Below are positions 1 to 64,000 of a stretch of 64,000 nt of DNA, in pieces. The first letter of the stretch is position 1, and every line of letters begins with the position of its first letter. The position numbers were made by a program, and so were the translations under genes. Source of the stretch: Coleophoma eucalyptorum (taxonomy: Eukaryota; Ascomycota; Leotiomycetes; Helotiales; Dermateaceae); the NCBI GenBank assembly GCA_026120035.1, contig JALRME010000077.1:1-64000 (forward strand), given 5' to 3'. The notes beneath the pieces were generated by a model. It saw nothing but the letters and a program-made list of their open reading frames with translations. It was not told where the DNA came from and did no database searches.

Positions 1-104
1 CCTAACCCTAACCCTAACCCTAACCCTAACCCTAACCCTAACCCTAACCCTAACCCTAACCCTAACCCTAACCCTAACCCTAACCCTAACCCTACCCTAA
101 CTCT
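1..104. repeat. Telomere repeat array (CCCTAA)n
   Basis: The window starts with about 16 uninterrupted CCCTAA units, ending in a slightly degenerate unit near base 100. CCCTAA on the plus strand at a left end is the expected orientation of a chromosome terminus with the TTAGGG telomere sequence common in filamentous fungi. Everything to the right is therefore subtelomeric. Confidence 0.97.
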
Positions 105-430
105 CGGTTGCTAACGACCAGGTTTTTTTACTAAGCTTACGTACTTATAATTTTTGTATATAAAATTTTCTCGGTTGATAAACAACCGAGGGATAATAAC
201 GTTAGGGTAGCCTCTTGCTTGGTTGTTTATAGTTACGTAGTATAACTAGTTACTCTTTTGGGACGAGCCCTCCTAAATAATATAATAAGAATTATACTAA
301 TCTCCTCCTTTTTATATAGCCTTACAGTATTAACCCTAATAATCTAGAGGGCTCTAGTAGCTAGCGATTCGACCTAAAGTCAAGAGAGAGAAGGATAAGG
401 ATAGAATAGGCGAAATAAAGAGGAGACGAC

Positions 431-480
431 TAAGAGAGATTGAGAGAGAGAGAGAGAGAGGGAGGGAGGGGGGGGGGGGG
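431..480 (+). repeat. Purine microsatellite (GA)n then poly-G
   Basis: The plus strand is almost pure purine here: a GA dinucleotide run passes into GGGA repeats and then about 14 consecutive G. It is a simple repeat with potential for triplex or G-quadruplex structure, located 0.4 kb from the telomere. Confidence 0.85.
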
Positions 481-680
481 TAAGGTCACGGGGTGTAACT
501 AGTTATCCTTTTCGGTAATTCACCCTTCCCTACCAAAGGTCGACCGTCTCGACCTCGATCTACGACCGCTTCGACCTCGTCAAGCCTCTCGTAAGCTCGT
601 AAGGCGTCCGGCGATCGTAGGTAGTAGTCTAAACCTCACGTTAGGGTTAGGTTGGGGTTACGATAAGGTCACGGGGTGTA

Positions 681-805
681 ACCAGTTACCCTTTTGGGAC
701 GTCCCGTGATCGAACCCTTTAATATCGAGGCGTGTAGAGCTCGCGACTTAGCGAAGCCGTCTCGCTTAGCTGGCCGCCGACCTACCAATGGACTTATATA
801 GACCG
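681..805 (+). repeat. Subtelomeric dispersed repeat, copy A
   Basis: About 125 bp (ACCAGTTACC ... TCGC GACTTAGCGAAGCCGTC ... CCAATGGAC) that recurs at 31096-31220 with most positions identical. Its left part also matches shorter segments at 481-515 and about 235-262. It has no coding potential and is either a subtelomeric repeat or a decayed mobile-element fragment. Confidence 0.75.
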
Positions 806-1502
806 TCGTACCCCGTGGATTAGTTAGCTTATCTAGATTACTTATTGATCCAACTGATCCTACTAATCTAATTACGTAATATCTTATAGTCCCGTCATCT
901 CTACTAATGGTTCTTTGTACGAGCCTCCTTCGTCGAGCCTTAGGCTATTAGCTGTCATATGTTCGCAACAATTTTGGTGGAGAGTGTCCCACTCGCTTAT
1001 ATCTCACTCGTATATAAGTCACGTTAATTAGAGATAATTATATATATAATCACCTTACTAAGTATCCCTAAGTTTATCACTATTAAGGTATGAATTAAGA
1101 TAATTCAACCTCTTCTAATAATACACTACACTTCCTAATATATATTCGTCTTAATAGAAATACTTATTAGAGTGGGATAGTTGAATAAAGAATATTTTAC
1201 TATCTTCCTCGTACGTTGTTATTATACATAGCTTTTTGATTGAAGAACAGAAGTCTAGAAGTTCATTGATTTATTAAAGAGAAATCAAATGTGTGATACA
1301 TCTAAAAGCCTTACGTACACTCTGAGAACAAGTCCACAAAGTAGGTGAGATCTTATCGTTTAAGTACGATAAATACTCAATTACTAGATAACCTAGTCAA
1401 GATTTTTCTCTAACGGAGGTGTAAAGTCGTAGATGAGTTGTATGTAAAGGAGAAATCAGCGAGATGAGAGGAATCCATAGGAGAAAAACTTGGGGTTGAG
1501 AC

Positions 1503-3034
1503 CTATATGAGGCCTCTAGGAATTGTTGAGAGACTAGCTAGTGTAGTAGTATTAATATCACGATTTACGCTACTAGCCATGGCGCTCCTATAAGATGCTA
1601 GTCTAGCGTTACTACTTACGCTATTGCTGCCGCTACTAGACATATTGGTAGTATCTCTAGACATGTCATAGTTGCATTGTGCCTGGAGTGGTTGTGTGTT
1701 GTTACTCTTACAAAATTGGTGGAATGCTTCCTCTAAGCCGAGGGTAGAAAACTGGTTTAAGGGGCCTATACTTCCTTTGAGTGAAAGTTTAGGTGTAGTA
1801 TTTAATGAAGAATAGTTGGTTTGGAGTGTATGAGTAGCGTAATCGGAAAGGTCCTGGTACATGCCCAAGTCTGGGACTAAAGTAGTCAAGTCTTGGTCCT
1901 GATAGATGGAGTCCACTGGTAAAAGTCGAAGGAGGACTCCCGATGGAGAAAACTCTGGGTTAGGTTCATGGCTCCAAGTAGAAGACGTGAGGTTTACGTT
2001 CCCAATCTCAATACCTTGAGGACTGTGATAACCTAAAAGTTGGCCGCTTGTTGAGACATCCGACACCGATAACGACGAAGAATGGACCTTGTTCTTGAAT
2101 TTGGTTGCACTAGAGAATAATTCATTCTGAGTGACTCGCACTTGCTGATCTTGCCTCTGTGGAGTGCTATTACTGATGTTAGATCCTCTTTCGAACCTTT
2201 GCTTGTACCTAAATATAGTTTGGTCCCATTAGCGAACCCTTTTTCCTAGGAACAAAGAGGTTGATGATCCCATGCCACTAGCTGAGAAGTATTGCCGACT
2301 TTGCAGTCACCGCCTAATACGCATGGAAGATATATTTTTGATAGTATCACTAGATGCCCCAAGAACCCAAGACATGGAAAATACTCCGAAGGCTTACCGG
2401 TTTCGAGCTGCGATAGGAGTGCGGTCTGGAAAAAATCTTTGAATAATCTCCGTCCAGTTGCGCCCGTAAACCCGAACAGCGTTCTCTAGAATGCTGTCCT
2501 CCAAGAGTGACCACCTGCCGCGATTGATGTTGGGATTGAGGCACTCGTGCCACTTTCTTGAGCATTCTATCAACAAGCAAAATCAGTGTTCAAGGCCAAT
2601 AACGCTGTTTGATGCACGTCGCTTACGATCTGCTTGTCGTGTGCCGACAAATTCTGATACCTTATTCCATCTAGAGTAACGTTAGTCTATGGTGATGTTA
2701 AAAATAGTTGGGAATGCTTACCTGCAGCCATATAATCTGACACCCTCCTTCAGCTTTTCATCTTCATCCTGCCCCCATGGACCCTTCGTCACAATAACGC
2801 TCAAAGTGTATACCCATCTCTTTCTACAATCTTTATTCGTTCGTCCTTCTATGTGTGAAGCAACCTTTTGCCAGTCCACATCTCTACAATCTATCGTGAA
2901 GTGCCAGTCAGCTTTCAAGTACTTGTGTGCCTTCGGAAACAATCATGGGACATACTATAATTTGCGATAGCTTCACGAAGCAGTGCATCCTCGTCCTCTG
3001 TCCAATGTCTTGACGGCTTCCTTCTTCCTATCAT
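1503..3034 (-). CDS. R1R2R3 Myb-like DNA-binding protein
   Basis: Five exons (3034-2956, 2890-2722, 2670-2627, 2566-2398, 2208-1503) join in frame to a 388-residue protein. The four introns have GT-AG ends; the last is about 190 nt. The first ~165 residues hold three Myb repeats: R1 begins WTEDEDALLREAI and ends RKRW, R2 begins GPWGQDEDEKLKEG and ends CSRKWHE, R3 begins GRWSLLEDSILENAV and ends ARNRYKQRF. The tryptophans of each helix-turn-helix are mostly present. The rest (~220 residues) is Ser/Thr/Asn-rich low complexity, as in transactivation regions. The start is the only in-frame ATG close before R1. R1R2R3 Myb proteins bind DNA in the nucleus. This is the most telomere-proximal gene and the only transcription factor near the biosynthetic cluster; a role in controlling the cluster is inference only. 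Confidence 0.85.
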
Positions 3035-4339
3035 TCTTGCCCATTCAAGCAAGAAACAAATGGAGTTGTGGTTTTCTGTTCCGGCTGAAGTTGGAGGAAG
3101 GTGGTCGCTATTGAATCTAGGTTATCCCCTATGGACAGAGCTCTTGGAGCCCCGGTGTATCTCTGTTGGAATATCGATTTCAATTTGCAGTGTTTTGAAA
3201 CCCTGGGAGGATATTGATCGGCCCTACACAAGTTCAGATCATGTGCCATATATTCGCCTTCCTGCCGATGAGCCACTCGACTCTAACTTTAGACAGGAGA
3301 GAATATAGTTGCCTAGCGTCATAACAGCCGCACATGAGATGAGAGTGGTAAGATTACTCCTATGTACGTAAAGTGATAGGTGATAAAGCTTTCCAATATC
3401 GAAAATGTAGTGCCGTATAACCTTAGTCTACACGGAGCTGGTTATAAATGGTATAAGCTCATTCTATCCTGACAGATCTGCATTTGGATCAGCCTTATAG
3501 CAATGCTATAGGGGTAAGTCTAGTTAGTGAAATCTGAGGATATGAACTGAATAGCTTTCGTACTTTCACGAATGTTTATTGCAACAATCGTGATAGGAAT
3601 ATATTCGCTTATTATGATATGTAACCTCCTAGCACTTAGAATTTATTTAATTTCTGAGTAGTATGAGCTTATTCAGTAGTATAAGTAATTTTCTGGTTTT
3701 ATGCTACAGTAAGTAAAGATTATATGAAATTAGGTCTTCTAGTATATAGGTGATTATTTGAACAAACCTCTAGAGTTCTTCCGAATATATAGCTAAAAAT
3801 CTAAATAATTATATTTGTTTATTTGCAATATATAAGTTTACTTGATTATTTTAACCTTAACAGTTGCTTATTTAAGCAAGATTTTAGATATATTAGAGCT
3901 GCTTTTAGTGATTTCATAGCATTAATATAATAATGTGCAATTTAGCTCGAAAGAACTTACCATCTATTAAGCCAAAATATCCCAATTACTTCATTTGAAT
4001 CGTATTTAGGTCAATGATTACAATAGTATTTCTGTAAAACATTTATCCCTAGTTAAACAAACTCTAATTAGTCACATTCTGCGCAATCCGTTGTTGCAAT
4101 AGAGTTTGACTACCCCGCGACGCTTCTGAGCTTATTGGTTCGCACATCTCTGTTCCGGTTCGCCCGCACTGCAAAGATTCGGGATTGGTGAGATACTGGC
4201 TGTGGAAGACCTCGAACATTATGCAGAGACACATGCAAATTCGTTACTTGACGTAAATTTGACTAGCCCTGCTTATGCTGTCAATTTGCTTTTGGGGCTG
4301 AAAATGTATGCGTGCGTGCGAGTCGACGGACTAAGTCAT

Positions 4340-4375
4340 CAGCTTGTTCACTTCAGCTTGTTCACTTCAGCTTGT
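4340..4375 (+). repeat. Short tandem repeat, 14-bp unit
   Basis: CAGCTTGTTCACTT occurs twice in tandem, followed by a partial third copy (CAGCTTGT). An imperfect direct repeat ending in GGGGCTGA flanks it on both sides. No function is evident. Confidence 0.8.
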
Positions 4376-4460
4376 GTTGTCAATTTGCCTTTGGGGGCTG
4401 AGGATTGAGTAGAACTTAAATACTTAAGTCCGTCAGTCATAACAACACCAGTACGCTTTG

Positions 4461-4482
4461 GGGGTCAGACCAGGACCAGACT
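4461..4482 (+). promoter_or_regulatory. Cluster direct-repeat operator, site 1 (MFS promoter)
   Basis: Two tandem 11-bp half-sites, GGGGTCAGACC and AGGACCAGACT, with CAGAC starting at 4466 and 4477. It lies 353 bp before the MFS start codon. It matches the other five cluster sites in sequence and in the exact 11-bp period. Confidence 0.7.
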
Positions 4483-4834
4483 GTTAAGCTCTTTGATCTG
4501 CAGATCACACTCGAATTGCTTGTCAGTTTACTTGTTCGTGCGGAGCATGTAAGGCGTCATATTTTGCAACCATACTGGTATCCGAACCTAGTTTGTGTGA
4601 CTTGAGAACTTCGGCATTCTCAAGTCCGAAATCTAACAGCTGGTCTGTCTCATGTTGCTACCGCCTTTAGTCGATGCATTTCCGTTCATGAGCTCTCTTG
4701 AACGCCATCTCTATTCATTACAATCTGCTACATTGCAGCCTTCTACTCATTTGACAACCAAACCCAATGCCTCTTTATCACCGTAGTTAAAGACACCAAC
4801 ACTGAGAAATCAGGTCCAGGCAGGGTTAAGCACA

Positions 4835-6120
4835 ATGGAGCTACCAAAAGCCCCGCCCCCAGCACCACCAGATGGTGGTATTCAAGCGTGGCTTGTCTGC
4901 CTGGGCACCTTTACTGGCTATGTTGCGACATTTGGCTGGCTTACCTGTCTCGGGGTTTTCCAGGACTACTACCAGCAGAATTTTCTCTCTTCCTATTCTC
5001 CATCCGCAGTTGCATGGATTCCATCTACGTTTGCAATGATGATATTTGGAGGGGGTCTCATCTTTGGCAAAGTTTTCGATAGCTATGGTCCTCGCTGGCC
5101 TATGCTCGTTGGAACCTTGCTGCAAGTCTTTGGCTTGATGATGACTAGTCTTAGTACAGAATATTATCAAATATTTCTGAGCCAGTCCATCGTTAGTGCC
5201 ATAGGTGCCAGCATCATTTGGCCATCGTTTGCTGCATCTCTATTGACCTGGTTCGAGAAGAAAAGATCGACGGCTTTTGGTATTGCGACCACCGGAAGCT
5301 CCATAGGCGGTGTGATATTTCCTATCATGGTCTATCGTTTGCTACCTCAAGTCGGCTTTCCTTGGACAATGCGAATTGTTGCCTTTGTCCTACTCGCCTT
5401 GCTCGCCGTGACAAACTTGACTGTCAAATCCAGACTCAAACATTCGCCGAAGCCATTTACGGTGAAAGAATACATCGTACAGCTTAAAGACGCCGACTTC
5501 GCCGTCACTGTTCTCGGATCAGCACTTTTTTCATTTGGTTTGTTCATCCCATTCAACTTCATCATCCTCCAGGCCGAACATGAGAACATGTCCAGCCACC
5601 TTGCTCAGTACTTGGTATCTATCTTGAATGCAGCAAGGTAAGACCAAATTCAGTATTTATTTGGGTGTCTCTGATTCAGCTAACTAATCTTAGCCTTCCT
5701 GGTCGAATATTTCCAGGTTTTCTTGCGGACAAGTTTGGCCGGTTCCATGTTTTGGTCGTTACCACTCTACTCTCGGGTATTCTAACACTTGCAATCTGGA
5801 TCCCCGCCAAGAGCAATGTTACCATCATTCTTTTCACTGCTTTGTATGGCTTTTTCTCGGGGGCTTATGTTTCACTCGGTCCTTCGGTCGTTGCACAGAT
5901 CTCTGACATCTCTCAAATTGGGTTGCGCAACGGCGTATTATATTTCTTTATTGGCATAGCTGTGCTTGTCGGCAATCCCATCGCAGGTGCTTTAATCGGC
6001 TCAGATAGTGGCAACTATACAAAGTTGCAAATTTTTGCTGGTGTAATGATGGTTGCAGGTTCAAGTCTGTTGTTCTGTGCGAGGATTATTATATCAGGCT
6101 GGAAATGGAAAGTCACATAA
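4835..6120 (+). CDS. MFS transporter, monocarboxylate-transporter-like
   Basis: Two exons (4835-5637 and 5694-6120) around one GT-AG intron with a CTAAC branch site give 409 residues. The N-terminus reads PPDGGIQAWLVCLGTF, the hallmark opening of the fungal monocarboxylate-porter (MCT/SLC16-like) subfamily of the major facilitator superfamily, and about 11-12 hydrophobic spans follow. FLADKFGRFHV in the second half is the MFS loop motif. Fungal members carry small organic acids or export secondary metabolites across the plasma membrane; the substrate cannot be read from sequence. The gene converges on the PKS gene and has the shared operator upstream, which supports a role as the cluster's transporter. 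At 409 residues it is slightly short for the family (often 430-480), mainly because the cytosolic N-terminus is brief. Confidence 0.9.
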
Positions 6121-6785
6121 TGAGTAGCAACTAGGGAATTGATATACTAATTATTCTTCGCAAGACTTTCCTAGTATAGGTCCCTTACTTTAAGAGGAAT
6201 GCAAATTTGAAATAGTTGAAAACTAGCAAGATTAGGGTTCCATTGAATAGTAACCAGACTATTTACATCTAGGCGATCGTGTCCACGATAAGCTTCAGCC
6301 TCGATGCGTAACAAAGTCATATCAGTGTTAGGTAATGATCTTGTTGTTAAATAACTTGATTCTTATGACAAGTAGAGAAGTCGAGTTAATCTTGCCTCTG
6401 CTGAGTATATCTTGTTGGCCAACAAAAATAATTACAATAGGCCTGGGTAAGTGCTTCTTGTACTAACTAGGTGTATTAAGCTAGCAGGACGCTTCATACC
6501 AAATGATGGCTCATTAAAGGTATATATGCTTCTATTAAATAGCTTATTTGGAAACTGTTGGTTTACGTCAGGTAACGTAGTGAGTAACTCTCGAAGTCAA
6601 ATCAGGTTCAGGTAGTATTCATAAGGTATATAATAGATTCGATCTTGATTAAAGAGAGTGTAAGGCAGAGAGGTATAAATATCTCTCTCGCTAATGATAC
6701 TATATAAATGTGACTAGGTCTTGTGATTGACCTATAATGAAATTCCGACAGAAACATTGACACTTTTAGTTGTGGTCTTATCTAC
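6121..6785. other. Convergent intergenic region, MFS and PKS 3' ends
   Basis: AT-rich sequence between the stop codons of two converging genes. It presumably holds both 3' untranslated regions and terminators. No further gene or repeat is seen. Confidence 0.6.
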
Positions 6786-9700
6786 CTAACTTGACTTTGC
6801 CAACTCTTGTTCCACCTTCTTGCTTAAAGTTTCTACGCTCGTAGTAGGGTGAAGTAAGTCAAGCAATGTAACATTTACGCCTGAAGTTTTGAAAAGCCAG
6901 TTCCTCAGCTCACCTGCAACCATGCTATCAATTCCATAGATCTTGATTGGCTGCTTACGTTCAATATCTTCCGTCGGAACAAAAAGTAATCGAGCGACCC
7001 TCTTGTGTATACGATCAATTAGGGCACCGTTTTCATCATCATCTGATACCACGATTCCGTCACTGCCTTGACCATCGCCTGATGATCCAAGATGGTCAAA
7101 GGCTGAAAGAAGGTTCGAAAAGCATGGATTATTATACCAGGACATTTCCGAGACAGGATATCTCGTATTGGCCGCCAGAAGGCCATTTGGCTCGAGACCA
7201 GCAAGTAAACGACCTTTGCTATATGAAGTATCGGTGCTCAATGCTGATATTGCGGAGGACGAGTCCAAAATTGCAGCTTCACAGAACTTGAGAAACTCGC
7301 CCTCGCTATTTCCGTACAGACCCATTTGATTCAAGTGCTCTTGGTATTGTAAATTGCTACTAACAATACCAACGTCAAGGATGTGACCTAGGGACAATGA
7401 AGTGGCAGGAAGACCAAGGCTAAATCTGTGACGAGCGAATACATCCATGAAAGAGTTTGATGCCATGTAGTTTCCTTGGGTGAGAGAACCTAACGCTGTG
7501 GTCCAGGAGCTCCACATGATGAAAAAGTCAAGCGGTGAGTCTAAAAGAGCGTTATGAACGTTTATGGTACCAATGAAACGGGGGCGTAGCGTCTTGTTGA
7601 AGTCCTCCAATGTCATTTCACTGAAGAAAGCATCCTATTGACTAGTTAACTAGGTCACTCGAAAGATGTCCCGCGGTCCAGACTCACGTTAAGCTCGAGT
7701 GGAGCTAGAATTACTCCTTTAATCGGTCCCGAGATAGCACCTACAGCTTTTTGCACATCTTGTGTTGATGTGACGTCTCCTTTAACGACCGTAAATTGAA
7801 CACCGATCGATTGGAGCCAATCAAGAAACTCTGTGGTTTCATGATTGACTGCACCAGATCGAGATAGAAAGACGAAATTTTTGCCTCCTCTTCCAACCAT
7901 CCATCTTGTAAAGCTGCGCCCCAGACCACCGAGGCACCCTATGAGAAGATACGAGGCAGTCGGGTCGAATGACACGGTGGTATTCGAACGGATAACCTAC
8001 AGTATCCAGTTAGTAAAATTTCTCATCCGTTATGGACTAGGCACTCACTGGAACTTTGTTCTTCGAGTAGCGCAGATCCAGTGTTACTGATGTAGAAGAT
8101 GGCCCTGTTTTGCTGAGCTCTGTAAATGCATCTTGAACACTGGAAATATCAAAGACTTTGGAGGGGTATGGTTTCAGAGCACCCTGAGATATCATATCTT
8201 GAGCTCGACTCATCAAACTATTGTTTAAAGTTAGAAGTTGCATACTTTGCTTCATATTGAAGGACCAACCCTGCGATGATGTTCGGCCGACTGCGCGCAA
8301 CTGCTTCGAAGTGGACCAAAGTGCTGGTTATGTTCGGCTTTTGGGCGTTGCTAGGAGTGCTGCCTTGGCCAATCCTCACGAATCGACCCAGTGGAGCTAC
8401 CAACTGATCGTCGATATCTCCTACACTGTCCATGATAACAACATCAAAACCTTTACCAGAGGAGAGACTTAGAAGACTGGGAGCAACGTTCCTGTCGGTA
8501 GTGGAAAATACGATATTTAACGGAACGCCTAGATCGGAAAGGACACCAAAATTTCCTTTAGATGTCTCTATAGCCAAATTCTAATCATCTATATTAGTGT
8601 ATAGATTTTATAATGGCAGAAATGGAACAGACCTTGGCCCCGAAGAATTTTGAGACCTGATAGGCAGCAAATGCAAATTCGCCTATATCTGACCGAATGA
8701 GAACGGACTATAAAATATGAGCTTTTGTCTTAGAAAATGACAAATGTGTTCTACTTCTCCTTTGTTAACCCTGCCAATGGTATAAACTCCGTAGATTGCT
8801 AAGCACGTTGCAAAGCCAGCCATCCTCGCCTATAAGATTAGCGTAGCTTGAAAATATCCCAGAACAAGAACTTACTTCAATAAAGTTTTTACTGGGTGCT
8901 TTGGTGAAAAATGCTGATTTTTCACGTACAACGTTACCAACTCTATTAAATGAGATGCCGAATACTAGATCTCCTTTTTTCAACTTGTTGACAGCGTTCC
9001 CGATCTGCTCGACGATGCCGAAACATTCACTACCCGTAGGATAAACCGAGTGTCCATTCGAGACTGAATCAATCATCTACGTCTTCGTAAGTGTGTGCTT
9101 ATATTACTACACAAAATTAATGACTTGCCATTTTCCCAATTTGAAGAGCGTGAGCCTTCACTTCAATACTGTCGTCTTCTAGTTTGTCAACAATAGTTTG
9201 AGCTTCTTCGAGACGAGCGGTCTGAAGAGCATCAGGCTTCTCGAGCGAACAATGGAAGGAAAGATTTTGAATCTCCTGATATGAAACATTTTCTGGGCGT
9301 GACATATCATCTCTTCTCGCATGAGCTGCTTCATTCAACTTGTCGTCGCTTCTTAGGCGAGAGATGTGAAGTAGACCTTCTTTACTTCTATATTCGATGT
9401 CTTCTCCTGAAGCATTCTTATGAGCCATCTCCTCAAGCTTAAGTAGATCCTGAAATGTTTCATAGAGAGGAGAAGCATCATTTGTGTCAAGATCAACTGT
9501 AAGCAACTTCGAAGAATTCAGCTCCGTCCTGAGGGAACTGAACAATCCAGTGATCATCCCGAACTCTGGTTTTTGGCCATCCAACAGGCTACCTCTTGTT
9601 ACCCACAATAAGGAGCTCGAATCGAGGATCTTGCTTTTGAGACCCAACCATTCTTCAGAAGTGATACTGGGAAATAGTGGCTGGTCGACTTCAGCGAGGA

Positions 9701-12700
9701 TGATTACTCGCCTATTATGGAGGTTGCTTGTCGAAGTAAGCGGCAGAAGTTGGACTAAGTAACCATGGGTCGACATGAATGAGGCAAATTCAGACACAAA
9801 AGACGAAATAGAGGTTCTATACACCTAGAAGTTCTGTAAGTATGTGACTGTCTTCGATTTGGACAAAGTGGAGCACTTACTATTGTGAGCTCCTTAACAG
9901 TTGGCAGACTGTGTGGGGCTGCCTCCTCAATCGCTCTGGAGAAGATTACTGCAGCTTCCTTGTACTCTGTAAAGCTATCCAGCATAATATCAACCCCTCT
10001 AAAGCCTGCCTGTGGAAGAACATTGTTCCACATGGCATGTGTAAGAAAGGGACCTTCGGTTCGTGGAAATTTGACGTCCTGATCTCCGTTCCAGAAGTCG
10101 GAAAATGCGCCCTGCTCGCGAGTCAGCACAGAACACCATGAAATACAGCAGTAGTGCCTGTCACCAAGATCATAACCCAAGACAATCTCGCTGTGAAGCT
10201 GTTAGCATGGTAAGGAAATTGTTGGACAGGGCTAGACAAACGCTGGACGATTTCAAAAAGTGCAAGCTGTCCACCAGGCTTCAGTAGCGATCGAATATTA
10301 GAAAGAGTTTTTTGTATATCAGTCGTAGCATGAATAACCTGTCAAGGTTATTAATAAGATGTTTCCAAGCTTATGAGGGACTGCTTACATTCGAGGCGAT
10401 AACAAGGTCGTAGTCAGAATCAAACCCTTGCTCACTTGGCGGTGTCTGCATATCGAAAGTGGTATACTTGATGCCCTTATACTTGCTGAAGCTATTTTGT
10501 GCTTTAGCCAAAAAAGAGCTAGTGATGTCTGTAAATGTATAACTCTCATATCCACGATACAATGCATGCCCGCGCAGAGCAGGCAATACTTCTTTTGTTG
10601 CGCTTCCGGTCCCACCACCGACTTCGAGGATCTTGAGACGTGGGTTCTTGTGCGAAAGAAGTTTTATAACCTCTGTCAGAGCTTTATTCCCCGCTGAGTA
10701 TAGTTCCATATATTCGTAGGTGTCATCTAGCATATGATCTTCGACTGCAGCTTGAATTCCAGTCATCTCGCCCCGATATACTGCAGGCAGACTTTCATAC
10801 ATATGTATCATTAGCCGCGCTTCGGGTGCATGGTGTTCCATCAGTGCAGCAGACAAGAGTTTCATCTGAGCATCGCGAGCTTGTATTGATTGTGCCAAAA
10901 TATCTCGGCCTCCTGGAATTTCACCACCCTTTGCGAGCTCGACTTTCTCAGCCATCCAATCTAGGTATCGCTGAAGGAATGGTATTTTTGAGCCTTGTAC
11001 AAAGAAATCATGATTTTTTTCATGAAACTGCAAAATTTGATACAAGGCAAGCTGTTCGAGCAATGGAACTTCGGGGATTTTGCTGTTGCTGGTAGAGGGG
11101 TATAGGCGAGCCAGTCTCGAATTTGTAAGTAGGTCAAAGTCTGGCTCCCAAACTATCCGCGTAAACGGTGATGCATTTTGGGAGTATTGGGGATTTGAGA
11201 TTTGAGAGGAGGTAAAGATAACATCTGAAGCTCTGACAATACTTCTGCCATCAGCGGCCAATATTGTTTCGTCACTAGCAAATCCACGGTCGTCGCGTCT
11301 TTTGATTGTGGCGGTGGCTTTCAAAGAAACCTCCTTTTCAGAAGACGGCTTAACATGAATGCTAAGACGTCCAATAGAAATCGGAAGGAATGCCGATCCG
11401 AGTTCGCTGGCGCGTCCTCTATGATCTGCTAGGATGGCTAGCTGCAAACATGAGTCTAATGTGGCAGGATGGATGAAGTACCGGGATTCTTCGTTCATCA
11501 AGTCCCTCGTAGTGTTTGAACATAGTAAGCTTTCGGCGGTTCGCAAATTCTCACTAGTAGAGACTTGGATGTTGGAGAGTGTTTGGAATGTAGGCCCGTA
11601 GTTGAGTCCAACGCTAGCAAAGGAATCATACCACCTAGTGCATGAGACTGGCTTTTGGGTTGAAACAGATATGTCATCCTTGCTGACTACTTCCAATGTA
11701 TCTACGCTTATTAGCCCTGTATAATGTGGACAGTAGAAAGTACCTTTTAATTCAGATGTGTAGCCAACGCTGCCGTGACAATGTTCTGTGAATATATCGT
11801 CCCCATTTTTATTTACGACAGACGTTATACTGAAGCTCCAATATACCCGTTCCCCGCCCATTTTACCAAAGTCGGGACGGAGGCTGGTCAGTATTTCTAC
11901 TCCTCGATCGTCATCGGGAACAAGAAGGGCCGCAGAAAGCAATAAATTCTGGAGTTCAAAAGCATCGATTAAGGATATATTCACGGAATTTACCTCTGCA
12001 GTTTGTAGGGCTGCTTCTATTGCAATCGCAATATATGCCGTTGTGGGAAACACTACATCAGGGCCGATCTACATCGAAGTCAGCGTACTACTAACAATCG
12101 GGTTTCAGAGCGACAAACTTTATGATCTTGTAGCCACGGCACACTTTTATTACTCAATACGTTTCTCCAGGTCGGCTCATTCCGATTTCCTCCTGGAATC
12201 CTAGAACCCAACAAATCGTGTCGGGGATGTCTACGGAGACGAAATTCCCTAGTCCAACGATTTTCAAAGTGAAACATGTGGTTATATTGCCATTGGTATC
12301 TGGGCAAGTCAACAATGGTATTGCCAATTTTCCGGTCGTATACAGAATTTGTGACGGGGTCGTAGTTTTCTATGGCATTAAGATGTAGAAGGTCAACGTC
12401 ATGACCGTTAGCAAACAGAGTCCCAGCTGTCGCCAATACACAATTGGCTCCATCCTTCTTCCTGAGAAGAGTAGACAAGTACGGAGGGAGCTTGCCTGTC
12501 GTTAAACTCTGGCTGATTTGACGTATTGGACCTTGCAAAGCCGAATGAGGACCAATTTCAAGTAGGTAATCCAGAGGCACAGTCTCCGCAATTCTGGTCA
12601 ATCCTTGACTGAAGCGAACGGAAGACTCAAGGTTTAGACGCCAGTATCGTGAGTCTGGTGTTTTCTGCATGATGTCTGAATAAACCGTAGAAAGAAAATC

Positions 12701-15517
12701 GATATTTTTTGGACACTTCTCACGTTGCGGAAGCTGGGACAGCATGACGTCCAACTCTTCCTCATACTGCTTTCCTAAAGCTTTCATATGGTCCGAATGA
12801 TAGGCATTGCCATCGGTCCGCAGGATCCTAGCAAATATGCTCTGGGAATCAATTATTTCTTTCAGGCTTTGAATTTCATTTTCATCGCCACTGACGGTCA
12901 AACTTTCTGGGGAGTTATAGCAAGCGATAGTAAGAGACGGGAAGAGCGCCAAGATTGGAACCATGGTCTCAGCACCTGCGCCTACCGCTAACATAGCACC
13001 TTTTTTTGCATTCCTTGAGACTGCACGTCCTCGAGCCCACGCAACAACGATGGCCTCTGCTACTGTTAAATTCCCCGAAGCGTAAGCTGCTGCGATCTCC
13101 CCTGATGTTATAATTAGTGACTGCGAAAGCATGGTTTAAATTTTCGATATAATTTACCTGATGAATGGCCGATAGTAATTACTGGCTTGATGTTCCATAA
13201 AGCCAGCAAATCGACTAAAGCAACTTGAATGGCCGTGACCAGTGGCTGGGACAACGAAGCCTGATAAAGCAAGCTGGATTTTTCTGGTGCACGAAGCACA
13301 TCTAACAACTAGTCAGGTTTGTTGTTCAACATACTTCACTAAAACCAAAGGAACTTACCTTCGATACTCCATTCAGGCCTATGTGAAAAAGTCATCAAAA
13401 CTTGATCCATAGTGCGGATACTCTTTAGGTATGTGGGGAAATTTTCCATAAGTTCGAGTCCCATCTGAGCCCATTGTGCTCCTTGACCTTCCAAAAGTTA
13501 GCTTGAGCGACATTTGCTCTGGTAGAGACATCACCTGTAAAGACAAAACCAAGTTTCAAACTCCGTAAACCAATTGCTTTGGAGATTACAAGATTATCAA
13601 TGTTGAAAGAATCAGATACCGTATCTTGGGTAGCTACAACGTAACTCCTATTTGAAAGTTTCGATCGGCGGCAGCCTAAGGTGTAGGCAATATCAAGTAG
13701 GTCGTATTTCTCGATTTGGTCACGAAGAGAGCTAACGTTACTCTTGAGAGTCTGCTCATTGTGGGCGGAAAATATCAGCAGGAAGGGGCGGTTCGATTTG
13801 ATTGCGTTATGAGTAGCATCGTTAGTGTAGCCATTCGTATTACCATTCGTATTCGTGTGACCATTCGTATACCCATTGTTGAAACCGTTGGTTAAACCGT
13901 TTGAGCAATTTCTCTGTACTTTCGCTCCAACTCTTCCACGACCTGGAATAGTGTGATCAATTGCCTCAAGAATAGTGTGAGCATTAGCACCACCGTAACC
14001 AAAAGAGTTGACGCTTGCTCTTCGAATCTCTTGGGCAGGCCAGGCTGTTACATTTGCAACAATCTTTAATTTTCCACCTCGAAGGTTTACTGAAAATAAC
14101 CGTGAGTAGCCATAAATGGACCCATTACAATACAAACTTACCATTTGGATTAAGCTTTTTAAGTCCGAGAATGGGCGGTACGAGGCCGTGTTCAAGTGCC
14201 AAAACAGCCTTCATAATCCCCGCAATACCACTTGCAGGCTCACAATGTCCCATGTTTGATTTGATCTATAAAAGTCGTTAGTAAAAAGCCGAGATTAGCT
14301 ATTGGGCGGTATTCTTACAGAGCCGATATGTAACGGATGATCCATAGCTCGACTATTCGCAAAGACTCTTCCAATTGCTTCGACTTCAAGAGGATCCCCA
14401 ACTGGGGTGCCGGTTCCGTGGCACTCGAAATAGAACGTATCATCTGGATTAAGGTTACCTGCACGTTCATATGCCCTTCTAATAGCACCTTCTTGTCCGT
14501 CTGGGTCTGGATGTGTGATTCCGCCAGTACGGCCATTCCTGATCAACATTAGCATAAATCACGCCATCATGTAAAATGAAAACACGTTCAATACATACGC
14601 ATTTATTGCAGTACCTCTGATAATTGCTCGTATAGGGTCGTTGTCAATGATGGCTTGCTTGAAGGGCTTGATATACAGAGCACCTATCCCATCAGCTCTC
14701 GCATAGCCGTCTGCAGCGGCATCAAACGTCTGGCATCTTGAACTTTTTGACACTGCCCCCAGAGATGCAGAGAATACCTGGCACTCAGGCGTAAAGATAA
14801 GGTTTGAGCCTCCAACAATAGCTGCATCACATTCTCCGGACTGAATAGAAACGCATGCTAAGTGCAGTGCATACATAGAGCTCGAGCAAGCGGTATCAAG
14901 GGTCAGGCTTGGGCCGCGAAGGTTAAAAATATAGTTGATACGGTTACTCAGTAGTGCAATACCTCCACCGGAGATGCCATAAGGCTCTGGATACTCCGTG
15001 TCGCGATACTGCATAAGTTGATGGTCATAATTGAAGTTTCCTACGAAAACACCGGTCTTTGAACCAGAAAGCACCTCGATGGGGGTACCTGCTGACTCTA
15101 CTGTTTCGTAGACTACTTCTAGAAGCTTTCTCTGAGCAGGGTCAAGACTAGTGGCTTCTTGTGGGTTGATTCCAAAGAAAGTTGGATCGAATTGTCGGGG
15201 GTCTTCTTTAAGAAAACAGCCCCCACGGGTATAGAAAGATCCGGGTCGGCCAACATCCGGATGATACCAAGATTCTAGATTAATTCGTTGAGAAGGAAAA
15301 TCACTGTAAGATTGCTTCTTCTCTTGGAGATACTCCCATAAACTATGCGGCGTGTCCACATCAGTCGAACTTCCGGTCTCTCCAGGCCATCGGCAACCTA
15401 AGAAAGTCAATAAATGTTTGGATACGCTATGTTAATTCCTAGAAAGGAACTATTCTTACCCATTCCGATAATAGCTATGGGCTCTACTGCTTGTTTTGAA
15501 ATTCGTTCGTCTGTCAT
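6786..15517 (-). CDS. Highly reducing type I polyketide synthase (KS-AT-DH-MT-ER-KR-ACP)
   Basis: About 20 short exons give a protein of roughly 2,500 residues, starting [20 protein letters not shown] at 15517. KS (15.5-14.0 kb) has DTACSS, HGTGTP and [10 protein letters not shown], so Cys-His-His are intact. AT (13.6-12.3 kb) has GHSSGE and AYHSDHM; its FVFTGQGAQW motif is restored by a 57-nt intron. DH (12.2-11.2 kb) has the DHK histidine and LDSCLQ aspartate. The C-methyltransferase (10.7-9.9 kb) has [10 protein letters not shown] (9.08-8.04 kb) aligns throughout, but the usual GGVG loop is replaced by DIGEFAF. KR (7.98-7.15 kb) has GCLGGLGRS and [12 protein letters not shown] (7.05-6.8 kb) has GIDSM. 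No thioesterase or release domain follows. The KS-AT linker holds an Asn-Gly-Thr-rich repeat. One intron (9077-9128) appears to be GC-AG. It makes the cytosolic polyketide backbone of the cluster. Exon joins near 10.1-10.25 kb are not resolved. Confidence 0.93.
13815..13905 (-). repeat. Asn-Gly-Tyr/His-Thr repeat in the PKS KS-AT linker
   Basis: The linker after the KS reads [20 protein letters not shown] followed by more NG/TN units, encoded by a minisatellite-like DNA repeat (ATTCGTA/TTGACC-type units on the plus strand). It sits between the KS C-terminal adaptor and the AT, where variable flexible linkers are expected. Its length could vary between strains. Confidence 0.8.
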
Positions 15518-17000
15518 GCTGGGCTACCTCGTTACACTGACTGTAGGGGCTGTTGATGCCGTTGTTATGCTGGGAAGAATAGTGCTTCTTATAATAGCTT
15601 CTAGATTCGCCTAGGCTGGCGAATGAATTGGATATGATTACACTGAGTATTAGAGGCACTTGTGGCTTGGATCTGTGTGGTTGAGGCCTAAGTGGATTGT
15701 GCAATTGGATTCGTAAGAGGCGTCAGTTGTTTGAGGCAGAAGCTTGAATTGGCTCTGTAGAATGGTTGCTAGTGCTTGAAGTTGAATTTGCACTAGTATA
15801 TGTGCTGATACTATTGATAATGTTAGAACGTTGACAATTTGACATCAAGTTTTGAAGCTTGCTCGTTCACCTTCGAAGGACATACCTTTCTATAAGACAG
15901 TCACACTCACTCAGAATCAAGCTGACTCGAAACTATGATCAGTCACGGTTCGAGGGGGAACACCTATTGAATAAATGGTCTACCGAATCAATGCCATTTT
16001 CCAATTGATTTTGTCAAGATGCATTAGAGCTTACGTTTGTAGTGCAAGGGTTGAGCCTGGTTCTTGTCCGGAAAGTCTGGGTAATATGATATAACACCAA
16101 GGTTTTCAGGTTGAATTATGTTCTTTGTTTTAGCTGCAAGAATTTATCTTTCTGGGTTATCCAGATGCAGGAGGTTTAGCCCAGAGAAGCTAAGCTGCAA
16201 TCTGATTATTTAACAGCGATGCAAGGTTGGTGATGACTGCTAATTTGAATGGGTTTCAATTGTGTATTCTATCTTAAGAAGGATCAATAATGGCGAGGTA
16301 TACCAATCATTGGCATGACTAGTGATTAATGAAATCAGCAATTGATTTTATGTAAATTTTGGGCAGCGTATACTGATCAATGAAATCTCGCGGCATTGCA
16401 TCATACTGGACCACATGGGGACCAGACTTATTTCTCTGCAACCCATAGCCTCAGCTGAACCTACCTACATTGAATTTATTGAATACTGACACGTTCGAAA
16501 AGGCTGAACTTAATTGGAACACGGAAAGAGAGCTGTCTGAGGATTCTTTCCACATTCTACATTCTCGGCGGTCGCCGGTATATTTATTTTGGTTCCAAAT
16601 GGTGGCATTATTATTTTAGAATTAGATTGGCTGATAAGTCCCACATATATTTATGCTGGCGGACCTGTTTCTTACCAAATATTGCTTCAATAATAGTTAA
16701 TCCTCATTTGAAACGACAGAGATAATAGGACGGCGACAAGAGTCAAAAGGCCAAAGCCACACAGATATATGTTTGTTTATTCGTCTCTTTGAGAGTAAAG
16801 TTTTACAGGGATAAGAAATACCGAAAGAAACATGTGTAAATAGCAGATTAAACTTGAGTACCCAATGTTGAGACACGAACTTTTAATTGTAAATCTGTAA
16901 TTGTTCAAGACTCCAACGAATTATCAATAGCTGCTCTCTCCGAAAACTTCATACACCAATCATAAACCAAGGTCAAAGCTTTTTCCATATTCTAAAGACC
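15518..17000. other. PKS promoter region
   Basis: About 1.5 kb between the PKS start and the stop codon of the oxygenase gene. No coding frame is supported. It contains the direct-repeat operator at 16407-16428, about 890 bp before the PKS start. Confidence 0.6.
16407..16428 (+). promoter_or_regulatory. Cluster direct-repeat operator, site 2 (PKS promoter)
   Basis: Half-sites TGGACCACATG and GGGACCAGACT, 11 bp apart. The right half is perfect; the left keeps GGACCA but departs at the end. It is located in the PKS upstream region. Confidence 0.6.
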
Positions 17001-18185
17001 CTAGGCCTTTGCAGATTTCGCTTTGTCGGCAAGTCCTATAATCCTCAACACTTTCTCCTTACCCCATTCCTTGGCCGTCTGATCTGTATTAAGGTACTGC
17101 CCTTGCTTGACTATGGGACTATCCACTGTGCGCAGCCTGGCTTCCTCCCATGGTCGTGCGACCAGAAGCACACTGAGTCTTTGGTGCTTCTTCTGTGAGC
17201 CAGGTGGAGTTACAACACGATGTTTCCCTGAGTTGAGTAGACCATTTGTCATGATATGCATGACATCTCCGAGGTTCATGATAACATGTCCCGGAAGTGG
17301 AGGAACATAGAACCAGCTCTCTTCGGGGTCAAGCTCAGTGTCGGGCCGCTTGTACTCATTGGGTGCATTGGTAATCTGTAGACCACCTTGCCATGTAAAT
17401 AGAAGTGCAACACTGACAGCATCACGGTGGGGTGGTGTTGGTGGATCTGCGAGCGGCTTTCCATCTTTAGGTGCTGGATAGTTGAGGACCCGAACGAAAT
17501 CGCCTGAGACCTGGTCCAGTCTATGAATAGAGGTAAAGGTTCCCGACGGAATCTGCAGCTGTTTCTCGAGCATTGAAAGGATCACATTATGGATTACATT
17601 TGCGCCTCGCAGTATCGAGCGAAAAAGGGTTTCGTACGATGCAAGAAATGGGGGAAGTTCATAATCTTCGGTCCCAGAGAAGAATCCCGATTGGGCGATC
17701 TTGTAACCAAGCACAAGTCAGCTAATATTTCAAATCTGAGATGCAGAAGATATTACGTTGACCATTTCCATTTTATTCGGATTTCCATCCCTATCGCACC
17801 CTGTCTCTCTATATCTAAATATCAAACGTCAATCAAAGGATTAATGGATATATGATAAAGTGTCGTACCCTGTGTCGAGAAGTCCCGTTTCTGGTGGGCG
17901 AGTCTTGAACTGCTTCTTCTCTGCTAGAGGAGCTCCAAAGAACTGTTTCGCTGCTTGATGGACCTCTTCTGCTTCTCTGGCCAACTTCAAACCCTTTTCA
18001 TGGGTTGTAAGGTCGAGGTAGCAAAAGCCTTTGTCTTTGCATACTTCGAATAGCAAAGCTCCTTCATGCTCATCGCCATCAAGAAGTCTTGCCAGGCTGA
18101 GCTTTGTGAGGTTGATCACTGGCAGGTCTTCCGGAAATGGTTCTGGGTAGAACTCTGAGCTCAAGTCGAGATTTTTGGTTGCCAT
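17001..18185 (-). CDS. 2-oxoglutarate/Fe(II)-dependent oxygenase (isopenicillin-N-synthase-like)
   Basis: Three exons (18185-17869, 17814-17757, 17699-17001) join to 357 residues. The first ~110 residues are the DIOX_N-type domain (DLPVINLTKLSL...). The C-terminal double-stranded beta-helix has the iron ligands in PPHRDAVSVALL (His-x-Asp) and SGKHRVVTPP (distal His), and the 2-oxoglutarate-binding Arg and Ser in QRLSVLLVARP. All catalytic residues are present. Family members hydroxylate, desaturate or cyclise small molecules in the cytosol. The length is normal for the family. It is transcribed in the same direction as the PKS and has the shared operator 157 bp before its ATG, the closest spacing in the cluster. 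It is probably a tailoring oxygenase; the reaction is unknown. Confidence 0.92.
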
Positions 18186-18838
18186 ATTAGTAGCTAAGTA
18201 TTTCAGGTCAAAAAGGGTTCAAAGCAGAGATAATTTCATTGAATGTATCGAGAAAATAATGCAAATATTGTACTCGTACATGGTATTTCAGAAACCTGGG
18301 CTTTTGGAATCGCCTAGATTACGTACAGCTGAAGAGCTGATGGGACCAGACTAGAATCAGACTATAGCAGTCTAATATCATGCAGCCACACCTACAAAAT
18401 ATACTTATGGTGCACGAAACGAAGAAGAAGATTCCTGAAGTGAATAAGCTCGCCCAGATTGAAGCCTTGGCCGACCTTTGGACAATCCCTTGATCCACGT
18501 AGCACTCCTGAACTTAACCTTTGCACTGCCTTTGCACTGTGTGATGGCTTCAGGAACTTGATTCCCCTTGAATTCTCAATGATTGATATCAAACCTAATC
18601 CGATAACTACTTTTCCCGCAATATTCAGTCAGGCTGTTTTGTCACTTTTGAGCGAATGGGAGACATTGCCTGCACACTCTTCAGGGGTACATTGGTAAGA
18701 ACTAGGAGACTGATATACTTTAATCACTAAATTTTGGATAAAGACTTTGGAATACGTCAAGCGCGATCTGAATAGGCTGCTCACACACGAACCGCGCCCT
18801 AATATGACCCTCCATGCCTATGCCCTTACACTTTACAG
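18186..18838. other. Intergenic region between oxygenase and crotonase
   Basis: It holds the oxygenase promoter, including the operator at 18342-18363, and the 3' flank of the crotonase gene. No coding frame is supported. Confidence 0.6.
18342..18363 (+). promoter_or_regulatory. Cluster direct-repeat operator, site 3 (oxygenase promoter)
   Basis: Half-sites GGGACCAGACT and AGAATCAGACT with an 11-bp period (CAGAC at 18347 and 18358), 157 bp upstream of the oxygenase start codon. Confidence 0.7.
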
Positions 18839-19768
18839 TCACAAGTAAAGCCCTTCTCTTGCTGCTTGAACTGAAGAGTCCGGCAAACCAAGCTCAAATT
18901 TACTACCAGTCTCATTCTGTGAAAGCTCGATGAACTTTTTAATTGTTTCTTGCTCCTCCTGTAAATTCATAAGGGGTAGAAATCTCGCGATCTCGTCATC
19001 GAGCGATTGAATAGTAGGGTTGAGAAGACTTAAGGTCACTTTTGTGTTATTGATCGAGTGCTGAGGGAAGAGTGCTATTCTTTCAGCAAGAGCAGAGACT
19101 TCACTTTTCAACTGATGCGCCGTGTCATAGTAGGTGTTGAAAAGACCTAGTCTCTCTCCAGTAGGACCGTCGAAAGCTTTGGCAGCCAACAAGTATTCCA
19201 TTGCTCTTCCTTTTCCAATTATTGGCCCTAAAAATGGCTGTCCGCCAGCTGCAGCGGCAAGACCAATTGAGTCTTCAAAAGAGCTTGCAAGAGCGTTGGG
19301 TCCGGCAAATCGCATATCCATCTGGATACTAAGTTCCTGGCCCGCTCCAATCGCCCGCCCATTGATTTCGGCAATGAATATTGTTGCAGTTGTGTTAAGG
19401 ATATAGCGAGAGCAATCAATGACCTGGTTAAAAGTTTTCTCTTGAACTGGAGTAAGCGGAACAATAATGTTGTTCAAGTCGTAATGGCCCAGAAACCAAT
19501 CAGGATTGGCACTATCAAAGATGACCACTTTGGCCGTTGTTTTGTTTGGCAGTGGCTGCAGCTCTTGCAAGAAGTCAAAAAGGTCCGATACCAAGTCGGC
19601 ATTAACCAGATTGACTGGTGGATTGTTAAAGGTGACGCGCGTGATGCTTCCACTGTACTGAAATTCTAATTTTCCATTCTTCGACGCTGTAGGTAGATAC
19701 GACTGCTGGGCCGTTGCTGCAGCGAACAGCAGAGCAATGACCAACCCGATATCATTTACAAGCTGCAT
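18839..19768 (-). CDS. Crotonase-fold (enoyl-CoA hydratase/isomerase-like) protein with signal peptide
   Basis: A single exon of 309 residues from the ATG at 19768. An in-frame ATG 16 codons upstream exists, but the hydrophobic leader MQLVNDIGLVIALLFAAATA begins at this one. The body has the crotonase pattern: ITRVTFNNPPVNLV near the start, LGHYDLNN as the first oxyanion-hole region, and AEINGRAIGAGQELSIQMDMRF for the second strand-helix. The C-terminal trimerisation helices are less conserved. Several NxT/S sites suit the secretory pathway. Crotonases normally act on CoA thioesters in the cytosol or organelles, so an N-terminal signal peptide or anchor is unusual. It may act on a free or ACP-released polyketide as an isomerase, dehydratase or cyclase. 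The position inside the cluster and the operator it shares with the SDR support membership. Confidence 0.85.
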   Translation of the reverse strand: MQLVNDIGLVIALLFAAATAQQSYLPTASKNGKLEFQYSGSITRVTFNNPPVNLVNADLVSDLFDFLQELQPLPNKTTAKVVIFDSANPDWFLGHYDLNNIIVPLTPVQEKTFNQVIDCSRYILNTTATIFIAEINGRAIGAGQELSIQMDMRFAGPNALASSFEDSIGLAAAAGGQPFLGPIIGKGRAMEYLLAAKAFDGPTGERLGLFNTYYDTAHQLKSEVSALAERIALFPQHSINNTKVTLSLLNPTIQSLDDEIARFLPLMNLQEEQETIKKFIELSQNETGSKFELGLPDSSVQAAREGLYL

Positions 19769-20581
19769 CTTGTCGGAACCATAGAACTGCTGATAAATCA
19801 GTCCCTCGTAAGTCAAGGGGGAATGCGATTTATAATACTAGAAATATGAGCTGCTGTGAGTCTTTAACCATCCGAAGACACAGACCTGAGCCGTACAGGT
19901 TGCCATATCACATCCTGCAAGGTTGCTTGAGATTATTTCATGTCGCAACCACCAAAGACAAAGTCTATTATGAGGCCGAATGATGAATTCTGGAGCTTAG
20001 ATGCGATATGGGCACGGGATGTTACATTCGCCGCCCGAAGCTGAGCTTACTCCAGAAGTCAAAGACAAGTCTGGGTTGAGTCTGTTCCCTGAATGCGGCG
20101 TCGGTGTGGTTGCCTTCCTCTTGTATAACTCTCCTTACGTGCTACCGCACGCTAGAAATGATTGGTTCTTGTACGAACGGTGCTATAGGTATCGCCTGTG
20201 TTACACGATACCACGAGGCTGTTGTGATGCAAGCAGAAGCTGTCGCAAACTGCAAACTATAAACCACACACTATAATACAAAGTCACGCAACGGCTGAAT
20301 CAAGGGCGGAAATCTTATGTTTACGTACTGCAGAATCAAATTAGTCAAATCCATTCTTAACTCCGAAATCCTAAATGCTTTCTAATCGATACAATACAAG
20401 CTAGATTAGGAAAGGAGTGTTCAAGGGATACTGTGGTGCATCAGTCCGACCATCTTCTCTTCTTTTTCCTCGACACCTAAAATCCCTGTCTCGCGACTAC
20501 TATCTTATCATCTACCCAAGTTTCCACCTCATTACACACCAAGTCAAGAACAACTTTGACTTGTCAAATCCACACAACATA
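19769..20581. promoter_or_regulatory. Divergent promoter between crotonase and SDR genes
   Basis: The two start codons face away from each other across 813 bp without a supported coding frame. The direct-repeat operator at 20068-20089 lies 300 bp from the crotonase start and 493 bp from the SDR start, so one site could serve both. Confidence 0.6.
20068..20089 (-). promoter_or_regulatory. Cluster direct-repeat operator, site 4 (crotonase/SDR divergent promoter)
   Basis: On the minus strand the half-sites read GGGAACAGACT and CAACCCAGACT, 11 bp apart (CAGAC complements at 20080 and 20069). This is the weakest match in the GGACC part, but the CAGACT core and the exact period are kept. Confidence 0.55.
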
Positions 20582-21778
20582 ATGGCACCAGCTCCTTACA
20601 GTGCCCCTCTACCCATCAAGCCGACGAGACATGATACATATGACTACATCTCGCCGGGCTCTGGCACAAAGGATGCTGCTAAAGGAAGGGCCGTACTTGT
20701 TACGGGAGCTGGTTCAGGAATAGGAGAGGCATGTTCTGAGGTTTTGCCATGGCTTTAGATGCGGCTGACGTTGAAAAGGCCACTGCCATTCATTTCGCAC
20801 AAGCAGGTGCTAGTTCGGTTATCCTCGCTGGACGGGATGGTCCGTCGCTTGATGATACCAAAGCCAAGATTCAGGCCGAGTACCCGCAGTGTCAAGTTGT
20901 CTGCGTACCAACTGATATCACCGATTCAAAAGCTGTCGCAAAGCTTTTCGAGAAATCCGGCAAGGTTGATGTGCTTGTCAACAATGCTGGTACCACCGGA
21001 GTTATAGCACCATTGGCTGAGACTGACTTCGCGAAGTGGTGGTCGGCTTTTGTAAGGCTCATCCATTGCGATGAGACTACCCCGCTCAGGGCTGACAGAT
21101 TCAGGAAATCAACATTCGGGGTACCTATATGGTGACATGCGAGTTTCTGAAGCTGCTCAAGGGAGGTCCTGGGGTTGTCCTGAACGTTTCATCGCGGTCT
21201 TCATACGTCACTGCACCTGGCATGAGTGCATACCAGACATCTAAGGCGGCTATGAATCGGTCAGTAGATATCACATGATTTTGAGAAGAGACACTGACTT
21301 TTCAGGCTCACTGAATTTATCGACAAAGGTATGTTTACACTGTCTTCTGGTATTCCGGAGCAGTGAGTTGTTCGCCTAGTAGTTTTGTGCTTACAAATGG
21401 CCAGACTATTCATCCCAAGGTGTTGTGGCCATTGCTTTCCATCCGGGTGGTGTTGCTGGTACGAAGGTGGCAAATGCTGCGCCTGAGTGGCTTCGAGCAA
21501 CTTTCAAAGACACCCGTGAGTAGTTACACTTTACTAGGTTACTACTGATTTCTATTGAAGTGTCTCAGTTAAAATGCTCTCCATAGCTAACAACTTGTCT
21601 TCTAGCGGCTCTGCCTGCCTCTACTGCTGTGTATCTTACCACAGCAAATGCCAAATACCTAAGTGGCCGTTTCATCAGCGCCCAGTGGGACATGCAAGAA
21701 CTGGAGAGTCACTGTGACAGGATTGTTGGTGAAGATTTGTTGAAGATGAGGTGCCTGGGGATTCATGACTATCTATGA
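20582..21778 (+). CDS. Short-chain dehydrogenase/reductase (SDR)
   Basis: About six exons give a classical SDR of roughly 300 residues. Exon 1 (20582-20728) ends in the cofactor motif VTGAGSGIGE. It continues after a 50-nt intron that appears to be GC-AG (20729-20778, branch GCTGAC) into ATAIHFAQAGASSVILAGR. DVLVNNAGTTG is the NNAG motif, LNVSSRSSYVT supplies the catalytic Ser and YQTSK the Tyr-x-x-x-Lys. A small exon (LTEFIDK) lies between introns near 21.26 and 21.33 kb. The C-terminus ends KMRCLGIHDYL. SDRs use NAD(P)H to interconvert alcohols and ketones in the cytosol. It is divergent from the crotonase and inside the cluster, so it is a probable polyketide-tailoring oxidoreductase. Confidence 0.9.
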
Positions 21779-22544
21779 TGATGCCTTGAATAATGCAACT
21801 TGCAACATGCACTACGCATCATGAAGCGTTCCTCCAACAAGCATTGCCGGTTTTTTTTTCACCCATAACTCCGAACTGCTAAATTATAAGTGAAACTGGG
21901 ATTCTTATGTAGTCTCTCTCACAGCATAGTCAAAATAAAAGCCTGCTTTGTCATATTTCGAAATCTTGTGAATCTCTTATTATATCTGCACTACAGAAAA
22001 AGATAACGGCACTTCGTATGTTTTGCAGATTCATCTTGTTGCTGTTGTGGATTTCAGATTGGAGGTCCTGACCCACACACCGTCTGTCCCAACCGATAAG
22101 GCCTCGTGGGTGATTGCTTAAAGAAAATATACAGAATTAGTGAGAGGCTTTCAGATAAACTTGGGGATCAGACTGTTACCTCACCTATAGCCTATATATG
22201 ACCTGTACCTTAGCCTATGTGTGGATTGTTATAAATCCTACATAACTCTTGGGTTTGTTTAGGTCTAGGACATGGAATACATGGCTTTTCATAGGTACAG
22301 CTTGGGGCTTCACTCCGACCTATATGCCACTATACGCTAGGGTAACTTCCACTCCCCTCATGTCAAGGTGAGTATCTGAATAAAGGACAAAGTTTAATAT
22401 CTGCATAATTAATCTATGAATAGACGGAAGAATATTTTCCTAAAATAAATATATTACCAGTATATGCATGAATGCTGTCTTCAACTTCAATTTAAGTTAA
22501 TCTTAGTAGAAGATTTTCATGCTTTCCTGCTCACTCGATCTTGT
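21779..22544. other. Convergent intergenic region, SDR and FAD oxidase 3' ends
   Basis: No gene is seen. An isolated CAGAC-containing sequence (GGATCAGACTGTTA, near 22166) resembles one operator half-site, but it has no partner 11 bp away and lies at 3' ends. Confidence 0.5.
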
Positions 22545-24302
22545 TTAGGAAACAGGTATGGGATTCATATATCCAAATTCCTCTCGTATATCCCACTTTT
22601 TCTTTAACGCCATCAAACCGGGCAGTTTTTCTCGGTACCAGACCTCTGGCCCTTCATCCCCATGGGCATACGTGACATAGAGTTCCAAGTCGCTAAATCC
22701 GCTCGTTGAAGCAAAAGCGGTACGTGCATCTCTTGCAAAATTATTGATGTCATCGTCTATACTTGGATCATTGTAATTGTAACCCCACAGTCTGCACAAT
22801 CTCAAATCAGCAATAGTAGGGACAACATGGTATTGGAATTTGGAGTAACAAAGGACCATAAGCTGGGTTCTGCTTACACATAATTTTTGATCTCCCGATG
22901 AGCTTGGGGCCAGGAAGTGCTATTATACGGCTGAGCGAGGACAGCTTGGTTGGGAAATGTCTCAACGAAAGCTGTGCTAGCCCGCGCCTGAGGAAATTTG
23001 GTATAGAGTCTGGAAAGATTCTGGAAATGAGTCTCCCAGGTGTTAACATCGACCCCTTTGGCACCAACTGTGTATGTATTGACGTGGCGGCCTTTCGTGC
23101 ATTGAGTGTCGGCAAAGAGACCAAACATGGCCACATCGACGAGCGACTTAGCTTGGACATATGTTATGTTTGTGGTAGTAGGGCTGTTCTGTATGAATGG
23201 CTCCAAGAGAGCACGACCTTTTTCTTCTGGGCCGAAGTAGACAGCATTGAAAAGAATGTTGAGCTATAGATATTAAAAGCATGTCAGTTCCTAAGCCTCT
23301 GCTGATATATGGGGAAATAGCTTTTCATACACCACCATGAGCCTCATTGTAATTCATATTGGTGATAAGAGCAAGCTCAGCAGGAATGTTCTCCGAAAAG
23401 CCTTCCAGTATGCTCCAGAGATTAAGACTGGAATTCGGCGGGAAGACGAAGTCGGCATTCAATGCCATTCCGCCATTGGTTTGGTCATAAATTGAATATG
23501 TAGCCCACAGGATAATACCAAAGTTGGCGCCAGCTCCACGGATTCCCCAAAGTAAATCAGCGTTCTCATGCTCTGATACTGTAATTAAGTCACCATCAGC
23601 GGTGACTAGTATCACAGAGACAAGATTGTCAATGATGAGACCGTGAAGACCTTGGAACCGACCGACACCACCACCGATCGTTGCGCCAACCATGCCCGGA
23701 CAAGCGCAAGATCCCGTTGCTACCAGCGAAAACACTTGTTAATATCTCCTGTGAAAGCTGGTGTCCGTTTATGCGACTCACCCACTTCTTTTCCTGCGTC
23801 CCAAACGGGGTCAAAAACATCGCTGAAGACGTTCGCTCCACCAAGAGTTACGGTATTAGCGCTTGTATCGACTGTGACATTCTTGAAGTTGCTAAGATCA
23901 ATGCTAATACCATTTTGCAGCTTGCTTAATGTGATCGAAAGGCCATGGCCACCTCCAGTTGCCAAATACGGAATCCGGTAACGAGCGGCAATTTTTACCT
24001 ACAAGATTAGCATTGCAACATCTTCTGTATTTCTCAAATTGGGAATGAATTACTATTTTTTGGACATCTTCAGCAGTGGCTGGTTTGATCGCTGCAATGT
24101 ATGTCGGCTCTTCATACAATGTCCAACGCTGAATAGTCTCATTGGAGTAGTTGGGATCTGATTGTAAAAAGATTTCGGCGCGAGGAGAAAGGTGTCTTCG
24201 AAATTCTTGGGTGATCTCCCCGCAATTTTCGATAGAGTAGGTATTGGAAATGGATGCGTACGCTGTGAGCGCTCCCGCTAAGATGGTCAATAATGCCACC
24301 AT
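22545..24302 (-). CDS. FAD-linked oxidoreductase (berberine-bridge/BBE type), secreted
   Basis: About six exons give a protein of roughly 490 residues. The ATG at 24302 begins a signal peptide (MVALLTILAGALTAYA). The FAD_binding_4 domain has TYIAAIKPATAEDVQKI, then YLATGGGHGLS, whose His is the usual covalent flavin attachment site. CACPGMVGATIGGGVGRFQG follows, then DLLWGIRGAGANFGI. The substrate-binding half runs to 23.2 kb, and the C-terminal BBE segment reads LWGYNYNDPSIDDDINNF near 22.75 kb. In berberine-bridge enzymes this segment helps hold the flavin; the second covalent-link Cys region (GSCACPG) is also present. Enzymes of this type oxidise alcohols, cyclise or desaturate metabolites using O2, and many act in the secretory route. 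It has the shared operator 330 bp upstream and is transcribed toward the SDR. Confidence 0.9.
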
Positions 24303-25554
24303 GTTGGTTGTTATGGGTATACAGACTTCGAGCGAGAAATTTTGATTTGTACCGTAAAAAATGGAAAAACCAAAAATTCTTCGAGGGACTATTTAAATAC
24401 AAGACTGTTGCATATAACTTCGGTCTCTCAGGTCCGGATCTGAGACCGATGACAAGACAGGAACCACTTGCCAACAAAGGTCGATTCCAGCTACCTCACA
24501 ATAGCTTCCGCTGACGCTACTGCACCACCGAAGTTCACGATTTTTAGAGATTCCATGGCTCAGGCCGGAAGAGCCATTCCTCTCCTCGGTCAAAGGTAAG
24601 ACTTATTGAAGCCCAAGATTACTCAAAATAGAGGACCAGACTTGGACCTGACTGCAAACTAACTTTTTGAAGCAGCTGAAAAGATGAAAACGCCATAATT
24701 TAACCCTGTGGCTTGTAGGATCGAATCCTTTGATGGTTAGATATATTTCACGCCTAAAACGGAACCTCAAATCTAGGTCGGCTTCACCATCAGCGTAGCT
24801 ATTATCACTTTCCTAGGGATTATGAAGCGTTGTGGGTGATATTAATGAGGTGCCCATCATATTGAGTAATAGGTTGCTACTGCTAATGCCATAGCGACAG
24901 CGAGGTTGGCTGAGATTCATGACCGCCTTGGGAAAGCCCAAAGCCCTCGAGTGCCATGGTTGGCGCGACTATCCAAATAGCACTTTTCAGCTGTGGCAGT
25001 AGCGATTCTCTATAAATAACATCGAGCAGGTACTATTCAGCTCAAGATTGTGCCGATTGGAAGCCAGACTTACGTGTTGTGGCCAAGGCGCTACAAGGGG
25101 AAAGTAGAGCTGAATTTTAATATAAACTTTGATTTCACCACACTGAACTAGTCAGTAATATCTTCTCTGTCTCGAGATATGCTTCCTGAGAAAAGTTTGA
25201 GATATGGAATGGATCTACATCGAATTGATGGTTCTGTATTCATCAATTTACATTCTGACAATTTTATGTAAGCGTTAAACAAAACTTTAACTATAATATC
25301 ACAGGAACCACCTGCTATTGGTAACTGTATTACACTGAAGTTTGGACCTGCAGAAAACATTTCTAGAAAGCTTGGACAGTATATATCAGCCATTTTAGTT
25401 CGTAAATGTAACGTTTTGTTCGACCACTGTGCAACTTCTCCTCAGGTTTCTTCCAGCTTTTAATAATGAGATATGAGAGAGACTGGCGGTGGCATTTATC
25501 TGAGTCCAGTCGCTCTGTGAGTATAATGTTCACCAGATGCTACAAATCAACCTA
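24303..25554. other. Intergenic region upstream of FAD oxidase
   Basis: It contains the FAD oxidase promoter (operator at 24632-24653) and the 3' flank of the P450 gene. A near-palindrome (GGTCCGGATCTGAGACC) lies at about 24429-24446. No additional gene is supported. Confidence 0.55.
24632..24653 (+). promoter_or_regulatory. Cluster direct-repeat operator, site 5 (FAD oxidase promoter)
   Basis: Half-sites AGGACCAGACT and TGGACCTGACT, 11 bp apart and nearly identical to each other, 330 bp upstream of the start codon. Confidence 0.72.
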
Positions 25555-27412
25555 CTACAATGTCTGTGTGTCTATTCGTTTCTGGATACGAACGTAGAAT
25601 CCGTCTTGCTTCAATAGCCACCAATTCACAACTCGAAGCAATTTCGGATCAATAATCTGTATCTATTCATATTGTTAGAAGCTAATATCAAGGGGAATAT
25701 ATTGCTCGCAAAGTATCTTGCTTCAAGACTTACATCGTATGTCAAGAGTAGAAAAGAAATCATCTTTTTAACCTCAAGAATTCCTATGTGTCTCCCTATA
25801 CAGATTCGTCTTCCAGCGCCAAACTATACAAGGTAACTCAGCGTTTCTGTAGACCATCCGTTTATTTTTAATATTTGGAGATGCTCACCGTCAAGTTTAA
25901 ATCTTGCAATTTAAGCTTATGCTTCTCATCCCCTTCAGTATACCTTTCGGGTCTCCAGAACTCTGCATCGTCACCAAAAGTCTCTTTGTGGCGATTAACA
26001 ACGTAAGCATTGCCTCCAATCCATGTTCCAGCAGGAATATAGTGGCCAAGAACCGTAATCCCGCCCTCTGGTACCACCCGCTCAAAAGGCAGTGCAAATG
26101 CCGGGTGCATACGAATTGCTTCCCACATACATGCGTCAAGATACGGTAATTTCTGTATCTCACTCATCTTAGGATATGGATGTGAGAGATTGGCAGATAA
26201 AAGCTCGGAGTAAAGTTTTTTGAAGCTGTATGGGTTTTGGAGAAGGTTGTATATGATTGTTGTCATGACCGCACCAACGGAATCGGAACCCGCGATAACA
26301 TTGGTGAATGTCCAATTGGACACAATCCTGTAAATAATATTAGCGCAATGATTTAAGACTCCTTCCTTAAGCTAATAATAATATAAGGTACTTTACCCAG
26401 GAGGTAATTCTTGATGCTTGGCTGCGATATCCATAAATTTGGCTAGGAAATCTCTCGGCTTTGCTGCTACTTTTGCGTCATTGGCACTTTCTTGCCTCTC
26501 TTTGATAGCATTGGCGACAAATTGGAGAATTTTAAGCGATGGCGCTCGCCTTATAGCGTGCGCAAACCAGTTCTTGAAAAGAAGGGTATCTAGCCATGGG
26601 ATTTGGGTCAACTCAAGAACCATTAGTTACCGGACTTTGAACAATATATTACAGAATATTGAACTTACTGGTGATAATTTCTCCATATAAATATGGACCG
26701 CATTTATTATGCCCCCAAAGTCTTCTCCTTCATCCAGAAATGAGTACCTCTTCGAAAAGGTCATTGTTCCCATTACATCAAAAGCAAAATACTGGAACCA
26801 TTTCCCAAGATCGAAAACATTGTTATGTTCCAGGAATCGTTTATCGACATTATTCTGGAAGCATTCTAGGACCTCGTCGACAAGAGGTTCAAAAGTCAGC
26901 ACATTCGTGGCAGAGAATAATGGTGCCACAGCGGGCTTGATCAGTTTGAGCACGTCTTCGTCTTCCGCGTTGAAGACGGTAACTTGGCCAACGCCCGGGC
27001 CATAGGCTTTAAATATGCCATAAAAAGGAGACTAGAAATATTGATTAACTCATTAGAATAACAAAGTATCAGATGATCCATAAGCCCTAATCGAACTCAC
27101 TTTTGGAGACCCTCGTCTCATAATGTGTACGATAGGGATGGCTTCAGGGTTGCTAAACATAACCATATTCGGGCCCGTTCGCACAAGCTCGCCATATTTC
27201 TCATGTATCTGCTGGTGAATAATGTGGGCACGCCCGGTTTTCACCCACAATACTCTTTGCCAATTCGTGATTCTGCTTAAAAAGGGACCGGGAATATGTC
27301 TCAGGCGCCAATATGTCCGGAATAAGTGAAAGATACCAAACAGTAGGGCTGATACTAGCGTTATTATAATAGCCGTAGCTGTTGGAATAATTCGAATTAA
27401 GAAAAGAGTCAT
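25555..27412 (-). CDS. Cytochrome P450 monooxygenase
   Basis: About seven exons give a P450 of roughly 500 residues. The N-terminus ([20 protein letters not shown]...) is a membrane anchor, followed by the proline hinge [14 protein letters not shown]. The I-helix region reads [12 protein letters not shown] (GSDS in place of the common A/G-G-x-D/E-T). The K-helix E-x-x-R is in WEAIRMHP, the PERF-like region is [10 protein letters not shown], and the heme loop [12 protein letters not shown] lies near 25.8 kb with its Cys ligand. The last exon ends KRIDTQTL at 25555. It would hydroxylate or epoxidise the polyketide at the ER membrane with a P450 reductase partner. Overall it resembles the fungal pisatin-demethylase-like P450s. 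It is the rightmost intact gene of the cluster and has the operator 313 bp upstream. Confidence 0.92.
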
Positions 27413-29359
27413 CGTTCACAGTTTCCGCAGCAAACCAAACTTGAATAGCTTCAGAAACTGTTCCTTCAATTTTAGTATTAGGAACAAATATTTAAGAGTA
27501 AGCTATAGCAAATAGAATGTGCTAAGTCTTAACGAGAATCAATTTAGGCTTTGAACAAAAGTTCAGCACATCTAAGTGCGCAGACTCAAACCCTCAAATA
27601 ATACTGGAAAGTAAATCAGTGTTGAAATAATCCAGGGCTGAGAGATGATGACCAAAAATTAGAGTTAAGGGAGCGTAATAAGCTTTTACATCTGCGCGTC
27701 GTCAGCTGAGTCAGCTGAGGTCCCGGGACCAGACCTAGACCAGACCGGTCCTAGAAGTCAGATTCGTGTCCTTTGACTAAAGGCTCATATTAGCGTTGTA
27801 TTTTGTCGTCTCAGATTCAAACTACTCATCAGTGTATCATTGTTCTATACACCCTCCTACAAGCGGTTGGTAAAAGCAACTATGCCTTAAGTAGGTATTG
27901 TAGGTTTCAATGGTTGAAGACGCGTTGTCCCTTGTAAATTGATACTTTCCCTTGATAGGCCGTACAAATGGTAAGATGCTAGATGGCATGTAGATATCAT
28001 CATCCTTATTCCCTTGTTGTCCTCCCTTGTCCTCTCCTTGCCAGATCCTTTACGCACTTTGGGTCTGCAATGGAGGTCGAATCGATACTCAGTAGGTGTA
28101 TTTATAAGACCTCTATCACACTCACTTAGAATAAACATCTACATTTTTTATCTTACCATTTTGACCTGTCTATTACAGTTGAAATAAAACCAACCAACAG
28201 ATAGTACATCAATTAGATTATTAAGCCTAGCTAATTCCCTAAGTTTGAAGTTATTTAGTCTACTTAAATATTGATTTTCAAGTGCTTATTTATTTGGGTG
28301 ATTAATACTAGTGCATATTGGAAAACTAAGGACGAATAAATAGTCTCTTAATAATTGAGATCAAACTCATGACGGTAGCAATTAGCCGTTAGCTAACTCC
28401 TAAAATCGACGAAAATTATTACCCAAAAGAAATGGAAGCTTTGTAATTGGTAGTTATTGCACCTAGGAGTGAAGTCTGCTATTTGAAATTTGCCTAGCAT
28501 TGATGATAAAGGGCTTTACATAAATTGGGTGTGATGTATCATCGATTTGGGTATTTTGTTATTTATAAATTTTGATCTTGTCACTATTGTAAACATGTCT
28601 TCTATAATTTATTCTATTCAGTGCAATAGAACCCCATAGCTCTAAGATTTATATCTAAAATGATACATGAAGTATTTCATCTTACAATGCCCAAACCCGA
28701 GTCCGTAACTTTAACTCTGATATAACCTCTCTTGATTCAGCTGGTACAGTAGCACGTGTTCAGTGGGGCTCAAGAGATCGTCAAAGAGGATTAACATCCG
28801 TAGTATACCCTCATGCTGTAGCATCTTAGCAAAGACCTCTCTCAATGGCAGGGGTCACTACTTTTATCTGGATGACACGCTTTCTCTGGAATCTCGGTAG
28901 CTAACTTAGTAGCTAGGAGGTAGTGCTAACCTCAAGCAGTATCATAACCGCAACCATGCGCTACTTTCAAGACACTGGTTGAGTTTTCGGGTGTTTAAAT
29001 AATCGAAATAAGTCACATTATGGTATACTTATCAGAGCTGCATTAAATTCTGGGACTAGATATCCAAATGTGGCTCCCTGGATCCACAAGTTCAAGTTTC
29101 TTCAATTAGAGTAGCCATTTGAGTCTTAACTTTACCCTCGCAAGCCAGTACTGATAAAGCGGAAGTCTCTTTGTCTCAGTGGTGTGGCTATATACAATAG
29201 CTGTTCTATCTGAGATTAATGGGTATCTGAAGTTATCCAACCCTGCTCTCATCTTAATTGTTCTATAACGGCTTCAGCTCATCTTTAGGACGCGTTGCCA
29301 GATGATCATGGCTCTTCCAATTCCCCACTTGGGATCAGGTGAACGGATGAGGAAAATCC
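27413..29359. other. Intergenic region at the right border of the cluster
   Basis: It contains the P450 promoter with the operator at 27725-27746. Beyond 28 kb the sequence becomes AT-rich with no supported gene. This is the apparent right border of the biosynthetic cluster. Confidence 0.55.
27725..27746 (+). promoter_or_regulatory. Cluster direct-repeat operator, site 6 (P450 promoter)
   Basis: Half-sites GGGACCAGACC and TAGACCAGACC with an 11-bp period (CAGAC at 27730 and 27741). Directly after it comes CGGTCC, so the inverted complement GGACCG overlaps the right edge. Confidence 0.72.
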
Positions 29360-31090
29360 CAGTCTTTTGTTTGGAGCATGGACTATTTCAGTAATGGCAA
29401 TTGTACTCCCTGGCGCCTGGGGGTTTGTAGGTGGTAATCTTACTTTTGAAATATTTGGCGCAGGCCCTCCTGTTCAAGTTTGGGGTATACTTGCGATAAG
29501 ACTGATGCTCTTAGTCATGTCAGCTTCTCTTGCAGATGTCATCTGCTTTTCCATCAGCAGCAGGCTATACTTATGCTGCATATAAAAATTCGGGCCCGAA
29601 ATGGGTCTCCTTTTTGTCAGTGCTTCTACCTAAGTAGTGGAAATCCTTTCAGGCTGTTAATGTGAGTGATTCAATGCTGACCAAACTAAGGAATATATCA
29701 CGGGATCTTTTTACTCACTTGGTGTTTTGTTCACCGCGCTTTGCTTAATAGTGGTTGGGACACAGGTTCTAGTGATATGTGTTAATATCTTCTATCAAGA
29801 TTGGGTCCCAAAGAAATGGCAGCTATGGCTTATCTACAATGGTTTTAACGTATTCTTTCTACTTACTTTGAAGTTTGGAACGCGACTATTACCGTTAATA
29901 AATGTAATCGGAAGTTAGTTTGTCTTATTAGCCCCCGGGTACTTTAACAATGCTAATACTACATAGTCTTCTTCCTTGTGTGTGGGATGTTTGTAATGTT
30001 TGGTATGCTATTTGGATTTTCACCACATAGGAATTCAACCAGGTTTGGTTTTTTTGCTCGAATCCCTAATACGTTATAACGTTTATACAGTTACTAGTTT
30101 CGTATTTATTGACACTGTTTAATGCTAGTGGTTGGCCCGAGCAGGGCTGGGCGATTTTGATTAGTCTTCTTGGACCTATTTCTGCCTTCGGCCCTCCCTA
30201 TTGGATTATGAAAATGGCCGATGATGTGGTAAACCCACAAAGAAACATCCCCCTGGGTTTGCTTGCACAAGAAATTGGCAATATTACTACATAATTATAT
30301 AAGAAAAACCAAACTATATGGGCCTTATTAATGTCATGTGCGGTAGACTATTTATTTTCTACTTTTCTATCTACTATACTGTTCCCGACTTTTCCGCTCT
30401 AATTGATACTACATTACCTGCCGTTATTCGTGCTCTGTATCTTTAAGTTACTCAGAGTGCAGGAATAGCTCTTGCTTTGCTATTCATTATTTGAATCTTA
30501 GCAATTATGGGACTTTCGGGTATATCTCTGCAAATATCCCGGTTTCTATACGGTAATACCTAGACTGAAGAAGTTCTATCCCTCTTTACTAACTTTTTAG
30601 TAGGCTTTGTATGTGGCGGTGCATTTCCTAAAACTCATTTGTGGACCAAAGTTGAAAAACAGTAAGTCATCGGCAACGTGAGGTTAGTCTCTGCTAATAT
30701 AGCTTGGGAACAACCTCCCGATCAATGTGCTCTATCTCCAAACATTATTAACTTTTGCTCTTGGTTTAGTCTACCTGGCAAGCACAAGCGGGTTCAATAC
30801 TATGATTGGTTCTACAAATTTGCATTCTACGCTCTTGGATATGTTCCTCTCTTCCTGGCTCAGATTATTACCAATCGACGTTATATTGGGAATGAGGTCT
30901 TCAAAATGCCTTACATGCTCGAAATGGGTGCAGCTATCGTATCTCTTCTATTCTAAATATTTTGTTTGGTTCTGTTCTGCTTGCCATATTATTATCCAGT
31001 CTGAATTGGCCATTCTCGTTCGTTGCCGTTGGCTGCTGAGTGATTGTGCTGGGATGGACTTGCCACGGTCGGAAGTATTATTATGGGTAT
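29360..31090 (+). pseudogene. Decayed amino-acid/GABA-type permease (APC superfamily)
   Basis: Successive frames carry recognisable pieces of a fungal APC permease in the right order. WTISVMAIVLPGAWGF and FEIFGAGPPVQVWG come first. Then GTQVLVICVNIFYQDW, the loop near MKMADDVVNPQRNIPLG, the segment LVYLASTSGFNTMIGST and a C-terminal GRKYYYG. The pieces are split by several frameshifts and by TAA/TAG stops (for example near 29636, 30445, 30493 and 31038), many explicable by C-to-T change, and parts around 30.3-30.6 kb are very AT-rich. No intact start region is seen. The remains end where the 31096 repeat begins. It is non-functional; repeat-induced point mutation or simple decay would both fit. 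Confidence 0.8.
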
Positions 31091-31095
31091 AGCTT

Positions 31096-31220
31096 ACCAG
31101 TTACCATTTTGGGACGTCCCGTGATTAACCCCTTTAATTTCGAGATAGGCAAAGCTCGCGACTTTGCGAAGCCGTCTTGCTTAGCTGGCCGCCGATCTAC
31201 CAATGGACTCGTGTAGGTCG
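31096..31220 (+). repeat. Subtelomeric dispersed repeat, copy B
   Basis: Same orientation and largely the same sequence as 681-805, sharing TTTTGGGACGTCCCGTGAT, AGCTCGCGACTT, GCTTAGCTGGCCGCCGA and CTACCAATGGACT. It directly abuts the end of the permease pseudogene and precedes the promoter of the glycosidase gene. Confidence 0.75.
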
Positions 31221-31449
31221 TATTTATCGTTTATATCGTATTTCTCGTACGGAAGGGGGTTATCATAATTCATGAAAATGATAGGGATTATTCTACCGCT
31301 ATACCAAGCCTATTTAGTACGGTAGTACATTTAATTGGACATACGAGCTTGGCATTCAAATTCGTATATTTACCCATGTATAACTCACTGGAAATGTAAC
31401 CCTCTTCTGACCAACTCTTCCCGATAACCTGTACTCGACTTCCATCATC

Positions 31450-34400
31450 ATGAAGTGTTTGTTACTTTGTGCACTATCTCTACTTAGCACCACCCCAGCT
31501 GTGGTGCAAGCCGACCAAGATGTCTTTGATCAAGCATTTCAAAACCCTTCTGCGGAGTTTCGACCATCCTTTCGCTATTGGTTTGTTATTGCCAATCTCA
31601 GCACATGTTTGCCCCTTCTAACATCTCAAAGGTTTCCGGATGCGAGCGTAAGTGTCGAGACTGTTAACAAAGATGTGTCTGACATTGCTCTGGCCGGTGG
31701 AGGATCAATTCTGTTTTTGCCTTTCTACTTCTATGGACTCATCTCGGACACCATCGCACCGCCAACAAATTGGTCTGAATACGGATTTGGCCTTCCAATG
31801 TTCAACAATATTTTCAAAAATGCGTTGGTTACTGCAAAAGACAATGATATTCTTTTTGACTTTGCGACTGGTGTCAATCAAGGTCAAGGAGCTCCTTCAG
31901 AACCTTTAACACCGGGACTCGCGAAGCAGCTGGTAAATAGCGATCTAATGCTAAACCAAACCACTAACAAATGTTAGCTTATGGGTCACAAAGACATTTT
32001 TGGAAGTAAAACTTTTGCTGGAGCAATACCAACTCCTACCGCAATCGGCGGGAGTTTCAGTGGAGCATTCTATTTTCAACATAAACTTGAACAGATTGGA
32101 AGTCCAGAATTGACTGCAGTAATTGCCTTTGAGATTATCGAAGGTATGCTGCACGCGTGTATGCATCTGTCAAGGCTTTTAATGATTGCTGATATCTTTA
32201 GATGAAGGGGGCAATGTTTCCAATTTGACAAGCAAGCCATATACTGTGACTTTAAATGAAAATTCATTCATAGATCTCACTAATCAAACATCCGAAGGAT
32301 ATTTAAACTGGACTGCACCATCTACTAACACAACCTGGAAACTATTTACCTTCTGGGAGCACTATACGAATCAAAAATCAGCTCGGGGAGGGTCTGATGC
32401 CCAAACGGTTGTACAGAACGGATCTTGGGTCGTTGACCACTTCAGTAAAAGTGGGGCGAAACTTATTACTGACTTCTGGGACGAATACATTCTTTCTGAT
32501 GATGAGATCGCGAGCTTGGTTCGCGAGGTTGGGGGTTATGGTAATTACTTTAACAAATCTTTAATATTCGTCCTAATAATTTCTTAGCATGGGAGGATAG
32601 TATGGAAATGATGGCCACCCTCTGGTGGACTGAAGGTTTACTTGAGAATTTCGAGGCGATGCATAATTATAGTCTCGTACAACATCTTCCTTACCTCTAT
32701 ACAACCCTAAACAGCTGGAGTGGCATCTATCCAGCATACACGGAGCAGTATACATATTCCAACAAGAGCTTACTAGGCAGTGATGGCGCAAGTAGTTTCG
32801 ATCACGACTTTAGAGCAACTTTGAACGCAGGATATACTGCCTACCTGGAACACATTGAGAATTGGACGCATTCCAAGGGAATCAATTATTCCGCGCAGCC
32901 TTCTTACAACCTTCCACTAGAACTAGTCAGTAATAGTATAACTATTATGTAGACTGTATGGCTGACATTTCTGTAGCTCAGCGATACGATTTTGTTGGAC
33001 ACCCCAGAAGGCGAGTCTTTTGGGTTCAAGGAGAACGTGGACTCCTATAAGCAATTTAGCGGTCCAAGTGGGTTGGTGGGAAACAACATCGTTTCCATAG
33101 AGTTGGGAGCTGTTGAACAGCCTTCCTGGTCCGAAACGATCCCGTCTTTCCTGCAACGTGTAAAGCGGTCCTTTGCTGGTGGTTTCTCAAGGATTTCCAT
33201 TCATGGATGGGCATATTCAGGGGACTACGTAGACACAACCTGGCCAGGCCTTAACATGTTTACCGGGCTATACACAGAGATGTGGAATAGCATACAGCCT
33301 TGCTTCGATCATATGAGCGATGCTATGACCTATTCTGCGCGGAACCAAGCCATACTACAGCAGGGAGTCACAAAATACGACTTAGTATTCTACCTCTATT
33401 CTTCACCTTGGAAGCCCACAACGAAAACTGATTCCACAGCTTTAAATCAACTCGGTAAGATAAATATTCCATTCTAAGTATATTTTTCTTGTAATTTGAC
33501 TGTTTTAAGGCTACACTTATTCCTACCTTGGCCCACAGAACTTCTTGATGAAAGAGGCTTATGTTAGCAATGGTATTCTCGCTGAACAAGGTCCAGCATA
33601 CCAAGCATTAATCTTCTCTGGATCTTACGCTTCCGCTATCACTGCCGATGCAATAGAAAGTATCTTATCAATGGGCGAGAGTGGCCTACCGATTTTCATT
33701 GTTGGTCAAGTTTTGAATGAGAGTATATCAGCAGTAGCTGGGGAAGCATCGCGAGTCAAAATCGCCGTCACACAACTAGTTCAACTGGACAGTGTCCAGC
33801 AAATCGATGGGATGGACCAATTACCTACAGCACTCATTGAGGCAGGAATTATACCTCGAGTCTCCATCGACTGTGGAAATAGCACCGTTTATACTGCTTG
33901 GAGGTCGGATATCGTCGAGAGTGACTATCTCTACGTCTACAATGATAATATCGAGGATGACGTGAGATGCTATCTAAATGTTACCATCGATAAAAATCGA
34001 GTTCTCTACAGATACGATGCTTGGACAGGCACAAAATCTCGAGTCTTAGAATACTTCAGATCGTCTTCTGGCTTATCATTCCCATTAAATCTTCGAGCCA
34101 ACCAGACTGCACTTTTGGGATTTGCTGAAAACTCGAACATCTCGGCTCAGTGCCATATTTCCAGCACATCCGGTCATATTTCGTCCTTCCACTATAACGA
34201 AACTTCTGGCGAAGCATCTGTGAAGCTCCTTGGTTCTTCATCAATCACATCCAGTTCAGGAAGAAATTGGAATTTTTCCAGCACTGTCCCGGAAGCATCA
34301 AACCTGGAAATATGGAACGTCACAATTGAAGATTGGCACGGCCCAGAAAGCGGGTTTGAGGTTAAGACGGTTAAAGACATTCACAACTTAGGATTGACCG

Positions 34401-34837
34401 CGCTGAAACCTTGGATGGATATTTCTCCTTTTTTTGCCAATGTCAGTGGTATTGGTAGATATCAAACTAATTTTACAGTTCCACAGTCCACGCAAGAAAT
34501 TGGTGGTGTTCTGTCTCTCGGACCTATTGTACATACCGCGCGTATCTACCTGGACGACATGTCACTGCCCCCCGTTGATGTCACTGACCCGATCCTCGAT
34601 ATCTCAGACTACATTAAACCCAATGGAACTTATTCTTTGCTCATCGAAGTATCTACACCACTATTCAACCGCGTCAAATCTGATGCCTCATCTATCTACC
34701 AGGTCGGATCCCCCTTGGATGTAGTACAAAGTCTTTACAAAACACTATCACCCCAGAAGTATGGTCTTTTAGGTCCAGTGTCCATCGCATGGACTGAGAC
34801 AAAGTTACTAAGCGATAGGGAAACAGGGCTCTGTTAA
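31450..34837 (+). CDS. Secreted glycoside hydrolase, GH106-like (alpha-L-rhamnosidase family)
   Basis: About eight exons read in frame through seven introns to roughly 1,000 residues. The N-terminus MKCLLLCALSLLSTTPAVVQA is a signal peptide. After cleavage comes FRPSFRYW, then across a 57-nt intron FPDASVSVETVNKDV and GGGSILFLPFYFYG, the opening typical of fungal secreted proteins annotated as GH106-like or related rhamnosidases. The middle holds WTEGLLENFEAMHNYS and DTPEGESFGF. The C-terminal third is beta-rich, with IGRYQTNFTVP and HTARIYLDD resembling a galactose-binding-like domain, and ends KYGLLGPVSIAW. Many N-glycosylation sites fit secretion. Known family members release rhamnose from plant polysaccharides or glycosides; the substrate here is inferred from family only. 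All introns have consistent phase, so the gene looks intact despite its position beside a pseudogene and repeat. Confidence 0.75.
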
Positions 34838-35729
34838 TATCGAGGCAATCTCCTGCAATGGTAGGACTACCTGGAGATATGTAAATTTTTAAGAATGGTT
34901 CGCGAATCTGAACAGGCAAAAATGTATTGAAAGAGCAGATATAGGACCATGATTCATCCCTATAGAAAATCCAAGAAATTCCAGTATTACTACACCACTA
35001 GGAGTTCTAATGAGTGAAGCTTGTATTTCCTCATACTAGGATCAGTGACAGATAACGAAAGGCAAGTGTTGCAAGGACACAAGTTTGATCAAAGGCAGGA
35101 TAGAGGTGTTTGGGAGCATAATAACCTTATATTGACTGGATCCTATAGGTCTCGTACGAAGGACACAAAAAAATAAGAAGAAACAGAAGGAAAAAGCCAA
35201 TTTCCACGTCATGTCCCTCTTATATGCTTCCTGGGTCCGAAACCCCTCCGACTCTGGTTATACTCGCTTATCATACTGTTCTTGGAGTCACATGATGTCT
35301 GGATTATCCATTTGTCTATTCTGAGCAGGTTAGGTTCTTACAAAAACCTAATTATACCGTAGTTGGAGGATGCTAACGTTAGGGCTATACAGCTGTTAGG
35401 TTACCGTTTTTTCATGATGAAAATTTGACCCCCCTTTAATAATAATTCGACCGCTGGTCACCTGACCGACTGATTCTACCATGCGCCAAATAATAATAAT
35501 TCGACCACCAATTAATATTGGAATATAATCCAGGGTCGACCATACGCGAGGTTTACCCGACGACCGTAGCGGAACTTTTATCGACCCTATCCGAGCTATC
35601 AACCCGTTTTCTCCTCGATCTATCCTCTTTCATTTCGTTCTTTTCATTCTTGAAGCTATCCATCACAACACAACGTCAAATTATCAGCTACGTCACATTC
35701 TCTTAAAACCATTGCTCCCCAAATAGGAA
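34838..35729. other. Intergenic region
   Basis: No gene is supported. AATAATAATTCGACC occurs twice as a direct repeat at 35438-35452 and 35492-35506. The last 100 bp are pyrimidine-rich, as in a fungal promoter. Confidence 0.55.
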
Positions 35730-37004
35730 ATGAGTCCCCAATGCTATATCGAGAAACTGGCCCCCTCGCTGCTCTTGACGATCCTGACACATCTACCTGA
35801 CTTGACCTCGCTCGACACTTTCCTCACAGCATCACCAGCCGCCTACCGACTGTTCGACAGCACCCTTGCGATCAAAGTTTTTGAGACCGTTCTAACATCC
35901 GGCAACACTCATGAATATACCCGCGCCCTCATTCGCATCATTATTCCATTCTGTTCTGGGACTCTCCCACCTCACGTCCACAGCCTGAAAGATTTCCAGA
36001 GAATGGTCACACATGACACGACCAGCCACCGATACGATCCCCCTGAGTGGGAACATCTTCCTTTGGTCTTAGCACCCGATACACCAGCTGCCGTGCTTCG
36101 TGGAATGCTCGCAACGAATCGAAAGATCGTGCGCCAAACAGCTTGTTGCCTCGATTATTACTTAGAGCGCTTCAAGGCCCTCCAGCCCAAACATCCTCTT
36201 GATAAGGACTTCCAGTTTGTGAGCGAGTTTCAAGGCCCAGAAAGACGTTATGTGCCTTCGTGGCAGCTGAAAATTGCAGAGAACCCCTTTCCTGTCCGGG
36301 ATATCGGTCCCTCCACGTGGCTGGAGCAGCAACGGGTACTTCGCGCGTGTTGGCGAGTTCAACTTTTTAGAGAAGTACAAGATGCCGCCCGAAAAGGTGT
36401 TATGCATTGGTCTGTGGATGGAATGTCGGTCATTGATCTGTGCTGCTATGTGGACATAGGCAATTTGCTAGATGATAATGACTTCGATGAGAACTCGTAC
36501 GGCGAGCCTTACGTGTACCAGCAAGGCACTTTACTCGAGCACGAACTCGTCGAAAGTGTCTTGCACTATGAGGAGAAGAGTAAGAATAAAAGTATGAGGC
36601 CTACATCGGCCCCAGCACACTTGGGGCTTGCGCCTTTTAACATATCCACCATCAACGAAGATGACCGCGAAGTCCTCGGCTGGCACACATCAATTACTTA
36701 CACCTTCTTTTACAGGCTAGGAGGTCGTCCTGGCCATCACATCCCCATGGGACCGTGCTCACCTCTGCAACACGCTGAATTCAAGCCTTTCCGAGATCTG
36801 GGGTTTGCTCTCTGGAGTTGGGAGAGAATGGTTGCGTATGGGTTTCTAGATCCCGACGCGAGAAGGGATCAAGATCACACTTACTTTTTGGCCTGGAAGA
36901 GTGTTCTAGGACATGAAAATATTGAGCAGGTGGAACAGGAGAATCAAGCTTGGGACGAGAGAAATGCGGACAGACTGCGGAATAGGTTATTAAGCCAGTC
37001 ATAA
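35730..37004 (+). CDS. F-box-like hypothetical protein
   Basis: A single uninterrupted reading frame of 424 residues. The N-terminus, LAPSLLLTILTHLPDLTSLDTFLTASPAAYRLF, has the spacing of a fungal F-box-like or cyclin-like F-box helix bundle (L-P...I...L...L...L..S). The rest has no recognised domain; it is Trp-, Pro- and His-containing globular sequence with an acidic stretch (DDNDFDENSYGE) near residue 250. Family members often serve as substrate receptors of SCF ubiquitin ligases, and fungi carry many lineage-specific copies with no known target. Codon use and GC content are higher than in the surrounding intergenic DNA, supporting a real gene. Confidence 0.7.
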   Translation: MSPQCYIEKLAPSLLLTILTHLPDLTSLDTFLTASPAAYRLFDSTLAIKVFETVLTSGNTHEYTRALIRIIIPFCSGTLPPHVHSLKDFQRMVTHDTTSHRYDPPEWEHLPLVLAPDTPAAVLRGMLATNRKIVRQTACCLDYYLERFKALQPKHPLDKDFQFVSEFQGPERRYVPSWQLKIAENPFPVRDIGPSTWLEQQRVLRACWRVQLFREVQDAARKGVMHWSVDGMSVIDLCCYVDIGNLLDDNDFDENSYGEPYVYQQGTLLEHELVESVLHYEEKSKNKSMRPTSAPAHLGLAPFNISTINEDDREVLGWHTSITYTFFYRLGGRPGHHIPMGPCSPLQHAEFKPFRDLGFALWSWERMVAYGFLDPDARRDQDHTYFLAWKSVLGHENIEQVEQENQAWDERNADRLRNRLLSQS

Positions 37005-37310
37005 GTCGAAGCATTACGCTGGGCAGCAGAATCCAGCGAAGACTGGTTTGAAAAGCTGGAATTAAAACTCTCTTGGCTCATGGTTGTGTCGCTACTACGA
37101 GAAAGGATATCTCAATTTGAAAATGGTCAACACATATTTCTGCCACAAGGCCGATTGATCGAAAGGTTGTCCAGAACATGCTTCGCTAATTACGACAATT
37201 CATCGATACAGGAGGCACTAATATTCGAAAATATACAAGAAGAAGTACTCTCAAGCTCCATGGCCTCAACCACCACCACACATCCACTTGACCACATCTT
37301 CTTGACTGTC
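37005..37310. other. Convergent intergenic region
   Basis: About 300 bp between two converging genes. No element is recognised. Confidence 0.5.
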
Positions 37311-38688
37311 TCAACTAGCCAAAACGACTCCCAAATCCAACTTCGTCAAATGACGCTGGTTCTGTCGTCTCACCTTGGACCGAAATCTATCCAACGAAGC
37401 AAGTACGCCTCTCTTCTTCTTCGCAGGTGGGGTACACTCCCCGATATCAGCCTCGAGAACATCAGTCGCCTGCTTGAACGCAGTATTGGTATTCTTATGA
37501 TTGACAGCTAGCTTCTTGATCTTCCTCGCTTTACCCGTATCTGCACTAGTAATGTCCGCATCTGTGCCATAGTCATCGAACTTCCGCTTTAGGTTCTTCT
37601 TGTCATCTTCCGTGGCGGTGGGAGCGGCTGCGAGCATGGCATCGTAGTTCGCTTCGTCGGTCCAGGTCTCTATTACTGTGGTTCCGTCGGGCGCGAGAAT
37701 GTCTTCTTGAACTGAGGTTGTGGCGAAGGGTGTTCCGGATACGTAGCCCGCAGCTGCTGTGTTCAGATAACTCGCTGCGTCTGCGACTCGGATCTGTTGC
37801 GCGATTTTGAGGTGTGTTCTCGCGTCGTCCACTGCTTTGGTGAAGGAGGCTGCTAGAAGTAGTTCAGTACAATGGGTCGTCATGTAGCACTTTGGGAGGA
37901 CAGTCTTGATGCCAAGCTACTTGGATAATCCCTCAAAAAGCAGTTTTCAAGACTATCACAAGTACAGGCGGGAAGTGACGTACTAAGTTCGTCAGAGGCC
38001 CCTTCAAGAGCTGCAAAGGCTGCTCGAGCGGTCTGCATACCATCGCTAATGGTTTTCATTACCACCGGCATGGGTAGGGGTTTTGTGATGGTAACTTGGG
38101 TGAGGAGGTGGTCGAGGTCTTGCAAGTAGCTTATAGGGTTACCCAACGTTTTGGGCTTTGTCGATTTTACCGTCGAGCTCTCGAGCTTTGCCTTGATCTT
38201 GGCCCAATCAGGATTGATCGTCGCTCCGTCTGTGGTGTATTTATAGTCCGCCCAGCCTTGAGAGTCTCCCTAGGAACAGATCAGTCTTGAGGATCCGCCA
38301 CATTGTGCAGGGACCTGGCGTCTACGGCCATTGCTAGGTTGGGGAAGTGAAGAATAAGGAGGGCTGACGTACGATGAATTTGACGAACTCGTCGTACGTG
38401 CAGACACCAGCGGCAAAGCCTGCTGCAGCAATCTCTGTTTTATAGTTATCCTCTCCGGCTGGGAAGTTTGAAGCAGAACTGTCCAGCAAGTCAGTCCGAT
38501 AAATTTGGGGCGCAAATGCACCAGACATACTGGACACATCCACCACCTGTAGTCTTCGTCGACACTCCAGCGGCCAGCTCTGCCTTGTAGACACTGTAGA
38601 AGTACATTGTCTCCCATGGTGTGGCAGCATTCAGAGCGAGAACTTGAAGACAAGCAGCAAGCCATAAGAACACAACTTGAAGCAACAT
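37311..38688 (-). CDS. Secreted protein of unknown function
   Basis: Four exons (38688-38531, 38478-38373, 38269-37921, 37852-37311) join in frame to 384 residues. The start ATG opens a signal peptide, MLLQVVFLWLAACLQVLA. The mature N-terminus NAATPWETMYFYSVYKAEL, a CTYDEFVKF segment and KPLPMPVVMKTISDGMQ resemble a family of fungal secreted proteins that I believe is often encoded near killer-toxin-type chitinases. That is recollection, not proof. The C-terminal half has an acidic ATEDDKKN region and a basic stretch PPAKKKRGVLASLDRFRSK. Few cysteines are present. No catalytic motif is recognised. The GH55 gene 7 kb to the right carries a tail resembling those chitinases, which makes a functional link conceivable. 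Confidence 0.65.
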
Positions 38689-39553
38689 GGCGATGCCGAA
38701 ATGTAGGTATTGATTCAAAGACTCTGCAGGATGAAGGCGATGAAATGGCACTGCCTCAGAATCAAGGAGAGTTAGCACAACGACCGGCCATAAAGAGTGA
38801 GCCAAAAGTGTCGAAGGATGGAGAGATAGAATGGAAGTGACATGAAGTTGAGTAAAAGCATAAGACGAGCCAGCTCTGGATGCATCGCCAGTGCTCAAGG
38901 ATCTCGCGGTACATCGTCGTTGAAACAATATCACATCTTACAGTCAGCAAATTTGAATTAATGTCCGCTTCCAGTAGTACTCGGAGCAACGACGAATCCA
39001 GTTACCTAGCACCTCATTCAGTTATTAGGGGGATTTAGCAGCGGCTGGACAAATGTTCTGCTTTTTGGCCTCATCAGGATAGCTCCGGCCGTTGAAGTTG
39101 AGCACGGTGCTCCCCCAGAAACCCCTGTAGTTCAACCTTGCGAAAGCTTATTATACCCTGCGGCTCCCCTGCTAGCAAAAGGGTAAGATTCACTAATTTC
39201 TTTAGAATCTGTACAGATCTGTATAAGCTCCATAGTTTATAGCGGACTTCATTTTCTTCAATTTTTGGCCCCCAAGTCGCGCTAGGCAGCCACGATGAAA
39301 AGTCATGGGACTGGCAAGGGTGGGCAACTAGTGCTTATAGAGCTATAGGAAATAGAAAATTAGGCTGAGGAAAGGTAGCCGACCTGCAACGACCACCAGC
39401 GGCAACTGTGCGCTGTACCCTTGCTAGTCTCATGACTCTTTGCCGTAGCCTCGGTATTTATACAATAACAAAAGTTACAGAATATTGATTTTCATAAAGG
39501 TTATTTACACTTTACTCGAATAAGCCTAGAAGTAAGAAGCTATATATTTACAA
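38689..39553. other. Intergenic region left of the transposon
   Basis: It holds the promoter of the secreted-protein gene, then AT-rich sequence up to the transposon insertion. No gene is supported. Confidence 0.5.
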
Positions 39554-39555
39554 TA

Positions 39556-39581
39556 ACGTGCGGCAGAAGCGAGTGGGCCAC
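39556..39581 (+). repeat. Left terminal inverted repeat of the Pogo-type element
   Basis: Begins ACGTGCGGCAGAAGCGAG and ends GGGCCAC; 24 of 26 bases pair with the right end. TA (39554-39555) precedes it. Confidence 0.85.
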
Positions 39582-40519
39582 TCTACTAAACTCTCCTACA
39601 AAACTTCAAATAACTTTATAATTAGAACTCCATATAGCTACTGTAATACATTATCTGAATCGTACGAAGCAGCTCTATTAGCCTGGTAGGTGTTTTTATT
39701 ATGACCAGTCTGCCTACAGCCTCTATAGCGCTGATCATATGATTTTGAGAGATAGTAATCCTTTGATCGGAAAATACTGTTTTTCGTAAAGAAGCAAGGT
39801 GCTATTTACCCTTAAATACTATAAATAGCGGAATAGCCTAGCCTTATGAAATAACACCCTAAATAATTATAATCTATTCTCGATTACCAAGCTAGACCAT
39901 TTTAGGCTTAGCCGTACGATCTAAGCTAGTTACAACCGTTGTTGTACTAAGAATACCTATTAAAAATCCGTTCTTGTCAAAGTTGTATATATCCTTAACG
40001 TATATTTCATATTTCGTGATAACGTACCGTACAAGCTTAAACCAAGCTTAAAGTTTTCGTAGATCCTTATAAAGTACATTCTACTTATTATACGAACGCG
40101 TTTTTTGTGTCTAGATCTCTGGTTGTCGATGAATAAAATTTTCCGCCTAATTCTTTCCGACTAGTAATACGTCGCGTTCGTAACGTAGTAGATTAGCTAC
40201 ATCTTCAATATCACTAATCCATACGGGAAATATTTAATATTATAGCTTAAGTACCCTCTGAATAATAGTCTCCTCTTCTAGATTTGAAAAACATCGTGAT
40301 TTGACTACTATTTCCGTTCGAGAGTGTTTTCCTTTCCGACAACATAGTAGGGTTGTATGAGAGATATTATATAGTGTAGCTGCCTTCCGTATGCTAATCT
40401 TAGGGTCATTTGAAGAGCTTGGAGGGCAAGGATAATATGACTTTCATTTAAAGGGCTTCCTATAGCTAGTTGTTGAAAAAATAAAGATAAAGATCAAGAA
40501 TAGTGAAATTAGAGTAGGT

Positions 40520-40545
40520 GTGGCCTACTCGCTTGTGCCGCACGT
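40520..40545 (-). repeat. Right terminal inverted repeat of the Pogo-type element
   Basis: Inverted copy of the left end (GTGGCCTACTCGCTTGTG ... CGCACGT on the plus strand). TA (40546-40547) follows it. Confidence 0.85.
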
Positions 40546-40757
40546 TATATCTTTGTTATATAATCATAACTTTGTAATAGGTCGGACTCTAGTTAAAGAC
40601 TTGGTTAGAAGACCAACGTTATTTATTAATAGTTACCTAAGTAACAGGTATTACCCTCACAAGAAGTATAGCGTACTATCTAATATCATATCTAGGCGGC
40701 TGGAGAGGTAGCTAGCACTGCCTCTCTGGTGAGCACTTGCTATATATACTCTTCTCG

Positions 40758-40811
40758 TGGCCAGAGTAGAGGAAGGCAGCTCGTGCTAGTGGGTTCGAAT
40801 CCTGCAACTGC
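40758..40811 (+). other. tRNA-like sequence (possible SINE head or tRNA relic)
   Basis: A box-A-like TGGCCAGAGTAGAGG at 40758-40772 is followed 18 bp later by a box-B match GGGTTCGAATCC at 40791-40802. GTGGG/CCTGC can form the T-arm stem. No convincing full cloverleaf with anticodon arm was found, so a functional tRNA is unlikely. It could be a tRNA-derived SINE head next to the transposon. Confidence 0.3.
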
Positions 40812-41439
40812 CACCTCATCGTGCTTAGGTCAATAGCGTGGCTTGTAGGAGGGCGACTAGACGACTCGCGCACTCGAACTTCGACTTCCTTCGGGCCTCA
40901 CAACTCTTGCGTGGCTCCGGTCACAGTGGCGGATGGGATTGTGCTAGGCAGCGGCCACGGGAAGTGTTTAGTAGAGGGGGGAGATGGCTGCATTAAAGCG
41001 TTCGTGCAAGCCGATAGCAGCTCCTCAGGGTTTTCCTACCCCAACACAGCCTCGAATGGATCACCTAGGTCCCGGACGACGTAACAGGTCCTACAGCACA
41101 TCATACAATACTCGAAAAACACACAAGTATACAGGTCTGTGAGGTATAGACAGGAGAGAACGATATTTATTAGGGGGGAAGGTTTTTCCTTCGGAGGATC
41201 AGGGGGATCGTGGAATCACGGCTGCTAGGGCCGGTGGAGTTGCAACATGGCTTCATTGTGGCCGTAGCTCTTCAGTTATCTTGGGACGACAGATATAGGA
41301 GGACAAGCTGGTCTCCGATGAGCCTAGCATTGATGTTACAAAGAAAGCACTTTTATCAACGGATATGTATGTATGCGTAGATAGAAGCCAGACCGCTTAG
41401 TGGAGGAGGTTGATAGACACACGAGTGTATTGAAGTGTC

Positions 41440-41463
41440 GTGCATCTTCCGAGGAAGATGCAC
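41440..41463. repeat. Perfect 11-bp hairpin
   Basis: GTGCATCTTCC is followed by the 2-nt loop GA and then its exact complement GGAAGATGCAC. It stands alone in a gene-free stretch. It could be an element end or a fold-back relic; function is unknown. Confidence 0.75.
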
Positions 41464-42753
41464 CTCGGCAACTTCACCAAAGCTGAGCTATCACCAGCAT
41501 AGCCATCCTATTGGATCGGCTGGAACCGTGTATGATACAATCAATCAATCACTATTATAACTATAATCACTCGAAAAGGGGATAGAACTTCTCTCCTTAT
41601 AATTATCTCTTTGTCATAAAGCCAGAAGTTGAACTGAACTAAGTTCTTTATAACTCGTAACAAACTTATCTAAAAACAATTAAAACTATATATGAGACCC
41701 AAATAGTAGACTGACACGTAAGTAGTAAACACGATAGATTAGCGACAGGTTTACGATTGGTATAGAGACTAGAGCTAGTAGGTATGCTATAAAAGACAAT
41801 AGTTGATACTTGTCCACTGAACTTCGAGTCCCTGGACGTTGATATACCCTCATTTCACGTGATCTAGGTCTCGGCTTGGTGCCTTCCAGCCAATCAGGTT
41901 TCTGCCCACGACACTTATAAAGGTCATCACAAGTATCATTCGACCTATTTTGGGCCTAGGTTATGCTTTTAGTGGGACTATATATGATGAGAAGTAAAAC
42001 ACAGTATAATTTAAAGCCGAGTACTTTACATTATATTATGTAACTTACAAAATAACATCCCTATCTGCATCTAATGGGATCGGACAAGCCTTTTGGTACC
42101 TGACAAGGTTTGTGCGGGCCAAGACTCCCAAGAAAAGCTTATTCCGTGCCTGCATATCACTTTTTCCAACCATGTATAGCGGACGAAGGGTCATCCATAC
42201 TATTGAACGCTCGCATGGCCGAAGCCTGTGAGGTTACGAGTAGCTTGTACATACCCAGCAGTGCTCCGAGTCTTCTGACAGAGTGATAGTTTAATAAAGG
42301 CACGGAAAAGGGGGCTTTTGCCGAGACCAAACCAATGTGGCAACCCCACTACTATCTCAACGGCGGGTGGGTCTACTATGTGGACAAAGATATGGGATGA
42401 CGGTCTAGAAGTTTCGGATGTTGGTCCCCTTTTCGAGTCATTATTGCAAGTGCCTGTCAGGCTGTCAATAGAAGGCGCAGGGTGGATATTTTGTCTCGCT
42501 TGAAATGTGCAGAGCCATGCTCCAAAAGGCGAAGAGAAAGAGGCTGCCTAAACAAGACATTCGAAAGTGGGAGGACTAGGGCGATAAAGAATGGAGCCTG
42601 TTACTGAAAGTAAACTTCAATGAAGAACAAGGAACGAGCGAGTGCTTATCAGTCGCGCAACAATACGATAGACATTTTTTTTAAACGGGACCAGATATTA
42701 CATGAAAAGCTTTTGCACTAATAGATCTTTGCGCCAATATTCTGCTACCATAC

Positions 42754-44338
42754 TCATTTCCACCAGTCGCTGAGAGCTTCTGTAGCCGAACAATCGTCCA
42801 CTATGGTGATATTGTAGTTGGGATCTGAAGTCCACGTCACACTGCCATCAGATCCAATGTGAAGATATTTATACTCCAAATAAATTCCTGCGGGAACAGA
42901 AACGGTAGTCTCCCAAAGACAGTTCGTTGCGTTGTAGACGTCATCCGACATGCGGATGCTATCAGCAACTACCCAGTTTCCAAGTGCGTCCAAGGATCCG
43001 ATTAGATTGATATCCTCGCCTGTGGTGAGATAGTCGTCGCCAACGCAGTATGGAATTTGGAATGTCACTGCAACGTCCGTAGGGCACGGCGTAGACGTAG
43101 AGGAAACGGATGTGGTTGTTGCAAGGGTTGTTGAAGAGGATACCGATGTCTGCGTAGGGATGTGTGCAGCGATACCATCAAAAGCGTTGACGCGAATGAC
43201 TGTCCCATCGGTTGGCGCAGAAGTTGGAACCACTGTAAGATAGGCCGTCGAGTCATAAGACGTGATGTCGAACAGTTGATCAGGGCCCAAATACGAAGTG
43301 CATGCTGCTCCCGAAAACGGACGATCGCTATTGGAGGTGTAGTAAGGCGCGTTGATACCAAAGCCACTTGAGTTGATGTTAGAAAATGCCGAAGTAACTG
43401 GATCATCTCTTGTGTATGACATTTGATGAAGGACAGGGGAGAAAGTAAGCTCACCTTGGACAGCAGACAATGTAAGTGTCATTGTAGTTGGTTGTCTCCC
43501 AGGTATCTGGGCAAACCAAGGCGCTGAATGCAGGTAAATCCACACTGTTGATTGCACCCATCACACTTGAGTAAAATTGGCTTGGGTAACAAGTCGTAAT
43601 AGTAGAAGTTGCGACAGGATTGATAGCGTTCTCCCATAGATTTGTCCCATGCCAAGCCATTTGAGTGATAGATGCGCCAGTGCACTGCGGGGATTGGGTG
43701 TACGTCGTCGTTATGACCATGTTGTATTTTTCAGGATCGGTTTCGATACTGGTCCATGGAGACTGTGTCGGTGTGCCACTGGTGGACACGCTGGTAGAAA
43801 CTCCAGTTGATGAACGCGTCGATGTGGTAGTTTTAGATACAGATGTTGAAGTGGTGGAAGGCTGTGCTGACACGGTTGTGGGCGAACTTATTGATGTAGT
43901 AGATTTGGTGGTAGATGCTGAAGTGCTTGAAAGCTTTGTCGACACAGTTGAAGACGAACTTGTGGACGCTGTTGCAGACGAACAATATGCACTTCCGAAA
44001 GCAATCACAGTACTAGCAACATCTGTCCCGCAGGCTCCGTTTGAACAGTCGCGAAGACCATAGCCAAAGTTGACGTTATTGCACAAGCAAGTTGCATCAT
44101 ATTGATTGCATCCTAGGGTCGAATACTGGGCAAGCATATTGTCAAAGCAGAGGATACCACAGGCCGGTAGTGCAGACTCGCCTGGGACTGCAGTACCAGT
44201 AGTTGTGCTGACAGTTGAAAAAGTCGTGGACTTGGATGCGCTTGATAACAGCCCCCTTTCCACAACAGGATTTACGTTGGCATCAGCCAAAACGCATGCT
44301 GAGAGGTACAAGGCAGCGGCGGCGACGATCGACAGCAT
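42754..44338 (-). CDS. CFEM domain protein with C-terminal CBM20 starch-binding module
   Basis: Two exons (44338-43455 and 43408-42754) give 512 residues. The signal peptide is MLSIVAAAALYLSACVLA; an ATG 12 codons upstream is less likely because it adds a polar extension. Residues ~55-125 form a CFEM domain with all eight cysteines (LPACGILC, LGC, ATCLC, RDC, GAC, AYC). A Ser/Thr-rich linker of ~80 residues follows, then a Cys-containing extracellular domain of unknown fold (TWETTNYNDTYIVCCP), another S/T linker, and a C-terminal CBM20 (INLIGSLDALGNWVVAD, LEYKYLHIGSDGSVTWTSDPN) with the starch-contact Trp residues. No GPI signal or transmembrane tail is seen. CFEM proteins act at the fungal surface, in some cases in haem or iron capture; CBM20 binds alpha-glucans. 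The combination suggests a secreted or wall-associated protein. Confidence 0.88.
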
Positions 44339-45721
44339 CTTGAAGAGAGTTGATGATGTTGATAGAGGTGGCAAGAGTTCTCAAGAACCAACCTTCAGAA
44401 AAGGATCCAAGATCAACGAACGTTAGAAAAGCCCAGGTGAAATTGGTTGATGCTCGGGGAAGATATGGTAGACTTCTGCATGGTCTCCAGGTGGCTCGCT
44501 CCATGTCAGCTCACTAAGAGACTAACTTCACCGTTATTGAATTGACCAGGATGTACAGGAGATGAGAAAGCTCAAGGCACAGTAAAGCTCGGAGAGACTG
44601 TGGACATGTGTAGTGCAAGCCGGGGACCGAAATTGCCCCTCTTTGTCCGGACATTGAACTCAACGGCGACTGAAGCTATTACGGATCAGTTTCCTCGGGT
44701 AAATGTAAGGCATACGACAGTAGTAAAAAATAAATGATACGATTTTACTGCAACATATGCAAATAAGATATCGTCTTATTGCAGTGCCGCATGGCAATAT
44801 ACTAACACCTCGGCTCTTTTCATGGACCCTGCGAGGCTTATATTTAAAGCCAAGATAAAGTACTGTAGTACTCGGTAGATCCACGTTCCCCCTGATCTGC
44901 GTCTCAATTGAGACTGAATTCCGGATCGGCAGCTCCGACGCGGAGCTCTTTGTGTATTTGCTGAACAGGGGTCTCAGTATTTACTTTCCCCCATCCCTAA
45001 TATGTGTTATTTAGCGGGCCGAGTACAGGGTACCTTCGTGTGTAACACCCCGGCTCTTTCATGGACCCTGCGAGGCTTATATTTAAAGTCAAGATAAAGT
45101 ACTGTAGTACTCGGTAGATCCACGTTACCCCTGATCTGCGTCTCAACTGAGACTGAATTCCGGATCGGCAGCTGCGGCGCGGATCTCTTTGTGTACTTGC
45201 TGAACAGGGTTTCTCAGTGTTTACTATCCCCCACCCCTAATATGTGTTATTTAGCAGGCCGAGTACAGGGCAGCTTTTTGTGTGAAAATAGCCGTGGCAG
45301 CCTAGTTGTACTAACAAATATTAGGGTGGGAGATAGTATATCAGCGTATCTCGTCTTCTAATTTCTCGTGCTTACTGTACTATGGCCATATCCCCATTCT
45401 CTGCCTTGTGTGGCGCTATTAGCCAACGGAACAAGGGCCTTTTGGGGAATATACCGAATGTCAAGCAATATGGTTGAGTTGCTAATGATCTTCGCGGCCA
45501 AGGATGATGAGCAGTCCTCTAGCGATGGAGCAATGGCCCGCGAGGTTGAATGCTTAGTTATTGACTTACATGCGACTGAATGCTGATGCTGGACGCAGAC
45601 ATATGGTGACTCCTCGACCCTGACGACCGGACTGTTTTTCACTTTCTAACCACTTCTCTGTACTTGATTCCTCATTGTCTCTACCTTTTCTGCGACTCAC
45701 GCGGAGTCCACTCCTTCAGTC
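44339..45721. other. Intergenic region with tandem duplication
   Basis: The divergent region between the CFEM-CBM20 and GH55 genes. It is dominated by the 240-bp tandem duplication at 44804-45283. The last 150 bp are pyrimidine-rich promoter sequence for the GH55 gene. No gene is supported. Confidence 0.6.
44804..45283 (+). repeat. Tandem direct repeat, two copies of 240 bp
   Basis: Copy 1 is 44804-45043 and copy 2 is 45044-45283. Both start AACACC, continue CATGGACCCTGCGAGGC and GATAAAGTACTGTAGTACTC, and end near GGCCGAGTACAGGG. They differ at scattered positions, most of them transitions. The unit includes a small palindrome (AGTACTGTAGTACT). It lies between two divergent cell-surface genes and could hold promoter elements or be a transposon relic. 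Confidence 0.9.
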
Positions 45722-48700
45722 ATGGCGCCTTTGTTCCACGTCTTTCTTTTTCTTGCCCTCGTGGCTCTCGTTTCTGCTTCCTCGTCAGAGCTGCCACCAA
45801 CTTATTTGCGACATCAACGACGTGCTCTGGAAAAGTCCCATCTCCACAAACGTCAAAACGTGTCTTCTACTGCTATTACTGAAGCTCAAAAGCTCGTCGA
45901 CGCTGCCGTTAAACAGCAGGGTGAATACAATACCTACCGCGTCGCAAACCCAAGAACCAATAACTATTATTCCAAGACTGAACAAGCTGCAAGAAAAGGG
46001 AAACGAGAAACTGAACCCTCTCCGCCGACTATCGATTCTAGTGTTCGTGCAGCAGCAGCTTTGCTCGCCGAGCATACTGCAGCTGCTCAAGCTGCCAATG
46101 GTACCTTGCACCGCATCTACAAACAGCCAAGCAGCCTCCCCAGATTTGACGATTACGCACCCTCAAACTTGACGAAGAGAGATGGTACTGACTACTGGTT
46201 GGCCGATATAACCCATAATGGCCTCGCTCCTATGTAATTATCTCCGTCCCAATCCTGTCAGCTTTGTTTGTCGATGTCAAATCTATCGAAGAAAAAGCGG
46301 TCGAGCGTCCCCCAGAGTTGACTTTCTGGTCTACTTCACTCTTCTTGAGATCTAGCGCTGACAAAATTGTGATTGATAGGGGACAGAACTCTGACTGGCT
46401 TGTAATATTCCCACCCTTAACCATGCATCCAATTTCTCACAGCTTACAGGTCTACCGCGACGTCACAGACACACGATTTGCTGGCGGAGCAAAAGGTGAC
46501 GGCGTAACCGACGACACAGCTGCGATTAATGCCGCAATCGCGTATGGAGGCAATTGCGGCGTCGATTGCTTGTCATCGTCACTCAAGGGAACTTTGATTT
46601 ACTTTCCCCCGTGAGTGCTGATCCAATTGTTATTGCCTTTGAGTATCTATGAGACCAGCAAGATCTCTGACCTTGATCCATATGCTGAGAATCTTTCAAC
46701 CAATAGAGGTACATATCTCATATCCACTCCAATCGAAGCCTATTACTACACGCAACTCGTTGGAAACCCTAACGATCTTCCTATTATCAAAACTACACCT
46801 GCATTTATTGGCCTAGGCGCTATCGAAAGCGACGTGTACACAGCAGATGGTGAATGGTATATCAATGTATGGCTCGAATTCTGAAGTATCAATTATCATG
46901 CTAATGGTCTGTTGCAGCAATCGAATTTCTACCGACAAGTTCGGAATTGTCAGTACTACACTTTCTTTAGTGTTCTTTCCGAGCTATTTTCTACAGCTAC
47001 TGCGTGATTTAGAAAATATATACTCACAATGTGATTTCTAGTCATTATTGATATCACCGATACTACCACTGCGTCGGCTGCCGGTTTGCATTGGCAAGTA
47101 GGTATGTAAAGTTTTCCGTTCTTAAACGCACACGTCAAAAAGTCTCGGGTGTTCATGCTCGTGGTGACTTGACTATCAACATTTAGCACAACTATCAGCT
47201 CCGATGTGTGTAAGCTAACGCCATGACAGCTCAAGCAACCTCCCTCACAAACTGCTACATCTATGCGTCTGAATCAGCAGGTACTACTGCCATGGGCATG
47301 TTTACAGAAAACGGTAGCTCGGGCTTCATGGGCGACACCTTCTTTTCCGGAGGTGCTTATGGTCTTTGTGAGTACCTCTATCCCAGCTTTCCTGTCTTAA
47401 ATTGAGGGACTTTCTCCAACATTTTTCCATAGATGGTGGTAACCAACAGTACACCGTAAGAGGATTTGAATTCATCGGCCAGACTACAGCCGGCATTTGT
47501 TTGCTCTGGGATTGGGGATGGACCTGGTCCCAGCTGCTTATATCTGACACACCGATCGGCATCCTTTTGATCAACCCCTCAGACGCCACTGGCCAGCAAG
47601 CCGGCTCAATATATGTCCTAGATTCATACTTTGATGGAGTTGGAGAAGCGATCCACGCCAATGCTCTCCCTGCAACCATTTTGGAGTCGAGTGTCATTAC
47701 TCTAGATAACATCGGTACTACAGGGGTGACGACAATGGTTGGATTCTCTGACGGAACTACTCTCGCTATTCCTAATACCGGTGTCGACTTTCTTATCATT
47801 GGAAATATTGAGGCGGACGGTTCCGATTATGGGATGTATACGTAAGCATGGGCTCTTTTCGTCAACCTCCCCCTCTGCTTTATAGACTGCTTCCGATAAG
47901 GTACAACCTACGTGGAATAATCCTACGTTGGACCGTGACAACAAATTCGTTCAAAGTAGCAATCTTCTAAACTACAAGTGTTGGGCGTTTGTCTTACTCC
48001 CCCTATCATTCCGGGGGAAAGTATATACTGATGCGCAAGCCTGTAGTGTCGGCGTTAATGCCCCAGACTCGAGTCTAACAGGCTCCAAAGTCCAATTCAG
48101 AGACAGCTATTTCTTCAAAAGCAGGCCACAGTACGAGGATCTTTCTGTGGGCGATATCATCAACGTCAAAGATCTTGGAGCTAAGGGAGATGGTGTAACT
48201 GACGGTAAGTACCTCTTGGAAATTATATTGAGCTCCCCAAATGAGTTCAAGAAAGTGATACTCATACAATTTGTCGCATGCATAGATACCTCAGCCATTG
48301 GTGCCGCTCTTTCGCAGGCTACGACTTCGAACCTGATCTACTTTCCTGCTGGATCCTATATTATTACTGGTAAGCGAACTTCATTGCAAATTTGTCTCCT
48401 AAACAGCGTCAAGGTTTTAAAAACCACGATGAACTTTCATTTGCCATATATTACACTTGAAAATTCTAGTGCCTATCTCGAAATCCGAGAGTGTAATGCT
48501 GATTTGGGTGCTTCTTCTAGAAACTCTCCAGATAGACGCAGGAACTAGAATCACGGGTGAGGTATGGTCGCAATTGGTTGCTTCTGGAGACTATTTTGCG
48601 GACATGGCCAATCCTCAAGTCATGCTTATGGTCGGAAGCGAGGGCAGCACAGGAACCGTCGAGATCTCAGATATGCTCTTCACTTCTATCGGCGCACTGC

Positions 48701-51066
48701 CAGGCCTTATAATGGTCGAGTGGAACATGGCAGCCGAGACTCAAGGATCAGTTGGCTTGTGGGACTCACATTTTAGAGTTGGTGGAGCAACTGGAACCAA
48801 GATGCAGGTCAGTCATTCTCGTTTTGCTTCTCTTGCGTCTTCTCACTGTTTCTCGGCATGTTCTATCGCGGGGGGAAAAGTGGAAGGCTGACTCAATTTC
48901 CGATGAATAGGTTGCCGAATGTCCTCTAGGACAAGCAATTCAAGACGGTTGCATCGCAGCAACTATGATGCTTCATGTCACTAGTGGATCATCTGGATAT
49001 TTTGAAAATATGTGGGCTTGGGTTGCCGACCATGACCTCGATGATGCTCTCAATACTCAAATTTCCGTTGCTGTAGCTCGGGGAATTCTCGTCGAGTCAC
49101 AAGGTCCAACATGGTTCCTCGGCACTGCCAGTGAACATTCGATCCTGTAGGTTCCATTACCTCGCATCTTCGAACGGTGCTGACAAGCTCTAGGTACCAG
49201 TACAACTTCTTCGATTCTCTCAACACATTCGCGGGTATGATCCAAACAGAATCGCCATATTTCCAGTACACGACCGCTACAGAGTCTCCTGGTGTATTCA
49301 GTTCATCAGTTGGCTTGTTCAGTAATGATCCCGTCTTTCCAGACTCGACCTGTACGGCTGACGATTTATTGTGCAACTTCTCCTGGGCTGTCATGATATT
49401 CGAGACTACTAACCTCACCATTGCTGGCGCTGGGCTCTACTCCTGGTATGATAATTATGATCAAAGCGTCTGTGTAGATGCCCAGAACTGCCAACAGCGT
49501 TTGGTGGACAACCAGGGCAGTAACGACCAGCTGTACATCTTCAACCTCGTCACTATGTAAGTCACCAAATCCATAAATCGTGGCAGATGCTGATACTCAA
49601 AAGTGGTGCCGTTGAGATGCTTTCGGATACCGCAACTGATACCATAATCTACGCTGCCAACAACACCCAGGCGATCGGTCACCCGTTTTGGAGTATTCTT
49701 GGAGCATATCTCGACGACTACTCTACTGAGATTACAACTTGTGACGATGATGACGAAACAGCCGATTGTGACACTGAGCCTGATTGTGATGTTACCCTAT
49801 CATTTGACACGATGGATGCTCTGGCTGCAGCAGCGGGATCCTTCCCCGACATTTGCACTGACTACTACGCTCTAGGGGTCCTTGGCTCTCTACTTGACGC
49901 AGCTCTTGCAAACTATTCAGCTGCCAATTCTGGGTATGACTCCGTGTTCGGCGACTATGTTGACTACACCAAGGAAATGGTTCCGTCAGCTCTGACAGCA
50001 TTCATGGCCGATGGGACATCATCCAACCCAACTGGCGGAGCTGGCAACAAGTACTTTAGCTGCAAGTTTGTCGAGACAGCTGGAGGAGGCTCGGATACCA
50101 TCAGTTACGATACCTGCCCTATCCCTGAGTCGCAGTATGACTACGTTGACGCGTATACCATGACCTATACACTGAAGGACTCCGATGGCTTCTTTTCAGA
50201 ACTCGCCTCGACATACGGTATAAATGAGTCTTGGGTTGAGTTCTCCACTGTTAGACATTACACGCCATGTACTGGTGGCAACGAGGGCGGTGATGGAGGA
50301 GGGCACAATCTCGACAAGCGGTGCGACACCATTGACATCTACGATGTCGGAATACCAGTCTCTTCTGGTAAGATCGTTGTATGTTATCCTCGTCCCTTGA
50401 AATATGCATTTTCGAAATTTGAGAAGCCCCAGTTTTCCTAAATATCTCGAGAACTGGACTCTCTTAGCCCCAAATTGAATTTACCTACTAAATTTTCACC
50501 AGGTGACTAACCCTAAGGACATAATCACGAGCGCCTTGCCGACGATCGGAGCACTGCAAAACACAATCATTGCCCGGCAGATGGATCTTTCCACCTCAAA
50601 ATGGTACGGCGCCAGCGATGATATCCTCCAAACCATCTCCATGCCTGTGTTTCTCATTGTCCAAGCCGTCCAATCCATGGCCGAAGTCAAAGAAGTAGGA
50701 GAAAAGGAAGCAGCAGAAAAGAAAAGAGCTCTGATCCTCGAGATCCTCGGCATCGTGTTTGCTTTCATTCCCTTTCTAGACGACCTTGCGCCTGCGATCG
50801 AGGGTCTCGATGGCGTGTTCGAGATCCTAGCTGCTGCTGGCAACACCGCATTAGCTATCCAGGGCATCATTGCGGATCCTTCTTCTGCTCCGATGGAGAT
50901 CTTGGGTGCGTTGACTGCGGGTGGCGCGAGAGATGAAAAAGATTTTGAGGATATGGCGGCGGCGAGGAGGGCGATTAGCACGGATGATCTAACGAAGATT
51001 GGCACGACGTTTGAGAAGATGGATTCAGACTTCCAGGCTATCATCAAGCGGGATTGTAAGCTGTGA
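45722..51066 (+). CDS. GH55 beta-1,3-glucanase-like protein with killer-chitinase-type C-terminal tail
   Basis: About 14 exons encode roughly 1,450 residues. The N-terminus MAPLFHVFLFLALVALVSAS is a signal peptide, followed by a possible Kex2 site (LHKR). Two pectate-lyase-superfamily beta-helix units follow, the GH55 arrangement. The first has GGAKGDGVTDDTAAINAAI, YFPPGTYLIS and GLHWQVAQATSL; the second has DLGAKGDGVTDDTSAIGAAL and YFPAGSYIIT. GH55 enzymes are exo- or endo-beta-1,3-glucanases acting on fungal wall glucan. From ~49.6 kb the protein continues past the usual GH55 end. A Cys/Asp-rich linker leads to VSYDTCPIPES-like and VRHYTPC segments, and after an intron a helical, hydrophobic domain (NPKDIITSALPTIGAL ... 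GIVFAFIPFLDDLAPAIEG) ends IIKRDCKL. That tail resembles the C-terminus of killer-toxin-like fungal chitinases. Exon joins around 47.85-48.0 kb and 48.4-48.55 kb are uncertain. Confidence 0.85.
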
Positions 51067-53058
51067 TCTTTGCGCTGTCTCCTGGGGATAGACTGTCAAG
51101 ATGATGGGCATACCATGATTGGGTAAGCTAGCTATCTATGCGGAGGAGACCAAAGGTTATTATACTCTATTTACCCTGGATCAGTGGCAATATTGGAGGT
51201 ATCCTATCTGCCCAGTTGCGGCCAGCGTTGCATTTACAGTGGGTGGACCAAAGTCTGTGTGGTTACCTTATTTTACACCAAAACACCACTATTATATCAA
51301 CTTGTTGAATGTTGAGGATCTGAAAATGTGAGAACAATTGTGTGGATATTCTGTTGAATTGAATTGGATTGCTGAGCCACTCTTGGGACTGTGGCTCATA
51401 CTAATATCTAGATTCTAGAGTGATCAAGTCTGAGGTTATTCAGAACTGTAATATGTACGTTTTAAGAATGTTTCAATCCATCACCTACACAACGAGCGTT
51501 GTAGGCCATGCCAGCATGATCCTTGTAGGTAACGTGACTCTTGTAGGTCAACACAACTTAACTATAGATATAAAGCATATTACCTCAGAACAGTTTTCCA
51601 CAGTTGAAGTGATACCTTTGGAAAGCCTGGGCAATGAACAGAGTCATACTATAACCTGTTTCACAACTACTAGTCTACCGATCTAAGGCTTTCATCAGAT
51701 AAATTCTTGGAAATGCCGTTCCTTCATTCCAGTACTCACCTAAGTATACCTGTGACAATCCTTATCTAAGGAGTTATAAACACGGTGTTCAAACACAGGT
51801 AAAGTAATACACGATGCTCCACTGAGCTTACTAAACATCGTCCTGAGTACTCGATCACCTCATGCCTGAACTTGTGACAGTTTCTAAATTGCTATTTTTT
51901 CCTAGGAAAAGGAATATCCATGATATATTTCTTGCTCCAACGACTAGGTTTCAAAGCTCATAATCACTTCTCTTCGTATTCACAGCACAAGAGCACTGGC
52001 GTTAAATCACAGTATAAATTACTGAAATTTTTTGGACAGATGATCTCGTAGTACCTGCGGATCGGCCCGAGAAATAAATCCGACGTCACGGTCTTGAAAC
52101 GCGATCAGAAGTATAATATCGACACCATCTATTTACTTGTTTGCCCTCCGGCTCTTGATTGCACGACAAAGCGAGAAGGAGCTGTTTGTTGAGGGGTTTG
52201 AATTATTTTTGAACACGCCTTGCAACACCAGCTCTGGATAGACTAAATCTGTGCGCTAATTATACCTACTGTACTAAGAGTCGGCGTTTTCAGGTAGAAC
52301 CTGCCGTATTATGTCATAACCTGGAATTGGCTCGTGCACACGTCAGGTACGGGCTAGGAGCTTCCTTTATGGCTTAGTTGTGGTATGTTCTTCTTATCAT
52401 ACTTATTATCTTATGATGAGCAGCTGGATACGAGGTCAGTATTGTGCACACAGGTAGAACATCTACCGTTCGTTAGAAATGTCCTTTCTTGCCATTATAA
52501 CAACTGTAACAAGTATGAATACTTCTCACTCGCTTCTCTCCTTACTCAACAAGAAAGATAGGATACAGTGTAAATGTGTAAATGAGATTCGGGTGTACGG
52601 GCTAGCACGGGTCAAATGCACTAAGCGAATACTCTTTCTCCGAGTAAAAGTGGCAACAACCATGTTAGGTACCCGGAAGCGCTTTCGTGCTATCGAAATT
52701 AAGATTGCCAATCTTACCTATAGTACCGCCTAACAAGCTTTCACACCAAGCTTCCATATAACAATTCCTTAATTTAAGGTTATACGATAACTATGATCTT
52801 CCCAAATTGAGGCAGAACAAGGGCCGATATATGGCTCCTGCGTACAAGTTACAAAGAGGAATGACTAGATCAGGTCCGTTTTAAATCCTATAAGACGAGC
52901 TAATACTTTGATTATTACGCACCTCGCTTTGCGTCTTTTCGGTAGGTATAGTCTCTTGTATCTTTTCCTTTTTGAACGTTACTTTGTTTCGCCATCTGTC
53001 CTTAAGGCGTTCTCTACGCTCTCTACTATTATTATCACACTCGTTTTAGGTCTACGAA
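51067..53058. other. Intergenic region
   Basis: Two kilobases without a supported gene. Small open frames at 51.1-51.7 kb and 52.5-52.7 kb have no homologous look and no consistent codon use. The last ~120 bp are pyrimidine-rich promoter sequence for the next gene. Confidence 0.5.
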
Positions 53059-54078
53059 ATGGTCGCAATCACTCGCACTGGTCTACTTGCAACCCTCGCT
53101 AGCATTGGCGCTACGCAAACCGTCGACATATTTCTCCCCGAATACGGGAGATCTGGCGACTCGTTTGTCGCTCAGAATGCTGGTGAGGTATGTAGGCTCA
53201 ATATCTTCACGCAGTATTCACATTTCTCCCAAAGTATCTCTGCTAACCATCAGGTCACAATTTTAGAATGCCGGTGTGACTACCTATCTCCTTTCATGCG
53301 GTGCTGGAATCGTGACTACAGTAGCCTGTGCGCACCGTAGTGGTCCCGGTCGTGACGAAGGCCCTCCTAACTGCGATGGCTCTCTGGATTATAACACCGT
53401 CACCGATGACTCTTGCACTCTCACCGTAGGAGCGACTTTGCTCGAGGGCTCATCCACCATCAGATTCATCGATGGTCAATTCGGTAACCCCTCGATCGAC
53501 TGCTCGGTTGCTGGCACGGTCTCTGCGGTGTGGTAAGAATTCCTAGTCCAAACCATTTGATAACAAATTAGCTAATTTGTACCTTGAATATCGGTAGCAC
53601 CAAAACTACCACCGACTATACCTACCAGACAAGCGCAGTATTGATCGATACCTTCAGCGGCGCGGAGTTCTCCTTCTATCATATTCCACTAACTACAGGC
53701 CTGACCGCCTATGGCTCTTTCCCAACCCTTACTGCTGGTGGACCAACGAGCACGACCAGCCCAGCACGAAGCACTTCTTCTACCACAAGCGCTTCCCCAA
53801 CACCTACTACATCAACAACCACGTCTAGCACCGCACCAAGCAGCGGAAGCCAATTCGGGAGTAGCAGTGCGGAATCCAGTACCATTTCCGCCACAAGTAA
53901 CAGCTCGATCAGTCCAAACGTTGGTACCAACTCAACTACGACCACATCAACAACTAAAGGTCATTCCAGTACAATTGCCCTCTCGCCTGTTGCGACAGGC
54001 AGTGGAGCAAAAGTCCTAACCCAGTGGATGATAGGAGCTGCTACTGCTGCAGTGGTTGCTGTTGCGGCTGCACTCTGA
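53059..54078 (+). CDS. Secreted Ser/Thr-rich protein, probable GPI anchor
   Basis: Three exons (53059-53187, 53267-53532, 53598-54078) join to 291 residues. MVAITRTGLLATLASIGATQT is a signal peptide. The globular part (~residues 20-165) has a cysteine pattern (TTYLLSCGAG, VACAH, PPNCDG, DDSCTL, IDCSVAGTVSAVC) seen in many fungal surface proteins of unknown role. A Ser/Thr-rich stretch of ~100 residues follows. The last residues, LTQWMIGAATAAVVAVAAAL, are hydrophobic after a small-residue region (TGSGAK), the layout of a GPI-attachment signal. It is likely a plasma-membrane or cell-wall protein; no enzymatic motif is seen. Confidence 0.82.
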
Positions 54079-55192
54079 TCTGGTATTGATTTAGTTGTAA
54101 TGCTTGTATTATGGACTCCCTAGAGTCTATCTCATACTATAGAATCTAAGAACCTATTTATACTCAAAAATGCACTGTCTACAACAACGTAGAGAGTATA
54201 AGCTAGAAGATACTAGCTTCATCTAGAGATAATGATTAATGCTAAGTCTTTAATTATTTACTTTAAATGTAAGAAATAAGGCTCTAATTATAACCACTTA
54301 GTATTCTAAAGAGTATTTCTACTAAGAGTTATAAGGTATATATCGAGCTATATACTATAGATTAAAGTTTATATACTGTGATAGAGTTAAGTCACATGAT
54401 TTGAGCTCATGTCTGAATCAGGCATAAATCAGACCAGAAGTCCAAATAGGGACAGAGAAGGGATGACAATAAGGGGACAAGAGGATCGCAAGGAGGTCAT
54501 AATCAAGATACAACACATTTACTATTTATACGGACAACCAAGGGAACCATCAACTTATGTTTGGACGAACGCGTCCTCAACGACAGCTACTTGTAATTCT
54601 CACTTCCATTTAATTAGCTTTGTTTTACCTTTATTCTCTGGATAGTACGGAACAATATACTTACTTCAATACATTCATCTGACACAATGACCCAGGTTCC
54701 ACTGAGACCACAGTCGCTGAGATGCAAGTCGATATGTACGGATGATTTTTCAGCATTTCTTTGTGCAGTATTGAGACATTGCACGATTTTCAATCATAGC
54801 AAGAAGTGATGCTTATGGCACGGGCTCGCTTGAGGTTCGGCGTGGGGAGAATAGCAAGATAACACTAACCTTAAGTTATTGTTACTTGACAAGCATGACA
54901 TAATCGTCTTTCCATGCATGTGGAAGCATGTGATAGAGATTGCAAAGTCCGAGAATAATATAGCAGAATTCTAGTAAACTTTTAGATATGTCGGTAAGCC
55001 GATATAGTTAGGGTTTCGATATAGTCCATTCCAGTATAGCGGTGACACGATGTGACTCACAACTTGTTGGCTGTACAGAAATTTCAGAACCCGCGGTAAT
55101 GTATATAATTTGTTAGTAACCCAAATTTATTATAGTTAAGTTTTTGCTCTTCGATCCACTCCGACTTTGCAGAGTCCCTTCAACCAACGAAT
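54079..55192. other. Intergenic region
   Basis: AT-rich, with many CTAGA/TCTAG-like short words at 54.1-54.4 kb. No coding frame is supported. Confidence 0.5.
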
Positions 55193-55694
55193 ATGGCAGT
55201 CTCTGATATCCAGACTGACCGTCTCCTTCTCCGGCCACTCCGTATATCAGATGCAGTAGCTCTCACAGAAATATACTCCTTTAAAGAAGTCCGAGATCAA
55301 CTGTTCGTTTGTAATTCTATTTTAGACTCATGAAACGCAAATTCTTACCCATATAACACTTAACAGGGTAACGAGTTCTTTCAACACCGTCTCAGAAGCA
55401 CAAGAGTAAATCAAAACCGTCGAGGCAACCCATGACAGATTGATGTACTCTATTAATCTACATCCTAGAGATAATAGCGAAGATATTAACTTGGTATTAA
55501 TCGGTCTAACGGCCATCAATACATTCAATCGTTTCACCTGTCTTTTGCACCCATCGTATTGGGGCGCAGGATATGCTAAGGAGGCTGTGAGAGCGGCTAA
55601 GATGGCAGTTTTGGAAGCGCAGCCAGAGCGAAAGGTTTTGATTGCTGGAACTTCTAAGGAAAACCAAGGGAGACAAAGGGTGCTAGTGAAGTGA
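55193..55694 (+). pseudogene. GNAT-family N-acetyltransferase pseudogene
   Basis: The 5' part reads MAVSDIQTDRLLLRPLRISD, the opening of a RimJ/RimL-type GNAT domain (Acetyltransf_3). After a plausible intron near 55.31-55.37 kb, the frame continues VTSSFNTVSEAQE, then a TAA stop at 55407-55409 where a Trp is usual (EAQEW). It then goes on through SYWGAGYAKEAVRAAKMAV, the acetyl-CoA-binding region, and ENQGRQRVLVK before stopping early. It is shorter than the normal ~180 residues. An in-frame stop plus a truncated 3' end make it non-functional, though the stop could also mark a mis-read splice. Confidence 0.65.
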
Positions 55695-56167
55695 GATTTG
55701 TAAAATCAACCCACTTGGGAGGAAGCTGGAGGAGAGTGAAGAGGAAGGATATCATAAGATTGCTAGAGGGGACAAGGAACATAACTGATATTGTAAAGGT
55801 AGACAGGAAGGAAGAGCGATTGGGTTCAGGTACCAACATGGAGGAGTCACTGTATAAATTTTACTGTCATATAAAGCCGTGATAACTATAAGACAAATTA
55901 TACGAATAAGAATAGTAACAGTTTGTATACTGCAAATTGCTGAAAGTCTCAGTGCTCTAACTGTAATGAAAAACCAATATACATAGGGTTTCGAGCTCCT
56001 CGAGGTTACGGCAATCCACGCTCTCTCCCCTCTACGATCTAACCCAAGTTTGTAGTCATGAGTAAGGATTATAGGTGTTGAATTAGTGGCCCAGCAAGTT
56101 TCTTGACTTCGAGAAAAGAATTACTCGACCTAACCACTATCAAAGCTCTATTAAACTAGGTTTTCAT
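55695..56167. other. Intergenic region between two pseudogenes
   Basis: Nothing recognised apart from flanking pseudogene decay. Confidence 0.4.
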
Positions 56168-57676
56168 CTTGTCCTATTGACCAATTCTGCAATGATGGGA
56201 GCGCCCACCATTCCCGTTACCAGCTTCTCCGTCTCCGTCTCAAGAGCATTGCCTAAAGTCTCGTCTACTCTTCTAAACATATCATACGTTCTCTCCCTGA
56301 CATGGTGGTCAGCGTCGTATAGGTGCGTGGAGACATTAGTGATTAAGGTCTGCTGCTGGCCTTTTTATTGGCCGAGAACCTTCTAAAGACCTGTTGCCTG
56401 AACGAAATCGTCATCCGAAATGGCATTGAAGTTTTGTGCATTGACTGGTTGTCCAACCCATATCTCGTGCTTGGCATGGACGTCGACTGGCTTACACGTT
56501 ATGGGCTTAAGTAAAGAAGCATAGTTTGGATCAGCTCCAGAGCTCTCGTCAATGGAGAAATAACCGTCCCACTGCCAGGGTGTATAGGCATGCAAAGGTA
56601 CATTGACTGGAATCTGCTGGTAGTTTGCCCCGAGACGATGGCGCAGGGTGTCAGCGTATGAGAAGAGCCTGATTTGCAACATAGGGTCGGCGGTTGGCTC
56701 TATTCCGGGACCGAGGTTTGAAGGAGCCACTGCCATTTGCTCAATCTCGGCGAAATTGCTTTGGCACTTCATCGAAGTTCGTGCACTTCAATTTCTCCAG
56801 GCAAAGGACACACACACTCCGATTAAGAGTCATTCTGCCAACAGGACGCATCGGAATCTCCGACTGCGGCCACACTTTGGTGACGTCGAAGATGTTCCAT
56901 CGAAAGGACTCTGCGTCCTTTGGGTCCAAAACTTGAATGTACATGGTCCAAGACGGATAGTCACCACGAGCAATAGCATCAAACAGATCTCGAGTGTGCC
57001 AATCAGGATCGGCCGAGACCAAGTGGTTAGCCTCTTTGAGGTTTAAAGTCTTGTTGCCCTGGTCGCCGATAACGTGGATCTTTACATACTTGAAGCTACC
57101 ATCAGCTCTGGTAAACTTCATTGTGTGCCCAGAATAAGTATTCATGTATCGGAAGGACAGCGGGGTGCCTCGATCACTGAAAAGGTGAATAACCTCGTGG
57201 ATAGACTCTTGATTGCTCGATAAGAAGTCCCAAAAGCTGTGGCATCTTTTGTGTTGGTTAGGGGATTGCGCTTCTGTGTGTGAATAAAGGTTGGGAATTT
57301 GACACCATCTCGAATGAAGAAGACTAGACGAATGTCAGCTAAACAAGAATGAAGACATGAAGCATTAGCTTACCTGAGGTGTTATTACCAACCATATCCC
57401 AATTTCCCTCCCCAGCGTAGAACTTGATTGCGAAGCCTCGAGGGTCTCTTTCCGAGTCCGCACATCCCTTCTCGCCGCCTACTGTCGAGATTCGAACCGC
57501 TACGTTGGTTTTCTTACCCAGCTGGGAGAATAGGTCGGCAGAACAAATGTCGGAAATGTCATGAGTAACCTCGAATTCTCCATACGCTCCGGCGCCCTTG
57601 GCATGAACCACTCGCCCCGGGATTCTTTCGCGGTCGAAATGAGCGAGCAGATCGATGAGATGGATGTCTTGGAGAA
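56168..57676 (-). pseudogene. Catalase pseudogene, 5'-truncated at a telomere repeat
   Basis: The minus strand carries a small-subunit haem catalase. Pieces include [20 protein letters not shown], then [27 protein letters not shown], then [30 protein letters not shown] across an intron, [33 protein letters not shown] (proximal haem Tyr region) and, beyond the last stops, a C-terminal THLYDADHHVRERTYDMF. Damage: the N-terminal ~30 residues are missing, cut at TTAGGG repeats. There is a one-base loss near 57230 and a one-base gain near 57180, and in-frame TAG and TAA at about 56384 and 56366. The splice joining LNR to NFAEIEQ near 56.8 kb is only weakly supported. Catalases remove H2O2; this copy cannot make the full enzyme. 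Confidence 0.85.
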
Positions 57677-57689
57677 GGGTTAGGGTTAG
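57677..57689 (+). repeat. Interstitial telomere repeat (GGGTTAGGGTTAG)
   Basis: Just over two TTAGGG units sit exactly where homology to the catalase N-terminus ends. The plus-strand TTAGGG orientation is that of a right-hand chromosome end capping the catalase side. Confidence 0.75.
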
Positions 57690-57690
57690 T

Positions 57691-58150
57691 CGCATGCCCA
57701 GCCGGGAAGAGGCTGAGCTACAGAGGATGGCAGCTGCGATGAACCGGTTGTTTTTCGGGCACCGTATCGATGGCCTGGAGAGCATGCCGTTGATGACACG
57801 GCTACACCTAGCCAGTCCCCATCAGGATGACGCTCACAGCCGGCCCTTTGTTCCATTGCAGGAAAAGGCAAGCATGGACGCGGAATCTGATTTACTGGAC
57901 GCGGTTCTTGTGCTACTACCTGAACGTCCTCCACTTGGTCGATGCTGACCTGTTGGAGGAGCATGGGTTCCATCTTACTGTGGCACAGAGAAGGAAGCCG
58001 AAGCAGTTGTGGGAAACTTTACAAGACGTGGATTACCCTGAACGAGATCTGGAAGAGACGTTGCTACAAGTGTCAGCTAGTTTCCGAATGCAGCGTCTTG
58101 ATGGGGATCCGTTTCTTAGCCCGCTGTAGCATTTCGTGGGCGTTCTGACC
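57691..58150 (+). pseudogene. Fragment resembling a telomere-linked-helicase (DUF3505-type) protein
   Basis: Broken frames read [40 protein letters not shown], then after a one-base shift near 57.87 kb WTRFLCYYLNVLHLVDADLL, LLQVSASFRMQRLDGDPF and SPL followed by TAG and HFVGVL. I recognise this block from fungal proteins with a DUF3505/OrsD-like region that occur in telomere-linked RecQ-helicase genes and related repeats. The identification is from memory and moderate. Both ends are missing. GC content and codon use are higher than in the AT-rich flanks. Confidence 0.45.
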
Positions 58151-59271
58151 TATACGCTTTGAGGGCAATTCTGCGGGATGACCATGCCTAGTTCCGCACC
58201 CTACAGCAAGAAGAAGTTGTAGTGCGGGCTTTTTATAAGACAATATACACTAGTCGTGATCGGAGTAGAACACAAAACTTCTACTAGGTTTTGTCTATCA
58301 ACTCCAGCTATCAGAGTTAAATATCAAACAGGGAGCTATTATTGAGCACGTCTCTGCCTCCTAGAGAATTCCTACAAATGATACAATTAGAACCTAGGAC
58401 AGACTTGACGTTCGTTTCCCCTATAAATGTTTTGATAGTGATCAGAAGGAAAAGGGGATTCCTGTCGCTTTTGTCTTGTCTCCATTTTTCGTTTTAGCTG
58501 TAGCCTTTAGCAAACTTCTGAGGCCTATCGAAAAACGAGAAGGATCGTGTGCATGTTTTTCTATGGCATAGTTTAAATACTCGTCGATTCTATGTGCTAC
58601 TGACGGCATCACCAAACCGAAGAGCTCGACCTAAGTATGATTTACCGACAGCTATTGTTTTACTTGAAGGGGAGGAAACTCTCTCATGACTATAATCATT
58701 CGCATCCATACCATGTACATTTTACTTTATCCTCCTATACAATACAGCAAGGAACAGCATGTAGGTTCCAAAGTAAATATTTGTATGTGTTGCAAGCGAT
58801 ACAATCGAACTCATATTAAACCAGCGAACTCTAAGATTTATTGCAGTTGTGGCGGGACCCTTTTTTCTACTTGTACATTAATTTTCTGGTTGAGCGGGTC
58901 GCGAATTGAATTAAGTTCTGGGTATTATCAAGATAATCTTGTTAGCAATCGTCCTTTTTGGCAGGCACTGCTCGCTCGAGTGACTACTGCACGTCGGATT
59001 GGGGTATTCCATCTAACAAGGATGCCTCGAGTTCTGCCGTCGAATTCTTGAACACCCTTTCTGCTTTTACAGTTTAAGAAAACACTGACCTACAACATGA
59101 CACAGGTGAGGTTTTGTAAGATCATAACGATCTGAAAAAATCCCTCCAGCCTAATGACCATGCATCGGAAACAAAACCATTCTCGAATATGACCTGATAA
59201 CACCAATTTCCAGACTTTCACGACATTCTTCGCGACCGAGACTGCCTGCAATCTCAACGGCAGCACACTGT
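58151..59271. other. Intergenic region
   Basis: No coding frame is supported; the sequence is AT-rich with no recognised repeat. It contains the 3' flank of the FKBP gene. Confidence 0.5.
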
Positions 59272-59655
59272 TTAACTGATTCCTAGTAATGCCGTCTCAA
59301 ATATTAACGTACTTCCTCCCGGTATGTGACCTGTTCCTTCGTCGCCATAAGCCATTTCTGGCGGTATGGTCAATCTCCTCCGTTCCCCAACACACATTCC
59401 GACGAGCCCTTGATCCCAGCCTTTGATCACCTCTCCTTTGCCAAGTGTAAAACTGAAGGGTGTTCCTCTGTTAAAGGAAGAATCGAATTGAGTTCGTGAA
59501 GCATCATTCAGTACGCCAACGTAATGCATTGACAGTTTGTCGCCGTTCGTTGATTTGCGGTCGCATGTCAAAGGGGAGTATTGAACTGAGATGCCCAGTT
59601 CTGCTGCTAGAACAGCGGAGATCAATGCCGCAAGAAAGCCGAGGTGAAATTGCAT
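59272..59655 (-). CDS. FKBP-type peptidyl-prolyl cis-trans isomerase, secretory (FKBP2-like)
   Basis: A single exon of 127 residues. MQFHLGFLAALISAVLAAELG is a signal peptide. The FKBP domain follows with DKLSMHYVGVL, FDSSFNRGTPFSFTLG (FK506-pocket Asp and Phe region), VIKGWDQGLVGMCVGERRRL, PEMAYGDEG and IPGGSTLIFETALLGI, so the active-site Tyr, Asp, Trp and Phe positions are all present. The length is typical of the ER-lumen FKBP2 class, which assists folding of secretory proteins. No HDEL-type retention signal is seen at the C-terminus (LLGIS), so it may be secreted or held by other means. Confidence 0.92.
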   Translation of the reverse strand: MQFHLGFLAALISAVLAAELGISVQYSPLTCDRKSTNGDKLSMHYVGVLNDASRTQFDSSFNRGTPFSFTLGKGEVIKGWDQGLVGMCVGERRRLTIPPEMAYGDEGTGHIPGGSTLIFETALLGIS

Positions 59656-61347
59656 ATTAGATAGAGATCAATGTCGCGTCGTGTGTTGTTATGTAGAAGA
59701 TCTGAGTGCACACGTTCTTTTGTTTTAGGCGCATAGACACTAGGATTTAAACGGACCCGTATTACGTAATTACAGCTGACTGTGGTGACCTTAAGTCACA
59801 TGAACTACAGTCCAGCCTAGATAGATTAGGACTGGTGTAGGTAAACAAAATGTTGTTGTGCATGCGAGAACCTTATGCTCTTGCCATCACCATATTCCAA
59901 ATGTATGCACATATAGGTGGCGTAGCGATATACCAATATATGCAAGTGGTATAACAATGTTACCTCACGTGCAGGTGGTAGATCGATGTTCCAACAATTA
60001 CTTTTCAAATAGTCAAATGCATAGTTAAAGAATTATGTGTGCAAAAAAAAGACTGATAAACCATCATCAAAAAAATCACAAACCTGAGTCTTATTTTTGA
60101 AGTTTTGGTACTAATTGTAAAGTCTTCCGCTCTACTAAATGGCCCAATTAATATATTTCAACCCTTATTTGGAGGTTACTCGCCCAGTATTTGTGCAGGG
60201 ACTATCAATAAAATTAATATAGTACATATTAAAAGAATGGCTTTATTTATTGTAAAAGTTATAGCTGATTTAATACTGGACAGATACAGACATCTTGTAA
60301 AAGTCTGAGTAATGCTATTAATATGGATTGGTAGATTCAGGGGACTCCAGTCATCTAAGTATTATACAAAGCCTATGTGACACGAAATACCGTGATGGCG
60401 ACTTACATGTTGCTGGAGAGTTTATCAACCAATGTCGAGAACGTACCGGGATAGAAGCCTGAGCAAGAGAGACGATAATGTTAAGAACGGGGACTTGGTA
60501 CTTTGGCACTCATTTGGACCAATACACATTTCCCACTCAGAAAGGCACGCTGTAAGTATGCTGAAAGCCTTGGTGTTGTACTAGGAAGCATATGAACCTC
60601 TAGTGCAAATGAAGCGCTGGTGGCAGAGTCGGCAGAAGAAGAAGCGGCCAGCAGAAGTGTTATTCTATTTGGAGAATAGCTACAATACGTGGTACTCAAA
60701 GGATTGCTATTTTAATTGCTCTAGGTGATGCCATGCATTTTCTCGGCGCCACAAAGTATAGTAACACTTTTGACGTCATGGTGGTCTTATCTAGCTTGGC
60801 GGGTAAGGATACCTTGATAATTAGTATGGTATAACATGATGAAGGAAAGATACTATTGCTAGAGATACTAGAACCTACTTTATATCACGATACTAATTTT
60901 GTCGAGAATATGTTCCTTCCTACACTTAAATTTTCATAAAGTACATGATGTTCATAATCCTGCAAACCAAGTTCTACTTCAGATAATATTTTTAGAAGTA
61001 ATAGGTGCCAAGAAAGTCTAGTATTACCTTTCTCTAGCAGTAGCTTATATAAGGTATGGTTGTCTCGAAATATTTTCTAAGTTGCGAAGTCCGAACACCG
61101 AACAACCGATTACGAGGAATGCGTTGGACGCTTGGAACTACCTGTATACGTCGTATAGACAAGCAAACTGTCTATCTAAAAAGTATATAGTATCTATTCA
61201 TTTATGCAATGAGCTCTGATCTAGAATTTCAGTTTTTCTTCTTCTTTTGATAGCTTGAGTGGCTTTAGCATCTATCCAAGTCGCGATTTCAAGACAGGAC
61301 CTATTTAATAGATTCCCTACGAAAAAGCAAAAGAGAGCTGAGGGAAA
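59656..61347. other. Intergenic region
   Basis: AT-rich, with no supported gene. It contains the FKBP promoter at its left end. Small frames near 60.1 and 60.5 kb show no family resemblance. Confidence 0.5.
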
Positions 61348-62353
61348 ATGTATCCTCCGCCGGAACACCGCCAAAGGGTCCTCACATATGCACATATTAT
61401 CCAAATAATCTTGATCTTGATAGCCATTATCCTTTCAGTCGTCCGTATGCTTACACAAAAAAATACACAAACACCGACAACTACGCGTGGCAGAGGGAAT
61501 ACTATAGCGCTTAGTATGGTATGTATATCTAATTGTATTTCAACCCCTCAACTTAAAGATCAGTGCTAATAGAGATGGATGTTTTGTAGGGAGCTAAGTC
61601 GCTTATATTTATCTTATACCAGATCTTGGCTAAGCATGTTGCTTCATTTCGGAAATGGAAGAGTGCAAAAGCAAATGCTATTTTGAACATTATAGACATT
61701 GTCTCCTGGGCGGCAGTTGCATTCCTAGGGATACAATCCAATACAAAAAGTTGCGTGGGAACGAATTGTTTGCTGAGCTGGATCGTGGTTGTTGTAGCTG
61801 TCATCTTAAGGTAAGATCTCCAACATGCTACTTATCGTCTGGATGCCCCATGTCGTTTAGGTGCCCTTTTATATCCATTTGTTACCTTAATCCAACCATT
61901 TCATAAAAGAGATGCATGGCAATGACCAAAGTACTAACTACTGCGTGTTATAGTATCATTAGTGTCCCTACAGCTTATATTTCTTGGGTTGACTATCGTT
62001 ACTTCCGCATCCATGGCGTCCTCCCAGGCGAGGTATCGATGAAGGAAGTCAACATCCATTCTAATCAAGATGAACGAGATTTAGAAAGAGGCAGGCGTAG
62101 CCACGGCCAGTCATCATTGAAGAACTATACACACGCGCACATTGAAAGTAGTGTGCTCCGTAGTCCCGGGCATGGGGCTAGAATCCCACATGCACACACC
62201 CTGAGTGACAGACCCCACAGTCACCGTCAAAGCAAGGGAAGATCACATAGGTACCACCATCATCACGGAAATCATGCTGGAAATGAGAGGAGGACCCATA
62301 AAAGATATGAAGGAGCGCCCTATGACCAGAGCGAAATGAGGGACTTCAATTGA
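61348..62353 (+). CDS. Four-span membrane protein (MARVEL-like), His-rich tail
   Basis: Three exons (61348-61518, 61590-61810, 61954-62353) join to 263 residues with consistent GT-AG phases. Four hydrophobic segments are seen: AHIIQIILILIAIILSVVRM, AKSLIFILYQILA, ILNIIDIVSWAAVAFLGI and LLSWIVVVVAVILSIISVP. They fit the four-helix layout of fungal MARVEL-like proteins, with a short cytosolic N-terminus. The final ~90 residues are cytosolic and rich in His, Arg and Ser (HSHRQSKGRSHRYHHHHGNH). Such proteins sit in the plasma membrane or secretory vesicles; the His-rich tail could bind metal, which is speculative. No specific function is assigned. Confidence 0.75.
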
Positions 62354-63150
62354 TATGAAAAAAAATTTGACGGGACGTATATAGATGACGAAAGAAGACG
62401 TTCTCAGCGAGTTGAAGAATTCATAGATATATATCTCGTGGGTAAAAGAAACATACCAGTCTACTAGTTCATCTATCATCACCCTGATATAATACTTTCG
62501 CACTAGCTGAGATCATTAAGCTAAGTTCAAGGTCGTGAATCTTCCACTAGTCTCCCAGACTGTAGAAACGACCCTCATAACACCAGTCTATTCGTCCCTC
62601 CCTCTGGGTCATCAAAACACCAAGTATTCGCCGCCTGTCGCCAAGCAGCCTCTTTTCCAATCTCACAGCAAGCCACACAAGATTCGCTTTCTATTTGAGA
62701 TGCATCTACGCACTTCTTAAACAAGCCAGCATAGAAATCTCTGTCTTGGAAAGATGGACCGTGAGGTGGATATGGGGACCATTCTGTGACAAGTATGGAC
62801 CTGCCATAATGTATAACAGCAATGTCGATCGGGCTAAGTGACTGTTGTGTTGAAGCGTAGAGCGGGCTATTTCGAAAAGGAGTCGTGGCTATTCGGTGTC
62901 TATCATTTGATAAGGATGAACCGATGTGGGAATGTACCAAGTTGTCGAACTGATGATTAGAGAAGTTGAAATGGCCAATCAGCCGAGGGTCCTAATATTT
63001 CTGTAATGTCGCGTTGTGGTGTTTCCTCTCCTAATCTACTGCCTAACAGCCCATTAATATTCTTCGCACAAAGAGAAGCCCCCAGAATCCCATTTTTTTG
63101 CTTTAGTGAGCAGCAAGTCATACAAATCTTAGAAACAAACTACGGCCATC
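62354..63150. other. Region between membrane protein and phosphoribosyltransferase-like gene
   Basis: A minus-strand frame at 62575-62940 (121 codons) is open but shows no recognised motif and no support as a gene. Otherwise nothing is seen. Confidence 0.45.
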
Positions 63151-64000
63151 TTAGCGCTGAAGTAGTGTTGACGACTCCCGAGAAGATTCCTGCCTCATGC
63201 AAGATACATAGGTATCGTTAAGCTCCGTTGAAATTATCTGGTTGGGTACAGCGAAGTCAGTAGATAGGTACTGACGAATGACTCTAATATTGTGGGCATA
63301 AGCATTAACTGTATGGTAGCCGTTCCCTATCGTCATATGAAATAAAAGGTTGACGAACTCTGAGTCTTGAGCTCGCAAAAAAACATGAAAGGCATCGTGG
63401 TCGTAAGAGAGGACATATTTTACAAGACGATTATTGATAGAGAATCGACGGCTCTTGATGATCTTCTCTAAATCGAATATTGTCTGTATCGCCTCGAAGT
63501 TCAAGTAGTGTTCAATGCGAGGATCGATCGTATTATCAGTCAGGCTTGCGAAGTATAACAAGAAAACGCGGTTCGTGAGATTTTTCCTTTCAATCATTTG
63601 CCTAAGCATACACTCGTGGGCTCCCGTGATTCGCACATCATCTACAAAGAGAATGATCTTATTCTGCAAGTCGTCGTGGTTTATTTGAATATTGTCGTGA
63701 GAAAGTAGTTGTAGACGGTCCTCCGCAGACAGCGTACTATAGTCTACCTGGTAGGTAGAGGTTCTGTGTACTCTGGTTACTTGGGTTGGTGGCAAATTGT
63801 TGGCTAGGAGCCATCCATTCAAATGAGACACAAAGTATTGCGCTAAATAATGTGCCGCCGTCGGAATGAACACATATGGACTGGAACAAACCACAATTTG
63901 TTGTGATATAACGGTTCCCTCGAGATGTTTGTGAATGAAGCCATTTGCGAGAGCAATACCGAAACGTCGTGTCACTTCATCGTCGCCAAATTTGAAGCGG
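63151..64000 (-). CDS. Phosphoribosyltransferase-like protein (partial; 5' end beyond window)
   Basis: The reading frame is open from the window edge (RFKFGDDEVTRRFGIALANG) to the stop at 63151, at least 282 residues, so the start lies outside. VVCSSPYVFIPTAAHYLAQYF is followed by DLQNKIILFVDDVRITGAHE, which has the hydrophobic-Asp-Asp-x-x-x-Thr-Gly form of a type I PRTase PRPP loop. RFKFGD plus this loop resembles PRTases encoded with bacterial tellurite/stress (Ter) operons and their relatives. The C-terminal third (DHDAFHVFLRAQDSEFVNLL...) has no family I recognise. A PRTase would transfer a phosphoribosyl group from PRPP to a base-like substrate; the substrate is unknown. The absence of introns in 850 bp, unlike most neighbours, would fit transfer from bacteria, but that is inference. 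Confidence 0.55.
   Translation of the reverse strand, partial: RFKFGDDEVTRRFGIALANGFIHKHLEGTVISQQIVVCSSPYVFIPTAAHYLAQYFVSHLNGWLLANNLPPTQVTRVHRTSTYQVDYSTLSAEDRLQLLSHDNIQINHDDLQNKIILFVDDVRITGAHECMLRQMIERKNLTNRVFLLYFASLTDNTIDPRIEHYLNFEAIQTIFDLEKIIKSRRFSINNRLVKYVLSYDHDAFHVFLRAQDSEFVNLLFHMTIGNGYHTVNAYAHNIRVIRQYLSTDFAVPNQIISTELNDTYVSCMRQESSRESSTLLQR

Follow-up and report, generated by a model that had tools for sequence, protein, structure and literature searches.

Zn2Cys6 regulators of fungal clusters, such as AflR and GliZ, are encoded within the clusters that they control and recognize paired half-sites based on CGG or TCG, whereas the consensus described here contains no CGG or TCG triplet. In Fusarium graminearum, 19 motif-bearing clusters have been reported, together with a second motif of GTGA repeats for TRI6, in the excerpted text of that study (PMC4198257). 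Like the TRI6/trichothecene cluster and others of that kind, the locus analyzed here has one motif over-represented across the promoters of a contiguous cluster; in the same excerpt, however, the other motifs are short or palindromic (TnAGGCCT, GTGGtgCCAC; PMC4198257), whereas the element found here is a head-to-tail pair with a fixed 11-bp period, and the candidate binder is a Myb protein. In Aspergillus nidulans, the ors cluster is regulated by the Myb-like protein BasR (AN7174), through which a bacterial signal is transduced (PMC6234034). As described in the excerpt of that report, a polyketide cluster requires BasR, and our candidate resembles it in being a Myb-like protein that would control such a cluster; BasR differs in acting as a node for a bacterial signal, and the excerpt describes no such tandem site (PMC6234034). 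Among the matches listed in a search for fungal Myb cluster regulators and promoter motifs, BasR was the sole clear precedent, in an open literature where absence weighs little; the titles among the matches listed in a text search for GGACCAGAC were all unrelated.

The window analyzed here (the whole 64-kb stretch of DNA from Coleophoma eucalyptorum) contains a subtelomeric highly reducing polyketide cluster with six 22-bp tandem elements. Our preferred reading, to which we assign a probability of about 0.7, is that these elements are the operators of a telomere-adjacent PKS regulon and are bound head to tail by a Myb protein encoded at 1503-3034. That they are operators is a prediction well supported by where they lie, in promoters, by their constant period and by their confinement to this cluster genome-wide, and the Myb protein is probably the factor that binds them. 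The elements provide a short, testable DNA code that distinguishes one cluster within an entire genome, and an independent cluster boundary accompanied by a named candidate protein.

The cluster and its six tandem elements

The cluster comprises eight genes, seven encoding transporter or enzyme functions and one encoding the Myb protein (Table 1), and it is subtelomeric because (CCCTAA)n repeats stand at the contig end; at least eight other contigs carry these repeats too, and those of known size have them terminally or close to the end. The PKS, whose start codon was read directly in the sequence, gave Pfam matches on all six pieces searched and then on two of three further pieces (KR, and an ADH_N match that lies barely at the Pfam cut-off). 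The best homologue of the oxygenase has 81% identity at 98% coverage. The crotonase gene model is without introns, and just two other crotonase matches, both distant (28% and 33%), were found elsewhere in the genome; by eye, its product has an apparent N-terminal signal peptide. In the SDR gene, a Pfam search with the piece at 20405-20755 gave no match. The FAD_binding_4 match came from a partial protein joined by eye, two single pieces of this oxidase having no Pfam match; by eye, the enzyme is of the BBE type. At 28.9-31.0 kb a permease was read by eye, but the single piece searched against Pfam gave no support for it.

Table 1. Features of the cluster, with putative operators and companion hexamers.
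Feature	Coordinates	Strand	Details
Telomere repeats (CCCTAA)n	1..95	.	Read at contig end
Candidate regulator, three-repeat Myb protein	1503..3034	-	388 aa, 5 exons
Myb gene exons	3034-2956, 2890-2722, 2670-2627, 2566-2398, 2208-1503	-	
Companion AGCTGA (TCAGCT on +), operator 1	4367..4372	-	Further copies at 4339 and 4353
Putative tandem operator 1, MFS gene	4461..4482	+	Gap to ATG 352 bp
MFS transporter gene	4835..6120	+	Pfam MFS_1 1.1e-21 and 1.8e-12, two pieces
Highly reducing polyketide synthase (PKS) gene	6786..15517	-	KS-AT-DH-MT-ER-like-KR-ACP
Putative tandem operator 2, PKS gene	16407..16428	+	About 889 bp from ATG
Companion TCAGCTGA, operator 2	16451..16458	.	
2OG-Fe(II) oxygenase gene	17001..18185	-	Pfam 2OG-FeII_Oxy 2.6e-13
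Two companion AGCTGA copies, operator 3	18327..18340	+	
Putative tandem operator 3, oxygenase gene	18342..18363	+	156 bp from ATG
Crotonase (enoyl-CoA hydratase-like) gene	18839..19768	-	Pfam ECH_1 9e-22
Companion AGCTGA, operator 4	20039..20044	+	
Putative tandem operator 4, crotonase and SDR genes	20068..20089	-	299 bp / about 492 bp
Short-chain dehydrogenase (SDR) gene	20582..21778	+	Pfam adh_short 2.5e-11, one piece
FAD-linked oxidase gene	22545..24302	-	Pfam FAD_binding_4 8.7e-24
Putative tandem operator 5, FAD oxidase gene	24632..24653	+	329 bp from ATG
Companion AGCTGA, operator 5	24674..24679	+	
Cytochrome P450 gene	25560..27412 (3' end approximate)	-	Pfam p450 3.7e-22 and 1.6e-08, two pieces
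Two companion TCAGCTGA copies, operator 6	27702..27718	.	
Putative tandem operator 6, P450 gene	27725..27746	+	About 312 bp from ATG

Each element consists of two tandem half-sites of 9-10 bp (GGACCAGAC plus T/C), and in all six cases the two half-site starts are exactly 11 bp apart. The coordinates, strands and exact period given in a preliminary description of this DNA all proved correct. That description had placed a pair upstream of every cluster gene, which is true of seven of the eight genes, served by six sites that all lie in promoters, but not of the Myb gene, whose ATG has no pair closer than 1.4 kb (operator 1 lies 1.43 kb upstream of the gene). The sites had also been taken as an independent boundary of the cluster; they do provide one, but the left edge, previously at 4.4 kb, moves to about 1.5 kb, adjoining the telomere, because of the position of the Myb gene.

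Both halves are perfect in none of the six sites, and no exact half-site pair was found at any gap of 0-30 bp; five sites combine a perfect half with one that carries one or two changes. Operator 4, which the crotonase and SDR genes have in common, is the weakest. By eye, the flanks show no extended similarity outside the 22-bp elements, and duplication of a single block therefore does not account for the sites. To assess the spacing, we derived a half-site PWM from the twelve halves together and took same-strand pairs that scored at least 14 at distances of 8 to 39 bp. The six sites, at 11 bp, score 23.6-31.5, and the top score at any other distance was 25.5 (at 29 bp, in a pair to which the MFS site contributes one half). 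A seventh 11-bp pair, at 22164, sits between two convergent genes and joins one good half to a poor second half (15.9 in total); it was not counted.

Restriction of the paired site to the cluster

Within the window, GGACCAGACNNGGACCAGAC had five matches at up to three mismatches, against 0.04 expected from shuffles; operator 4 has four mismatches and was therefore missed at this threshold. The single half-site, at up to one mismatch, matched 15 times in the window against 10.2 expected, a count reached by 10 of 100 shuffles. The half-site alone is thus unremarkable there, and it is the pair that stands out.

We scanned the whole genome (45.26 Mb, 101 contigs) with the paired pattern. Matches inside the cluster made up two of two at up to one mismatch, five of seven at up to two and five of 24 at up to three, where the reversed control gave 35. 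The two outside matches at up to two mismatches, which compare with 1, 1 and 2 in three simulated genomes, lie within stretches that stay open for 183 and 224 codons. Finding five of the seven within 64 kb has a binomial P of about 1e-13, for a pattern derived from these same sites, as the leave-one-out test below was not. An IUPAC pattern made as the union of the six sites, and so fitted to them, matched six times in the cluster, never outside it in 45.26 Mb and never in the reversed control; at up to one mismatch it gave 15 matches, 9 of them outside the cluster, where three simulated genomes gave 9, 13 and 5 and the reversed control 10. Near-matches outside the cluster therefore occur in chance numbers, with no scatter of equally good paired sites; the preliminary description had noticed no such pair outside 4.4-27.8 kb, and no comparable set turned up elsewhere in the genome. 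This supports, as the best reading, the cluster-specific operator of two in-phase, head-to-tail half-sites that had been proposed.

In the leave-one-out PWM test, we counted how often each site's score was equalled per 45 Mb of simulated sequence on both strands, obtaining 0, 7, 0, 72, 0 and 0 for operators 1 to 6. Four sites are thus very unlikely to arise by chance anywhere in a genome and the PKS site is strong, while the crotonase/SDR site is modest genome-wide yet unlikely within one promoter of ~0.8 kb.

The Myb protein as candidate regulator

Situated between the MFS transporter gene and the telomere, the Myb gene was not mentioned in the preliminary description, which named no regulator; its model has GT/AG introns and no internal stop. 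Pfam Myb_DNA-binding matched three stretches of the protein (1.1e-35, for an early composite joined by eye), and in a relative, P0001, AlphaFold places nine helices, grouped in three sets of three, at residues 13-159, where pLDDT by blocks is 74-93, in a model that is poor as a whole (mean 57, pTM 0.30). Its three tandem repeats align over their entire length with those of DNA-bound c-Myb R1R2R3 (PDB 1h88). The c-Myb base contacts, which we take to be a Lys in repeat 2 (K128) and an Asn in repeat 3, fare differently in this alignment: the Asn is retained as N153 and is invariant (12 of 12), whereas the Lys position is Asp. The 22-bp motif is presumably not the c-Myb site either, so that, with the putative repeat 2 contacts and the site both differing, the motif is not derivable from the Myb protein. 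A Zn2Cys6-like regular expression had no match in the six frames of the window, although an intron within the motif would hide one, and other Myb matches in the genome are distant, the best one beyond the window having 31% identity (E 9e-10).

We propose that one Myb molecule would read one half-site, the size of which would suit three repeats covering about 3 bp apiece, and that a second molecule would follow head to tail on the same helix face, displaced by one helical turn. A strong and a weak half-site could be filled cooperatively, an arrangement that the one-perfect-half pattern would suit. The bound protein would then activate the seven transporter and enzyme genes; as its own promoter has no close pair, the Myb gene would be switched on by something else. 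If the Myb protein does bind, an operator will have been mapped for a fungal Myb family, the gene-plus-motif signature could be used to find and delimit similar clusters in other fungi, and the system would offer a compact case of three Myb repeats specifying a longer site.

Alternative readings and linkage in other fungi

Compatible with this reading, and possible though doubtful, is a composite operator in which the tandem GGACCAGAC element and the 6-mer AGCTGA serve two cooperating proteins, such that a second factor may bind AGCTGA. This 6-mer lies within 100 bp of all six operators, a coverage that any 6-mer matched in only 5 of 1000 flank shuffles and 2 of 300 random window sets, and it is denser near the sites (11 in 1332 noncoding bp) than in other noncoding cluster sequence (6 in 8408 bp), totals in which the palindromic TCAGCTGA counts twice. 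However, the association was found after the fact, the same test at 150 bp was matched in 49 of 1000 shuffles, and the distance to the operator (about 1-90 bp) and the side both vary.

It is unlikely that the sites are true cluster operators whose binder is encoded elsewhere in the genome, with the Myb gene a neighbour that has another role or acts upstream of that binder. The missing close pair at the Myb gene and a motif that we take to be unlike the c-Myb type would fit such an arrangement, but the whole detectable regulon is one cluster, as suits an in-cluster regulator, and Myb homologues adjoin homologues of a pathway enzyme in two other fungi. Chance matches or repeat relics without a regulatory role are very improbable: the weak crotonase/SDR site and the unenriched half-sites agree with them, but four sites outscore everything in 45 Mb of simulated sequence, the genome-wide matches concentrate in the window and, by eye, similarity ends at 22 bp.

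Returning to the in-cluster Myb protein as binder, we tentatively suggest that it may represent a fungal family of in-cluster, three-Myb-repeat regulators that read a 9-10-bp half-site with all three repeats, pair head to tail at one helical turn, work with an AGCTGA factor and form a non-zinc-cluster switch travelling with the pathway across classes. Members of the Myb family are not confined to this pathway, as neither the crotonase matches (best 120 of 491) nor the oxygenase matches (47) include a named counterpart for the relatives P0005-P0008 in Trichophyton, Arthroderma and Myotisia. Three of the four named species with a Myb plus a crotonase or oxygenase among the matches listed nevertheless show association with the pathway. 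The Myb and 2OG-Fe oxygenase homologues are three to six locus tags apart in two fungi, Apiospora rasikravindrae (PG993_012549 and PG993_012555, with a crotonase on a contig of equal size) and Chaetothyriales sp. CBS 135597 (DV738_g1479 and DV738_g1476). In Discula destructiva, the Myb and crotonase matches are on equally sized contigs (5.9 Mb), while those of Rhypophila decipiens are on contigs of unequal size that may come from different strains. Aplosporella prunicola, with crotonase (60%) and oxygenase (71%) on short contigs of unequal size and no Myb among the matches listed, is uninformative on linkage. For Amylocarpus encephaloides and Diplogelasinospora grovesii, a crotonase alone was among the matches listed, and a scan of viral contigs turned up no relative. 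Crotonase fragment P0105 and oxygenase fragment P0152, from a source with no Myb among the matches listed, lie on contigs of equal size (92,899).

Layout of the cluster and its tandem sites

The contig (65,720 bases, the window covering bases 1 to 64,000; the genome comprises 45.26 Mb in 101 contigs) begins with telomere repeats, and none was found in the last 322 bases at its far end. The gene nearest the telomere, which encodes a three-repeat Myb protein and was absent from the preliminary description, is a candidate pathway regulator.

Genes of the cluster, ordered inward from the telomere, and tandem operators with their gaps to start codons
Feature	Window coordinates	Strand	Position from telomere	Gap to start codon
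Myb gene	1503-3034	-	first	
MFS gene		+	second	
Highly reducing PKS gene		-	third	
2OG-Fe oxygenase gene		-	fourth	
Crotonase gene	18839-19768	-	fifth	
SDR gene		+	sixth	
FAD-linked oxidase gene		-	seventh	
P450 gene		-	eighth	
MFS operator	4461-4482			352 bp
PKS operator	16407-16428			about 889 bp
Oxygenase operator	18342-18363			156 bp
Crotonase/SDR operator	20068-20089	-		crotonase 299 bp; SDR about 492 bp
FAD oxidase operator	24632-24653			329 bp
P450 operator	27725-27746			about 312 bp

Aligned as two 11-mers, the six sites read (g)GGACCAGAC(t/c), twice. One half is a perfect GGACCAGAC and the other carries one or two changes in five of them, and the crotonase/SDR site has one change in one half and three in the other. 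The genome contains no exact GGACCAGAC pair with a gap of 0-30 bp, so we regard the pattern as a degenerate operator rather than the product of block copying; comparison of the flanks by eye found no extended common sequence. The site at 4461 lies within the divergent MFS/Myb intergenic region, 1.43 kb from the Myb gene, which has no close tandem site suited to direct autoregulation. By eye, the P450 operator (window 27719-27757) is set among extra inverted copies of the core, GGTCCCGGGACC before it and CCGGTCC after it, an arrangement that none of the remaining five showed.

Specificity of the paired pattern and a companion element

The preliminary description had read these sites as paired operators of the cluster; we judge the observation real and the reading sound. 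With up to three mismatches, the paired pattern matched the window 5 times against 0.04 expected, while the single half-site was not enriched there. Genome-wide, using patterns derived from the sites themselves, up to two mismatches gave 5 matches in the cluster and 2 elsewhere (1, 1 and 2 in three simulated genomes of equal size), and up to three mismatches gave 5 and 19, compared to 35 for a reversed control and 26, 19 and 21 in the simulations. The pattern fitted to all six sites matched 6 times in the cluster and nowhere else; with up to one mismatch allowed, 9 matches lay outside the cluster, where the reversed control gave 10 and the simulations 9, 13 and 5. The simulated genomes were drawn from an order-4 Markov model built on the window, which may misrepresent the whole genome; the real-genome counts agree with the simulations. 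Because these patterns were built from the sites, we added leave-one-out weight matrices. Four sites outscored everything in 45 Mb of simulated sequence, and scores at or above those of the PKS and crotonase/SDR sites turned up 7 and 72 times, respectively.

A 6-mer, AGCTGA (TCAGCT on the other strand), has a copy near every operator (six places, window 4339-27718), at most 60 bp away for five of them and at most 100 bp away for the sixth. When flanks were shuffled and any 6-mer was allowed to attain the AGCTGA counts, this occurred in 12 of 1000 shuffles at 60 bp, 5 at 100 bp and 49 at 150 bp; random window sets gave 7 of 300 (60 bp) and 2 of 300 (100 bp). In noncoding sequence of the first 28.2 kb, with introns taken as coding and palindromes scored twice, there were 11 copies in 1332 bp near the sites versus 6 in 8408 bp elsewhere. 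As a post hoc observation, the association is no more than a lead. The 6-mer partly occurs as the palindromic TCAGCTGA.

The Myb protein as candidate regulator

The Myb gene is modelled as five exons separated by GT/AG introns, and its product has 388 aa. On a composite of the Myb domain, Pfam detects three Myb repeats, and the domain aligns over its full length to the c-Myb R1R2R3 domain (1h88, 4e-24). In the structure model of P0001, a Myb relative, residues 13-159 form nine helices arranged in threes, with fair to good confidence, and the tail is mostly below pLDDT 50. From the repeat number, motif length and period, we infer that three repeats would cover a half-site of 9-10 bp, each reading ~3 bp, and that the 11-bp period would set two Myb molecules on the same DNA face. 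In the alignment, aspartate stands in the cluster protein at the position of the repeat-2 lysine of c-Myb, a DNA-contacting residue, so a motif differing from the c-Myb site would be no surprise; the protein sequence does not, however, allow the tandem motif to be deduced.

A search found 21 homologues, of which five, P0001-P0004 and P0010, are nearest the cluster type (identity 49-67%, covering 42-82% of the query, with P0010 recorded at 56% over 40%). In Apiospora rasikravindrae, oxygenase PG993_012555 (81% identity) lies six locus tags from Myb PG993_012549, and a crotonase match lies on a contig of the same size. Three locus tags separate Myb DV738_g1479 from oxygenase DV738_g1476 (58%) in Chaetothyriales sp. 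CBS 135597. Discula destructiva has its Myb and crotonase matches on contigs of the same size (5.9 Mb), which indicates linkage only. Counting against a Myb-pathway association, the Rhypophila decipiens matches lie on contigs of differing size, and the dermatophyte-type Myb relatives had no named counterpart among the crotonase (120 of 491) and oxygenase (47 of 47) matches listed.

Cluster-specific promoter motifs are already known in fungi (PMC4198257), and one polyketide cluster is known to be controlled by a Myb-like protein, BasR (PMC6234034). Among the open-access papers listed, we found no precedent for a tandem site of fixed period associated with a triple-repeat Myb gene inside the same cluster.

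Other features of the locus

A 114-bp repeat flanks the cluster (window 681-794 and 31096-31209; 88% identical, same orientation). It has 20 matches across the genome, counting both flanking copies and some partial ones, and might have aided cluster movement or recombination near chromosome ends. The crotonase has an apparent signal peptide by eye, unexpected in an enoyl-CoA hydratase-like enzyme. Among its 120 listed homologues, 15 (P0022-P0036) at 68-81% identity form a separate group, below which the remainder reach at most 60%, except the short fragments P0105 and P0139. Window 28900-31080 has interrupted reading frames and by eye resembles a decayed membrane-protein gene; one piece searched against Pfam gave no match. 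A tandem duplication of ~240 bp (92% identical) occupies window 44803-45283.
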